NCBI GenBank assembly: GCA_022478985.1
Contig: JAKSZP010002653.1
Location: forward strand, 186,001-250,000
DNA length: 64,000 nt
Direction: 5' to 3'
Source of the DNA: Massospora cicadina
Lineage: Eukaryota > Entomophthoromycota > Entomophthoromycetes > Entomophthorales > Entomophthoraceae
Of the stretch, positions 1 through 64,000 are shown piece by piece. The notes beneath the pieces were generated by a model. The model did not search any database and was not told the origin of the DNA. It was given only the letters and a program-made list of their open reading frames with translations. The translations under genes and the position numbers were made by a program. The number at the start of each line of letters is the position of its first letter. Within the stretch, counting starts at the first letter, position 1.

Positions 1-202
1 TGAGTTATAGAGTTCTGTGGAGGATCTAGTAGTGATGATAGCCCATTCTAGAAAATTCCTGGCTAGTCCTCACAGCTGAATTTTGCACTTTCCGTCCATC
101 AATATGGATGTTTGTACCTGAGTTATTCTGGCAGGGGTTCTAGTGTTAAATTTTTCCTGGTTTTTCAGGCCAGTCTTATTATCATCAGCATGCTCCATGG
201 CA
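1..202 (+). repeat. Ty3-1 5' LTR, 3' portion only
   Basis: This stretch aligns along its length with 25335-25534, the end of the right LTR (shared blocks around GGCTAGTCCTCACAGCTG and GCTCCATG). It ends ...CCATGGCA at 202, matching ...CCATGACA at 25534. Three bases later a TGGAGCGAC stretch could be the primer-binding site. The LTR family is the same as the solo LTR at 58509-59877. Confidence 0.75.
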
Positions 203-775
203 TAATGGAGCGACTTTAGTTGTGGTCCTTCGCCACCCTTTGTTGTACAAGGGGTGCTGCATTGGTTTGGTGTTGTTAACGGAAATTTTGTTCTCTCAAT
301 TGTAGTTTTTTTCCCTGAAGTTAGGCAGTTCATCATAACCCAGCCAACAATGAGGGTTCCTTCCATACCGTGGTTGAAAAGGTTGGTCTCTATTGCTCTT
401 CACGTTCATCCCAGAATGGTTGAGTTGCAAGTGTGGGTGCTGTTCATTCCTGCAGTCACGTTAACATTTCCCAGATCGACTGTTATGTGCTCAGGTGGGG
501 CCACTCAAGCAGTTGATCTGGATGCTCAGGATGAGCTGTTATATGTGAATCCGTTGGTGCCCCAATTGGCATGTCAGAAGTAGTAAAGTTTGAGAATGTA
601 CAGATGGTGGATCTAATGATGTCGTCTCCTGAGGACGGCCTGGGGGTGGTTCAGTGGATACCCCTTCCTTTCAAGTTGCATCCCACATTTTGGCTAGGAA
701 ACAGGATCAGGCGTACTCTTTGCTGCCAGTTAAGGTTCAGTTTGCGCTCATATCGTCTCCATTGAGGATCTCTTG
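203..775 (+). other. Ty3-1 leader and presumed gag region, no recognised domain
   Basis: Between the LTR end and the protease motif lies about 570 nt where gag would be expected. An open frame of 109 codons (254-583) is present but I recognise no capsid or zinc-knuckle motif in it. The length is short for a complete gag, so part has probably been deleted. Confidence 0.35.
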
Positions 776-1140
776 GACATGGGAGCCACTGATAATTTTA
801 TGAGTTTTCAGGTTTCTCAGGGTTTGGATGTTGATTTTGATGTAGGATCCTTGGTTTTAAGTGTGTCGTTGGCCTTGATGACCTGTTACCCGGTGAGACG
901 TCCTGTACCATTCACAGTACATATATGACTTTTTTGATTGGTTAACCGCTGTGCTAGATTTAATATTCCCCATTATCCTGGGGTTGGTTGGTGGCGGAGG
1001 CAACAGGTTTGTATTAATCTAAAACTCAACCATTTTTCACGCAAAAATCCCTATGTGAGGGGCAAAATTCCATTAAATAGTACATTTTTTCCTGCGGGTG
1101 CAGTGGGGTCAATTTGTCAACCCCTCCTGCTGTGGTGTTG
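776..1140 (+). pseudogene. Ty3-1 aspartic protease remnant
   Basis: Positions 776-799 read D-M-G-A-T-D-N-F, a one-residue variant of the D-S-G-A-T-D-N-F active-site block of Ty3/gypsy proteases. The reading frame is soon broken. It precedes the reverse transcriptase by about 500 nt, the expected order. The family enzyme cleaves Gag-Pol in the particle; this copy cannot be functional. Confidence 0.6.
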
Positions 1141-1299
1141 CTGAAGAATTTCCCTTCCTGAGTGGCCCAGTACAGGGACATCTTCGACATGGAGAAGGCC
1201 AATCATCTTCCCTCACACTATGAGTATGATTTGTCCTTCTGAATGACCATCAATATGATCAACATTAATTACGCCTCTATATACCTATACAGATCAGGA

Positions 1300-1860
1300 G
1301 TACAAGGCCCTGGAGGTGCGGTTAAATGATATGACAGAGAAAGTTTGGGTGTTTAAGGAGATCTCACCTATCACATCTTCCATAGTTCTCGCCCAGAAGT
1401 CTATTGATATGCTGCGACCCTGTAAGGACTATGGTAATCTTAATAACACTACTCTTTACAATCCCTACCCTCTTCTCTTCGAAAAGACAATCAGCCAGGC
1501 AATTGCAAAAACCTGGGAGTTTTTGAAGCTCAATATCATGAATGCGCTTAACCAGATTTGGGAGGTAGAAGACCAGGAGTGGCTTACAGCTATTTGTACC
1601 AGGAGAGGGATCTTCTAGTTCTGCGTAATGCCTTTCAGCTTGAAATATTTCCTACAGCTATGTTCCAGCGGATGATCAATGACATGCTTAGCGACCTTCA
1701 GTTCTCCTGTTTTGTGGCATATATAAATGATATCCTTTTGCATTCCACCACTCCTGAGAAGCACTAAAAGGACCTGGATGTGGTGTTGGCAGCGCTGCAC
1801 AAGGCTGACCTCTATGTGAAACCATTAAGGTGTGAGTTTTAAAAAGATGAGGTTACCTTT
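1300..1860 (+). pseudogene. Ty3-1 reverse transcriptase remnant
   Basis: The frame from 1316 reads PCKDYGNLNNTTLYNPYPL, the conserved Ty3 RT block (usually P-C-V-D-Y-R-x-L-N). The next frame carries F-Q-R-M-I-N-D-M-L followed by Y-I-N-D-I-L-L-H at about 1720-1745, in the place of the catalytic Y-M-D-D-I-L. The second catalytic Asp is retained but the first is replaced by Asn. The two pieces are in different frames, so at least one frameshift separates them. Confidence 0.8.
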
Positions 1861-2109
1861 CTGGTTAACTTGGTCCTGAAGGATGGTTAAACAATCTCTC
1901 CTAGCAAGCTTGAGGCCATCCTCTCATGTCCTACCTTAACGCCCAAAATTATTCATGGAGCTTTCTGGGCACCATCATCTTTTTAAAAAATCTCCCCTGC
2001 CATCTCGCAGCTGGCTACGCTGCTGCATCCCTTGATGGGAAAGAATGTTATTCTGATGGAAAGCGGAATGCCAATGGGCATTTGATACCATCAAGGAAGC
2101 GTTCATAAC

Positions 2110-2450
2110 ACCGCTCATTTTCAAGCACGCTGAACCTGAGAAGATTTTCTCCGTCACGTGTGATGTTTCATAGGACGCTGTGGGGCAGTGTTGCTTCAGG
2201 AGCAGGGTGGTTTGGAACATTTAGTCACTTATTTCTCGCGTTATTTTGATTTTTCCAAACAGTCCTGGGCCATATATGATAAGGAGTTGGCCGCCGTGGC
2301 ATGGTTACTCACACACTGATGGTACCTCCTTCAGAGCATGCAATATGAGGTGACCTGTTGAATGGACCATCAGGCCCTCATGTAACTCCAAAAACTTCAG
2401 AAGCTGGCACATCGCCAGGCCTGGACATACTGCAATCTCTGCAGTTTTTT
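2110..2450 (+). pseudogene. Ty3-1 RNase H remnant
   Basis: Translation in several frames gives fragments of the Ty3 RNase H: FKHAEPEKIFSVTCDVS near 2120-2170 (first Asp segment), then the SWAIYDKELAA-type block near 2263-2300. It is broken by stops (for example a TAG in the first block). It sits between RT and the integrase zinc finger, as in canonical elements. Confidence 0.65.
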
Positions 2451-2779
2451 AAGTATGAATTTGTCAAGGTTTTGTTGAATGTCCTCTCTGATCTGCTGAT
2501 CCACAAAACATCATTGTGTCTGATAAAGCTTGAATTCAGGAACTTACCACAGCGATTCTGACATCCCAGATTCTAGCCCTTGCCACTCCCCCAGTTTCTA
2601 TGGTGGAGTGGGGTCTGGATGTTCCATTGGTCGCTCAGATATTCATGGGGTCAGATGGCCTGCATGGAAGGATTGGAGCTGGTTGACCAGCTTGGGCTTA
2701 CGGTGCACAGATATATGCAGTATTCATTGGTGGAAGAGACAATTTTGTTAAAGGCTAAGTTTGGGTTCTCTCCGACTTC

Positions 2780-3932
2780 AAAATGAAGTGATTCAGGCTC
2801 ATCATGACCCTCCATCAGTTGGTCACCCAGGCTGTAATGAATGGGATTAATTCATTTGTTGCATTTCAACTCGGGTTCAGATTTTCCAAATTCTAAGTCA
2901 ATTTGTTTAGAAAGGTTTTTGGTGTTTTTCAGGTTTGGGCGCTGGGTTGTGCCTCGCCTGAACTATTAGATAGGCTCTTGCAAGTCTATCTAATGGTTTG
3001 GGTGAGGCCCCGGAAGGGCAACCTTTATGGTTGAGCCTGCACAATTCTGAACATCATTTGGAATTCTCTCACAATTCCCATTCTTGCGTGTGTTTCTCTG
3101 GTGGCCTTGAGGCCGCACTTACCTTGTCTTACTTGGTGATCCGTGACACAAGTTTTTGTCACATTATTAAAAATTGGGATTTTTGGGGTCCTCATCCCTC
3201 TTATTAAACTGTCTTTTTCCTTGTTGTGTTTGTGCATCAGATTATTGGGATCCTGTTCATCCACAACTTTTTATTTAATAATAATAAAATAAGGTTAATT
3301 CTGGGGTTTGCAACTCTCTTACCTATTTTGTCTTGTCTCTCTCAAAATTTCATTATTCTGAGGTTTAGTGGGTTAGTTACATGAGGCACTAACACATACC
3401 TCAAGAGTCCAGATCACGCTGCACATTTAGTGTCAATTGCATCGAACCTAAGGTAAGAAGGGGCCATCAGAAACTGGGACGTTTTTGACTATTACACAGG
3501 CAATAAAAATGCCTTGACTTGGTGATGCAGACTTACAACTGGCCCAGGATCTCTAAGGGTAAAACAGCATAGATTGATAGTTGTGTAACATGCATGTGGG
3601 CAAAATTCAATTTCTCCAGTTGGAACAGCCTTCTCCATCACATGCAGCATGCTGAGGGTCCGTGGACTTCATTATCTGTTGATTTCAATGTTGCGCTCCC
3701 TTGCTCCATTAGTATAATGTAACTATGGTGGTTCTAGACTGCTTTACCAAGTTTTCCTTATATATCCTCTGTTCATCTACTATAAAACCTGAGGAAACTT
3801 CCCGCCTCTTTATTCAACATGTCTTCTCAATGTTTAGGTTGCTGCTGGAAATTGTGAGTGACTGGGGTTGCAGTTTATGGCATGCTTTTAGATGGCCCTG
3901 AAGAATAACTCAAAAATACAGTTGTGCAGTTC
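2780..3932 (+). pseudogene. Ty3-1 integrase, N-terminal and core part, interrupted by LTR-K
   Basis: H-H-D-P-P-S-V-G-H-P-G (about 2800-2830) is the His half of the HHCC zinc finger. After the LTR-K insertion the frame resumes near 3501 with ...TYNWPRIS... and ...SCVTCMW... (the Cys half). The core follows: S-V-D-F at about 3675, a V-V-L-D-C-F-T-K-F-type block at about 3725 and I-V-S-D-W-G at about 3850 for the first two acidic positions. The gene is then cut at 3932 by a solo LTR and continues at 23660. Confidence 0.75.
2833..3496 (+). mobile_element. Solo LTR-K inserted in Ty3-1 integrase
   Basis: The insertion begins TGTAAT and ends ATTACA, a perfect 6-bp terminal inverted repeat. It is flanked by CAGGC on both sides (2828-2832 and 3497-3501). 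Removing it and one CAGGC copy rejoins the integrase GHPG block to its downstream part. It contains AATAAA-like polyadenylation signals near 3275-3290. No internal coding region is present, so it is an LTR left by recombination. Orientation is assumed from the AATAAA position. Confidence 0.85.
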
Positions 3933-4449
3933 TGTCATGGTTACATGACATAATTGAGGGAACCAACTACCAAGATAAGGCTGGACGTCAGGAGTCCAAA
4001 AAGTTCAAGATGCCGGAATCTTCTGACCTAAAGAATACCTCAAACCAATGCTGGGTACAGGCTAGATATGCTCAGGTTGGTCCAGGGAATGTGCGTGATG
4101 CTCTGCCCTGCATTACAGCAAGGGCGTTAAAATGCACTAGCTACCTTCTTAAAAATGATGGTTAATTTTGGTTGCTCAGAGACTAGGGGTTTGAAAGCTG
4201 TTAAATTACCACCATTGCAAAAATTGGGATGACTTGGCCTGAAATCAATAACTTAAGTTTGGTCAATTTCGAGCTACATTACCCTGGCTAATGGTAGTGT
4301 GCACCAATTGATTCACTTAGGCTTGGCATTATTTTCCCCAATTGAAAACTGCCCACCTATTGTTTAAAGTATGGTTCTAAAGACCAACTTTTCTTGTTGG
4401 TCATCTTCTTTAATAAAATTTATCTGATAGGTTACATTTTTTAATATGG
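3933..4449 (+). repeat. Solo LTR of Ty3-3 family, segment 1 of 3
   Basis: Starts TGTCATGGTTACATGAC, matching the Ty3-3 LTR starts at 12605 and 17753. The similarity includes the GCTGGGTACAGG(C/A)CAGAT block (about 4050). The flanking AGTTC at 3928-3932 recurs at 23660 right after segment 3. The LTR is broken at 4449 by Ty3-2 and resumes at 19169. Confidence 0.85.
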
Positions 4450-4960
4450 TGTTATATTTTCAGTGATATATCAGAGATATGCTGAAGGGGTTGCACAAGG
4501 TCGAATCCACTGAGCAATGGACAGATGATATAAAGATTGTTGGTCTCAAGATAAACTTAACAAATGTAATAAAAACACAAAGTAATTGCTTTGGCAACAC
4601 TTTATTTACTTATAATATATATAAATCGCAGCTCTTACTGCTAACTTTACTTTTCCCTTAGTACTCACTCTCTTTTTCTTAATAAACTGACCCCCTTCCT
4701 TCTCTTCACCTCTCAGTCATATCTTAGTTGTTTCTAGTCAGTTTTGCCCTTCAGCTTAGTTACTCCTTATTTACTACTTTTATGGGTTTTGCCTCATTAT
4801 TGTGGCTCCGGCAGAATTCCTCTTATTCACCAAAGTTGACTTGCTCAGCGTCAACTCATCTCAGATTAAGTTAAAAATATTTAACCTAATCTTGACGGAT
4901 AACCAATGATTCGCCCATGGTTATTTAGGCTTACCATCCAACCATATAGATTTCCCAACA
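4450..4960 (-). repeat. Ty3-2 3' LTR
   Basis: On the - strand it starts TGTTGGGAAATC and ends ATATAACA. It aligns throughout with 18659-19168, including the block TACTCACTCTCTTTTTCTTA. It lies immediately after a polypurine tract and is flanked by TATGG. Confidence 0.9.
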
Positions 4961-4976
4961 TCACCCCCCCTTGACT
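4961..4976 (-). other. Ty3-2 polypurine tract
   Basis: On the - strand the bases before the 3' LTR read AAGGGGGGGTGA, directly abutting the LTR start TGTTGGG. This is the usual plus-strand primer position in LTR retrotransposons. Confidence 0.8.
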
Positions 4977-5534
4977 GGATGGTAAGCTGCAACACCGTGC
5001 TTTGATCATCATTTGATGCATCCAGCAATGTGACAATAACCAAGAGCTTGAGACCCCAACTTTTTTCCTCTGGTTATGGTTTGGTGCATATCTGGGTAAC
5101 CCAGGCTGCATTCCGCTCCCCTAGTTCCCCCTTCCCCAGGATATGAAGGAGGGGCTAAAGTGGACCATGACCCTTCTGTCCCAGGAGGAGCTTTTTCACA
5201 AATACACTGAACATATGTCTTCCTTGCGCGCCCCCTTTAGGGGCATAGTGGCCCAGTTATGATGGTGAGGGGAGCGGATCCAATGCCCTTTGTTTAATGA
5301 AGTGGTTTAGCTCCTGGCGAATGACTTTAGCCATCTAGTGCTCTCACCTCTCGCTGGACCTCATCCCAAGGTATTGTCAGTCTGGCAGATGTGCTTCATG
5401 CGGTGGGTGGTAGCCAGTTGGTTATGGTCCTTCCCTCATGCTCTAACCCACTTCTAGTCCCTAGGGGTGAATTTCCAAAACAATCTGCTGAATTTTATGC
5501 GATCTGGGGTCACCACAGCGTTCAACATCTTTAA

Positions 5535-5936
5535 TGCCAACAACCCAGCCCAATACTCCCCATAATGGCTCTCCCTAGAAACATGGTCTTCTTCCATCCC
5601 GCAGGCAAGTTAAGATTGGTGATGGAGCGGCACTGGGCAGCCCTTGAGTGGGCCTGTCAAGCAGCTTTTACAGCAGCCACTCCTTTCCTAGCTGCTTATC
5701 TCAGCATGGAGGACTTTCTAGTGGATATCCTGGCGCTGGATGCAGCCTTTTCTCTGCGAGATGGAACTCACCTTCTTATTCGCCAGCCCCTTCAACTCCA
5801 GCCCCCTTTCTTTTGCATTCTCCTTGATTTCCTGATACCATCAGCAAATGTGGTTGCGGGCTTTGCTCTTAATGGGACAAGAGTGGGTTCACTTGATCAG
5901 CTGTCTGAGCTATTGACACCTCGCCTCTTACCCTAG
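5535..5936 (+). CDS. Antisense ORF between integrase and 3' LTR of Ty3-2
   Basis: A 123-codon open frame (ATG at 5565, stop at 5934-5936) runs opposite to the element's genes, in the roughly 1.3 kb between the integrase C-terminus and the polypurine tract. The translation is Leu/Ala/Phe-rich with little repetition. I recognise no domain. Antisense ORFs in this exact interval are known in some plant Ty3/gypsy lineages, but homology to those is not claimed. It is longer and cleaner than the surrounding degenerate pol frames, which is the only argument that it may have been coding. Confidence 0.3.
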   Translation, partial: CQQPSPILPIMALPRNMVFFHPAGKLRLVMERHWAALEWACQAAFTAATPFLAAYLSMEDFLVDILALDAAFSLRDGTHLLIRQPLQLQPPFFCILLDFLIPSANVVAGFALNGTRVGSLDQLSELLTPRLLP

Positions 5937-6349
5937 ATACCCAGTCCCTCATCCTATCCTAGTTCAGCCACCATGTCCTCCCCTCCGTTTACTGGTGCAG
6001 CGTCCCTGGAGTGAATACTGACTCCCTCACCCCTGATATGGGGCCTCTGCCCCCACCACCAACCTGATAAGGGTCCAGTGAATCTGTGCCATCCATGAAG
6101 CGGTGAAAGAAGAAACGTGGATCCTACCAATCAAGGCACAAAACACACCGCAAAAAATTGAGAAAGGGAGGGATACAAAGATGACCTGGCTGAAGTACAC
6201 TTGCAGCAATTACTAATAAACTTAAGCTCTTATACTCCTCTTTTATTTATATGTTGTTCTATTTTCTTTTTTGGATAAGTCTCTATTGCTGTTTATATGC
6301 CCTAAGGAACTTAGCATACACTCAGTTGATGATCCAACCACATGTTGGG

Positions 6350-6500
6350 TCCTTGATAGTATAAGCATCCACCCCAGTTTTCTCTACTATCTAAAAGGCC
6401 CAATCCATATATTAGCTAGATTACGCTTCTGTCCAAACCCATGCTGATTGTGAAATAGGACCAGCTCTCCTTCCTTAAAATTCCCAGGCTCACTACGTTA
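6350..6500 (-). pseudogene. Ty3-2 integrase C-terminal GPY/F-like domain
   Basis: The - strand reads EGELVLFHNQHG...IWIGPF, matching the G-D-x-V-L ... W-x-G-P-F pattern at the integrase C-terminus of Ty3/gypsy elements. It follows the core at 6593-7093 with a short gap containing frameshifts. Confidence 0.6.
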
Positions 6501-6592
6501 TACCTGGTCAGAAGCCTGGTTCTTGATTTTCTTAGCCTAACTAAAGGAGTATGCTTCCGTTTGCAGCTTGATCAAGGTATTCGTCAGAACTG

Positions 6593-7093
6593 TTAGATAG
6601 CGTTGTGGGTCCAGCCCCCCTTATCTTCTACGCAGTCATAAAGGAGTGCAGGCAGGGCGGGGTGCCACCCATAAAGCAACTGGAAGGGGTTCTTCCCCAT
6701 TGCCAAGTAGTAGCTCATATTGTAGGCGAAAATGGCGGTGGAAAGGAGGTTACTCCAATCAGAGGGTCTATATGTTACCAACTTCCAAAGTATGTTCACC
6801 AGGGTCCCATTAGCCTATATAACCATTCCATAGGATTCTGAGTGATACAGGGTTGTTAGAGACCCACAAATGGCCATCATATCATTTAACTTGGGTAGGA
6901 TGTGGGAGGTGAAATTAGTTCCGTTGTCAGTAATGATAAACTGAGGGCAGCTGTGATGCTGAATTATACATTCCATTATATAAATTAGCCACAGTAACCG
7001 CCCCAGATCCCATATTGCCCGTGCCTTGACCCACCTGGTCAAATGGTCAATTGCCACCAGGATATACTTAAACTGGTTTGCTCCTGTTGGCAA
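6593..7093 (-). pseudogene. Ty3-2 integrase catalytic core, broken
   Basis: The 6815-7093 frame has the first two acidic blocks, A-I-D-H-L-T-R-W-V-K and I-I-T-D-N-G-T-N-F-T, with spacing expected of a retroviral-type integrase (DDE). It ends near Y-H-S-E-S-Y-G, the region of the catalytic Glu. The 6593-6799 frame continues with a W-x-x-x-L-x-x-A-x-F-A-Y-N block and a NPFQLLYGWHPALP-type tail. At least one frameshift separates them. Confidence 0.85.
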
Positions 7094-7515
7094 AGGCCCA
7101 ACGAAGTTAATGGATACTGTTTACCATGCAAAATGAGGTTTCACCAGCTGGTAAGAGGTCTTCTGGCAGAACGGCTTTTCCACTGGCACTGGTGGCAGCA
7201 GGAAATTGTCTCTAGCACATTAAAGCGCATGCTTTCCCAATAGTATTGAGGATGTAAGGACTCCAACATATCACACAACCCTCCATGGCCCACCACCTTG
7301 TGCACACTCAAAATAATGTCCAGTTGAGCAGTGGGTTTTGGGAAACTCAGAATATTGTTACTGATCCACTTATATAACCCCCCACTTTCAGATTGTATCA
7401 GCCATCATTCCATCTAGTGCCCAAATAACTTGCATCGATTTGTCTGTATATCAGCCACTGACCATTTTCTCATACAGCAAGTCACCCAATCCACCATTAC
7501 CGCAATTGTTGGTAG

Positions 7516-7920
7516 TCAAGATAAGCAGTCAGAATTTTGGTGCTTTGCGCCAGGACAATGTAATATTTCAAAATTATAAGCCTGCAGCTTGAGGGCCCAT
7601 CCATCAAGGCGCCCTTTGGGCTCACAAAGGTTCTGTATCCAACGCAATGACGCATGATCCATAATGACCTTAAATTTTACTCCATGAAGGTATACTAATA
7701 ACTGCTTATATGCATAAATCACAGCTAAGCACTCCCACTTGGTCACAGTATAATTCCGTTTGTGACAGTTTAAGCTCCGACTACAATATGCAACGGGGTG
7801 CTCCAAGCCATCTTCATACTTCTGGGATAATACTGCCCCTATGGTGGAAATTGAAGCGTCCATTTGCACAATAAATTCCTTCTTGAAATTAGGGTATTGC
7901 AAAACTGGCGCACTGGCCAA
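7516..7920 (-). pseudogene. Ty3-2 RNase H
   Basis: A 134-codon frame shows the RNase H signature blocks in order: V-Q-M-D-A-S (first Asp), K-W-E-C-L-A-V-I-Y-A (Glu), I-M-D-H-A-S-L-R-W (Asp), and a C-terminal GAKHQNSDCLS corresponding to the H-x-N-x-D-x-L-S-R tail. This is the best preserved domain of the element and the catalytic acids appear intact. It is cut off from RT upstream by frameshifts. Confidence 0.85.
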
Positions 7921-8134
7921 TGCAGTCCATAAAACATCAAAAGCATTTTGACAACGCTCAGTTCAGTCTAAGGTGGCATTTTTCTTTAATAACTCGAAGA
8001 GTGGAGCCCCAATACAGCTGAAGTTGGGGATGAACCGTCAGTAGTACCCAACCATCCCTAAAAACATCTGGATATTCCTTTTGTTGCATGGCTGGATCAT
8101 CATATATATAGCTATAACCTTTTCTAGTTGAGGT

Positions 8135-8750
8135 CTAAGCCCTTTGGGGTCTACCACAGACCTGAGGTATATTTAGCTGCTCCTTAAAAAAAGTGACACT
8201 TTCAAAGTTTGATTTTATGTTAGCTTTGGCAAGTCGGCGGAATACTTGCTCTAAATGGTCTAAATGCTCTGTGAACATCCGTGAGAGCACGTTGATATTG
8301 TCAAGGTAGACTATAACGCAGGACAGCTTCAGGTCATTCAAGATGTTGTTCATCGCCCACTGGAACATAACCAGGGCGTTGCATAACTCTTGAGGCATAC
8401 ATGTGGGTTGGAACAACCTCTTTGAGGTGATTTTAGTGCATTTCTCCCATTCCGCCATCAGTAACTCGATTTGCCAGTACCCCAATATCAAATCTATAGC
8501 CCAGAGATAGTTGGCACCACCCAGCCAATTCAGAGCATCATCCATTTGCAGTAGCGGATAAAAATCACTTTTTGTGATATGGTTAAGCTTCTGATAATCA
8601 ATTACTACTCAAACAATACCATCCTCCTTCTTAAAAATTAGCACTGGTGAGTCCAGGGGCTCTTTGATGGCTCTAACATTCCCAGTTCATTTAATTTATC
8701 TACTTCCTCAGATACATTCTCTTCCACAGCCTTTGAGTGACAGATAGGTC
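8135..8750 (-). pseudogene. Ty3-2 reverse transcriptase
   Basis: The 136-codon frame 8135-8545 includes A-I-D-L-I-L-G-Y-W-Q-I (first catalytic Asp), P-T-C-M-P-Q-E-L-C-N-A (from M-P-F-G-L-x-N-A), and V-I-V-Y-L-D-N-I-N, where the usual Y-L-D-D has become Y-L-D-N. Loss of the second Asp would inactivate it. The segment upstream to about 8750 encodes the N-terminal fingers in broken frames. Confidence 0.85.
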
Positions 8751-9010
8751 ATGATCAAATGGGATGGTGGTCTTCCACGTCCAATCAATGCACCATTCCA
8801 TGGGCACATCCCAAATTTTGGTTGCTGGATGTAAAAATGTCTCAGTATTTTTCAAACAGGGCTATCACCCTATCTATCTGTTCAAACAACAGTCCAGTTA
8901 GGGCCTCATGCGGAACCATGGTCATTACGTTGGATGAGGTTTTTTCAGGTAGATCTAGGTCCTCATAAGAAGCAAAAAAATATGTAATTGGTGAACCTCA
9001 TCAATAGGAG

Positions 9011-9600
9011 TCAGATGCAGAAAATTACTACTTGGTGTCTTTGAACCACCATAGGCTCCTTTTGTAAGTTTGCTAATAAGATCTTCACTTCTCCATGCCC
9101 TGGTAACAGTAGTCCAGCAGCTACATGGGGTTTGAGCTGCAATTTCTGGTAGGGTCCCATAGTTTCACCATATAGACCTTTGGGGAAATCTATTTTGAGT
9201 TCCATCCTTACTATAACCTGATGCCTGGAAGGTATACTTAAGGTGGTCACAGCCTTTAGCAAAATACCATTACACTTGTAAATCTGGTTATGGAGAGCTC
9301 TTTTCCTCCGCTTCATCCTCCAATAGCAAACAGGAATTATGTCATTGCTATATGCAAGGTTAATTTGACTAGAGCGGATGGGGTCTTTTGTGGCTCCGCT
9401 AGAGGTAAAACAGATGAGATCTGTTGCCTCAAAATCTTAAAAGTTTCCTCCACCATATTGACCACCTCTTCAAATTGCCACATAAATGCAGACCCAATCA
9501 GCATGTCATAATTATTATTAGGAAAAACAACCATAGTGGATGCGCTGACTGACCCAAACCTCAAAGGAACGCACTGTATGCGCCCTCCAACACAGTGCTT
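9011..9600 (-). pseudogene. Ty3-2 protease C-terminal half and PR-RT linker
   Basis: The frame 9337-9564 contains N-N-Y-D-M-L-I-G-S-A-F-M, the Y-D-x-I-L-G block after the flap of Ty3 proteases. The frame 9011-9316 (101 codons) looks like the linker between protease and RT (a basic patch, then a G-L-L-L-P-x-H-G...L-L-A-N-L pattern). The D-S/T-G active site is not evident; the LTR-I insertion upstream may have removed it. Confidence 0.55.
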
Positions 9601-9851
9601 TGTGCCTCAGCAGTCCCATACACTACTCTGTTGTCCACATCCAGTTCAACGAAAGCTTAGACACAAGATTGGTGGATATTATATTGAAGGAGATGCCAGT
9701 ATATATAATCGCTTAAATTTTAGTATTTCCTACAAAGACATCACAGTAGATACACTCCAAATAAGACAAACTGTTATAGTTTAACACATGCACGTCCATG
9801 GGCTTCTTGTTATTAAGAAAAGTGATAATATTGATGCCAACACTGTGATAC

Positions 9852-11137
9852 TGTTGGATTTTTAACCAGGTGATATTCCTCACATATTAATAAAATTAGT
9901 ATAATAATTAATTGAGGATGATTGCCAATTAGTTTGCTAATTTTTGATTAATAATTAATGATAATACCCTAATTTGTGCTCCTCATTTGGTTAGATTGAG
10001 CTGTCTTGATCTGCAGGATCAAGAAAGTATCAGGCATCATGCCCAATAGAAAATTGGTTGGTCTCAACACCAGCAACTGAGGCCAAGGATGTCGAGATAA
10101 TTAATATTATCAACTAAGATGATGAATTACTTATATTTGACATAAAAAAAGTATTGGGAGATGATCCTGATAGTTTTCAGTTAATTTTGACACCGGCGAC
10201 TTATGCCAAGGATGTCAAACCAATTAATACTAACTGTTTAAGCTCAGCTTTTATCCCTGCACCAACTTCATGTGAAAATGATTGTGGGATTTCTGCCAGA
10301 AAGTTAAATCTTGGAGGTCTGTCAACTTATACCAAGGATGCTGAACCATTTAATATTAATTAAATAAAGTCAAATCATATTTTGACTTTGTGAGAGTATT
10401 GGGTGGAATCCCCGACAGTATTTTAGGTTTAAAATGGCACCAGTTACTTATGCCAAGGATTTCAATATATTTAATTAATTCAGATTATGACAAATTAAGG
10501 ATTGACGTAATCATGGACATTTGAGGATGACGAGTATTGCCAGTGAGAGTGCTGACAAATACTAAGCAGGGAGAATCACTAGCGAGTACTGAAGATGCTA
10601 GCATGTATGCTAATGATGTGGACAGACAAAAAATGCCTATATATAGTTTGATCTCCCTCTTAATAAATGTATCTTCTGTATTCCCATCTTTATTTTAGTT
10701 TTTAGTTAACAGTAGTTAGCTTAAACTGTAGAAATGGGACTCAAGATCCCCAGTTGTTAGGTGCTGGGTTAAAATACCTGGAGTGGTTGGCGCAATCAAC
10801 AACCAACCTTGAACTAGATGGAAACCCGTAGGAGCCTAGTCAACTAGCAGCCACAATGATGAACTGGAAATATTGAAGGGGAGAAACCCTGAGGGAGTCA
10901 ATAGAGGCCGCTGAACCACAATTGTTGGACAAGTTCCAAAGAGGACCTCTGAGCTATAGCAAGTGGTTAAGCCTCATAAGGAGAACTTGTTGGTCTGCTG
11001 GATTGATGTGTTGCCTTGCAAATTTCTAGGAAAAGGTCGCCAATGATTGTGAAAAAGCAAGGGCCAGCAGTCTTCATACTGTTTGGCCTGGCACACTAAT
11101 AGAGTCACCTAGTATTGAGAATGAAAAATTCTCAAAA
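9852..11137 (+). mobile_element. LTR-I copy 1, inserted in Ty3-2
   Basis: Homologous over its length to 42874-44230. Starts TGTTGGATTTTTAACCAG (copy 2: TGTTGGGATTTTAACCAG). GATAC lies before 9852 (9847-9851) and again at 11138-11142, a possible target duplication. However, the putative end is not CA, and similarity to copy 2 makes the end position uncertain by tens of bases. It separates Ty3-2 gag from protease. No ORF is shared between copies, so it is best seen as a solo LTR or non-autonomous element carrying an internal tandem repeat. Confidence 0.6.
10083..10480 (+). repeat. Tandem repeat of about 123 nt inside LTR-I copy 1
   Basis: The core GCCAAGGAT(G/T)T recurs at about 10083, 10206, 10332 and 10453, giving steps of 123, 126 and 121 nt. 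Units also share a following ATTAATA-rich stretch. LTR-I copy 2 has the same core near 43101, 43225, 43345 and 43441. Confidence 0.75.
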
Positions 11138-11269
11138 GATACTCCTGAACAATTTCCTCTACTGAAATTTCAGCATTCACACTCTCTAATGCGGCCACAT
11201 CTGCAGAGGGGCTGGCTTCAGCTGCAACATTATGCTCAAGTATTTGCCAGGCGTACAGTTTTTGTACAT

Positions 11270-11730
11270 CTCAGTAGAACTCCAAATCTGTATTCTTCTT
11301 ATCTCCCTTCAGTGGGAAGTCGGAGACATCACTGAAGATTTGTTGGTATAATAAAAGGTTGGGTTGTTTCTTGGGTCCAACACAAAGGGACTCATTAGAA
11401 TTAACAGGGAAAAGTAAATTTGAATCAGTGGAGGTAGAGCCTCCCATCTCTACTCCACACAAACTTTTCCCTGTTCAGTTAGGGCTGGTGGTACTGCATA
11501 TACATATGGGTTGCAAGGGCAGTTAGCCACATAATGACCTCTTCAGATGCAAGAGAAACAGGCATTAGTATATGGCTCGCGTATCTTTGGCACCCCTGAA
11601 AGCCCAGGTTGGAACTTAACTGAGGGATTGTAATTTGACCAAGTTTAAGCCAAGTGACCATAGCAAGGGCGGAAAGGAACTGCCAAAGGGTTGAGTGCCT
11701 GCAATTTAGCCAACAGATTATAACCAAATT
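11270..11730 (-). pseudogene. Ty3-2 gag C-terminus with CCHC zinc knuckle
   Basis: On the - strand near 11515-11565 the translation is A-C-F-S-C-I-*-R-G-H-Y-V-A-N-C-P, a C-x2-C-x4-H-x4-C nucleic-acid-binding knuckle with one internal stop. The same family motif is seen degraded in Ty3-5 gag near 35630. The region downstream to LTR-I shows no further motif. Confidence 0.7.
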
Positions 11731-12430
11731 GTTGTCTATTTCCCAATAAAAATTAGTAACGGTTGCAGGGGCTTATCACTCCACATTGGGAGCACTGAAA
11801 GTGACGGATAGGCAACACAGAAACTGAATAATTTTGAGCAGGGGTACGTTGTTCTCCAAAAAGGAGTCATGACGTTGTACAGCTCGCAGTATGGATTCGC
11901 TGCAGAGGTAATTGCAATGCACACATTGGTATTTGGATAAAATCCCCGCCCTGATTAAAATGTAGGCTTCCATCATAGATTAGTCGGCAAACACAGTGAG
12001 GGTCTCATTATGCTATAACCTAATGGTCAAGAAATCAGCCTTCCGCTGTGACATCTTTGCAGTACCTCCAAACAACTGCAGCACAGTATCCTTAACTTCT
12101 TGGTATGTAACGGAACTACTTGGAAGATAGCAGATGACTTGGTCTGTACTCCCAACATCAAAAGTGGATATTAAAAATTTAGCTTTATGCTGATCTGAGG
12201 CTCCTTCTGCCACAAACTCAAATCGTTTAAAATAGCCATGGATATTCCTATCGCTGTCAAATAGAGGCACTTATTGATGCAAACCTCCTCCTCTTTAGCA
12301 ACAATATTCAGTTTATGCTCTACGCAGTGTAGCTGCTCAGTAGTTCCATCCAAGCGATTTTCAAGATGGCTGACTTGGCCACCAACCAGGTGCAGTTGGT
12401 AGAAAGCTTTGTCAAGCTGGTCCTTCATTC
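11730..12430 (-). pseudogene. Ty3-2 gag N-terminal and capsid region
   Basis: Frame 12171-12428 begins with an amphipathic heptad-like stretch (DQLDKAFYQLHLVGGQVSHL), consistent with a coiled coil. Frame 12013-12270 has F-K-R-F-E-F-V-A and L-I-S-T-F-D-V-G followed by V-T-Y-Q-E-V-K-D, resembling the capsid region of Ty3 gag. The two frames overlap, implying a frameshift. Gag would form the particle shell and package RNA. Confidence 0.65.
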
Positions 12431-12604
12431 CCTTATTTTACTGAAAATCATTTTTTGCATCTGAAATAGTTATCCATAATATGCTTTAGTTCCACATATT
12501 AGGATAGCTCAATAAACTGGGGTAGTATCCCCTCAAGTTGAGCCTGTTGTGCCATTGCTTGGCGAATAATAATTTTTTAACATGTTGATCAATGAGCCCC
12601 CTGT
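12431..12604 (-). other. Ty3-2 5' leader between gag and the Ty3-3 insertion
   Basis: About 170 nt of Ty3-2 leader ending at CCTGT (12600-12604), the target duplication of Ty3-3. The bases CAATGAGCCCCCTGT continue in sense at 18647 (AGCGAGCACCACTG), reconstituting the junction seen uninterrupted in the related copy at 63750-63785. Confidence 0.7.
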
Positions 12605-13502
12605 TGTCATGTTTACACAGCCTGATCGAAGGCACAAACATCAAAGATAAGGCTGTGCGGCAGGAGGTCCAAAGGATCAAGTTGCAGGACCTTCCTAACT
12701 AAAGCACACCTTGGATCAATGCTGGGTACAGGCCAGATGTGCCCAGGTTGGTCCAGGTGAGGTGCTTAACGCCCAGCCCTTGTTTTGGCTTTAGCATTAA
12801 AACAAACAAGTTACCTCTTAAATCATGATGGCTTAATTTGATTATTCGATGAATGGGGGTTCAAAATCTGTTCTGTTTACGAAATTTGCAACTCAGGTCA
12901 GCCTTGACTTCAATCTATTACTCAAGTTCAGACAATTTTAAAGTATAGTACCCTGTTGGATGGAAGGTTGAGCTTATTGCTGCACCTCAGCTTGGTACTA
13001 CTTTCTCCAATAGATGATTTCCCCAATTTGGATTAAATGTGATTCTTTGACACCAACTTTTCTCGTTGGTTGTCTTCCTCCTTACAATAAACCTATAATC
13101 AGTTTAACGTTTTTTCTATTGTTCACTTGGGTATACCTGTGCATGGACCTCTTTGAGGAGGTCTTGCATCATGTTAGCCAATTCATTTGTTTTAAAATTA
13201 CTGCATCATCAGGTACACCATTGGTCCGCCTAGGTTCCCTCCAAAACAGGGCACCCATACACTCTAGACCTGTTCAAAGCTTGGTTATGAACGGCCCTTT
13301 GGGGCACAGCCAAGTTTTGCTGTTTGTTTGATCCCTATTTACAAGTACTGTAATGACCACCCTCGTCATATGTCACTTTAGCTCAAGCTCCCTCTGCTGG
13401 GCTATCTTTATTTTAACACTGAATGATAGTTTCCTTGCATTGGTCCAGTGCTCCATGCACTACCCCACTGGGAACTGGAGAGTTATAAATACTCTCCTGA
13501 CA
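12605..13502 (+). repeat. Ty3-3 5' LTR
   Basis: Starts TGTCATGTTTACA and ends ACTCTCCTGACA. AATAAA at about 13085 is a candidate polyadenylation signal. It aligns with 17753-18641 and with the three-part solo LTR (3933-4449, 19169-19412, 23517-23659). Hydrophobic open frames in its 3' part show no third-position bias between copies, so I do not call them genes. Confidence 0.9.
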
Positions 13503-14300
13503 ATAGACAACCAACCTCTTTACTTTACGTGCACAAACTTTTTCTGTGTGGGACTTTCATGAAGTGCAAATGATGTGCACCAGCTGTTGGCCATGGCTGA
13601 GGTGGGGCTCACCAATGTTTTTGCATTTTGCCAATGATTGGAGCATCTCAGCATTATTCTTGCCACCTCCAACTGGAAAGTACCCACCCTTCTTGCTTAT
13701 ACCTGGTGGATACAGATGCTTTGCAATCTAAGAGTCATGATTCCCCAACTTTCCACCAAAATTAATAAAATTGATACCAATAGACTGTTTTTTCTTTAGC
13801 ACCGCGTTTGGATGGTGCAGGTGGGATCATCAAAAAAGGGCTTTAGGTAATGGCCTTGGATAACGTCATATAACCCATTGCCAAAATGGGCATAGGGTTG
13901 TTTGCGGCCCAAAACGCGTTCTATAACAACGTTTCCATATATACAACTGAACCATATATCTTCTCTTATGGCTCAGATATGGACCCATTTCAGTGTATCA
14001 AATCACCCAGAGAACCCACGCTTAACCACAACAATGATCCGCAGAACCAAGGAGGTGGATAAAGGGTTACTTTTACAATATAAAAACGTTTATGCAGTTG
14101 CTGAAGATATGGTGGGATATGTGACCTCAGTAGTAAGAGTGGCCAAATATACCTCTCCATTCTATGATGCAAAAACGTACCCTGAGGGTATGCTAGACCC
14201 TGAAGAAGATTTTTGTGGTGAAGTATTGGCGTTTTCTGCTATAAAATAAAGATCATTCGGGATATTTTTTATTGATGCTACCCTTTCATCCCCTTTAGGA
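13503..14300 (+). pseudogene. Ty3-3 presumed gag region
   Basis: Lies between the 5' LTR and the protease. A 115-codon frame (13902-14249) is present, but no capsid or zinc-knuckle motif is recognisable, so the gag assignment rests on position only. At about 800 nt it is short for a complete gag. Confidence 0.35.
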
Positions 14301-14760
14301 AAAATCAGCACTACTATTTGGTGGATACTGGAGCCTCTGAGAATTTTATTGACCAAGAACTAGCTGACTACATTGAGCTGAGTTACTTGCCAAGTGGTAT
14401 GGTTAGAGGAGGGGCTTCCAAGGTATTCCCACGCTGAAAATTATGTGGTTAGTGGATTATCAAGTTGGCAAATATTATTTGGATGACCGCTTCCAAGCTA
14501 TCAAAAACCTCTTGTACCCCATCATTTTGGGTGTGGAGTGGTGGCAAAAGTTTGACGTCAAAACCAACTTGAAAGACAATACCTTATCCTTAACTTTGAA
14601 GAATGGTCATAAGTTAGTTGTCCCTTTGGCGGAAGTAAACTTTCAAGGCGATTTGCCCAGCTGGCGTAATATCCACACACTCAGCCTTGCTCCGTTGTTG
14701 AAGCCCTCTTTGGAGGTTCCCTTACTTTCCTGTTTGGAGGGGTTGGAATCTACGTTTGAT
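14301..14760 (+). pseudogene. Ty3-3 aspartic protease
   Basis: Positions 14324-14335 encode D-T-G-A within Y-Y-L-V-D-T-G-A-S-E-N-F-I, the protease active-site block with its catalytic Asp intact. The next long frame (from 14443) has I-I-L-G-V-E-W-W, the second conserved block. A frameshift lies between them. The enzyme would mature Gag-Pol. Confidence 0.8.
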
Positions 14761-14879
14761 GCAGCTTCAGCCAATGTACTACCAGCCCATTCAAAGTTTT
14801 TTTGCGAATTCAAGCTCACCGTTGATCTGGTATGTATATCTTCCCCAATTTATCCATTGATGGTACGGAAGGAAGTGGA

Positions 14880-15480
14880 CTTAGATGTGTGGGTTAAGGA
14901 GCAGTTAGCTAAAGGTGCGATTTTTCAGCAAACCTCCACCTGTATGTTCCCCACTTCTCTTTGTGGAGAAGGCCAATGGTACCTTACGCCCATGCGTAGA
15001 TTATGGGAATCTCAACAACGTCACAGTACCAGACTTGCATCCCATCCCACTGGACTCACAGATTGCATGCTATGTGGAGAAGGCGAGAGTCTTCTCCAAG
15101 TTGGATTGTTTAAATGCGTTCAATCAGATATATCAAGAAGGGCCAGGAGTGACTGACTGCATTCTATACCAGAAAAGGGATTTTCCAATTTTGGGTTATG
15201 CCCTTTGGGCTTAAAAATGCCCCTGCTATCTTTCAACGCCGTATTGATGCAGCTTTGGGGGACCTGCTGGGGGTATGCGCGGTAGCCTACATGGATGATA
15301 TTCTGGTATTTTCCCCTGAAAATGAGTCCATGCAGTACACCTTTGGCAGGTGGTGGAGCGTTTGAGGGCAGCTGACCTTACATTAAAAATAAGTAAATGT
15401 GAATTATTCAAGTCCCAGATCACCTTCCTGGGCAATGTCATGTTTGACCAAGGCCACATGATAACCCCAGATAAGGAGAA
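14880..15480 (+). pseudogene. Ty3-3 reverse transcriptase
   Basis: One frame (14915-15214) gives T-L-R-P-C-V-D-Y-G-N-L-N-N-V and F-S-K-L-D-C-L-N-A-F-N, containing the first catalytic Asp region. A second frame gives A-Y-M-D-D-I-L-V-F-S, with the catalytic Y-M-D-D at 15288-15299 intact. A third frame from 15350 carries LKISKCELFKSQITFLGNV (the K-C-E-F ... F-L-G-H block). At least two frameshifts break the gene. Confidence 0.9.
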
Positions 15481-15531
15481 GGCGATTCATGAGTGGCCCA
15501 CTCCAACTTCAGTTAAAGAATTGAGGAGCTT

Positions 15532-16605
15532 TTGGGGACGTGTACGTTCCTTAAGAAATTCACACAGAATCTTTTTGAAGTGGCGGCGCCCTTGTATAAG
15601 GAAAGTGGGGCAAAAGTGCTCCAGTGGTCCCCAACTTTTCAGGATGCCTTCCAAGCGGTAAAGTGTACTTTGCTGTCCACATCCATTCTTCATCATGTTG
15701 ACCCCAATAAAGAGTTCATTGTTGCTTCTGATGTCTCCAACTTCACCATAGCAGCAGCCCTATTACAAGTAGGTGAAGATGGAATAGAGCATCTGGTGGG
15801 ATATTTTTCCAGGAAGATGTCTCTACCAGAGTTAAACTATGCCATATATGATAAAGAGTTATTAGCAGTGATTGAGGCGCTGACTTATTGGCGTCATCAC
15901 TTGCATGGCTCATCCCAACCCTTCCGCATATGTAAAGATCACTGTGTCTTACTGTACTACCACGCACCTCATGTCTTAACCCCATGGCAAACCTGCTGGC
16001 TTGAGACCCTAGCCAAATTTGCAGTTTCTTATGAGTTTACTAAGTGCAAGGAGAATGGTTTGGTGGATGCTTTGAGCCGCAACCCTGCACTAGCTCCAGA
16101 TCTTAAGGAGGCAGGGGTGCATAATACCCACTTGATGATTCCACCGGGTAAGATTGTGTCTCAGCTTCCCTCTCCCTTAGCCAACAGGCCAGCGCTCGCT
16201 CCTCTGGAAAATGCGGAGGAATATTGTATGTTCAGAAAGGTAGTCCTTTTCCAGCTTTTGTTAACCAAATATGCTATGGTTCTTGCTAAGAGCGCGTTGA
16301 ATCAGGAGAATATAACCAGGGGTTATCACATTAAGGATGAGATGGTGTGGTTTCAAGGGCGCAAATGGGTTCCCGCTGGACCACTTCACCTGGAAATTAT
16401 CCATGACCATCATGACAGAATCACCGTTGGTCATCTTGGGAAGGCTAAGAATCTAGAGCTAATTCAATGCACTTACAATTGGAAGGGGTTAGCCGCACAG
16501 ATGGGCAGGTATTGTAAAGAGTGTCTAGTCTGCAACCAAATGAAACCAAATCGCCAGCCTCTAGCTGGACTGTTGGTACCAGTTCAAAAGGCAGAAGGGC
16601 CTTAG
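15532..16605 (+). pseudogene. Ty3-3 RT thumb, RNase H and integrase zinc finger (long open frame)
   Basis: A 357-codon open frame. RNase H blocks: I-V-A-S-D-V-S (Asp), Y-A-I-Y-D-K-E-L-L-A-V (Glu), I-C-K-D-H-C (Asp) and G-L-V-D-A-L-S-R (Asp). The integrase zinc finger follows: H-H-D-R-I-T-V-G-H-L-G ... Y-C-K-E-C-L-V-C. It ends at a TAG (16603-16605) just where the integrase core should begin. Intact spacing over this length suggests recent insertion. Confidence 0.9.
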
Positions 16606-17410
16606 ACTTCTTTATCAGTTAGATTTATTGTGGAATTGCCTGCGTTTGATGGCTAAAAATGCCATCATGGTGGTGGACCATTTTACGAAGTTTGTCCACT
16701 TTATTCCCTGCAGAATTACAGTCACTACGGCTGAGATAGCTAGGCTCTTTGTCAACATGTGTTCTCTCTTCATGGGGTCCCTCAAAAAATAATTAGCAAT
16801 TGTGGACCCCAGTTTACCTCAGTCTTTTGGAAGAGTTATGTAAGACACTTCAGTTTCGCCCCTGCCATTCAACTGCCTATCACCCCCAATCAGATGGGCA
16901 GACTGAACGAGTGAAGTAGTGCCTTGAACAGTTCTTGCAGTGTTACACTGCCACAGATCATTCATATTGGGTTTCCCATCTACCCATGGCCCAATTCAGT
17001 TATGACAATGTCCAACATGCATCAATTGATTGTTCCCTCTTCTTCACCAACTATGGCTTCAATCCCACCTTCAACATGGAGCCCAGCTGTGGATCCAAGG
17101 TGGTAGCTGTGGTGGTCTTTGCAAAAATGATCAAGAAATTACACCAGAGGGTGAGCACAAATTTAGATGCAACCATGTAAGCGTACAAGGAGAACGCTTA
17201 TGGTAAGAGATGAGTTAAACCAGCATAAAAGGAAGGAGATCTCGTGATACTGGATTTTAAAAACATCTCAATCAAGAAACCATGCAAAAAACTGGGACCT
17301 AAGAGGATTGGGCCATACCGCGTCATCAGAAAGGTGGGCCATGCCTCATACCAGTTGGACCTCCCCCCTCATTTCAAATCTTTTCAGTATTTCATGAAAG
17401 CAAGCTCACG
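16606..17410 (+). pseudogene. Ty3-3 integrase core and GPY/F domain
   Basis: Broken frames give V-V-D-H-F-T-K-F-V-H (about 16671-16700), a GPQFTSV block at about 16806, and Y-H-P-Q-S-D-G-Q-T-E-R-V at about 16875-16915 with the catalytic Glu. The frame from 17244 contains K-K-L-G-P-K-R-I-G-P-Y-R-V, the GPY/F domain that precedes the chromodomain. Confidence 0.85.
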
Positions 17411-17454
17411 TTGTTTGAGGGCCCCCACCAGAGACTCCCAAAGCTTATCTCATG

Positions 17455-17640
17455 GATGGGGCGCCAGAGTGGGAAGTGGAGGAAATTTTAAGCCTCTTGT
17501 CAGGTAAGAAGAAGACTTGAGTATCTTATATACTAAAAGGGATTTGATGCAGCGGAGAAAAGTTGGGTCCCAGTACGTGACTGCGCCCATGATCAAGATC
17601 TAATTGTGGCACTCCACGAGCTTTTCCATGAGTCTGCAGG
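17455..17640 (+). pseudogene. Ty3-3 chromodomain
   Basis: After GPY/F the translation reads W-E-V-E-E-I-L-S-L-L, then V-S-Y-I-L-K-G-F-D, E-K-S-W-V-P-V-R-D and L-I-V-A-L-H-E-L-F. This matches the Y-x-V-E-x-I-L ... Y-L-V-K-W-K-G ... W-E-P ... L-I-x-x-F layout of retrotransposon chromodomains, with one stop near 17517. Such domains steer integration by binding histone marks. Confidence 0.8.
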
Positions 17641-17733
17641 ACATAAGTCCAAGCAAGCCGTTGCTGCCATGAAGTTGGCCCCAGCCCACACAAAATTTTC
17701 CTTGACGCAAGCCCCTGGAGGGTGGTGGAGCCC

Positions 17734-17752
17734 AAAAAAGAAGAGAGGGTAA
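17734..17752 (+). other. Ty3-3 polypurine tract
   Basis: The purine run AAAAAAGAAGAGAGGG abuts the 3' LTR start TGTTATG at 17753, the expected plus-strand primer position. Confidence 0.8.
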
Positions 17753-18641
17753 TGTTATGTTTACATGACCTGATTGGAGGCGCAAACATCAAAGATAAGA
17801 CTGGGCGGCAGGAGTTCTAAAGGGTCAAGTTGCAGGACCTTCCTGACCTAAAGCACACCTTGGATAAACGCTGGGTACAGGCCAGATATGCCCAGGTTGG
17901 TCCAGGTGAGGTGCTTAACGCCCAGCCCCTTGTTTCAACTTTAGCGTTAAAACTAATGAGTTACCTCATAAATGATGATGGCTCAATTTTGATTACTTGG
18001 TGAATGGGGGTTTGAAACCTGTTCTTTTTAGGAAATTTCCAAATTGGGTTAGCCTTGACTTCAATCAATTACTCAAGTTTAGACAATTTTTAAGTATAGT
18101 ACCATGTCAGATGGAAGTGTGCGCTTATTGGTGCACCTAATCTTGGTTTTTTCTCCAATAGATGATTTCTCCATTTTGGATTAGATCGATTCTTTGACAC
18201 TAACTTTTCTCGTTGGTTGTCTTCCTCCTTATAAACCCTTAGTCTGTTTAAAGTTTTTTATGTTCACTTGGGTGTACCTGTGCACGGACTTTTTCAAGGA
18301 GGTCTCACATCACATTAGCCAATTCATTTTTTTTAAAATTACTGCAACATCAGGTACACCATTGGTCTGCCTAGGTTCCCTCCAAAACAGGGCACCCATA
18401 CACTCTAGACCTGTTCAAAGCTTGGTTATGAACGGCCCTTTGGGGCACAGCCAAGTTTTGCTGTTTGTTTGATCCCTATTTATGAGTACTGTGGTGACCA
18501 TCCTTGCCATATGTCACTTTAGCTCAAGCTCCCTCTGGTGGGCTATCTTTACTTTAACACTGATGAATAGTTCCCTTGCATTAGTCCAGTGCTCCGTGCA
18601 CCAACCCACTGAAAACTTGAGTTATAGATACTCTCCTGAAA
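17753..18641 (+). repeat. Ty3-3 3' LTR
   Basis: Starts TGTTATGTTTACATGACC and ends CTCTCCTGAAA, where the 5' LTR ends CTCTCCTGACA. A CA-to-AA change at the terminus is inferred. It is followed by the CCTGT duplication. Confidence 0.9.
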
Positions 18642-18658
18642 CCTGTAGCGAGCACCAC
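18642..18658 (-). other. Ty3-2 primer-binding site, cut by Ty3-3
   Basis: On the - strand the Ty3-2 5' LTR ends ATAACA, followed by G and TGGTGCTCGCTACAGG. A TGG next to an LTR pairs with a tRNA CCA end. The match to the sequence after the related LTR at 63750 (TGGTGCTCACTACAAGGGGC) marks this as a conserved primer site. The Ty3-3 duplication CCTGT falls inside it. Confidence 0.65.
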
Positions 18659-19168
18659 TGTTATAATTTTGGTGATATATTGTAGATACGCCAAAGGGGT
18701 TGCACGGGGTCAATCCCACTGAGCAAAGGACAGATGATATGGAGATCGTTTGTCCCAATATAAACTTACCAAATGTAATAAAAACATGAAGCAATTACTT
18801 CAGAAACAACACTTTATTTACTTATATAATATGCAGCTTCTACTGCTAATTTTATTCTTTCATTAGTACTCACTCTCTTTTTCTTAATCAACTTACCCCC
18901 TTGCTTCTCTTCACCTCTCACTCATATCTTCATTGTTTCTGGTCTTGATCCTTCATCTTAGTTACTCCTTATTTATTACTTTTTTTGGGGGTTTTCCTCA
19001 TCATTAATGCTCCAGCAGAATTCCTCCTATTTGCCAAAGTCATTTCGCTCAACATCAACTCATATCAGATCTTTTAATAATGATTATTTAGGCTTAATCT
19101 TGGTGGATAATCAATGATCCTCCAGTGGTTATTTAGGTTTATCATCCAGTCCTATAGATTTCTCAACA
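18659..19168 (-). repeat. Ty3-2 5' LTR
   Basis: On the - strand begins TGTTGAGAAATC and ends CCAAAATTATAACA. Pairs with 4450-4960, and a third copy at 63179-63750 is the same family. Followed on the + strand by TATGG, the element's target duplication. Confidence 0.9.
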
Positions 19169-19412
19169 TATGGTTTCTTAGGCAAACTAGTGTTTGAACA
19201 TCCTTGTGGAGGTTTATACAACGTTGGCTTTATTTATTTGACAGATTATCTACCTGATCTGATGCACTGCTGAGCCCCTCTAATCCCTCCAGACTGAGGC
19301 ACCCAAGCACTCCAGCACCAATCTCCGCTTGATTATGGAATCCCCTTTGGGGCCCACCCAAGTGCTGTTGTTTATTTGTTACCAACTACTATACACTGCA
19401 TTGTACACCCTT
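19169..19412 (+). repeat. Solo LTR of Ty3-3 family, segment 2 of 3
   Basis: Resumes the LTR interrupted at 4449. Blocks such as GCACCCA(A/T)(G/A)CACTC and CCCTTTGGGGC align with 13240-13320 of the Ty3-3 LTR. It is then broken at 19412 by Ty3-4 and continues at 23517. Confidence 0.85.
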
Positions 19413-19804
19413 TGTAACGAACGGAAATCATCTGAAATTATGAATTTCCAAACGTTACATTCTGATTGGTTTGTTTTGTTAATTCAAACTGAACCAATTG
19501 GAATTGTTGGGTATGGTGGAGTGGGTGGTCAGACTTGGAGGGCTGGGCTGAGCTGCTCCAACCATTCCTTAAGCTTGGCAGGCTTAAGGAATGAATCGGA
19601 GAGGCTCCTTGGAAGCGACTTTATAAAAGTCAAACCTGACCTTTTCGAATTCCAAGCTGGAATTCTAAGTCTTGGCCTTGGTCCCCTCCGGTTCAGTCTT
19701 TTATTGTTTTTAAAATAAAAATAAAGTTCTTTCAAGGTGTCACGCCTCGCTTACCTGATATTTTCATGTTTGGGTTTGTAATAGGGGACCTCGTATTAGT
19801 GACA
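19413..19804 (+). repeat. LTR-D, first copy
   Basis: Runs from TGTAACGAACGG to GTATTAGTGACA and matches 20645-21035 closely. Contains TTTATAAAA near 19620 (TATA-like) and ATAAAAATAAAG near 19716 (polyadenylation-like). Confidence 0.8.
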
Positions 19805-20644
19805 GTCCAGCCTCATCACTCCATTTGCCGCCGCGTGGGCATTTCTGAGATTTGATGAGGAAAGGTTCGCCTCGCCTGTGCCTAAGTCTGTCTGGTTAGG
19901 TTGCCCACCTGGAATGCCGCCACATGGGCACTTCCAGGATGAAACGGATGGGGTCTGGGATCCCTGCCTGTGACATTATTCCAACTTCATTTTGCTTCTG
20001 GTTGGAGGTGGTCCTGTCCCTCAGAGGATTTCCATTTTGTCCTGGATGTTGAGGAAACCGGCGCTGGGCCACCCAGCGACCAATGGCCAGCCCTGCGACA
20101 TCAGTGAAATTCGAGGGTCTGCCAAATTTCAGGTTCCCGCCAATTCCAGCAGCTGTGTCCGAGGGCACCTGTTCCCAGCAGGTTCCCTCAACCCCGGAAA
20201 GTCCAAAAAGGGGAGGATATTCGCCCTGGCACCAGCACCATGGGGTCAACCCCACTGCCAGCAGGACTGAGGAAAGCGCCTTCCCAGTCAGGATGGGAAG
20301 GCCATTCTCAGGCCTGACAGCGCAAAGGGGATGGCCCATGGCCAGTGCTGTTTCGCGCCTTCTGGGGCTATCATTGGGGAAAGCGCCTTCCCAGTTGGGA
20401 AGGGAAGGCCATTCCTAGTGGTAGCCTCCAGGAGGTGGTGATTTGGCCAGGTGTTGGGTACGAATGTCCTTACCTGTTGGGGCTTACTCCAACAGCCCAA
20501 TTTCCGGTTTCCATTCCCCCCATTTCCCCTTGAGAGGATCCTTCTTGGGGCTTGAGGTGACTCGCCCCAGGAAGACCTCTTGCCGACGATTTCCTCCCAA
20601 AATGGCGGCTCTCTGCCCCCAGAGGGCCATTTTAGCGGGGGTGA
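19805..20644 (+). mobile_element. Non-coding internal region of the short LTR-D element
   Basis: The first roughly 240 nt (to about 20045) recur after the second LTR-D at 21036-21280, so they are the family leader. The remaining 600 nt are GC-rich and contain overlapping ORFs, none with a recognisable gag or pol domain. The region ends in AGCGGGGGTGA, a polypurine tract abutting the second LTR. It looks like a deletion derivative depending on enzymes from elsewhere. Confidence 0.65.
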
Positions 20645-21035
20645 TGTAACAAACAGAAATCATCTGAAAGGATGAATTTCCAAACGTTACATTCTGATTG
20701 GTTCGTTCAGTTAATTCAAACTGAACCAATTGGAATTGTTGGGTATGGTGGAGTGGGTGGTCAGGCTCGGAGGGCTGGGCTGAGCTGCTCTGACCATTCC
20801 TTAAGCTCAGCAGGCTTAAGGAATGAATTGGAGAGGCTCCTCGGAAGCGACTTTATAAAACTTGAACCTGACCTTCTCAAATTCCAAGTTGGAATTCTAA
20901 GTCTTGGCCTTGGTCCCCTCCGGTTCAGTCTTTTATTGTTTTTAAAATAAAAATAAAGTTCTTTGAGGTGTCGCGCCTCGCTTACCTGATATTTTTGGGT
21001 TTGGGTTTGTGATAAGGGACCTCGTATTAGTGACA
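20645..21035 (+). repeat. LTR-D, second copy
   Basis: TGTAACAAACAG to TATTAGTGACA. Near-identical to the first copy over about 391 nt. It serves both as 3' LTR of the short unit and as the 5' end of the coding unit that follows. Confidence 0.8.
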
Positions 21036-21419
21036 GTCTGGCCTCATCACTCCGTTTGCCACCGCGTGGGCATTTCCAGGATTTGATGAGGAAAGGTTCT
21101 CCTCGCCTGTGCCTAAGTCTGTCTGGTTAGGTTGCCCGCCTGGAATGCCGCTGTGTGGGCACTTCCAGGATGAAACGGATGGGGTCTGGGATCCCCACCC
21201 GTGACATTATTCCAACTTCATTTTGCTTCTGGTTGGAGGTGGTCCTGTCCCTCAGAGGATTTCCGTTTTGTCCTGGCTGTGGAAGAATCCGGACTGCATA
21301 GCAAAGATGTGAGCTGGGCCAATGGATAAGAGAAGAGACAGGAGAAGGTGAGGCAAGCAGGGGGCATGTAGAATTCTCGGTTTGGGGTGGTATCATACGT
21401 CATGAGGGAAGAATTTGGG

Positions 21420-22460
21420 TCCCTGTGAAGAGTCTGCAACAAGAGGTAATGGCAGCTAATCACGACCATCCTCTGGCAGGTCATCCCAGTCAAGAGAAGA
21501 CGTTAGATCTTGTTCGCCATCACTATTCGTGGAGAGGTGTGGGTGCGGCAGTGCGGAAGTATGTTTTGCGTTGTGTGGTTTGCGCCAGGGCAAAGGCCCA
21601 ACGGGTGACACCGGGGGGAAATTGAAGCTGCTTCAAATTCCTTCTAGGCCATGGTCCTCAGTGAGTGTGGACTTCATCACAGGACTGCCCAAGTCACAGG
21701 GGATGGATGCCTTGGTGGTGGTGGTGAATCGCCTGACTAAATATGCAGAGTTTTTCCCTTGTCAGTCAACCATTTCTGCAAAGGTGGCAAAACAGATTTT
21801 TGTAAATGAGGTTTTCTCCAGACATGGGGGTGCCTGAAGAGATTGTGTTGGATCGTGGTCCACAATTTACATCTAAATTTTGGCTCCACATGTTGGGGAA
21901 TCTAAGGATCAAGGCTTGCCATTCGTCAGCATACAATCCTCAGTCAGATGGCCAAACTGAGAGAGTAAATCAGATATTGGAGCAATATTTGAGGTGCTAT
22001 GTCTCAGGGCGGCAGGATGACTGTGTATATTGGGTGAAGCTGGCTCAATTTGCTCATAACAATCATAAGCATTCATCCACGGGTATGACCCCATTTTTCG
22101 CAAATCACGGCCAACACCCAGAGGATATGGGGCCCAGGGAGCAAGGTCAGAATCCAGCGGCAGATGAGCTGTCGCGACATACCTGGGACACCCTGGAGCT
22201 CCTGAAGAAGAATTTGGTGGTGGCAGTCCTGGCTCAGAAGAGGAAGGTGGACCATCATAGATCTGAAGGTAGAGCTTTCAAGAGAGGTGATTGGGTCTTG
22301 GTGAATGCTCGGAACTATGCCTTGCTTGTAAGGAGCCGGAAATTGGGGCCAGTGGCATTGGCCCATATCAGGTAGTGAGGGCGGTGAATGAGGTGGCATT
22401 TGAGCTGAAGCTCCCAGAAGGGTCAAGAGCCCATCCAGTGTAGCATGTATCGCAGCTCAA
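21420..22460 (+). pseudogene. Ty3-4 chromovirus integrase, frameshifted at G runs
   Basis: Zinc finger: H-P-L-A-G-H-P-S ... Y-V-L-R-C-V-V-C-A-R. Core: S-V-D-F-I-T-G-L-P (Asp), V-L-D-R-G-P-Q-F-T (Asp) and S-D-G-Q-T-E-R-V-N (Glu), so all three catalytic acids remain. GPY/F: K-L-G-P ... G-P-Y-Q-V-V near 22335-22377. Three frame changes occur at G runs (about 21613, 21826 and 22346). Protease, RT and RNase H are absent upstream. Confidence 0.9.
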
Positions 22461-22528
22461 GCCATTCTTTGGCCAGCCACCTGAAAGGGTTTCTCCTTTA
22501 TTTCCAGCTGGAGGAGGAGCTGAAGGGT

Positions 22529-22680
22529 ATGAAGTTGAGGAGATTCTTGACAACAAAGCGGTGTGAGGACGTCGTTCATTCTTGGTACGTTGGGTGGGTC
22601 ATCCTATTGAGGAGTCCACATGGCAGTCAGCTAGGGATTGTGCCCGATGTCCTGAGAAAATCCAAGAGTTCTTCCTGTCT
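22529..22680 (+). pseudogene. Ty3-4 chromodomain
   Basis: Reads Y-E-V-E-E-I-L-D-N-K, then S-F-L-V-R-W-V-G-H-P-I-E-E-S-T-W-Q-S, then E-K-I-Q-E-F-F. This is a well-preserved chromodomain with aromatic Tyr and Trp positions retained. One in-frame TGA at 22564-22566 sits between the first and second strands. Confidence 0.9.
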
Positions 22681-23516
22681 AGGGGGGTGATGTGACAGTT
22701 GAGGTCTATCCTCAGCATCACATTGCCCTGATCTTTGGTAAGACAGGGCAGGCTGTGTCTGTATGTATGGAGGAGGAGGGGGCGTTGGTTCTGGCAAGGA
22801 CGCCTAAGGGGCCGGAGCTTGGAGTAGGCCAAGGAGCAAGATGGGCGTCCAAGTTGGAACAAAACGGAAAACGAGTAAAATGGGTAGTTTTGAGATTTGA
22901 TTTGGATTCGAATCAAGAATGGAATGAAATGGGTGCTCGGGAGTTTCACAGTTCGATTGGGATTTGAAATGGAACTGGCGCGGAACCGTTGAGGATTGGA
23001 ACTGGCACAGAATCATTGAGTAAAGATTCCACGACCCTGCTGTAAAGTTTACACCAAACATCATTCAAGCTGGCACCATAAGCTTATATTATATCTTATT
23101 TTAGCTTTTAACATGTGTATATAGGGAAGGAACTGGGAGCTGGAGGCTCCTCAGTTCTGTTTTCTATCAACTTGGTTAAATATTAAATAAAAGAACCTAA
23201 AATTCATATATTTATAATTTGGGTTTATTTTAAAGATATTGCCTAACTGCAGCCATGTTTGGCTTAAATCAACAATAATTGGACTTTGAGAGTGAGCATG
23301 GGAGGGCTATTGCCTCCCTCTATACCTTGTCTTGGAGTCAAGGCATGTTGCTGGGGTTAAGTATACTTGCAACTGTCTTCCAGGGGGTGCTTGTCCAATC
23401 TTGTAGCGCGCGCACCAGGAGAGTAGTATCAGGAGTCCTGTCAGCCCTATGGTCTTTAACATGGATCCTGTTGCCCAACTCATTCGTGGCTCATTGGAAG
23501 GAGCCAGTGCGTTACA
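22681..23516 (+). repeat. Polypurine tract and LTR-E (3' LTR of Ty3-4)
   Basis: AGGGGGGTGA (22681-22690) abuts TGTGACAGTTGAGG, the LTR start. AATAAAAG at about 23186 is a candidate polyadenylation site. The LTR would end GTTACA at 23516 before the CCCTT duplication (826 nt), but no second LTR-E is in the window to confirm this. The last 240 nt include a hydrophobic open frame starting at 23279. Confidence 0.65.
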
Positions 23517-23659
23517 CCCTTGCCCTAGGTTGCTTTGGCTCTGGAATCCTCTTCGGTGCCCTGTTCACCATAATACTAATGACTGGTTCCCTGGCGGTGT
23601 GGCTGTATATCTCGTACCACATCTCTGGGAATGGTAGAGTTATAGATACTCTCCTGACA
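23517..23659 (+). repeat. Solo LTR of Ty3-3 family, segment 3 of 3
   Basis: Ends GAGTTATAGATACTCTCCTGACA, the same terminus as the Ty3-3 5' LTR at 13502. The following AGTTC (23660-23664) matches 3928-3932, completing a solo LTR of about 0.9 kb cut by two later insertions. Confidence 0.85.
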
Positions 23660-24250
23660 AGTTCTACCATATATCATACCCAATCAGATGGTAAAATGGA
23701 GTGGGTCAACCAGATCCTTGAACAGTATCTATGGTGTTACACTACTGCCGTGAAGGATACCTAGTCTGATGACCTTCCATTTGCCCAGTTTGTTTATAAC
23801 AATGCCTCCCACATATCTAAAGGGTCTTTGCCTTATGAGGCCACGTTGGGGTATAACCCTTCATTATCCCCTGGGATGTGCCTTAACCTAAAGGTCCCTG
23901 AAGCAGCGGATCATGTGCAACTGATCTGTAGCACATAATCCTGGTCTGGGAGCACCTGACCTAAGCTATCGGCAACTAAAAGTGGTTCACAGTTTATAAA
24001 ATTTTCCTGCACATAAGATCATGGTAAGTTCTTTGGTCACGCTTGATATGCGCCATCTACATATGTAGGTGCCCTCACAGAAGTTCATGAGTAAATGGTT
24101 CCTTGTGAGGTCATAGAAGATTTGGGGAATGGCACTCTATGATTGGTGCTTACCACTCATTGGAAGCAGCACCCCATCTTTCATGCTTTCCAGTTGTCAC
24201 CGTTTAAAATTATGCCATCCTGGACCCTGAGCAGGTTGTGGTTAAAGACT
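23660..24250 (+). pseudogene. Ty3-1 integrase, C-terminal part
   Basis: Continues the core cut at 3932: Y-H-T-Q-S-D-G-K-M-E-W-V-N-Q-I-L-E-Q-Y-L with the catalytic Glu, then P-F-A-Q-F-V-Y-N-N-A-S-H and P-Y-E-A-T-L-G-Y-N-P. The usual Q-T-E-R is K-M-E-W here. Degenerate sequence follows up to the chromodomain. Confidence 0.8.
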
Positions 24251-24430
24251 TGGTGGAAGCAGAGGTGGATGTTATATTGGCATTTCATCACTCGCATCAC
24301 TCCATGCAGTATTTGGTGGTGTAAAAGGCTTTCCCTCATATGAGAATAGCTAAGTTATTGATTATGATTATGCAAATTGTCATAAGCTGGTGGAAGCCTT
24401 CCAGATGGCATATCCAGATGCTCCTCACCC
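24250..24430 (+). pseudogene. Ty3-1 chromodomain
   Basis: Reads V-E-A-E-V-D-V-I-L, then M-Q-Y-L-V-V-*-K-G-F-P-S-Y-E-N-S, then N-C-H-K-L-V-E-A-F. The pattern is that of a chromodomain with the W-K-G Trp codon turned into a stop. It makes Ty3-1 a chromovirus like Ty3-3 and Ty3-4. Confidence 0.75.
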
Positions 24431-24527
24431 TCCCCAGAAGGTTGCCTCCATCTTGGCAAGTAAGCTCCCAAAAGTGACAAAATGTTGCACTGGCCCAAGT
24501 TCCCAGTGGAGGTGCTCCTCTATCCTG

Positions 24528-25534
24528 AAAAGGGAAAGGTAATATGAACATTGGAGAACAACACCTGTGGCTAGATCAGCAATTCCCATTCTGAATAAGA
24601 AGAGGAAAAAAGTTGTTGACTGTCCCTCTTGTCACCATGGATGATTTAGCCTATGTGGTAGATGAGAGGTGAGTATGACATATCCCTTGTGAATCATGTC
24701 TCTTCTACCTATGCTTAACATCAAAGCGTTGGGGTAAAATTCAGAAGTTGTGCCAGGAGGTGGCAGAGGGTAAAAGCTATCACCAATGGAAGCGATTGGT
24801 AAATGTCCCCAGGAGGGATATTCACTGGTTTGAGTTCTGCCATGGAGGTCAAGTCATTATCTGCTGAAAATAAGGGGACCAAGTTAGTTTCAGGCTCAAA
24901 GATTTCCATTTGCCTGGTTCCCTTAGCAGTTTTGTATATGAGCCTATCCCTGACAGGTACAAGTGTGATCAATCCCTTCCTGACCCATTAGAGCTGGCCA
25001 TATGTGGCCTGGCTATAGGTGCAACCTGTCATCTACTGGAGGCATTGTTAACATTATGCTAAGTACAGTTGTGGCAGAATGAATATTCTCACTAACAACT
25101 TTGATACCAATCCACCCAGTCAGGCCATATCTGAGTCATATTAGAAATACTTTGGGATCTTAATCTGCCAGAATAAAATCATGAAATATTCTCAATGGTA
25201 GTGTACTTAGCTCCAGTACCCTATTTAATGAGCATTTAGGCAGTGGTCCCCATAAGATATCACTGTTACTCAATTTTCCCATTTCTATCATCTTGGTTTA
25301 CAATAAAAAAATCTTAAAAATATTCAAATTTATTTGAGTTATAAAGTTCTGTTGAGCATCTAGTGGCAATGATTTTCTATTCTGGAAATCCATGGCTAGT
25401 CCTCACAGCTGCCTTTTGCACTTTTCATCTGTCAATATGGATAGCTGTACCTGAGGTATTCTGGCTGGGGTTCTGGATATTTATTCACCTGGAGTTTCAG
25501 GCAAGTCTTAATATTATCAGCACGCTCCATGACA
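24528..25534 (+). repeat. Ty3-1 polypurine tract and 3' LTR
   Basis: AAAAGGGAAAGG (24528-24539) precedes the LTR start TGAACATTGG at 24545. The LTR ends GCTCCATGACA at 25534. Its start and end align with the solo LTR at 58509-59877, and its end with 1-202. A translated segment near 24636-24672 (V-P-L-V-x-x-D-D-L-A-x-V-V-D-E) and one near 25440-25515 are conserved with that solo LTR. Confidence 0.8.
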
Positions 25535-26279
25535 GCAGGTTCCAATTGTAGGGCTCAATAGTTAGCTCATTGATATTTGATTCAGGAGCAGAAATTTCAA
25601 TTTGCTTATTATCTCCATTCCTGACAATACTAGTCAATAAATAGTAATTCCCATAAATTATAACAATACAAAGTGAATAGGGGAAGCACCAAAATTGAGG
25701 TGGCACTAGAATATTAAGGATAGTGTAGATCAGACTGTATGAATATTCATCTTTATTGCAATCTTTCTGAAGCTTTCAGAAGATCTTAAGCTTGAATTAT
25801 TGCATGAAGCAATTATGAAAACTTGCTCATGATTCTAATAAAGTTTAAAACTTTCAGTCTTCAGGATAAATTTTACATTTATAATGTGTAAATTTAAGAG
25901 CAACCCCTCTCCCTGGGAAAGCTACTGTACTTATCCAGGATGTCTGAAAATCTGCCAGCCCGCTGAATCCGAAATCAGAGATCAATAAATTGCTACAGTG
26001 ACTCGTCTTAAAGTGTCGGATAATTCGCCTTTTTCGCAACGGTACCGAAATTTTAGCTATATAAGCTCCACCAAATCATTCTGACTTGCTTATCTAAACG
26101 GAATCTCTTTGAAAGATTCGAATTGCAAAATAGGCTAAACCTATTCGTCCAACCTCCAAATGGGTTTGATTGGAGAGTAATAAAAAAATTAGGTGGTGTC
26201 CAATTAGCTCGAGGATCATTTATCGTGGGTGAAAGTTAAAGTCCGAATAAAGGCTTGATATGTTATAGAACTTTTAAAG
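25535..26279 (+). promoter_or_regulatory. Interval upstream of LTV1 with candidate TATA box
   Basis: Seven hundred bases without a recognisable gene. CTATATAAG at 26057-26065 lies about 215 nt upstream of the LTV1 start codon and could be a TATA box; a transcription start shortly after would give a 5' UTR of roughly 190 nt. This rests on the motif alone. No upstream in-frame ATG joins the LTV1 frame. Confidence 0.3.
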
Positions 26280-28415
26280 ATGGGCAAGAAGCAGTTTATC
26301 GATAAGAAGGGGGCGCATCACTTTACCGTAGTGCATCGAAGCCAGCACGATCCTTTGGTTGCTGACGGCGACGCATCTAAGCTCGTCCTGCTTCCCATCC
26401 AGCCTTCTGCTAACTGCAAGGTATCGTCTTATATGGTTAAAACCGGCTTCCGATGGAAATCCCATTTAAGCTTTATTTTACCATCTTGAAATTTAACGCA
26501 ACGCGATAAAATTTTATTAATGCTGGGTTCGGATTCTTGAGGTATGCCTTTAACCGAAATCCTGTATATGCTGACCATTTGCCATTTACTGGTGGTTGAT
26601 TTTAACGCAATTGAAGCGAATTAGATTCTAAAAGCTGGGCGTTTCCAAATTTGTAATCAAAAGATATCTTTTAACAACGCTTTTCCTAGCGTCTTTATAC
26701 TGCGTCAATTTTTAAACTTTGGCTTACCTTAGAAAGGAGTTGATATTTTTAACTGGCTGTTTATTTTTGGTGCTTCTATCACCATTTTATATCCGGGTTT
26801 TGGCGGCTTGAATTTTTATTGAGCCGTTCAGCGGTTGCTATGGATTCGTACCCTTGTTCTAGCGCGTTTTGACATGATTAGAACTGTCGGGCTTGAAAGC
26901 TCGTATCTGCTGGTTTTCGTGATTTGTTATTTTCAAATGCTATTCGCTTAACTGGAGGCACAATAGCCTTTGTAACTTGAGCTATTTCAGCTAACCCACA
27001 GGTTTAGGCAAAATCTCGAAAGTCGAAATTTCGAGTGGACGATGGCCCTGAAGGGGTCGAATTTGAAAAGGCGCTTCAAGACGATCTCGAGGAGTAATTT
27101 TGGAAATTGATGCGCCGATTAATTCCAACTCCTTTTAGCAACGCGTCGAAAGCGGCGCAGTTTGGGATCTTCTTTGGGGATGACTACGACTATTGCCAGC
27201 ATCTTAAACCCATGGGGCAGTCTTCGGACGCGGTTTTCGTTGCGCCGACTAAGGCGGTTAAGGCCGAGGAGAAGGTATTTTATAAGCCAGCATGCGCTAA
27301 GTCGAGTGCAGGCCAAGAAGAGCGTTAGCTTCTTGTTGCCTGCAGAGGTCCTCGCGTCAGAGGATTATATTTCGGTTGGCGTGATGAATCAACCGGCGAT
27401 CCCCGACGAATACGACCTGTGCATGGATCCCGAGGTGATAGATGCTTTAGAAGCGCTGGAGGACGAGGCTTTTATTGAGAATGAGCTGGAGGAGGATTTC
27501 TTTGCCAAAATAGACGCCGAGGGCCAGTCTGCCGAAGAGGAAGATGAGCTTGACGAGTTTGCTGACTGGCAGGACCACTTTCGAAAGTTCCAAAGGGAAC
27601 GGGCTAGGGTTGGCTCCGATGATGGGTCTGATGATGGCAAGTTCAAGAACGCCGGACGACGCACCACCGCCTCCAAGTATTCTATGACGTCCTCTGCCAT
27701 GTTTCGCAACAAGGGGCTTGCGCTGCTTGACGAGCAGTTTGAACGGCTCCTTGTGGAATACGATGAGGACACGGAGGAGGAAGACCTGCAACCGGTGCTT
27801 CGCGAAGATTTTACGGCAGTTGCTGACGACTTTTTGGATAACTTTGAGGTGGTCGGACGGCGGATGGTCCCCCGCATGGAGGGCGAGACCCCCGCCGAAA
27901 AATTCGACCGGCTGCGTGAGTCGCTGATCGCATCTCCCACCACCAAACAGGATATCCAAAACTTTGTTGATCGGGAGTTGCCGGCTCCGCCAGAAGTTGT
28001 TCAGGAGGATGAATGCGAGGCTCGCTGGGACTGCGAGTCTATCCTCTCCACCTACTCCAACCTTTACAACCGCCCTGCCCTCATTACCGAGCCAAAGGCC
28101 AAGATCCGAATTAACTCTCGTGGGTTTCCACGCTTGGAAACCATCCCTCAAAGCGATCAGGAGAGTGATAGCGAGGAAGACAGGGGTAAATGGGTTTCCT
28201 TTTTCCTTATCTGTAGTTCGCTTAGACAACTCCCGCGTCAAGGGTGAGACGAGCGAGGAGAAGAAAGCCCGCAAGCAGCTGGCCAAAGCTCTCAAGAGGG
28301 AACGTCGAGAGCAGAAAAGGCAAACAAGACGTTGCAGCAGCAGCTTGACCGCCAGCGTCAAATTACCAACAAGTTGGCTGCTGCCACTCACCAAAAGGCC
28401 ATCCCTCTCGAATAA
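26280..28415 (+). CDS. LTV1: LTV1, 40S ribosomal subunit biogenesis factor (5 exons)
   Basis: LTV1 assists maturation and nuclear export of pre-40S particles. Exons by frame and GT-AG sites: 26280-26420, 27008-27093, 27139-27274, 27312-28185, 28217-28415, about 478 aa, close to the family length. Landmarks: HFTVVHRSQHDPL at the N-terminus, FGIFFGDDYDYCQHLK (residues 84-99), LEALEDEAF (about 167-175), SKYSMTSSAM (242-251), DDFLDNFEV (293-301), WDCESILSTYSNLYNRP (360-376), then a basic C-terminal coiled coil rich in K/R/E. Splice phases match at every junction. One base seems missing in the A run 28315-28318: the frame must shift there to reach QQQLDRQRQITNKLAA and the TAA at 28413. Base composition is richer in G+C than the flanks. 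Confidence 0.9.
26421..27007 (+). other. LTV1 intron 1 (587 nt, phase 0)
   Basis: Donor AAG|GTATCG, acceptor TTTAG|GCA. Joins codon 47 to an acidic exon (DDGPEGVEFEKALQDDLED). The acceptor follows an in-frame TAG, so the exon cannot extend further upstream. Confidence 0.7.
27094..27138 (+). other. LTV1 intron 2 (45 nt, phase 2)
   Basis: Donor GA|GTAATT, acceptor CCTTTTAG|C. The split codon GA+C gives Asp. Both flanking exons read acidic LTV1-like sequence only when it is removed. Confidence 0.75.
27275..27311 (+). other. LTV1 intron 3 (37 nt, phase 0)
   Basis: Donor GAGAAG|GTATTT, acceptor GAGTGCAG|GCC, with TGCTAAG inside as a possible branch point. Without splicing the frame meets TAG at 27326. 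Confidence 0.75.
28186..28216 (+). other. LTV1 intron 4 (31 nt, or 40 nt with alternative acceptor)
   Basis: Donor GGG|GTAAAT. Two in-phase acceptors exist: CTGTAG at 28211-28216 and CTTAG ending at 28225. Both give an open frame into the basic tail and differ by three residues. Confidence 0.65.
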
Positions 28416-31400
28416 GCTCCTGGTAAGCTCAAAGTGGCTTCTACCAACCATCCTAAACCAGCGCATCTAGGCTTTTATCCACAGCTATACTCTTTGAGAG
28501 GTTCCCTTTATTAATCTGGCATGAGATACCTTTTAAGTAAAATGCAAACCCAAACTAGCTTGTCCTCTTACGCCTTTGCCTAAAATATGTTTAAAGTGCA
28601 GCCACCAACTTCATTTAAGGTCAATTAGGGACCAGTTTTTAGTTTTGTCGCATAACTTGTTAAAGCCAAAAACATAGCGCCATCCATTTTATGCAACCCC
28701 TTATCAAAAAAGCAGCTTTGAGTAGGCTAGGATTGATTTGGGGTATAGAACCATAAATTCAAACTTACGGCACCTAAGAACACAATATACAAGGGCTTTG
28801 ACGTACTTTAATATATTTTACCTTAACCCTGGCAATTATAGTCCAATTTGGTACTTCATGGTAAGTGGCTTGCAGACGTCAACCCTCATCTGGGATTATC
28901 CATGCTAAAACCCTATAAGCTAGCCTCTCACCTGTAAACAGATGCGAGCAAGTTTAGGTTTTTAGCTCTGCAGTAGAGTAAGAAAAATTGGTGGCTGATA
29001 TAAAAAGTTTTTGAGTTGTGCCGACCTTGAGTATTAAGGTTTTAAGTAAGCGTAAGCGTCAAAAACGACTCCCTAGTAATCTTAAACCTTGCCATACATG
29101 GTTGATCTCGGTGCTTTTTACCCCTATCCCAACTTCGCCCTTAATAGTTAGTATATACTTTTATAAGTCATTACGTTACCACCAGCATTGGTTAAAATAT
29201 CACCAATCTTATCTATAAATAAGCCCATCTGGCTGAAACCTTTTAGTAGCCATAGCTGGGAATCAAAGCCCTTAAAGTCAATTCTTACTCAAAACACTTT
29301 TGGTGTGACCAGTAAGCTTTTTGGGTCATAGCTTTCTTATTTGATTATTGTATATTGTTTTTGCTGCTAATGAGCTAATAGATTTAATAGCCATCAATCA
29401 ATAAGTTCATTATAAAACAGGTAAAAGGTTATAGCCCCACTCATGGCGATTGCTAATAGTATCTCTGTGCACTAGGTGTTTGATAAGCTTCTAACAATTG
29501 ACCCTATAAACGATGAGTTATCTAATATAATTGATTTACACAAGGCTAGAGGCCGGACTTTTGGCTCATCAGATTTGAGCCATAGCCTCAAGCCTATTAA
29601 CTTGATACATGCACCTTTAAAATTTATTTTGAACTAAAACCAAAGATGTTTACCCTGGAGAGCTATAGATTATGACAAGCAAAAATTGTCTACCCCAGCC
29701 AACTAAAGTAGGGGAAGACTATGATACTGGTTTATATAAAGTGTAGTATGCGGCAAAGAGCAATCTATATTATTTGGTTTTGCTCATAGAAAGGTTAAGC
29801 GCAAATACTCATCCTCCTTATGTTCAAAAATCAGATTGATATTTAATAGCAGCGGTCAGGAAGGCTACCACTTTCCACCATAGTATCTATTGTAGGGATC
29901 GATAACTCTACAATATAATAAATTTGTTCAAGTCACAAGTGCCTGTATGTAATCAAGTTCTAAAGTTATGGTTATAAATTATGACCAGTTAAACCCAATT
30001 AAGATAATTTAGAGTTTTAAACTACATCAGCATTTGCAAACAGATATAAATTTCATAACCTTTTTAATTTACATTCCTTTTATACCTTAAAATTGGTCAA
30101 ACCCCAACATTGCATTACCTAATGTAGTAAATAGCGTTAGGTGACAAATTTTAGGCCAAAAGAGAAAGATGAATATTAGGCTGGATAGTAGATTCCCAAG
30201 GTTGCCTATATACTAAATTAAAAGGTTTATAAGTTTATAGCAATTAAAGCTCCACCTTTTTTAGCACTAGGTGGTCCCAACCTAAAGGGGGATACACCAA
30301 TCTGCAATTAAAGCTCTACCCAATTCATTTTTTCAGCCATGTAGATTCTTGTAAAGTACCTGTTGAAACTGGTGCAAAGGCATCAAGTTTCTCAAGCGCA
30401 CAGGTCATAAATACACAAAATACAAGGTACTGTTTGAGGGCAGTAATCTTGACAAAAAGTACACTAATCAACCTTATTATAGAGATAGATTCTTTATTAA
30501 CAACTTAAAAGGGACACACTGTAGTATCAAATACTGCCAGTGGCTCAGGGCTCACTCAAAAGGTTCTCAGTTGTTGGCTCAGGGTAGCTACGCCAAGAAA
30601 AGGATCCCCTCCAAATGATACTCCTCCCCATATATGCTCTTCTCATTTCTCAAGTTCTTATTTGGCAAATTTTAAGTTACAAGCAGCACTTAGAATAAAA
30701 AATAAGGATAAATATCTAAATTTGATTATTAACAGTTGCTTAGAGCTCAGGGTATTTCCATAATAGTAACATTACTCAAAATAATTGTGATTCTGGTGGA
30801 TGGTCTCAATAAATTATATACCCTATAACTGTGTATTTTATGCCAGCGCAGGGCAAGGTAGTAAATATGACTAGCCTAATATAAAGGAGGGTATGGCAAC
30901 CAAGGCCATGGGTTTTGGGGATCGATAACTCATGGAAACAAGAGTTTTGCTGGCGAGGCTTGAGGATTTGATCTGCCAGCATAATATCCAATAAACAGCA
31001 TCCAAGGCAGATTTGCCAACAGTGATTCAACACAACTTTGGCAACTACCTATAAATTTGAAGCCCGCTAGGTGATATAATTTATAGCATCAATTGAATCA
31101 CTTCTGAGTATTAGCTAAACCATAAATAAAGTAAATAATGGTATAATTGATGGTTGGTCAAACCAATTACAACATTACCACTGAAGCTTCCTAGACTGCT
31201 TTATATAAAGAATATACATCAAGATACTATTTATACTATATATGCTCATGTCTGGTTAATTTTTTCCATGGGTGTACACTTGTACATATTGCATGCACCC
31301 ACATATTGTCATGGACAGTAATATTATTTCTGGTATTGGGTGCCAAAGTACTTCCATGGATTACTCAGCCAAGGATTCCAACAAAGGCCTCTTATGGCCA

Positions 31401-31900
31401 CTAAGGACCTCTCCAAAAATATCTAAAGGAAGTGGGTCATTACCCTACCTGTCAAACATGTCTTATCTGGAACTCAACAGCATGTAAGATTCCCCCAAGT
31501 TCCCACTAAAATTCTCAAGGCCACAAAGTATGAGGTTATTGAATTGGCCATGTTTAGTAGATTTTAATTTTATTGAAAAGTAAAGAACCTTAACCTTAGA
31601 TAAATTTTGATGGCCTATTGGCCTACAGAATCCATCCATATATCTTTAAGACCTTTTTGGAACATTAGATCCTCTAAAGGACTATACTGAAGTGCTAAAA
31701 TAAAGATTCTTACCTCAAGTTTTTTTCTTTTAGGTTTTTTACACTAAGTTATTTTGAAAAGTCTAATGCAATGACTTGGCTGAATTAAAATATTGTTACA
31801 ACCCAGTTTTTTAACAAAATTTTTAGTATGGGTAACTTTATTAGTTTTCAATGACTGATGTGATCATCAATGTATTTGCTCTACAAAGATCTGTCAGATA
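28416..31900. other. Gene-poor AT-rich interval
   Basis: About 3.5 kb downstream of LTV1 with only short chance ORFs on both strands. I recognise no coding domain, RNA gene or clean repeat boundary. The LTV1 polyadenylation site presumably lies in its first few hundred bases. A short translated patch near 29520-29600 vaguely recalls reverse transcriptase but is too weak to call. Confidence 0.5.
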
Positions 31901-32261
31901 ACTTGAATCTTTGAGACTTGGCCTCTCATCTTCTGGTTCAGTTAAATTTGCATTTTAATTTTATAACTAGTGTAAATCTATGAAAAATCACCTAGTTGCC
32001 ATTTTCCCTCTAACTTTCATGCTTTGGGCTGCCTCACTTTAAGCCTAAAAAGCTATAATAAAGACCTCCTGTGATCCTCTTTGTGCAATCATTATACCAA
32101 CCACTGCGTAATTTTTATTTACTTTATTTTATAATTTTAAGTGATATATAGATAAAGGCTTCAATCATTTTATACTAAGTTGATATTGTCTAAAGAATTT
32201 ATTTACTATGGGTTACCTCACCCCAGCGCCCACATTTTGCATTTAGTTGCCAACTAGTAGC
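31900..32261 (+). repeat. Ty3-7 repeat, left copy, part 1 (cut by Ty3-5)
   Basis: Aligns with about 58330-58508 and the start of 59878 onward: ATTTACTTTATTTTATA, GATAAAGGCTTCAA and the CCCACATTTT block. The alignment to the second copy continues at 55430 after Ty3-5, so Ty3-5 lies inside this repeat. The left end is not defined. Confidence 0.6.
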
Positions 32262-32799
32262 TGTTTTAAAAAGTTGACTTGACTCAAGATAACTAACTTT
32301 TACCTTTTTAATTATTTTGGCGTAATTAGAACAAATGAGAGCACTAAGTCATCAACTCATAATACCATCCATCCAATCTTTCAAGCATCACAGCCATTCC
32401 AGAATCATCACACACAAGTTTTCATCCTTTAACCAGTCCTTTCCTTTAGATGGGTACAATAATATCTATTGTACTCAGTGTACCCATTGTGCCCTATTGA
32501 TTGTGATCCTAAAATCAGGACATTGTTGTTCTGTGACTAGGAGATTGACTATCAATATATTTCAAGGTTACCTTAACAAGGATCAACTTTTGCCCAATAT
32601 ATCTAGTATTTTAGAAGTTACCAGAGTAGAGATTTACTATAAAAGTTATTGTAGTAATTTTTATTGTGTAGCTTTTCTATTCAATATCTCATGGAAATGA
32701 CCTTGTCATGGAACATAGGTCATGCAATCAGAGATTATTGAATAAGTTCCAAGGAGGAACTATGCCCTATGCAGTAGTGCGCGTTTGCCACACATAACA
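32262..32799 (+). repeat. Ty3-5 5' LTR
   Basis: TGTTTTAAAAAGTTGACTTG to CACATAACA. Matches 54882-55429 through blocks such as GGACATTGTTGTT, TTATTGTGTAGCTTTTCTAT and ACATAGGTCAT. The primer-site-like TGCAGTGCTCACTAAA follows at 32801. Confidence 0.8.
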
Positions 32800-32800
32800 T

Positions 32801-33127
32801 TGCAGTGCTCACTAAATTTAAATTTAAATTTAAATTTTTAAATTTTATTCAAGGTGGGCTGACCTGGGGATGATACTGAACCAATTGAGGGGAAAGTAAA
32901 TGAATGGGAAAGGAGGATAAAATCTGGAAAACCTCCATGCGCAGCGTATGATAGGCCAGGAAAACCCAGAGCCGCCTTTGCTATTTGCTATCTTAGTTCA
33001 GGGCATTGGTGCGCAATGCCAACACAGTCATAGTTGTCCCCTACCTTAAGTTCCAGTACCGGAATTGAACTTGGGGAGGCAGCGGTAGAGGTCCCTATTC
33101 TACCACTGGGGTGCAGTGCTCACTAAA
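32801..33127 (-). mobile_element. tRNA-derived SINE with 16-bp target duplication
   Basis: Body 32817-33111, flanked by TGCAGTGCTCACTAAA at 32801-32816 and 33112-33127. On the - strand the head reads CCCCAGTGGTAGAATAGGG (A-box-like) and AAGTTCAATTCCGG (B-box-like), as in a tRNA-derived pol III promoter. The 3' tail is a run of ATTTAA units. The last roughly 45 nt before the tail resemble the 3' end of the LINE at 46111-51429, suggesting that LINE family mobilises it. Confidence 0.85.
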
Positions 33128-35860
33128 GGGGCTGCTAAATTCAATCCTTTTAAATTCAAGCATAAACTTACCCTAATATTGAATCTAACCCACAAGATAT
33201 GAACCTCAAAATTGATCAATCATCTAATTTTTGTCAATCTGCCCAATCCTTCTCAATTATCATGAGCTGAAGTGGTATGGAACTACACACCCCAGTTTGA
33301 TGGATTTATTTATACTATATTACCAGAAAACAGATCTGGCAGAAAAGATGAATGTTATTGCATTGATTCCAACTCTTTAGCCATGAGACCATCACTCTTA
33401 TACCCTCTTTATTCTACAGTTAATATAACTAATAACCATTGCCCCAGGTTTATAAACGATATTGTGGTATTAATCATAGCCAGATAATATAATTCATCAG
33501 AAATACCAAGCACCTTGGGTAATACATTACTGGGTACCTCCAACTATCTGTGCTTAAAACCTAGGTGACTAATATCCAAAACCAGAAAATAATAATGAAA
33601 GAATTTAGTTAATACCAGCTAGATGTAGATACCCTGAAGTCCCTAAATATTAACTGGAGAATAGTTTCCAGGGTGTATGACAAGCAGTGGTTTTCAACCA
33701 TGAACTTTTTTAACAAATTTATAATGACTGGTTGAACTTATATAAGCTTTAAAAAAGTGATAGATCAGATGGCAAGCCATGAATAAGAGAGATGTTATCC
33801 TTGAATGAGTCCAAGGAGTAAACCAGCTTTAAATCAGAGGCCCAGAATGCTATCTATGTTGCACAAGCTAAAGCACACAACGCTGAATATGCAGAGGAGC
33901 TCAGTCAGTAACCAAGCAGATGCAAATTGTAGCGCAACATATTGGCAGTACTAATAGAAGCTGCTAATTATTTACAGGAAGAATTAAAACTTCACCAGAG
34001 TCAGAAAGTATCCATGCATCAGGATATAAAATCACAAAAGGACACCTAAATTACTTTACACGGTAATTTAAGAGATGTACTAAATGTTTATAATGAAATT
34101 TAACATATTACTTGAGATCTTTTAGATTCTAAGCAGGACCATAATATTACAGATTCAGAATTTGGAACCTCAGTATGCAATTGAGGGCTTAAATTGCTTT
34201 GTTAAACTAATTTAAACACCAATAGAATAAGGCCATGAATAACAAGTGTCATGTGAAAGTTGCATCTAAACTTCCTAGAATGAAGGACAATGTCAGTGTG
34301 AACCTCAAGTTCCAGCTCAGGTCATACTTGAATAATTTTAGTATGAATCATTAGAGGTGGGGTCTATATTTGTTAAACAAGCCAGCCACAGAGCACCCAT
34401 TCCAGCCGCACTAATATCCTTACATTGTTCCTCCAGAACTCCAGCTCAGAATTTGGGTAGCTTTAACAGCTTAGTAATTTGAGCCCATGTTGTGTCTTCT
34501 CAAACTGCCTTTTAGTAATGCTGCTCCCGGCTGTTGTTCCAACCCATTTAGTGGTTCAAACCCATATTTTTCAAGTTTTATCAATGTGGGAATGTACAGC
34601 CTTTCCTAAAGATGTTAATAATGACCATGTATGGAGACAACAATTCTTTCAAAGCTACCACTATGAATAAATTGTTTAAAAGATAAAAGTCTGAACCTGA
34701 TTATGACTTACCATCTAAAGGACAACTGGAGCTTTGTAGATGTAGATAATGATGTCCTGCAAGAAAATTGCAGCCCATAGAAGATGGCCACTTGCAAGGC
34801 TAAATTATGAATATTTATGTCTAAAAGAATAAGACCATCTTTGTGTTTGATAATTATTCTTCAACAAAGCCAAGTTCTATTGGATGCAAAGGGAATGTCT
34901 GAATCTGAAGTAGTGAGCTTTAATAATGCTACCAAGGATTAACCTGATCTACATCAATCTCTATTGCCTTAAATAGTAAAGGATTAGATGCCCCAGCAAT
35001 GATAGAATACATGAAGCAATGTGAACTTACATTTGGTCCACCTAATGTAGAGATATGTGACAACTACTTTAATCAACTGCAATGTAACACTAAAACCGCA
35101 GCGGGACAATTTTCACAAGATGTGGAAATGCTGGAACTCATTGGGGAATCTCCAAAGTGACTTCTGGGATTTGAGATAGTAAGTGAGTTGAGATCCCAAC
35201 TCCCTAATTAGGACTCATTAAGTTGACTCTTGAGCAATTATGAATGAAACCTGTCCCTGGAGGCACAGATGAGATTTTAAACCAGGAAGCAACACATGCA
35301 AGAGAAATGGAGATTCCTTCATGAAATAAACCCCCTCTTCCTGAACCTGAGAGGTGTGACCCCCAAAATTGCAGTCATGAGGAAAACGCAAAACAATGAG
35401 GCCGCTGACCAGGCAGTCAATCCAGAAGACTGTGAAAGATCTTGATCATACAGGGACATGGAGGTCCCCTAGCCACCACGTCCACATGCATACTATAAAA
35501 ATTGACACATTTTACTTAATAAAGTAGTCTATTTCGCCCTATCTTTTTGTCTTCATCGACATCTCTGCTAGTTTACAGCTTCTAGACAAATTTGAACTTC
35601 AGCTAAAGTCAAGAGAAATGTTACGCTGATATTGAACTACTGGATCTGTGCCTCCAAAGGCTACTATGCTGCCAACTGCCCCAAAAAATTACCCAATATA
35701 AATTATATCACTTTGCTTGCAAACGTTAAATCAGAGAAAAAGCAGTTAACAATAGAGGAGGGTAATCTATGGTTGAACAGTCAACTATCCCATTTCAAAA
35801 TGGGGCACATTCAGTCCTCATTAAGTACTAGCTGTAACATGAAGTTAGCGTGCTGAAATT
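33128..35860 (+). pseudogene. Ty3-5 gag remnant
   Basis: Fragments are read in several frames with many stops. Near 33890-34020 there is a Gln/Glu-rich helical stretch, and near 35010-35160 a capsid-like segment. At 35632-35700 N-Y-W-I-C-A-S-K-G-Y-Y-A-A-N-C-P-K-K is a zinc knuckle whose first Cys and His have mutated. Similar in layout to Ty3-2 gag. Confidence 0.55.
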
Positions 35861-36062
35861 GAAAAGAAAGGTCATGAAGCCAATTCCAAATCTTATTCTA
35901 TGCAACTTGCAGAACGAGCACATTATGGGGAGTCAGATGAATTGGACAATCTACCCCCTTAAAAGGAGCAAAGTGGATTTACCCTTTGAGACATTAAATA
36001 CTTTATTTCTCAGACGTCAGTGAGAAGATCAAAATCATGATTGATCAAGTTGATACCTCCGC

Positions 36063-37577
36063 TGAGTTGGCATTTGCACTAATGATTGGCCCAAGCTTAT
36101 CTCAAAAATGGACTGATGAATCATTTGGTCAACCTCCTCTGGGTTTGAGCCTTATGGAATCAAATGAATTGTCATCATATGAGCTCTTTCCCTTAAGCGG
36201 GCAAGAATTACTAAAGGAGATTAAGATAATCATGTGATGAGACTCTCTCTCAACATCAGTGGCTGCCATCTGGATGCACTTGCACAATGGAAGACCAACA
36301 ATTCCAAAGTTTATCAAAGGAAGATGATAATCTTGACCTTCATACTGGATGAGAAGTGAAGGTTCAAAACAAAAAGGGCTCAAGATCCTCATCCACCAAA
36401 GAACACCTAGTCTCCCTATAAATATCAAAGCCTTAAAAAACAAAGATTGAAAATTGTTTAATGATTGACTGGATCTGAATCATCAGGTATATTAGATATT
36501 GTAGATGATGATATTGGTTTACGTCTAATTTAGTATATCATATATCTAATACATCAGCTATCAATATCAGAAAATATTTTATGTACTAGCGAAAATTTAG
36601 GATTCACGGCCTGGTAATTTCACTTAATTATATTAACTCTAATGTCCTGAGATTGTGGGCTTTTTGAGTAAGTTGAATTAGTTTCTAATATCAATTGAGC
36701 TACAATCAGATTAATTTCTAATTAGTGATATAGATTGCCTTGGTATGTGATACTTTTGCCCAGAGGAGTGATGGTATAGACATTTTAAGATGCGTCATAG
36801 ACCCCCTCGGGTTGAGACCATCTAGTACTAAAAAAAAGATGCGTCATAGAGATTTACTTGAAATAATTATGCTAGGAAGACATATATCCTGAGGCCAAGT
36901 TGGGTTACAGCAGGAAGCCTCAATGTGGATTAGACCCTCTGAAAACTTCACCATGAGCTTCTGGTTAAGCGGCGGTGCAAATCTAGGAGTCATGGGTGAA
37001 GATGGGAAAGAATCAGAAGTAACCCTATAGAAATCCCCGTGATTTATATAATAAACACAATCTGATTTGGTATTTTGAGGATACAAGCCTTTACAGATAC
37101 TACTTTTTTATTGTATTAAATAAAGAATTTACTTGTTGATCAGGAAGAATAGGGCAGGAAGCCATTGTACAAGTAATCAAAAGGAGAATACAGCCTCATA
37201 TCTTATCTTTATGGAGTTTATATTTCAAGAATAATTACCATCTGGTCTATTATCTTCATACTTTAGGAGTTCATAACTTCACCTTTAACCCCAGATGAAG
37301 AATTAGCCATCTGAAGTAGTAAAAACTTCAAAACTTATATTTGACATAGCAAATATATACCTATATTATCTCTTTACATAGTTATGATATTCAGTATCAT
37401 AACTCAGGATAGTGCATAAATATTTTACCCTGAAGATGCGAAAGTGATATGCCAGCGCCTCTCTCCAGCCATTCCAAACAGTCAAGCCACCCCAAAGACC
37501 ATTTGCAACTTCAGTTTTACTACTCTAGGCACCCCAATTTTTTGATATATAGTTTTTCTTAAAAAAAGCCAAAACCT
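36063..37577 (+). repeat. Ty3-6 5' LTR with an inserted block
   Basis: The first roughly 390 nt and the last roughly 260 nt match the 3' LTR. About 36460-37320 is extra DNA of unknown type containing a 34-nt micro-insertion (36802-36835). After the LTR, CTGGGTCTCACTACAGAGG at about 37579 resembles the primer sites of Ty3-2 and Ty3-5. Confidence 0.65.
36787..36850 (+). mobile_element. Micro-insertion 1 with 15-bp duplication
   Basis: The 34-nt insert (36802-36835) ends GAGACCATCTAGTACTAAAAAA. AAGATGCGTCATAGA occurs on both sides (36787-36801, 36836-36850). It is the longest of four inserts sharing this tail. Confidence 0.85.
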
Positions 37578-37634
37578 GGGTCTCACTACAGAGGAACACT
37601 GAGCTTTAACCAGTGAAAAAGTTAATCACAAAAC

Positions 37635-39760
37635 TTGGAAAATTACAATAATGAAAGATCTCCTTCTCCCAATGGGGAGATGGGCATTATTCAATGGGTT
37701 AATACTTCACAAATTGAAAGTGCACCCAATTACCCTGAGAGCCTTAAAGTTTGGGCTATCTTTGAGTTCAACCTTTCAACGCTGAACCCTAGCCAGTTCT
37801 ACCTCCAACTGTCACCCTACCCAATACCATCCAGCACCTTCTTTATGGGATCTAGTCCATTGATACCCACTTTAGTCATTTAGTGAGCTTCTACTGTCTC
37901 CTCCTAGATGCAAAGACTTATGGATAAAGCTGCCTTAGCTAGTAATGAGTTGGTTAAAGAGGAGGAACCCTACCTCTGGCAGTTTGTACATTCAGTCCTA
38001 GATCATCTCCTCAAATTAGTGAGATTATAACATCAAGAAATACTACGCCAGTTGGGATTGTACAGAGCTTTAACTCTAACCTGGTAAATTAAAAAACTGC
38101 CTCCATTTAAATTTTCAAAAAATGAGAAGAAATTTAGGACAACTGCCGCTTCATAAATGATGTCAAAGGTCAAATCGCTCTGTTTGACTTTAGATCTCTG
38201 GATATATGCATACCCACCTTACTTGGTAACTGCAATATGTAAACTCTAAGGTACATGAGTATGTACATAATGCCACTTTGGAGATGGCTGCCCAAACCTG
38301 AACTTTAGAATCCATATTGATGCACAAAATGTGTCACAGAAGCCCTGCTTGATCAGCTTCGGTGAAAGTGACTCTTTCACCAAAGGGCTATGGGGCCAAA
38401 AGGCCCCAAAGGCCCAAGAGGTCCTGAAGGGGCTGAGGGATGACCAGACTCCAGAGGGCCCCTTGACCCCCTGGTCGCCCTAGCTCACCAGCTCCCCCAG
38501 TTGAAGTCTCTGAGGACCCATATGTGGCAAGCTTCTCAAAAAGTTGGAGAACCTAAAGTAAAAAATGATAGCATCATTTTAGGTTGTAGAGTTCACCCTG
38601 ATGAGAGCCCCATTAATCCCGCCATCACCTTAATTGCACTTGACTTCAAAATGGACTTTTTAAAGGAGTTCATAAAACTTACTGACAAATGTCTTGACAA
38701 GATGAAAAGACAAAACTTCAAATCTGGATACCAGCAACATTTTGTGTGAGTCCAATATTTTAGATATGAAATACAAAACTAACCAAAAGTCTGGTGTAGT
38801 GTAAGAAATCAATATTGAAACAATTTGCAGGATGAACTAGAGAAGATTTGATAACAAATGGACTAGCAGGCCCCTCACACATATGGCAAGTCGGTGTCTA
38901 CTGAGCCTAGCCAGACTATCAATGCTGGCATCCATGCCCTCTCCACACCAATTAGTTCGTCTTTTAAGCCTAGCTTTGAAAACAATTTTGTAAGGCTAAG
39001 AAAGCATTAAATCCTTTTTAAACGTTTTTGAGAGTAATATAGAAGAGGTCACCAATTGCAAAGAGGTCAAGCATATCCATTCCTGCCTATCTAAGGAATC
39101 TCGTGAGTTTATGACCCCTACCTTTGTGAATGCCAGACCTGAGAACAGGTCAAGACCATTCTCATACAGGAATATGGCTCCAAGCAGACTCTCTAGTCAA
39201 AAACAAGTTTCATGGCCATACGCCTTAACAAAAAAGAAATTTCTTATGATTTTTCAGGTCACTTTTATGCTATTGCACAACCTCTAGTTTCTACTAAGTA
39301 AATTTCCTTAGATGACGCTACTAACGCCTTTCTTTCTGCACTTAAATATTGGCCTGATGTTCAACTTCATATGATATGACTTACGAAAACCTTTACTATC
39401 ATTCATGACATCAAAGAGGCACTCAACGAGATTTCTAAGGCAACTTTAAACAAGTACCCCTCCAAGATTTGAGATCCACATAGACCTAGAGTGCATGAGC
39501 TGGTGGTAATAGTAAAGAAGTACCCACTTTCTCTTACTGTAAAGGCCGCGACACATCAAAGAGAGTGCTATAAACGTCAGGTGGAAGTGGTAGAATGTGA
39601 ACTTCCAGGAAAAGAGAGGTTATCATGAAAACAGTGGCTTGTCATGATGACACTTCCATCATTATGTCTCTATTCAAGCTTGAAAGCCCTACATAGGTCG
39701 CCATTGGAGAACCCTAGAATTATGAGTTGAAGAATACCAAAAATAAACTTCTTAATTCTG
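37635..39760 (+). pseudogene. Ty3-6 gag remnant with Gly-X-Y patch
   Basis: From 38390 the frame reads M-GPK-GPK-GPR-GPE-GAE-G, five collagen-like triplets, in an otherwise AT-rich region. Near 39235-39360 a segment F-S-G-H-F-Y-A-I-A-Q-P-L-V followed by I-S-L-D-D-A-T-N-A-F recalls the capsid helices of fungal Ty3 gags. Many stops interrupt it. Confidence 0.5.
38361..38381. other. Perfect 8-bp hairpin before the Gly-X-Y patch
   Basis: GGTGAAAG and CTTTCACC flank a 5-base loop TGACT. Not U-rich downstream, so not a terminator. Role unknown. Confidence 0.4.
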
Positions 39761-40799
39761 CTTATTCTTATTTTTAAATCGCTGATGATTCTCACCCTTT
39801 TGCAACAATTTGATAGTTTAGCCACTCATGTTACAATTAAGGTTCATAAAGTTTCCGTATTAGCTATAATATATAGCAGTTCTCCAGTGAACAGTATCTC
39901 GTCCAAATTATAAAGAAATTAAGATTATACCCAATATGCCCATTACAGCACATATGGCATCACTGGGCCCAATGCACCCAATCAATAGGAGCCTTATTCA
40001 ATACTTTCACTCCAGTTAGAAATAATTATGTTAAACGCCTTAGTCATATCTCTGGACAACCTTAGCTATGATTTATTGCTGATCACCCCTAGTTCTTTGA
40101 GAATAACATTCTATCATTCATTACACAACAAAAAATTCCATCTTTGCTTTATACCCACATACCCTTGATGTTTGAGACATCCAAGGACAGCAAGGAGCGC
40201 GTAAAGGCTCAGGCCTGCTTATTGGACACTGAAATCTGGATTGATCAGCACAACTACTATGTTTGAGGCTCAATTTGAAATTAACCCCTCTCTTAGTGGA
40301 TTGACTAAAGAAAAGCATGTATATTTATCAAAGCCCAAGGTACTTCCTCCAGAGTCACAGATTATATTGGACACCTGAATCTAAGCGAAAATACCACCTG
40401 AGAGACTTATGGAGAAATTCAGGTCTGAAACTTCGTCTGTAAAAGAGGTTCAAATCTGCCAAGGTATCCTTGCCCCACCTACGCTGGCTCCAATTCTGTT
40501 TTGCTGCCCAACTTGACTCTGAAGGCCCATACCTTTAGACCAAGTACTCCAATTGCCTATCTACATTTAGTACCAATCAATGACATTGGTTGTGTCTGCA
40601 GGTTTTAAAAGCCTCTGTGACTTTAAGTTAAAAGAACCTTCCCACTGTGGCTCTAGTTAACATCTCCATAGAGGAAGGCCCTATCTAGAACAAAGGAGGA
40701 AGGTTGATAAGCTCTTGGAGGATATTCTGACCTTTTTTAACGTCCACTTATGACTTTAATAAGATAAAGGGGGTGATGCACAATGTAGAGATGGGGGAC

Positions 40800-41640
40800 G
40801 CCTCACCCATACGTTTGAGCCCTACAAAAAAAAGATTGAAGAGGTCCAGGTCGCCTTTAAACTCAAGGAGCTTTTGACTTTAGAGTTGTTGGCACCCTCA
40901 TAAAGTCCTTGGGAGTCTCTACTTCTGCTTGTTTAAAGAAGGATGTGGGCCATCATTCACCATGGATTATTGTAAGCTCAACGCAGTAACATGAAAAATA
41001 TCTACCCCATCCTTAAATCAATGAATAAATTCAGCTCCTAGAAGAGCTCAATATTTTTCTACAATGGATCTAGCCAGCGGGTACTGGCAGATTAATCTAG
41101 CTCCCAAAGATCAAGTCAAGTGAGCCTTATTGCAGAAAAAGGGCTGTTTGAACCAACTCTAATGCCGCAGGGGCTATGCAATTCCCCTGCCACTCCAGCA
41201 AGCTATGAATGGGCTCCTAGGTAATTTGAAGATGTCTTGCGTCCTAGTTTACCTCAAAGATAAACCATTTCCCAAAAGACTTTCAGCAGGCACCTATAGC
41301 ACCTCCACCAAGTTTTTGATCGTCAAGAGGAGTGTACTTGAAGCTTATACCTTCTAAATTCTCGTTCTTCCAACTGGGAATAAAGTTTATAGGGCACAAT
41401 GTCACTAAATGAGGAATTCAGCCTCTACCAGACAATGTTGCCGTCATAGAAAAAAATGATGTTGGCTCAAAGCCTTAAGTTCAAACAAGTGTTTCTAGGC
41501 ATGGTAGAATATAACAACAGCTCATACCACAGTTCGCTGACCTGGACAAACCCATGGTGCATTTGCTTCAAAAGAACGTTCCCTTCAAATGGAATCCAGA
41601 ACAGGATCAAGTTTTCACTCTTCTCAGGAACGCGCTAATC
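40800..41640 (+). pseudogene. Ty3-6 reverse transcriptase remnant
   Basis: Near 41060-41200: M-D-L-A-S-G-Y-W-Q-I-N-L-A-P-K-D (first catalytic Asp block), then P-T-L-M-P-Q-G-L-C-N-S-P-A. The Y-L-D-D region near 41245-41280 has decayed to Y-L-K-D. Same subfamily as Ty3-2 RT. Confidence 0.75.
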
Positions 41641-42050
41641 TCTCATCTTGTGTTGATCTATCTACACTTAGACCAAAATCTTTTTGTTAATTACTGACGC
41701 CAGTGGTATGGCCATAGGGGCAATACTGATCCAATTAGATGAACAAAAAATAGATTGTCTCTGTCATATCCAGCAAAAATAATTAAAGATAAACGGAATT
41801 ATAGCAATACTGAACATCAATGTTTATGTGTATTGCTCGCGGTAAAGCATTTCTGACCATACTTATATGGAGCCATTTCATTATTGCCATTAATCACGCT
41901 TCCTTAAGGTGGCTTCAACAGATGAATGCTCCCAACAGTCAATTGGCCAAATAGGACCTCCAGTTTCAAAGCTGCGACTTTTCTAAAATACATCAAGTGG
42001 GCATGACTCATTAAAACGCAGATAAGTATCCAGAATTCCACTCTCATGGT
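41641..42050 (+). pseudogene. Ty3-6 RNase H remnant
   Basis: Broken frames give A-S-G-M-A-I-G-A-type sequence near 41697, N-T-E-H-Q-C-L-C-V-L-L-A-V-K-H near 41810 (Glu block), and H-A-S-L-R-W-L-Q-Q near 41890. The order matches Ty3-2 RNase H. Confidence 0.65.
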
Positions 42051-42873
42051 ATTGTTGCCTGAAAAAGATCATTAATATGTGTCAGACATTTACCTTTGCA
42101 GACTAAAGATAAGAATGCTGTAGGTCAAGTTCTGCCAAAAAAGGGAAATGTTGACCATATGTGATATTCTGATGTCATTAAGAGCTTGCTTATTAAATTC
42201 ATTAATGAAAAAGTCGAGGAAATTGGCCAAAAGTCCCTGGCCAATTCTCAGTGGAACCCCGTTAATCAGGGAAAAACCAGTTTGAAACCTGTATGGGCAC
42301 AAATAAAATTGGCTGGTTGGATTACTCCAACATCACCACAGACTTTGGGGTTACCATCAAAAGGCACACCCCTGACCCCCACAAAGTCCTTCAATGCACC
42401 TGCACGGGGACCCTCTCCTTTTATAGGCTTGGCGGGGGTCCTCCCAGGTGCAAGAAATTTCTCAGGAGGTGATGGCTCAAGTTCATAAAACGTCACCTCA
42501 TGGGTACATTTGGGCCAATCAGAATTCCCCTTCCTTCCTTCCTCATCCCTGAAGTGAGGTTCCAAGTTATGATATGCTATTTCTGCATATTTCCTAATTT
42601 GGACTCGTGCAGGCTATTATGAACATATTCCCAAAATCTCCCTCAACCTTTGAAATTACTTTAGATACTAGATAGTTGGAGGTCAAGGAATATCTTTTCC
42701 CTTATCACACGCCTAAAAAGACTACAAAAATCCATTTTACTAAGCGCATTTTATTTAAATCTTTATTTTATATGAAAATATTTGTGGAAACCAGCTGGCA
42801 GAACGCACAAGCGAGCATAAATAAGCTGGTTTCCCACAATATGACTTGATTGGCTGGTTGGAACTATAAGTCC
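42051..42873 (+). other. Unassigned interval in Ty3-6 with an inverted repeat
   Basis: Roughly 820 nt between RNase H and LTR-I copy 2, with overlapping ORFs on both strands (42186-42488 and 42266-42565) that match nothing I know. At 42783-42838 the arms TGTGGAAACCAGCT and AGCTGGTTTCCCACA can pair around a 27-nt loop with one bulge. Confidence 0.4.
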
Positions 42874-44230
42874 TGTTGGGATTTTAACCAGATAAATTAC
42901 TCTGATAGTGTTGAAAATAGGTTTAATAAGTTGATGATAGTTGTAAATTTTTTTGAGTTTTGATAATTTAATTAATGTTATACAAACAAATTTGTGCTCC
43001 CCATTTGGTCAAGATGAGCTGTTTCAATCTGCTGGGTAAGAAAAGGGTTGAGGATCATCCCTGACAGGACATTGGTGAATTTTGACACTGGCGACTGAAG
43101 CTGAGGATGTTAAAATGAATATGATTGCTATGACTGATGGCGAATTACCAATTGGATGTTAATGATATATTAGGAAGATTCCTAATAGAGTTTTACCCCA
43201 CTTTTTAACCACCAGCGACTGATTCTAAGGATGTTGAACCAAAAATATAAAGTAAATAATTCAAATATCTGTTTTGAATTTTTGTGAGATATTGGGGATG
43301 ATTCTCAATGAGCATATTGGCCAATTTGACACTGGTGACTAAGGCCAGGGATGTCAATTCACATTTAATGTTTATTAAATCTATAAGTATGCTGAAATGA
43401 GTGTTTGACGTTGAGTTTTTGGGATTACTGGCGACTAAGACCAAGGATGATCAAATTAGCTAACAATTCTAAGATCAGCCGGCGACTTGGGTTGAGGCTT
43501 ATCAGTTGACTGGATATGGTATCAGAGGATATAGAAGTCAGGTATGAGAAGGACAATCCATCAACTAAAGACTGATAATAATAAAATATAACAAAAAATA
43601 AGCAATGGATGTTGCAATGAACCAATATGATGCATTGGACGTAGGAATAATAAATGAAGAGGGATGATTGTCAAAAAATATCTGATGATTGAGAGATGGA
43701 AATTAGTGCTGATGTTATTGAAAGGTGGGATACGCCTATAAATTGTTGAGTCATCTATAATAGATTATTTTCAAATCTTCAGACCTTTATTTGTTTTCTC
43801 TAACCAATTGTTGGGCGCCTACATTTCTCAGCTTTACAGTGGACAGAGATTAGCTTGGCTGGTAGAGGTGTGACGGAAGATCCAAAGAGGTTAGATGCTG
43901 GGTGAACACACCTGGAGTGGTCAGTGCAATCAACTCCCAATCTATAACTACAGAATACCCTGTGGGAACTTGCCCAGTCAATAAAGCCGGCGATGGAAAA
44001 GCAGGGATAAATCATGAGTTGGAGCATCAAGGGGTCATGCCGCTCAGGAATGGGAAGAACCACTGGTGCCCACCAAGAGGGGTAAATCTTCCAAAGTGAA
44101 GGTGTTCAACTGGATTAGGGTGTTGCCCGCGGATCTATAGGAAAAGGTCACCAATGACAATGAAAGAGCAATGGCCAGCAGACTTCATACTGTTTTCCTG
44201 ACACACTAATAGAGCTTTAGATTGTAGAAA
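42874..44230 (+). mobile_element. LTR-I copy 2, inserted in Ty3-6
   Basis: Aligns with 9852-11110, including start TGTTGGGATTTTAACCAG, the block TTTGTGCTCC(C/T)CATTTGGT, the roughly 120-nt tandem units (43101, 43225, 43345, 43441) and the block ACACACTAATAGAG near the end. No convincing target duplication found; the right end is uncertain by about 60 nt. Confidence 0.65.
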
Positions 44231-44369
44231 ATGGAAAATTTGCAATAAACTGAAACCCAAGAAATAATAAAGATGTTGCACTTGATAGTTCAGAACACTC
44301 AAATACATGATGGCATGTTATATAAATAAGTCTACAGAATTTGGCTGCCATACCTATGACTCTCCTCAA

Positions 44370-45350
44370 TAAGCAAAATTATCCTTGAAGTACACGCCTA
44401 TGTAGGACATGAGGCAGTCAAGAAAACCTATGTATGGCTAAGGAAACAATGTTACTGGGATTGGATGCTTGAAACTATCCAGGAGGTTTTAGATGCATGT
44501 TTGACATGCAAGACCCAAGATCAGCAAAATCCACGTTACCAAAATGAAGTTGTTGCCCTCTCTACGCCATTTAGCGCCATTAATGTGGATGACATAGGGC
44601 CCCTATCCTTGGGCCTTCACGTCACTGCTACATCATCCTAGTTATAAACCATCTCGCAAAGTTAGTTGATGTCATCTTGGTTCTTGCCACCACGGCTAAG
44701 GCTTCACCTTGTTTTTTTGCTCTATTTTCACCCATCATGGGTGACCTAGAGTTTGCTCTTGGACAATGAGTTAAACTTTAACTCTAAAGTTGTCCAAGAG
44801 CTGACCAAATCATCTTATAAAAACCAAAATTTACTGCACCTTATAACACTTTGACAGTTGATGCAGTGAGGCGGCCATATGGCACCTTAGTTTTATTCTC
44901 TGCAAGATGGCTGCCATAGATCCATGCAATGGATCCATTACCTGTCATCCGCTTCATAAACCTATCAGTCAGTTACTATCAAGTAATCAGAATGTTCCTA
45001 GTTCAGGCCCTCTACGATAGGAAGCCTCAACTGCCTAGTAGCATCCAGCCTTTATTGGACTCTGCCACTCCCAGAACGGCTGAGTTGATGATGAGAGCGC
45101 TAGCCAATGAGATAATCTTGATGCAAGCGCTCGCCACCCAATGGATTGTCTCTACAACCAGGGAAACTACACAGTCTAATGCTAAGTGCCCATCTTCTGC
45201 CCTTGTTCAATATCAGAGACAAAAAGGTTCTATCATCATTGTCATGATGGGCGTCCACAAAAGTTGAAAATTTGATGATCAGGACCTTGTCACATACTAT
45301 ATAAGGCTAACTCCATATACTCCATTGCTGATGTCATTCATGGCACAGTG
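44370..45350 (+). pseudogene. Ty3-6 integrase remnant
   Basis: Zinc finger: V-H-A-Y-V-G-H-E ... D-A-C-L-T-C-K-T near 44395-44515. Core: I-N-V-D-D-I-G-P-L near 44578, then L-L-D-N-E-L-N-F-N near 44755-44785. The later catalytic Glu region (44850-44890) is degenerate. Frame 44929-45267 covers the C-terminal part, with a R-F-L-x-x-Y-x-x-R-P-Type end. Confidence 0.7.
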
Positions 45351-45407
45351 GTTAACCACGTACATTCTAGGTTTCTGCGCCCTTATGTCCCCTCCGCCAA
45401 GATACTG

Positions 45408-46028
45408 ATGGGGGCAATGTTGGTATTTGTACTAAAGAACATCCAAATCATCTTGAGAATGTACTGATAAATTATTTGATCTACCTCCTCTGGGGTCAAG
45501 CCTTCTGGAATCAAATGGATTACCATTAAATGAGCCCTCTCCCTAAAGCGGAAAAAAATTGATAAGGGAGATATAAAAATTGTCATAAGATAAGACTCCG
45601 TCTCAACAACAGCAGCCACCATATAAATGTCCTCTCACAATAGAAAGCCAACAATCCTGAAACCAATTAAAGAAAGAGGCTACATATTAACCCTCATATT
45701 GGATGAGAAGCAAAAATTACAAAAAAAGAAGATTCAAGCGCTACATATGCAACAGAACACCTAGTCAACTTATAAATATCAAAAGCTTTAACAAAAAATC
45801 ATATTTCCCTATAAATTTTATACCTATTTATATCTCTTTGCATAGATATGATAATCATTATCATAACCCAGAATAGTGAACATATATCAGACCCTGAAAT
45901 CGCGAAAGTGGTATACCAGCATCTCTCTCCAAATATTCTAAGCGTCAGGCATCTTGACGGCCATTTGCAATTCTATTTCTAATGCTCTGGGCACCCCAAA
46001 TTTTTATATTAGTTTTTTTTCTTGCAAA
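45408..46028 (+). repeat. Ty3-6 polypurine tract and 3' LTR
   Basis: GATGGGGGCAA abuts TGTTGGTATTTGTAC at 45418. The LTR matches 36063-36450 and about 37320-37577 and ends near AAAAAGCCAAAA. About 80 nt of Ty3-5 separate it from the LINE. Confidence 0.7.
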
Positions 46029-46106
46029 AAGCCAAAACGCTATACTTACATCAAAGGCGAATTAAACCTAGTTCTCTAATTGACTTATACTTATATATTT
46101 GTAAAT

Positions 46107-46159
46107 AAGAAACTTTTCTCTCCAACCATCTAGTACTAAAAAAAGAAACTTTTTCTCTC
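46107..46159 (+). mobile_element. Micro-insertion 2 in the LINE 5' UTR
   Basis: The insert CAACCATCTAGTACTAAAAA (46123-46142) is flanked by AAGAAACTTTTCTCTC and AAGAAACTTTTTCTCTC. The duplication spans the LINE boundary, so this event followed the LINE insertion. Confidence 0.8.
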
Positions 46160-46306
46160 TCGTTGCAATCACTTTTGCAGCTTATTCAATTCAAGTCTGA
46201 TTCTAGTTTAATAATCTCACAGAGGAGATTAGTCTGCGCCCATGTCAGGGAGCAGTTGGGTAAGTAAGGTAAGAGGAGCAGGTGGTAGGCCCACGGCCTC
46301 AAACGT

Positions 46307-47640
46307 TTGAAAACGCCCCAGAGAAACTGGCGGAATAGAAAAAAATATAAAAAAACTGGCGGTCACTATTTACCCAGAAATCCTCACTTGGCAAGCGCGA
46401 TGCAACTGTACATCAACACGCCGCACTCCCAACCACTCTCGTCAGTGGAATATGGAGTCAGTGTGTTTCTGGACATTCAACAAACAGCTCTATGGGAAAA
46501 ATTTTGTGGGGATGTGCACACTTTTTTCCTGACTGTGGTGTACATCGCACCTCACTCCATGTCACGTGGTTGGCTGGACCTCAGTTTTGAAAACAAGGAG
46601 GCAGCAGACAAAGCTGCTGTGGTGCATGTAGTGATTGACCTCTCCAAAGGGCAACGGGTTGTTGAAACCAAATGCACCAGATGGTCAAAATCCAACCAAA
46701 TTTTCCTCACGTTTGACTTTTTGCCTACTACAGTAAAACTAGCCATTTTGGAGCAGCACCTGAAAGATGGTCTCACCATTTATGGCGAAATACAATCTTT
46801 TGAGATGCAACGCTTTATGCTGATGCCACACCTGTGCACCAGCAAAGCCATTGCAGTTCTGACCCCAACTGAGGAGATTGCGAAGGACCTAACCCAGATC
46901 CCGCACTCCACATATATCAATATTTAAGGGCATACCACCCACCCTTTCTGGGTAATGACGGACAGCGCACCCCCCATCTGCACCAACTGTGATGCATTTG
47001 GACATAAGGCACATGCATGCCCCACTAAGGAGGGCATCACATTCCAAGAGCACCCCTCGGTGGCCATGGCCAGCGGAGAGGCACACTATGAACCAACTGC
47101 AAGCACCAAAGAGGCTTTCCCATGGGGAGCACAAGGCTGCTACCTACTGGTAAAACCTATTTCCCCGCAAGAGTGGAAGAAGGCCAAGTGGCTGCAGGAC
47201 TGCAGCCAAGGAAGCGGCCAAAGTCACCACTGCTATCCCACACTCCCAACGCCAGGAGGACATCAAAACCTTCGCGGCAGAAGAAACTTGGGAATCCATC
47301 AACCAATCAGATTGGGAAGCCCATGCTGATTGGGCCACCCAATCTGAGGATCCGATGGGTGACTCAATTTCACCCAATCTTTGCAACCAAGCTCCAGTCA
47401 AAACTGACTTGGGGTCCAACCTACCTGAAAATTTTTACAACCTGATTGTTGGTGCACTGAACTCATCCGCACCATAAAAAATTCGTTCAATGTTGGGGAA
47501 ACAAAAAGCAAAGGCAAAAACCAACGCGAACCTTTCTGCTAAAATCAACAAAACTACTGATAGCATTGCTGCAAACACCCACGCCACTGTGAAAGCCCAT
47601 GGGGATACAAAGGAGGCTGGTGGGCCTGGGTGCCCACCCC
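46307..47640 (+). pseudogene. LINE ORF1 (RNA-binding protein)
   Basis: One frame is open from 46307 to 47329 except for a TAA at 46925-46927. The N-terminal part may be an RRM-like fold (H-S-M-S-R-G-W-L-D-L-S-F-E-N-K-E-A-A). A CCHC knuckle I-C-T-N-C-D-A-F-G-H-K-A-H-A-C-P lies at 46976-47023. A shifted frame continues as an acidic, Lys/Thr-rich C-terminus to about 47640. ORF1 coats the LINE RNA. ORF2 begins shortly after. Confidence 0.8.
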
Positions 47641-47657
47641 CTCACACCTAAGGTGCA

Positions 47658-48560
47658 ATGGGGGAAACCTTCACTTTAGGGACGTTGAATATTGCTGGAC
47701 TCAAGGACTTGCCATCCCAAGCTAGGAAACCGAGTTTTTTACAAAAAAATTTACCCGTGGATATCCTGGCCATCCAGGAGTCCCACTGTTTAAGAGGTTC
47801 TGAGGATGCTTGGAAAACCATGCTCCTCCCATCCCTATCCTTTTGGTCAGAGCACTGCGGGGTGCTAGTTCAGAAAAACAATTTTTTCAAATTTTTATCA
47901 TTGGAATCCTTCCTCAATGGCTGAGTCCTCATTATCACTTTCTTGTGGGCTGATGTGGCACATGCTATCATCAACATCTATGCCCCAACCTGTGCACGAG
48001 AATGTCAGGAATTTTTCTTGTCAGTCAAATCCCTCCTGTTACCCCCAGACCCTTTTGTAGTTGGCGATATGAACTGTTGGCTAAACACACCAATGGACCG
48101 TTGGCCTTCCTCCTCCCATGCCCCCCAGGGTCACGTAAAACTTCATGTTCTAAAGGCCACCCTTGGGTTAATTAATGCGCTGCCGCGGTGAGCCCTGCTG
48201 CTCAAAAACATGATGTGACCCCACATCCACAACGGCCAATTAAGGTCCATGACCCACATAGACCTTATCCTTATGCCGGCAAAAATCCACCCTCACATTG
48301 CCCACTTCCAAACAACAAAAATTGAATTCTCCAAACACCGGCTGGTCTCAATAACCTACCACCTACCTGTCACAGTGGCTAGGGCTCCGCATTGGTGCAA
48401 ACTCCGCCCACCTAAACTCGCGTCAACAGAATTTTCCACTTGGGTGGAATCAGTGACTTTAGCAAAAGAGTTTATTACACCATTTTGCGTGGACCCAATT
48501 TCCACACGGTCAGCCTTCAAAGAGGATACCATCTGCCACTCTCGCCACCTCTCCTCCTGA
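47658..48560 (+). pseudogene. LINE ORF2 endonuclease domain
   Basis: The ATG at 47658 follows ORF1 closely. AP-endonuclease blocks in order: T-L-N-I-A-G-L (Asn), A-I-Q-E-S-H (Glu), I-N-I-Y-A-P-T, V-G-D-M-N-C (Asp-x-Asn), H-I-D-L-I-L (Asp) and S-K-H-R-L-V (His). Broken by stops at about 47922 and 48189 and by a frameshift. It nicks the target DNA to prime reverse transcription. Confidence 0.88.
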
Positions 48561-48869
48561 TGCTCACAAGCTACATCAACCATCATCTCGCGTGCTCTGG
48601 CAGAGTTGGCACACCTGGAGTCCAACATCCCAGCCACAGGATACAGCCCTGCATGGGGCTGGAAGTGGGCGGAGGCAGCCGCCCACCTCAATGCGCTCAA
48701 AAGGCACCACAAACTCCGGGTTTGTGTTCAGTACAGGGCCAAAAACATTACAGAGGGTGACAAGTGCACCACATATTTTTTTAAAAAATTTTCGCACCAC
48801 GCCAGAGTGTGGCCTGCACACAGGTGTGAAGATTGGATGATTCCATCGCGGATACGCCAGCTGAAGTGG

Positions 48870-50410
48870 CAATCAAAATACAAAAGTATTACTCTGAGTT
48901 ATACCAATCTGATCCAATCCAGCTGGCTGAAGTGGCGGAATTTTTGACCAAACCCACATCTGCACCATTTCCTGATACCCAGAAATAATGAATTTGATTA
49001 CTCTAAATGAACTATGGACAGCCATCCGCGGTGCACCAAATTGGAAATGCCCAGGCCCAGATGGCATTCCATATGAATTATATAAAAAGTACTTCAAATA
49101 TATATCCCCACTGCTGCTTGCCTCACTTAACCAGAGCCTTCTGGAAACGCGCCTCCTACCAGGAGGACAAGAGGCCTTCACCATCACACTCTTCAAAAAA
49201 AGGGGACAAGCTAGACTTAACCAATTGGCGCCCCATTTCTCTAACAAACACATACACCAAAATTTTAACAAAAATCATGGCTAACCGTTTAGGGATTGTA
49301 GCATCTGCCACCATCTCCCCAGAACAATTCGGTTTCATACCCAGAAGGTCGATTTGGGACAACGTGCACTCTGTGGCTAACGCATGCCAGTCCACAGCCT
49401 CTGGGGCTCTTGTATTCTTGGACCAACAGAAGGCCTATGATAGAGTAAACTGGGAATACCTCAGGGCCTGCCTCCATCAATTCTGCTTACCCCCTCGCTT
49501 CATCAACTGGGTAATGCTGCTCATGGAATCTGCAACAATGGCAGTGCGTGGCCCTGGCTTCCTAACATGTGTAGTCCACCCTCAAAGGGGCTTGCGACAA
49601 GGGGACCCCCTTAGCCCATTCTTATACAACTCCAGCCTTGACCCACTACTTCGAAACATGAATGCCTAACTCACTGAGGTCCATGTGCCAGGCCAAGTCC
49701 CAGTCAAGATGATGGCGTTTGCAGATGACTGTGTGGTTGGAATGCCTAATAATAAAGATGCACGCGCACTTGAAGCTCTCATCCAGGAGTATTCCCAGGT
49801 AAGTAATGCTGCACTGAATGCTTCCAAAACTGAAATCATCCTCCTTGGTCGGTATCAAACCTGCTGGGCCCCAGCGACCAGTGCCCAGCCTGGCCCATCT
49901 GCTCACACACGTGCTCGCCCTCCCAGCTCACCCCACACCACCCCACTGGTGCTCCCCTTCGTGCCACGCCCTACCATAGGGCTGGTCCGCCATCTGGGCG
50001 TGTGGGTGGAGGCAGGCGGGTACACATCAGCAGTAAAGGAAAGTCGTATTCTAGATAACATGATGAAGTGCATCGCCTCCCTCAGAGACTACCCTACTTC
50101 CCTTACTGGCAGGGTTGTTTTAGAAAATTCTATGCTCCTCTCCAAAGTCTGGTTTGGAGCCCACGCCATCCCCTTCACCCCAAGCTTTTTCAAATCCTTG
50201 TATGCCCTTCTGCAAGGATGGCTATGGTCAGGCCGCCCACCACCAGTACGGCTAGAGGTCATGTTTGGCCCTCATCATCATGGTATTAATGGCCTGCTTG
50301 ACTTCAAAGCCCATGCTGCCAAGATCCTGGGCACCTGGATTGCGGCCATCACTGACCCTATGCTCCCCTCCCAACACTGGTCCCGCGCGGCCTGCTCCAA
50401 CTTCTCCTGA
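48870..50410 (+). pseudogene. LINE ORF2 reverse transcriptase domain
   Basis: RT blocks in two main frames: C-P-G-P-D-G-I-P-Y-E-L-Y near 49050, N-W-R-P-I-S-L-T-N-T near 49220, S-P-E-Q-F-G-F-I-P-R-R-S near 49315, L-D-Q-Q-K-A-Y-D-R-V-N-W near 49420 (first Asp), G-L-R-Q-G-D-P-L-S-P near 49590, and M-A-F-A-D-D near 49710 (catalytic F-A-D-D intact). One frameshift near 49200 and stops near 49669. The layout is that of the L1/Tx1 group. Confidence 0.92.
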
Positions 50411-50639
50411 GCCTTGGGCCTTAACAATCCATCGAACCCTCACTCCCAATGAAATACCTGGCTTCACACCCAATGGCCACAGGTCCTCACGGGACTAAAA
50501 CCCACTACAAACGAATCCTCCTCTCCATGCGGAGTGCTGAGTGGAGAATTCATATTAGCTGACACACAGCCCAGTGAGGCCGCCCCTCTCCTCAGTTCAC
50601 ACAAGAGGTACAGGGGCTACCCATCCAAGATGGCGTGAT

Positions 50640-51284
50640 CCCCACACGGCCCCATGTCCTATCCATGGTGGACTACCTGGACATGATGGACATCCCTTAC
50701 TCCATTGAGACCCAAAAAACTATCTGGAAATACGCATACCATCCTCTGTTGCAGCCTCAAATCCATTCCCATGTGTGGTGCTGCCTGAGGCGGGTGTACA
50801 TATGGCTGAGCGCTCTAACGCTTTACACTCATCCTGCGTCATGTGTGGCCAGTATGGAACGCTGTTCCACCGCCTGGAGAAGTGTCCTAACTCTAAAGTG
50901 ATATGGCGTGAAGTTCAACGTCTGCTGGGCCATGATCAAACACATCCCTTCAGTTTGTCAAGAGATATGTTTGCTTTATCAATGGCCTCCTCCCTTCCAC
51001 CCTCCCTCCGTGCTCTGGTGGTTGCAATCGCCATGTTGACTATCCACACGATTGTCTTGGATGCCATCACAGGCTCCACCCCCACCCTCCCAGAAGCTGT
51101 CCACAGATTCCAGTCTCTTTTGGTGGACCACTTTAAGGCGTGGATGTTTGGATACCTCCCACCGCGTCGCCAACAGCTGGTCTCCTCCTGGTTCCCAATT
51201 TGGTTCATCAAATCAGACCCTTTCCTCCACACGTGTTCAATTGTGGCTACGGCCTCTTCACACGTTCCCTCCCCCTCCCCATAA
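50640..51284 (+). pseudogene. LINE ORF2 C-terminal Cys-rich domain
   Basis: Frame 50775-51284 contains C-V-M-C-G-Q-Y-G-T-L-F-H-R-L-E-K-C, the C-x2-C-x7-H-x4-C motif at the C-terminus of L1-type ORF2, followed by a hydrophobic helical tail. Stop at 51282. About 145 nt of 3' UTR follow. Confidence 0.8.
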
Positions 51285-51442
51285 GTGGCGTTCCCGCTGG
51301 CAACAAGAGATAGCATCGCTTCTCTGGGGTGCCTTCCCTGTTACTAAGCTTTGTCTCTTTTGGGTCAAATTTGGAAGTGTCCATCCCATGGTCGGCCTTA
51401 CTCACATTAAATTTAAAAATTAAAATTTGTTTGTAAATAAGA

Positions 51443-52480
51443 CTTAAGTTGCACAATAGTCAATAGCAGCACCCGGTCAATGTAAGATAAAGTTAATTTT
51501 AAAGTAGTTGAAGTTTGCTCTCAACATAAACTATTGTCAAAGTATGGATATCTGGTCCAGTAAGCACCATTAGTGAACGAGTCTACAGTTCTTTTTATAT
51601 GAGATTTAGCTCCCTACATGTCAGCTCTCATGCCATAGAGTTGCCCAACAGCAATTATCAATTTATATTAGTAACAATTTCATTCAAATATATAGTATTA
51701 TCATCTATGAAGATTTTATACGCATGATCCTTAGTCAGTCATTGCCTTTAGGTCACTACAAATAAAAGGTTATTTTTACCAACTAATTTTATCAATGTGG
51801 CTTACACTGATGGAAAATTCCTATATGCTACAAGAAAGTCAACATCATAATCAGTACCCTCCTTTCATCATTTACAAAAATTATGTATCCCTTTACAAGC
51901 GTCCCCTTGTGTTTTTCTTACAAGGAAACAGTGGGTTGTAAGCACCAGATTTTCTTAATCTTTAGGACAGGTTATTAAAAGAAGCCTTTTCTATGGGAAA
52001 AAGTACTGAAAATTCTCAAGTGGCTCACGATTTAATCATCCTTAGACCCAAGGAAATCTGCGTTCCCTAATAACTTATCAGCTTGGAGCATTACCGTGTA
52101 GAAAGGACAGAAGGTGGTCTTCATCCATCTAGTACCCAAAGAAGAAATATATCAATTGAAGGTTTGGAGAACTATTGGAGTTTGGCCTTCCTGACGTCAC
52201 TCAAATGCATGTGCACTTACCTTATGAAATCAAATGGAGGCCTTTTAAGTGTAAAAAAGATCAAACCTTGCTTTTATTAAGGAATTATGTGCATGTATTG
52301 GTGACCAATGATTATGATTTAGGGTGAGCTAAAACAATATTAACTGCATTGATACTGGGGAATGCTTGACCAATATGCGCACACCATATATAGCTTAGCC
52401 AAGTAAATTAAAAAGTCATATGAAAAGATCTTGATCAAATATCAACGCAAAGAATAATTATGCCATCTTACAGTCCTTGG
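51443..52480 (+). pseudogene. Ty3-5 pol, degenerate protease and linker region
   Basis: About 1 kb of AT-rich sequence with no open frame over 65 codons, between the LINE and the readable RT. Position implies protease and PR-RT linker; a block near 52120-52240 with H-L-V-P-K-E and a run into the RT supports it weakly. Confidence 0.4.
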
Positions 52481-53580
52481 GCCAGTATGTGCTTATTATC
52501 AAGAAAAAGGATGGCTCCAACAATGTTGTAATTGACTGTTGTCAACTAGTAAAATTACTAAAAATATTTAGACCCTTTATCACATATAGACAATTCCCTC
52601 AATTGAATAGAGTGTAAGAAGCATTTCACTGGCATGGATCTCATCAGTGGTTATTGGCATATCAACCTGACAAAAGTGAATAAGAATAATGTGCATTCAT
52701 CATGACACATAATATATAAACTAACACGCATGACTCAAGGTTTTTATAACGCTCTTAACCCTTTCAGAGAGCCATGAACACAATTTTAGGTGATCTAAAA
52801 TTGAGCTTCATTTAGTACATCATAACATTAACGTTTTGTTGTGCACATTTGCATTTAAAATCTTACTAACTTAGATGAAGTATTTGAGAAGATAGCCAAG
52901 GCTCAAAAATATATTAAACCCGGCATTGTCATTTTTTAAGACTCAATTGGAGTACCTGGGTCACATTGTCAATACTCAAGGGAAACGTCCCAACCCCAAA
53001 AGCTCATTAATGTCAACTAATAAAATTCCTGAGAAAAGATGGGACGTGAAGGTGTTAAGAAAAGTAGAATTCTACCGTCAGTTTATACAAGAGGTTCACA
53101 CAATTAGCCAAGCACTTAATCCACGTACTAATAAGCGGAGTAGTCTTTTTTAATAGTCTACAAAATGCAAGGATATCTTCAAAAATAAAAAGCTCCTCAA
53201 CACTGGGAACTAGTGATACGCTACCTTAATTTATCCCAGATGTTTATTGCTTGATCTGGCGCTTCTTTGATGGCCATTGGAACAGGGCTATTCCAATGTG
53301 ATGATCATGGTAAGGAACATCCATAATTTTTTGAAGCTAAACAATCACTAAACAGGAGAGAAACTATACAGTAATGGAACATGAATGTATAGCCATTATT
53401 TTTGTTTGCAAAAATTCTGCAATTATCTTCATGGGACTACGTTCCAATTAATCACAATCATGCCTCCTTGCGTTGGTTGCACAACCTTAAGAAGCCCAAA
53501 GGACTGCTAGATGGATACTGATGCCCCTGTCTTACAACTATGTAATAGTACAATGAGCTGAATCTTATAATTAAAATTCA
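52480..53580 (+). pseudogene. Ty3-5 reverse transcriptase and RNase H remnants
   Basis: Translation gives I-K-K-K-D-G-S-N near 52500, a Q-W-L-L-A-Y-Q-type remnant near 52650 and R-A-M-N-T-I-L-G-D-L-K-L-S near 52765-52805. T-Q-L-E-Y-L-G-H-I-V-N near 52940-52980 marks the end of RT. RNase H: Y-T-V-M-E-H-E-C-I-A-I-I near 53370 and K-G-L-L-D-G-Y-type near 53500. Heavily mutated, with small indels throughout. Confidence 0.7.
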
Positions 53581-53799
53581 AATGGACTTTCCAAGATGCC
53601 CATTGTTATTGCATTGTATCCTTTTTTTGGGCCAAATGTTTGAGAAAATGAAGGCCTGCAAGTATAATGATGAGAAGCTTACCATAAGACGCACATTGAA
53701 CCAATTACTAAAGAACATGGAAATGAGTTTAACACACCTTACTGAAGTTAAAGTTATATTTAAAGATTTTTATACCTAGTCCTATCCAAACAATCGTCA

Positions 53800-54870
53800 A
53801 TAATTATGAAAGCTTGTTGTATTGATGGCCATGGCGGACTGGTCAAAACCCAGAAACAAACTTTAACAGAGCTACCATTGGAAGCCCAGGAGAAATATTA
53901 TCCAGGAAATTTTGATGAAACGTGAAGAATGACAATCAAAACATCCTTTCAAGGTCTCCACTATCTATCAATTAATAAAGTCACTTTTTGGCTTGACATA
54001 CTATCTCAATTATTATTATTAGACTTTTTCCTATCAGCAACTTTAGTCTCTGATTCATTTTTGTGGCCATCAACCACTTGACTAAGTGGGTCAAGGCTAA
54101 ACCATTTGCAATGTCAGAGCAGTCACTTATACTAAATTTTTCATGTAAATTATTGTTCATAGGCACAGGATCCGCAGGTTATTGCAACAGACATTGCTAC
54201 CAATTTTACTTCTAGGATAATTACTGAACTAATCAAATCATTCAAATTAGAGGGGTCATAGATGCCCCTTACCATCTAGAGGCTAATGGGAATGTTGAGA
54301 GGAAGAGTGGAATATTAGAGAAAATCTCTGCAAGTCTGCTGCCACTTCCCCATTCAAGTGGACCCTTTATGTTGGCCAACAGTATTTGCCTATAGTATTA
54401 TTATCATGGTACTAGAATGTCCTCATCATTTCAAATACTCTATGATCGGCAGCCTGCCTTGCCCCCATTGTTGCACTCAGTCATAGAAGACAAGGATTGG
54501 ATCTGACCCAATAATTATCTTGCCGTATTGGTCTGGGCATTAATTAATATTAAAACAAAAGCTTATGGGGCTTCCTTAACTAGAAAAATTAATCCAAATA
54601 ACTAAGAAAATATGCATAGATGAACCATACACAAATTCAAGAATGGTGACCAGATATCATAATGTGATACATATTGGTATGTAAGAACACATAAAAATGC
54701 AACTCTTTGGAAAAGACTTACTGTGATCTTAGAACTTCAGCCTTTGACGTCTATACCTTCAGACACTTATTAATGGGTTATTTATTAGGAAAGATTCACA
54801 AAATAAGTTTAAAACCCTACTACGGCAGTCAACCTCTTAAAGAAATTACTTAAAGAATGAGTTGAGTCAA
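53800..54870 (+). pseudogene. Ty3-5 integrase remnant
   Basis: Near 54060-54100: V-A-I-N-H-L-T-K-W-V-K-A (first acidic position now Asn). Near 54170-54215: Q-V-I-A-T-D-I-A-T-N-F-T. A Y-H-L-E-A-N-G-N-V-E-R block near 54270-54300 marks the catalytic Glu. Same arrangement as Ty3-2. Stops throughout. Confidence 0.65.
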
Positions 54871-55429
54871 GAAAGGAGGCATGTTATCAAAAAGATTTAC
54901 TTGACTTTTTATACTATCTCTCTACCCCTTTATGTAGTTTATAAACTATTAAGACAAACGCAAATGTTCAAGTCATTAACATATACCACTTTTAGTCCAA
55001 TTGTTTGAGCGTTCCATCCATTCCAGTTAACCACACAATGGTTCTAATCCTTTATTCATTCTTTTCCTGTAAATGGGTACATTGTGTTTATATGTACTCA
55101 TTGTACCCATTGTATACCATATTGATTGTGTTTTTAAGATCTGGACATTGTTGTTATGTGGGTAAGAAATTGACAATTTCTTTTTGATAATTATCCTAGT
55201 AAAAAAAGACTTTTTAAAAATATATCTAGTATTTGGGAAGTCGTTCCTGAGGCAGAAATTTAATATACCAGGAATTATAGAAATTTATTATTGTGTAGCT
55301 TTTCTATACAATATTCTGAAGAAACGACCTTGTCAGGGGACATAGGTCATATAATCAGGGAAGCTTGAAGAAGCACCAAGGAGGAAAAATAGCCTGTGCA
55401 ATATTGTGCGTTTGTTGTGCACTATAATA
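54869..55429 (+). repeat. Ty3-5 polypurine tract and 3' LTR
   Basis: CAAGAAAGGAGGCA precedes TGTTATCAAAAAGATTTACT at 54882. The LTR ends ATAATA at 55429, where the 5' LTR has ATAACA. Confidence 0.75.
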
Positions 55430-55950
55430 TTAAAAAATCTTTTATTTGTTACCTCACCTTGACAGCTCTAACTAATAGTATATATGAACAAAAATTGTAT
55501 TTTAATACTTACTGGTGTACCTATTGATTCCCTAATACATCAAATACCTCGGCTTATAGGCCTAGTTTCATTTCACTATTGTATTAATTTATTATAAACC
55601 TTGTCCCTGTTCCAGCGTAAACTATCTGTCAATAGGTTTAGCATTTATTATTTTGGTCATTTTCCAGTGTCTAGGTTATAAATGGCTGAATGCTATCTTA
55701 ATGTGAATGTTTAAGCCCTAGGCATACGTTCTATTAAACTATTTTGAATAAGTGCAACCATTATTCAATTTTAAGTGCTGTTAGTTGCACTAATGAGAAC
55801 CCTGGGAATGAGAGATCATATCTAAGAGGAACTTAGCATTTGGAAGGTGATCTTGTTTTTTGAACTTTCCAAAGTCTACACAAATATAGATATAATCTGC
55901 TGTCACATACCCACTGTGAGTAAACAAAACCATGTTGTGATTATTTTATA
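55430..55950 (+). repeat. Ty3-7 repeat, left copy, part 2
   Basis: Continues the repeat cut at 32261 and aligns with about 59910-60450: shared blocks include CTTGTCCC, TCAATAGGTTT, GTGTCT(A/C)(G/A)GTTATAA and TGAATGCTA(T/C)CTTAA. It also shows that Ty3-5 is the inserted element. Confidence 0.6.
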
Positions 55951-58330
55951 TTTAGCCAAAAACTTTTTGTGACAACTTTAAAAGTTTCCCTTTTTTCTAC
56001 AAGTGTCTGTTTCATACTGATTTCTTGTTAATTAGTGCGACTTAGCTGTGCTAAATGCATTTGATTCCAAATTGCTAATTGCAACGTCTGGTGGTTACTA
56101 TATAAAAGTTTTTGCATCACTTTTCACCTACTTTTCTAATATGGATCACAATATGAAGACTTGGTATTCCTTAACTGACCCATACCATGATATCAACTCC
56201 TTGATAAACCTTTTAAGACCACAGACTAATGATAAATGATTTGATCTCAGCCCTTGGTGCTCTACCTTAAAACTGTCCAGGCTCAGGACCAACACAATGC
56301 GGAGCTTTGCAAGCCCACAGTTCCGTCGAGCCAAATCTACAATTATATCAAATATGGCTCTTGACAATGTAACCACCCTCATGTGGAGAATTGTACCTTA
56401 GTAAAATGGTTTTTTACCTTGGAAACTGACCCCAACAAGTTTAATACTGATGGCAATGAGGCAATAATGGTGCCAAAATTGCCTAAAGTCCTTTACTTAA
56501 CTTCTCTTTCTGGCAGTTTCAAATATCCCCATATGCTAGAACACCCAGTTCAGGATATACAAGCAACTGCTCTTAGCGATGCTCCTTCATCTTATACTGG
56601 CGCTACCTCAGCAGCCTCAGATACTTAAATTTAACCCCATTAATTAACAATATGGTTTTTTTTTCAAGTTTTTGAGACTAACTGGGAATCAGGTCCTAAT
56701 ACTTATCATCAAGTTAGCCCTGTGAACATGTATAAATTAAATAAAAAGGAAATATTCCCATCTTCAAGCGGTTATTTAAACTTTATATGGAAAATGAAAA
56801 TGACCAGGCCAAGATAACATGTTAATTAACATTTTAGATCTCGATAGTCAACAATTGGTAATGACAAAGATTTGTGACACTGGCATGTCTTACAATAATG
56901 CAAAAGAAATTATATGGATGAATTTGGCGAGGAAAAATTTACAGTAGGACGAAAACCTCCTACCCTTTTTATAAAACTTTAAACTAGAGGAAGAAGTTCT
57001 AGCCTTTGTTGAACATTTTCCCACGAGGCCCAGATGTTGTAGGGGATATGGTTCTGAGTCACTATGATTAATAGATTGCGTCCTGCCATGCCTGTGAACC
57101 TTATAAGACTTACTAATCCATGCTATCATTCTTGGTTTTGAAAAATCACCATAAATAATATGGTGGATTACCATTGTCGCTGCTTTCTTACTTTTGAAGT
57201 ACCGTACATTAAATATTTTTAAAAAAGAATATAATATTTATTATACGGCTTTGATTGAGGACAACAATATGGGAAAAGCCATGGAGAAATAAATTGTATA
57301 TTTTGCCTCTGCTAACAGTTCAATAATCTATTTAAAGAATCAAATCATAAAGTTTACGTCTTGCTGGTATGTTAATAAAGAGTTAGGATGCTTTAGCATC
57401 AAATATGCATCATCTATAATGATCATATGTTAGCTACGCCTCCGCGGCTACAGGATAATATGAACTTATTCATCAAACAGAGATTGGATGACATAAGACA
57501 TTGTTTTTAAGACACCTAGTAAGACTCTTGTTGTGATAATATTATGTTTTATTGATATACAATGCTTCATCCACGCAACAGCATCAATCCCTATAACTTA
57601 TTTTATAATGATCATGAGGATCCATCCTCAGTCTTACACCCCTTAGTTGGCAATAATCTATACCTGTGCCCAAGCGGCCCATGATGCAAGAGGATGTTAA
57701 ATAATTCTTAAAATAGGTCTTAATATTCAACTGGTTTGATTTTGTAACTTGTGTAAAAAGTAAGACATCCTCCCAATTAGTCATCAGAAAAAACCTGGAG
57801 TTATTAGATCCTTTCTAGAATACTTTAGGACCAAATTAAATTCCGCTGCAATTTGGACAAAGCTTAACTATGGTACCTGGCAATCAAGCCTTTATGGTAA
57901 CAGTATTAATCAGAATTACCTGATAAATTATATGTAAATTCTTCCCTAACTCTGCCAATTTAAAACAGATCCCATTAATGCATCTGATGCAATCTATATC
58001 CATCAGTTAGAAAGCAAAGTATCTTCTGCAAAAACCTAATCTTATTTAAATCATCTAAAAAGGTATCAGCTTACTGCCTTTATATATGTGTTGCTATTAA
58101 AGAATAAATAAACTAGAAATTACGGTGAGTTTTCCAGTTTAAGGGGTTTCTATAAAAGTATGGTAAAAAACCACTCAATGAAAACCCTCTGATCTGACCC
58201 ACCAGTCCAGACCTATCTGGCAAAGACCCTTAATAACTGGGGAAAAACAAAAAAGGATTGCAATAAAATACTGGCCTTTTAGCCTCAGCTTCTTGGTAGC
58301 CTATCTTAACCACTCATTTTTGAATTCTGG
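55951..58330 (+). mobile_element. Presumed internal region of Ty3-7
   Basis: Lies between two similar repeat copies in the same orientation. A frame at 56383-56628 could be gag (V-K-W-F-F-T-L-E-T-D-P-N-K-F) and degenerate sequence near 58130-58290 (G-F-Y-K-S-M-V-K-N-H, then W-G-K-T-K-K-D-C-N-K) resembles the end of Ty3 RT. No integrase is seen. The assignment as LTR element is tentative. Confidence 0.4.
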
Positions 58331-58500
58331 TCATTAGTCAAGTGGGGAGAGAAGTTGCTATTGGTCAGACTAACCATCTGAATAGTTATTTAATTACTTT
58401 ATTTTATAGTTTTAACCAATCATAATGATAAAGGCTTCAAACAATCTATGCTAATTTTAGGTTAATATATAAATTGTTTTTCTTATGGATTACTCATCCC

Positions 58501-58986
58501 TCACAACCTTTCATGGAAATGGAAGAAGAAGTTTAGACTGGCCTGCCAGTCGGGATGCATAAGCACCCAAAAAGCAAGCCAGAATGCCAGAGGCATTGCC
58601 AACCAAATGACTTGATATGGAGCCGTGCATTGTAAAATGATGAAGTGTTGGTGCAGCAACATAGTGAGAATGATCCCAATGACAAACCACGCTAAACCCA
58701 CTCCTGACCCAGGGGGTCTTGCTGCATGGGGTGGAGTCACTGAGATAGTTTTGATGAGATCCTCGGCATATGGAGTCATTTCAACTGGGGTGGCAAGGAG
58801 ACAAATTATCTCTTGCAATTGGTGGACATAAGGCCACAAGATCCCTGTATATTGCTGCCGGAAGTTAGTGATAATGGGGTTGTAGAGCCAAAAATATTGG
58901 ACTCGCTGAGCCCAATTGATGACAGAGGGGGCTATAGTGACCAAAAGTACTGGTGAGCCCATCCGGTATATGGACCAACAGGCCAC
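58501..58986 (-). CDS. Hydrophobic LTR-encoded ORF, 161 codons
   Basis: The frame lies almost wholly in the LTR, downstream of its AATAAA signal; the stop codon comes from the flanking DNA. It predicts several membrane-spanning stretches, e.g. G-L-A-W-F-V-I-G-I-I-L-T-M-L-L and V-I-W-L-A-M-P-L-A-F-W-L-A-F-W. The Ty3-1 3' LTR has the same frame near 25440-25515 (W-I-A-V-P-E-V-F-W-L-G-F-W). I recognise no family. It may be a chance ORF; see the finding on third-position differences. Confidence 0.3.
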   Translation of the reverse strand: MACWSIYRMGSPVLLVTIAPSVINWAQRVQYFWLYNPIITNFRQQYTGILWPYVHQLQEIICLLATPVEMTPYAEDLIKTISVTPPHAARPPGSGVGLAWFVIGIILTMLLHQHFIILQCTAPYQVIWLAMPLAFWLAFWVLMHPDWQASLNFFFHFHERL

Positions 58987-59877
58987 CAGGGAAATGCCAT
59001 CAGGGACGTGGTCAGAAGAAAAAATAAAAATTGTTTAGTTTTTTTAGTAAATTTTTATTGAAGAAAAGGAAGAAAATCAACCAACAATTTTCTCAGTGCT
59101 ATGCAACTGAGAAAATAGTGGTCAATTGGGGTAGTGACAAGCTGAGATCAGGTCCTGCAATTTTGACCTAACCAGCAAATTGTTCAGAGTTGGGTGGGTT
59201 TGTTCCTTGAGAACTGACATTGCAAAATTTGGCAGTGGGCCGATTTTCTGTCAGTTCAACCTCAAACGTCCAAACCAGGATTCAACTATGTTTCTGATGG
59301 TTGGCATGACAGCATTTGGCCTGATGAGTGATTGGAATCCCCCAAGGCCACCCCACATAGGGGCAGGTCCATTTGGTTGGGAATGGGTTTGGGATGCCCA
59401 ACCCGCCCACGCTTGGTCACTGAACTGTCCATTCAGTCAATGACATCACATCAGCTGCAACGCCCAAATTACCAACAGAGGGCTTTAACCCTCATCAATG
59501 GCGCCCGATGTAAGTTCTATCATCATATTGATTGAATTGAAACTGTCAGGTGTTCTGACTGATATATCAGTCTTCATGCCTTTCCAGTCATTCAAGATTT
59601 GGCATTGGCCAGATTGTCACTCAAAATAGATCTGACTGATTTCAATTTGACAATCTTGGTACAGATTTTGCTAAATTCCTGCAACAGTTCTGCCAAGGTG
59701 AGTGTGGGTACTGGGGGTGAAAACCAAAGTGGAAGAGCTGTTACCCATTGCTCATCTACTACATGAGCGAGATCATCCTGAGCAACAAGGGGTACCGCCA
59801 TCCTCTTTGGTGTCTTTTTACTTGGGAACGGGAAGATGGCCCAATCAAGAGCCAGGGGACGTTCCCCAGGACTTACA
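58509..59877 (-). mobile_element. Solo LTR of Ty3-1 family
   Basis: CAACC flanks both ends (58504-58508, 59878-59882). On the - strand it starts TGTAAGTCCTGGGG and ends TTCCATGAAA (Ty3-1 LTR end: CTCCATGACA). AATAAA appears near 59050 on the - strand. It is longer (1369 nt) than the Ty3-1 3' LTR (990 nt), which has internal deletions. It carries two open frames, 59592-59888 and 58501-58986. Confidence 0.88.
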
Positions 59878-60470
59878 CAACCCCACATTTTTACATGTGC
59901 TTTATCAATTAATAAAAATATCTCATTATTAGCTACCTTGTCTTGGTGACTATGATTAATGAGTCATGAATAAGGGTCAATCTTTAATCAACGATGGTAA
60001 AAACCTTATTAATTAGTACACTAAATAAAATTACCTCCACAGACCTAGTTATTGTATTACCTTTTATAATATCTTATTAACTACCTTGTCCCCAGCCAGC
60101 ATAAACTAGTCATCAATAGGTTTGCATTATTATTTAGCCATCTGCCAGTGTCTCAGTTATAAGTTGATGAATGCTACCTTAAGTAAATGCATTAAGCCTA
60201 AACATTTGTTTCCTTGACATATTTTTTGATTTTATGCAACAATACTGCAATTCTTGAGAGCTGGTATTTTTGCCAATGAGATACTAGGAGTGAACAACCA
60301 TATTTAGGAGGAGACATGTAAAGCCAAAGGGTTCTTGTTTTTATTTTAGCTTGCCAAAGAAGACACCAATTTTAATTATAACTTGCCTCCCCAAAGTAAT
60401 AGTGAGTATCAAAACTATGGTGTGCTTATTAAGTCATAATAGAACCTTTTACAACTACTTTCAGGACAAG

Positions 60471-60523
60471 AAGAAAGATAAAACCGTGACCATCTAGTAC
60501 TAAAAAAAGAAAGATAAAACCGT
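60471..60523 (+). mobile_element. Micro-insertion 3 with 17-bp duplication
   Basis: The insert GACCATCTAGTACTAAAAA (60488-60506) is flanked by AAGAAAGATAAAACCGT at 60471-60487 and 60507-60523, identical copies. Confidence 0.9.
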
Positions 60524-60697
60524 CCAGATAAAAGAGTGGGGAGCCAGAAGACCCAGATGTAAGAATTATAGTAGTTACAATGAGTGTTAAAAATAATCTT
60601 TAATTTTCCAAATTTTTCATCATAGCTAAATATTAGCAATAACCAAAAATAGTGCTTATGAACGTTAATAATCACATAATACACAAATGATATCTAT

Positions 60698-60747
60698 AAA
60701 AGGTGAGGTACTGAACCATCTAGTACTAAAAAAAGTTGAGGTGCTGA
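60698..60747 (+). mobile_element. Micro-insertion 4 with 17-bp imperfect duplication
   Basis: The insert ACCATCTAGTACTAAA (60715-60730) is flanked by AAAAGGTGAGGTACTGA and AAAAGTTGAGGTGCTGA (two mismatches), suggesting it is older than insertion 3. Confidence 0.8.
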
Positions 60748-62400
60748 TTATTTAAGTTAAATTTCAGGGATTTCTGAAAAATGTTCTAAACCAGTTTGTT
60801 CTTCTCAATTTTGGCAGGCATATTTATTTGTTTTAAGGTAGATTTAATCTATCTTTTATATCAAATTTGAGCCCTAACAGAAGAGTTAATCATTCAATTA
60901 GACTGATTTCAAACCCTGACATTAAAGGTGATTATTCTATAGATTGGGTCCATATACCGCCATCAGATGTGATTGAATCTTCAGATTGGACTGTAATCTT
61001 AACAACTACCCTTATAGATCCTAATGTAGGGAGATAAAGGCCTTAGATATCGGTTATGTACTCAATTCTCTACTGTACCCTGGGTATCTTTGGCAATAAA
61101 ATGTTCATTTTCCTCTTATAAATAATCTTATAAGGTCTTGAAAAATTACAATCCAATTTATTATCTTTTCCACCTAGCCAGTGATGGTATTAAAGGGCTA
61201 AGTTACCTAGCTGAAAAGAATGTAGGGGGACATGTTTGTCATTGAAACAATTTAATTTCTTTATGGCATTAATAGACAGATTATCTAAGGCCAGATCCTG
61301 AAACCAAATGATTTTATTAATATTATGTGTTGGGATTTTAGTATGCCCATATAATCCAGCTTAATTGATTATAATGATTTTCTGGTTTTATCCACTAGGG
61401 TAATTTAAATAAAAACTTATAGCGGCTGTAAAGGGTTATCATTTCTCATGGTAACTATTGTTTGGTGTAAACTCTTAAAGTATATTAGCTAATTTTCCAA
61501 TATTCAAGTCCGCCAGAATAGTGACGTTCTGTTAGGGGAGGATCCCTGAAAATTAACAAGTTATTCAGTTTTTGAGTCAACCATTAAAAACTAAATTATC
61601 CTGTTTGAGCCAAACAGATATTGTCACTAATTGATTAAAGTTTATTGTAGTTGCTGGGCATTGCCAATGCTTTTGCTGATAGTAGCTTGAAGGTTACCCT
61701 AAAAAAGCAATGTGACTTGATATTAATGGGTAAAGGTCCCATTTCCTAAGAAGGTTACTAGCTTTATGGGGTTAATCCTTTGGGGTTAGATGAGGGCGTT
61801 GGGATATGCTACCCTTAAATTTAACCCATGAAAGATCACAACTAATCTTTGGTGGATAACATCTAAGTGAATGAATGAGCAGATACTTCATTCATCGTTG
61901 GTGCAATTTTAACAAAGGGCTGATTCATTGTTAAAGCTGCCATTCCTTTTGGGGCGCCAATAGAAGAGTTGGGCGACAAATTCATCTATATACCCTTGCT
62001 TTTATCTATAAAAAACATATACTTTTTAGAAGACATTTGTTTAGATAGCAATACAATTATGTAATTTTTTCTCCTGAGAAGTGTTTGAGGGATAGTTTCC
62101 TTATCTAATTTATGGTGATATTCATGGGCTCTCGATTTAAAAGAGGAAGGGTAAGTTACTTTGGTCCAAAAGTTGACAACTCTATAGGAAGAGTTGAAGG
62201 AAGATAGCTCATATTTTTTTGGATATTTTAAGAACCTTCATGTGGGTTGAAGGAAGGTCTCCAGTACCTGTCATAAGGAGAAACCTGAAAAGAATTATCA
62301 TATTTGGTTCTTCAATACTCAACTGAATACTAGTTTTGATGATATTATCACCACCCACATATATGAGGGTCATTTTTAAAGTAAAAATTGCACATTGCAT
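60748..62400. other. Gene-poor AT-rich interval
   Basis: About 1.65 kb with short chance ORFs only. Several purine-rich tracts and imperfect repeats but no domain, RNA gene or element boundary that I can defend. Confidence 0.5.
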
Positions 62401-62569
62401 CTGCGCAGGCTGTTGTGTGACGTTCGTTTAAGGTTAGTCACTCTTGGATAGTCCCCACTATGACACCAGTACGTTTCACATCTCTGCCAGTTTTTGTTGT
62501 GTGTTTATACTCCTTTGTTTGTCACCATGTCAATCAATAATCCCGCTGTTTGTAGTGTGCTCTTTATTT

Positions 62570-63178
62570 GGTTTTTGAATGCAAAAACGTTTGTCTTGTG
62601 AAATTCACCAGAAGCTGGTTGAAGTTTATGGTGAAGGTGTAATGAACGATGGAAATGTTCATAAAGAGTGTATGCTTTTTATGAAGAATGTCAAGTGTTC
62701 ATGATGAAGAACGATCTGGGCGGCCTTCTGTCATTATGAAAACTTGGCACAATAAAATCAACGAGGAAATTCGCCAAAACAGGTGGTTCACTATTGATGA
62801 GCATATCAGAAATTCTCACAAGTTTAAAAATCAGTAGTTTATCAAATTGTTATTGAAAAACTTCACAAAAAGAAACATGTGTGAGATGGGTGCCAAAAAT
62901 GTTGACAGAAGAACACAAAACAAAGCGTTTGACACATTATTTTTCTTTTCAGAGCACTATGACAAGGATGGTAATGAGTTCTTTCGTCACATTGTGACTG
63001 GTGATGAAACATGGATTGCTTACTACACTCCAGAGACTAAAAGTCAATCCAGTGAGTGGCATCATTCAAACTCCCCAACAAACCCACAAAAATTCAAGTA
63101 AGGAACTTCAACATGGAAAATCATGGGTACAGGTTTTGGGACTGGAAAGGCATTCTTCTGACAGACATTTTCCAAGAA
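62570..63178 (+). pseudogene. Mariner transposase relic, 3'-truncated
   Basis: N-terminal part near 62610-62710: K-L-V-E-V-Y-G-E-G-V-M-N, then a helix-turn-helix remnant. Near 62875-62925: C-V-R-W-V-P-K-M-L-T-E-E-H-K, a mariner signature. Near 62970-63090: H-I-V-T-G-D-E-T-W-I followed by P-E-T-K-S-Q-S-S-E-W-H, the first catalytic Asp block (T-G-D-E). The last part (M-G-T-G-F-G-T-G-K-A-F-type) is cut at 63178 by a Ty3-2-family LTR. Several frameshifts. Terminal inverted repeats were not identified. Confidence 0.85.
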
Positions 63179-64000
63179 TGATGAGATTATGATTAGACTG
63201 GATGATAAGCCCTAAGTAGCTATGGCGGATTGGGTGAGATTGGCTAAACCAAGTAGTACTTTAATATTAGTGAGATCACTTATGAATTAAGGCAATAGGG
63301 CGATACTGAGCTTTGAACAATATTTATTAGATTGCCTTTAAATTAGGATATAAGGCGATGTCTACGTACAATGAATATTTAGTTGATCTTCTCAAACTAA
63401 GACAACAGTGAATTTAGTAAAGTAGATTCTTCCAGAACCAATAAGAATATGGTGTAATCAAATAGTATCAGCAAAAGTGTCAGTATCAACTGAAGTCACT
63501 GATATATAAGTGAGATGAGAAGAATAAAAGGTGGTTTATTAGTAGGGAAGAGAGAGCGGAGCAGAGGGTATCTGCTGTTATATATTAAAATTAATTTAGA
63601 ATGTTGTTGGAGCAATAGCTCCATATTTCTTTTAATTGTATGGTGTTCCAATGACCGGAGATCTCCGTATTGTCCATCCTATTGCTCAGTGGGCTTGACC
63701 CTGTGCAAAACCCTTCGAGTGTATAGCTAGTATATCACCCAGAGTTATAACAGTGGTGCTCACTACAAGGGGCCCATTGAACAACCACAAAATTTAAAAT
63801 ATTCTTTGAACCCCAGCCAAGGCATATCAGGCCTGCACTAAAGGTTAATCGTCCCAATATGCTGTGCTTGCAGAAGCCATGTGAATCAAACTTTTTGTGG
63901 ACATAGTGCTCAAAAACAAGAGGAACTTCTTCAGGAGCGTGACAATGGTAAAAGCCAACTTAAAAATGCAGTTAGTCAGTTGGGGATACTTGGACAACAG
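63179..64000 (+). mobile_element. Ty3-2-family element, 5' end (runs off window)
   Basis: LTR 63179-63750 aligns with the Ty3-2 LTRs (start TGATGAGATTATGATTAGACTGG; end GAGTTATAACA). It is followed by the primer-site-like TGGTGCTCACTACAAGGGGC and a leader CCATTGAACAACC matching the Ty3-2 leader. Sequence near 63880-64000 may be the start of gag (coiled-coil-like). It interrupts the mariner relic. Its 3' end and target duplication lie outside the window. Confidence 0.8.

Follow-up and report, generated by a model that had tools for sequence, protein, structure and literature searches.

Micro-insertions in the Massospora cicadina genome are probably extreme 3'-end copies of one L1-like LINE family with a two-state insertion profile

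Tiny inserts that share a tail and end in an A run lie between direct repeats in a 64-kb stretch of Massospora cicadina DNA (the whole stretch analysed, hereafter the window). Its LTV1 gene identifies the stretch as M. cicadina. We conclude that these micro-inserts probably stem from a single L1-like LINE family, of which they copy the very 3' end and whose insertion has two states, one abortive and one processive. An earlier note on this DNA had described four such inserts with flanking repeats. All four stand where it placed them, and their duplications were confirmed: those of insert #1 are identical (15/15), those of #2 differ by one indel (16 vs. 17 nt), those of #3 are identical (17/17) and those of #4 carry two mismatches over 16 nt. 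The sequence CATCTAGTACTA occurs exactly four times in the window, in inserts #1–#4. The note had also held that the window contains no longer copy with this tail; this was wrong, as a diverged 47-nt copy (insert #5) lies on the minus strand. The features are as follows.

36787..36801, plus strand: left target-site duplication of insert #1, AAGATGCGTCATAGA
36802..36835, plus strand: insert #1, 34 nt, a 28-nt body ending CATCTAGTACT plus 6 A
36836..36850, plus strand: right target-site duplication of insert #1, identical to the left
46107..46122, plus strand: left duplication of insert #2; as judged by inspection, flank at its start and otherwise the 5' end of another LINE
46123..46142, plus strand: insert #2, 20 nt
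46143..46159, plus strand: right duplication of insert #2, with one additional T
60471..60487, plus strand: left duplication of insert #3, 17 nt
60488..60506, plus strand: insert #3, 19 nt
60507..60523, plus strand: right duplication of insert #3, identical to the left
60699..60714, plus strand: left duplication of insert #4, 16 nt
60715..60731, plus strand: insert #4, 17 nt including 4 A, its end within the A run ambiguous by one base
60732..60747, plus strand: right duplication of insert #4, 2/16 mismatches
30304..30320, minus strand: 5' duplication copy of insert #5 (new), in element orientation
30257..30303, minus strand: insert #5 (new), diverged 47-nt copy, a 41-nt body plus 6 A
30240..30256, minus strand: 3' duplication copy of insert #5, 1/17 mismatches

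Insert #5 was detected by nhmmer with an E-value of 1.9e-15, using a model that was built from all five copies and that its members therefore match by construction. It was also found independently of that model, including by a blind scan of both strands for a run of at least four A followed by a direct repeat within 160 nt (score of at least 10). The scan returned five places, namely four family members (the new minus-strand copy among them) and a weak candidate at 46324; insert #4 escaped it, being too diverged. Eight single-strand shuffles yielded one match in total. Tandem Repeats Finder listed no array with the insert tail in the window; a match of the tail to a satellite unit had been named as a possible refutation. 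Repeats beside inserts #1–#3 were considered as in-window empty sites; their alignments end before the inserts.

Do such duplications accompany the tail elsewhere in the genome, as the earlier note had proposed to ask? The tail, CATCTAGTACTAAAA, occurs 34,069 times genome-wide, and its reversed control six times. The first 100 listed places, all on contigs C1–C7, served as the detailed sample. A script identified target-site duplications at 89 of these 100 places, compared to 1 of 100 in a swapped-flank control, and the tail thus does carry flanking duplications. Their median length was 16 nt, with 71 of the 89 falling between 14 and 18 nt and no single fixed length.

The body length before the A run (set by hand for two of the 100 places) was 9–43 nt in 91 places, 44–124 nt in none, and longer in nine. 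In finer bins, 71 bodies measured 9–28 nt, none 29–35 nt and 20 36–43 nt, while the nine long ones were of at least 125 nt. Per nucleotide, stopping was about 1,300-fold likelier within the first 43 nt than further on. Members of the 36–43 nt class share a start point to within a few nucleotides, immediately 3' of AATAAA, such that this sharp second stop adjoins the motif; by inspection, insert #5 starts at the same place. In the shorter class, the matched part takes all lengths between 9 and 19 nt. Of 70 short-class inserts, 20 depart from the parent element before their 5' end is reached, through extra bases or point differences, and 24 of 50 clean junctions had 5' microhomology of at least 1 nt. 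Exact 15-mer counts over the genome fall from 34,069 (tail) to 14,253 (19 nt or more) and 2,181 (past AATAAA); these describe a rough survival curve only, as exact 15-mers overlook sequence variants. The exact-tail search is biased toward young copies and is blind to bodies below about 9–11 nt.

The earlier note had sought a longer parent that ends in the same way, and one exists in this genome. It is a LINE of about 6.4 kb that terminates in the insert sequence, followed by a short A tail, and its family includes young copies. Five of the nine long places were read further, and their duplications enclose bodies of 6445, 6441, 6091, 6072 and 501 nt; the 501-nt copy (L008) is also the parent LINE, at 99%. 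At two other long places, L074 and L090, the sequence is known to about 127 nt. Among the next 20 copies, taken from the list of those extending past AATAAA (two are also among the nine), the parent LINE was present at ~1 kb in 19 of 20 and at 4.8–5 kb in 18 of 19 testable cases. More than 500 nt from the 3' end, 23 of 24 long copies proved to be the LINE at the closer of the distances tested. The 5' end region was read in 12 of the next 20 copies, and 11 of these 12 reach element base 1 or 2. This second, complete state is not absolute because some long copies are incomplete: L008 has only its 501 nt, L017 is without the first 236, the L122 site is not LINE at ~1 kb, and the L155 site is LINE at 4.8 kb and not at 5.8–7 kb.

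The parent encodes an AP-type endonuclease, an L1-like reverse transcriptase and a zinc-binding domain, recognised as Exo_endo_phos (3.1e-10), RVT_1 (3.6e-33) and zf-RVT (2.4e-06), the endonuclease being scored on copy L031 and the reverse transcriptase on copy L034. The latter matches human L1 ORF2p with an E-value of 4.3e-37, compared to 2.4e-28 for the best R2. A LINE within the window itself (~46111–51429) was rejected as parent, its 3' end having no listed match to the inserts; the reverse transcriptases of the two elements share 45% identity across 158 aa.

At the target, the side of the first nick is T-rich. The target motif reads AA, then G in 44 of 79 and A in 56 of 79, i.e., TCTT/ with no clear AAAA; the A-run boundary is ambiguous here, and the A columns are inflated because the sequences were aligned on the first base other than A. 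L046 and a neighbouring paralog supplied the one natural empty site, with flanks that are 90% and 92% identical. The earlier proposal of target-primed reverse transcription by LINE machinery, halted almost at once, is supported because the duplications, the A tail, the T-rich nick side, the existence of a parent that shares the 3' end, and the empty site all accord with it.

We propose the following course of events. The LINE endonuclease would nick the bottom strand, preferably at TCTT/, and the T-rich 3' end would act as primer on the A tail of the element's RNA, whereupon reverse transcription would begin. In some nine of ten integrated events, it would halt after 9–43 nt of body; even so, a cut in the second strand some 16 nt off would follow, and joining of the stub would leave a normal target duplication. 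In the remaining events, the enzyme would clear the point at the 3' edge of AATAAA and then usually reach the first base of the RNA. Presumably the enzyme stops while it is reverse-transcribing the LINE RNA; possible causes are a 3' hairpin, the initiation complex itself or a factor bound to AAUAAA, this last roadblock being suggested by position only.

The predicted 3' hairpin was no more stable than shuffled sequences at three lengths (z of −0.14, 1.58 and 0.11), nor were the hairpins of window copies (z of −0.41 for #5 and 1.18 for #1). For covariation in the 100-place sample, one side of the stem is fixed by the search pattern. Separately, the stem of insert #5 shows by inspection a paired change, GATG/CATC to GGTG/CACC, in this one copy only.

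The templates might instead have been short, A-tailed 3' RNAs of the LINE (degradation or processing fragments, or products of RNAi) that the LINE enzyme copied in full, so that the size classes would be RNA ends, not stops. We regard this as unlikely. The shared start of the 36–43 nt class directly 3' of AATAAA is indeed cleavage-like, and in mammals tRNA halves, as well as truncated U3 and 5S RNA, are reported to occur joined to LINE-1 (PMC13174262). However, the continuous spread of the shorter class over 9–19 nt would be unusual for a defined RNA, and the sampled bodies share the 3' end of the full LINE, as the search pattern demanded. Stopping on full-length RNA and copying of fragments with the same 3' end are inseparable by sequence alone. 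SINEs often have 3' ends in common with LINEs, and the small size of the inserts might point to a SINE or tRNA-like RNA distinct from the LINE but with the same tail, of which they would be truncated copies. Such a template, which the earlier note had entertained, found no support given a 6.4-kb parent LINE that ends in the insert sequence, and it is highly improbable: long copies are LINE in the proportion given above, as is the 501-nt copy; the 100 places include no copy of 44–124 nt and no recurrent non-LINE head on the tail, where a SINE would carry an RNA-derived head with a Pol III promoter; and the window holds no tRNA by ARAGORN and no gathering-level Rfam match. Other known RNAs, such as 5S, were likewise rejected as sources, with only two chance-level Rfam matches around insert #5 (E of 2.3 and 4.7).

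Break repair can yield small templated insertions with duplications, and an origin outside retrotransposition (filler DNA left where staggered breaks were repaired, footprints of DNA transposons or an assembly artefact) was weighed on that account. We give it almost no credence. The single common 3' end and the A run stand on one side only, with the target motif on that same side; the reversed pattern is nearly absent; and duplication length varies. The same-ended parent LINE and the empty site also disfavour it, and M. cicadina is reported to be effectively without DNA transposons (PMC11105155). A 23-base pattern had no match in viral or genome contig collections (0 each), from which records of this genome were possibly excluded, and searches of the literature for strings of the insert sequence matched only human-cell papers that are unrelated by title.

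The two-state length profile was unexpected, and we read it as abortive vs. processive reverse transcription. With less assurance, we lean toward a true checkpoint between initiation and elongation: synthesis would be abortive until about 43 nt are cleared, just short of AAUAAA, and almost perfectly processive thereafter; stubs of ~10 nt would still trigger second-strand cutting and joining; nine of ten insertions would fall below ordinary repeat annotation; and shorter, A-only insertions may outnumber them. Were this so, the second-strand step would need no completed cDNA, since such stubs would be cut and joined. Two questions of LINE biology are at stake: what carries reverse transcription past its start into elongation, and does the cut of the second strand await a finished cDNA? 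A single genome that preserves natural insertion products by the tens of thousands, with exact stop positions, duplications and target sites, makes both accessible to statistics. These results also suggest that LINE activity gauged from annotated copies misses most events in the M. cicadina genome, and that elsewhere such insertions escape any survey that starts at 50 bp.

Our literature search, judged mostly on titles and the starts of abstracts, found none at that level describing such a length distribution. In LINEs of the UnaL2 type, the reverse transcriptase recognises a 3' stem-loop. The possible hairpin near the 3' end of the Massospora LINE, with its paired stem change in copy #5, is reminiscent of these elements; in contrast to them, it is without energy support and the paired change is confined to a single copy. 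The Massospora inserts resemble mammalian 5'-truncated LINE-1 copies in target-primed reverse transcription, the A tail, an AP endonuclease, an L1-like reverse transcriptase and some 5' microhomology. Duplications are shared as well, those of full-length L1 peaking at 14–16 bp in one survey, which covered insertions of 50–10,000 bp only (PMC2912911); stubs would be missed there because of the 50-bp floor. Whereas a broad spread of truncation lengths is typical, though not defining, of mammalian L1, 91 of the 100 sampled Massospora copies end by 43 nt, none fall at 44–124 nt and the long ones are mostly complete; the motif, too, is TCTT/, with no clear L1-type TT/AAAA. The Magnaporthe retropseudogenes, which are LINE-made and involve template jumps, are likewise unusual products of fungal LINE-type reverse transcription; they are reported to be chimeras of different transcripts, whereas the Massospora stubs are single-source (PMC2104539).

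The four micro-insertions that the earlier note had located in the window were confirmed. Each is a short sequence ending in CATCTAGTACTA plus an A run, enclosed by two copies of a 15–17 nt local sequence, and CATCTAGTACTA occurs in the window exactly four times, always as one of these inserts. A fifth, diverged copy was also identified:

36802–36835, plus strand, insert #1
46123–46142, plus strand, insert #2
60488–60506, plus strand, insert #3
60715–60731, plus strand, insert #4
30257–30303, minus strand, copy #5, 47 nt, diverged, ending in GACCACCTAGTGCTAAAAAA

Copy #5 is flanked by a 17-nt duplication whose two copies differ by one mismatch. When both strands were scanned blind for A runs with a direct repeat after them, five places in the window emerged, four of them members of this family; the control gave one hit summed over eight single-strand shuffles. 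Insert #2 spans the 5' junction of a second LINE (about 46111–51429; by inspection, a 12-nt duplication, TTTGTAAATAAG, lies at 46099–46110 and 51430–51441), and it is therefore younger than that LINE. Inside the same element, at 46324–46362, AAACTGGCGG is repeated around an A-rich 19-nt stretch, which could be a further micro-insertion or chance.

The window, on contig C2291 of the 1.47-Gb assembly searched, also holds an LTV1 gene (about 27.1–28.5 kb) that, over the 78% of the query that aligned, has 100% identity to a protein of Massospora cicadina. Long direct repeats (12605–13500/17753–18639 and 19413–20061/20645–21292; 87% and 92%) surround or adjoin frames for a Ty3-type reverse transcriptase, RNase H and integrase, and are probably LTR-related. 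The M. cicadina assembly is described as 1.488 Gb, from Nanopore and Illumina reads (PMC9584336), with 92.4% repeats, 6.3% L1 LINEs, a LINE expansion that postdates Ty3, and DNA transposons effectively absent (PMC11105155).

Genome-wide, the tail was sought as an exact 15-mer, CATCTAGTACTAAAA, a search that old copies and bodies (inserts without their A runs) below about 9–11 nt escape. It was found 34,069 times (17,000 forward, 17,069 reverse), against six occurrences of its reversed-letter control. This density is about 23 per Mb; four copies in 64 kb put the window above average. The abortive share of insertions may be a lower bound.

The first 100 listed tail places, unselected and all on contigs C1–C7, were examined for the flanking duplications that the earlier note had proposed looking for. 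The 95 nt left of the A run and the 27 nt right of it aligned locally with a score of 10 or more at 89/100 places; with right flanks swapped in from other loci, the figure was 1/100. Median duplication length was 16 nt (14–18 nt in 71/89). Body lengths were sharply partitioned: 71 were of 9–28 nt, none of 29–35 nt, 20 of 36–43 nt, none of 44–124 nt and nine of 125 nt or more (exact binomial interval for the long fraction, 4–16%), the bodies of L089 and L065 having been assigned by hand. All 89 scored duplications belong to the short copies, of which there are 91; the remaining two, L015 (9.0) and L065 (9.5), fell under the cut, and L089, one of the 89, was scored on a wrong pairing (9 nt by eye). 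Among equal-length duplications, 56/79 were perfect and the mean pairwise difference was 1.8%, a figure lowered by the exclusion of pairs scoring below 12; many copies are therefore young. The 42-nt insert at L046 sits, with its duplication, within one of several related local repeats, and the adjacent unit, about 1.3 kb off, has matching flanks (90% and 92% identity), one target copy and no insert. Such related units, at ~1.3-kb spacing, are a useful source of natural empty sites.

A longer parent with the same 3' end, which the earlier note had suggested seeking, was found as a full-length LINE. For five of the nine long places, sequence was followed upstream as far as the duplications, which lay at 6445, 6441, 6091, 6072 and 501 nt. 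Copies L031 and L034 have identical starting bases, L032 has that start preceded by 12 extra bases, and in L035 the first 236 bases are missing and an internal gap lies close to the 3' end. The 501-nt copy is also the parent LINE, as are the visible 127–131 nt of the other four places (L074 being the most diverged); aligned parts of L031, L032, L034 and L035 are 91–99% identical. The encoded products comprise an AP-type endonuclease (Exo_endo_phos in L031, E 3.1e-10), a reverse transcriptase (RVT_1 in L034, E 3.6e-33) and a zf-RVT domain (E 2.4e-06). The parent and the second LINE of the window are separate families, their reverse transcriptases being 45% identical over 158 aa. In L031, a tandem 376-bp repeat lies close to the 5' end (element positions ~512–1264); L032 apparently has one unit fewer.

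Copies that extend past AATAAA are mostly complete. Twenty of these (list places 4–23, including L067 and L095 of the 100) were sampled in 201-nt pieces at two distances: 19/20 were still the parent LINE at about 1 kb, as were 18/19 testable copies at 4.8–5 kb, one sample lying beyond the contig end. The expected 5' end was read in 12 copies; 11, including L067 and L095, reached element base 1 or 2, and L155 had no LINE there. The stopping rate is about 0.039 per nt in the first 43 nt vs. 0.00003 per nt beyond, a rough ratio of ~1,300, the latter rate being based on four incomplete long copies and approximate hand-set exposures. Genome-wide 15-mer counts point the same way as the sample's length profile: GTTGGGACCATCTAG, present in bodies of 19 nt or more, occurs 14,253 times and CAATAAACATCGATG, beyond AATAAA, 2,181 times (control, 1 each), rough counts in that sequence variants escape an exact match.

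From these data, it is as good as shown that the micro-inserts descend from the parent LINE via target-primed reverse transcription. Exact matches to the parent spanned 9–19 nt in 66 of 70 scored short-class inserts and 22–28 nt in four, and extended to the insert's 5' end in 50. Microhomology of 1 nt or more was present at 24 of these 50 clean junctions, vs. 25% expected with equal base frequencies (P ~0.0004). The target's top strand reads AA, then G (44/79) and A (56/79), i.e., TCTT/ on the bottom strand. The earlier note had offered two routes, reverse transcription halted almost at once or a very small RNA template; the chief rival is still that short RNA fragments served as templates. 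Since the 3' end is common to all and the 5' ends are scattered, the simplest reading is that the stubs came from the normal reaction when it aborted.

Why stops all but end after ~43 nt is a matter of inference. The last ~40 bases can form a hairpin (a GATG..CATC stem with TCCC..GGGA inside) whose 3' arm covers the first stop zone. In copy #5 the stem carries a paired change; the predicted stability of this 3' hairpin was no better than that of shuffles. The 5' ends of the 36–43 nt class cluster to within a few bases at a single point, (A)CATCGATGAATCC, immediately 3' of AATAAA, where, by inspection, copy #5 starts as well. Among the 18 members correctly placed by script (L029 is without the motif and L065 was mis-scored), offsets were 0 or 1 in ten and within five bases in the rest. 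Because this second stop coincides with AATAAA, a polyadenylation factor bound to the RNA is a candidate roadblock.

The titles and abstract openings returned by a literature search contained no LINE with such a length distribution. A survey of human and chimpanzee insertions took only those of 50–10,000 bp (PMC2912911). The parent's reverse transcriptase itself aligned with human LINE-1 ORF2p over 510 residues (E 4.3e-37), with R2 behind (2.4e-28).
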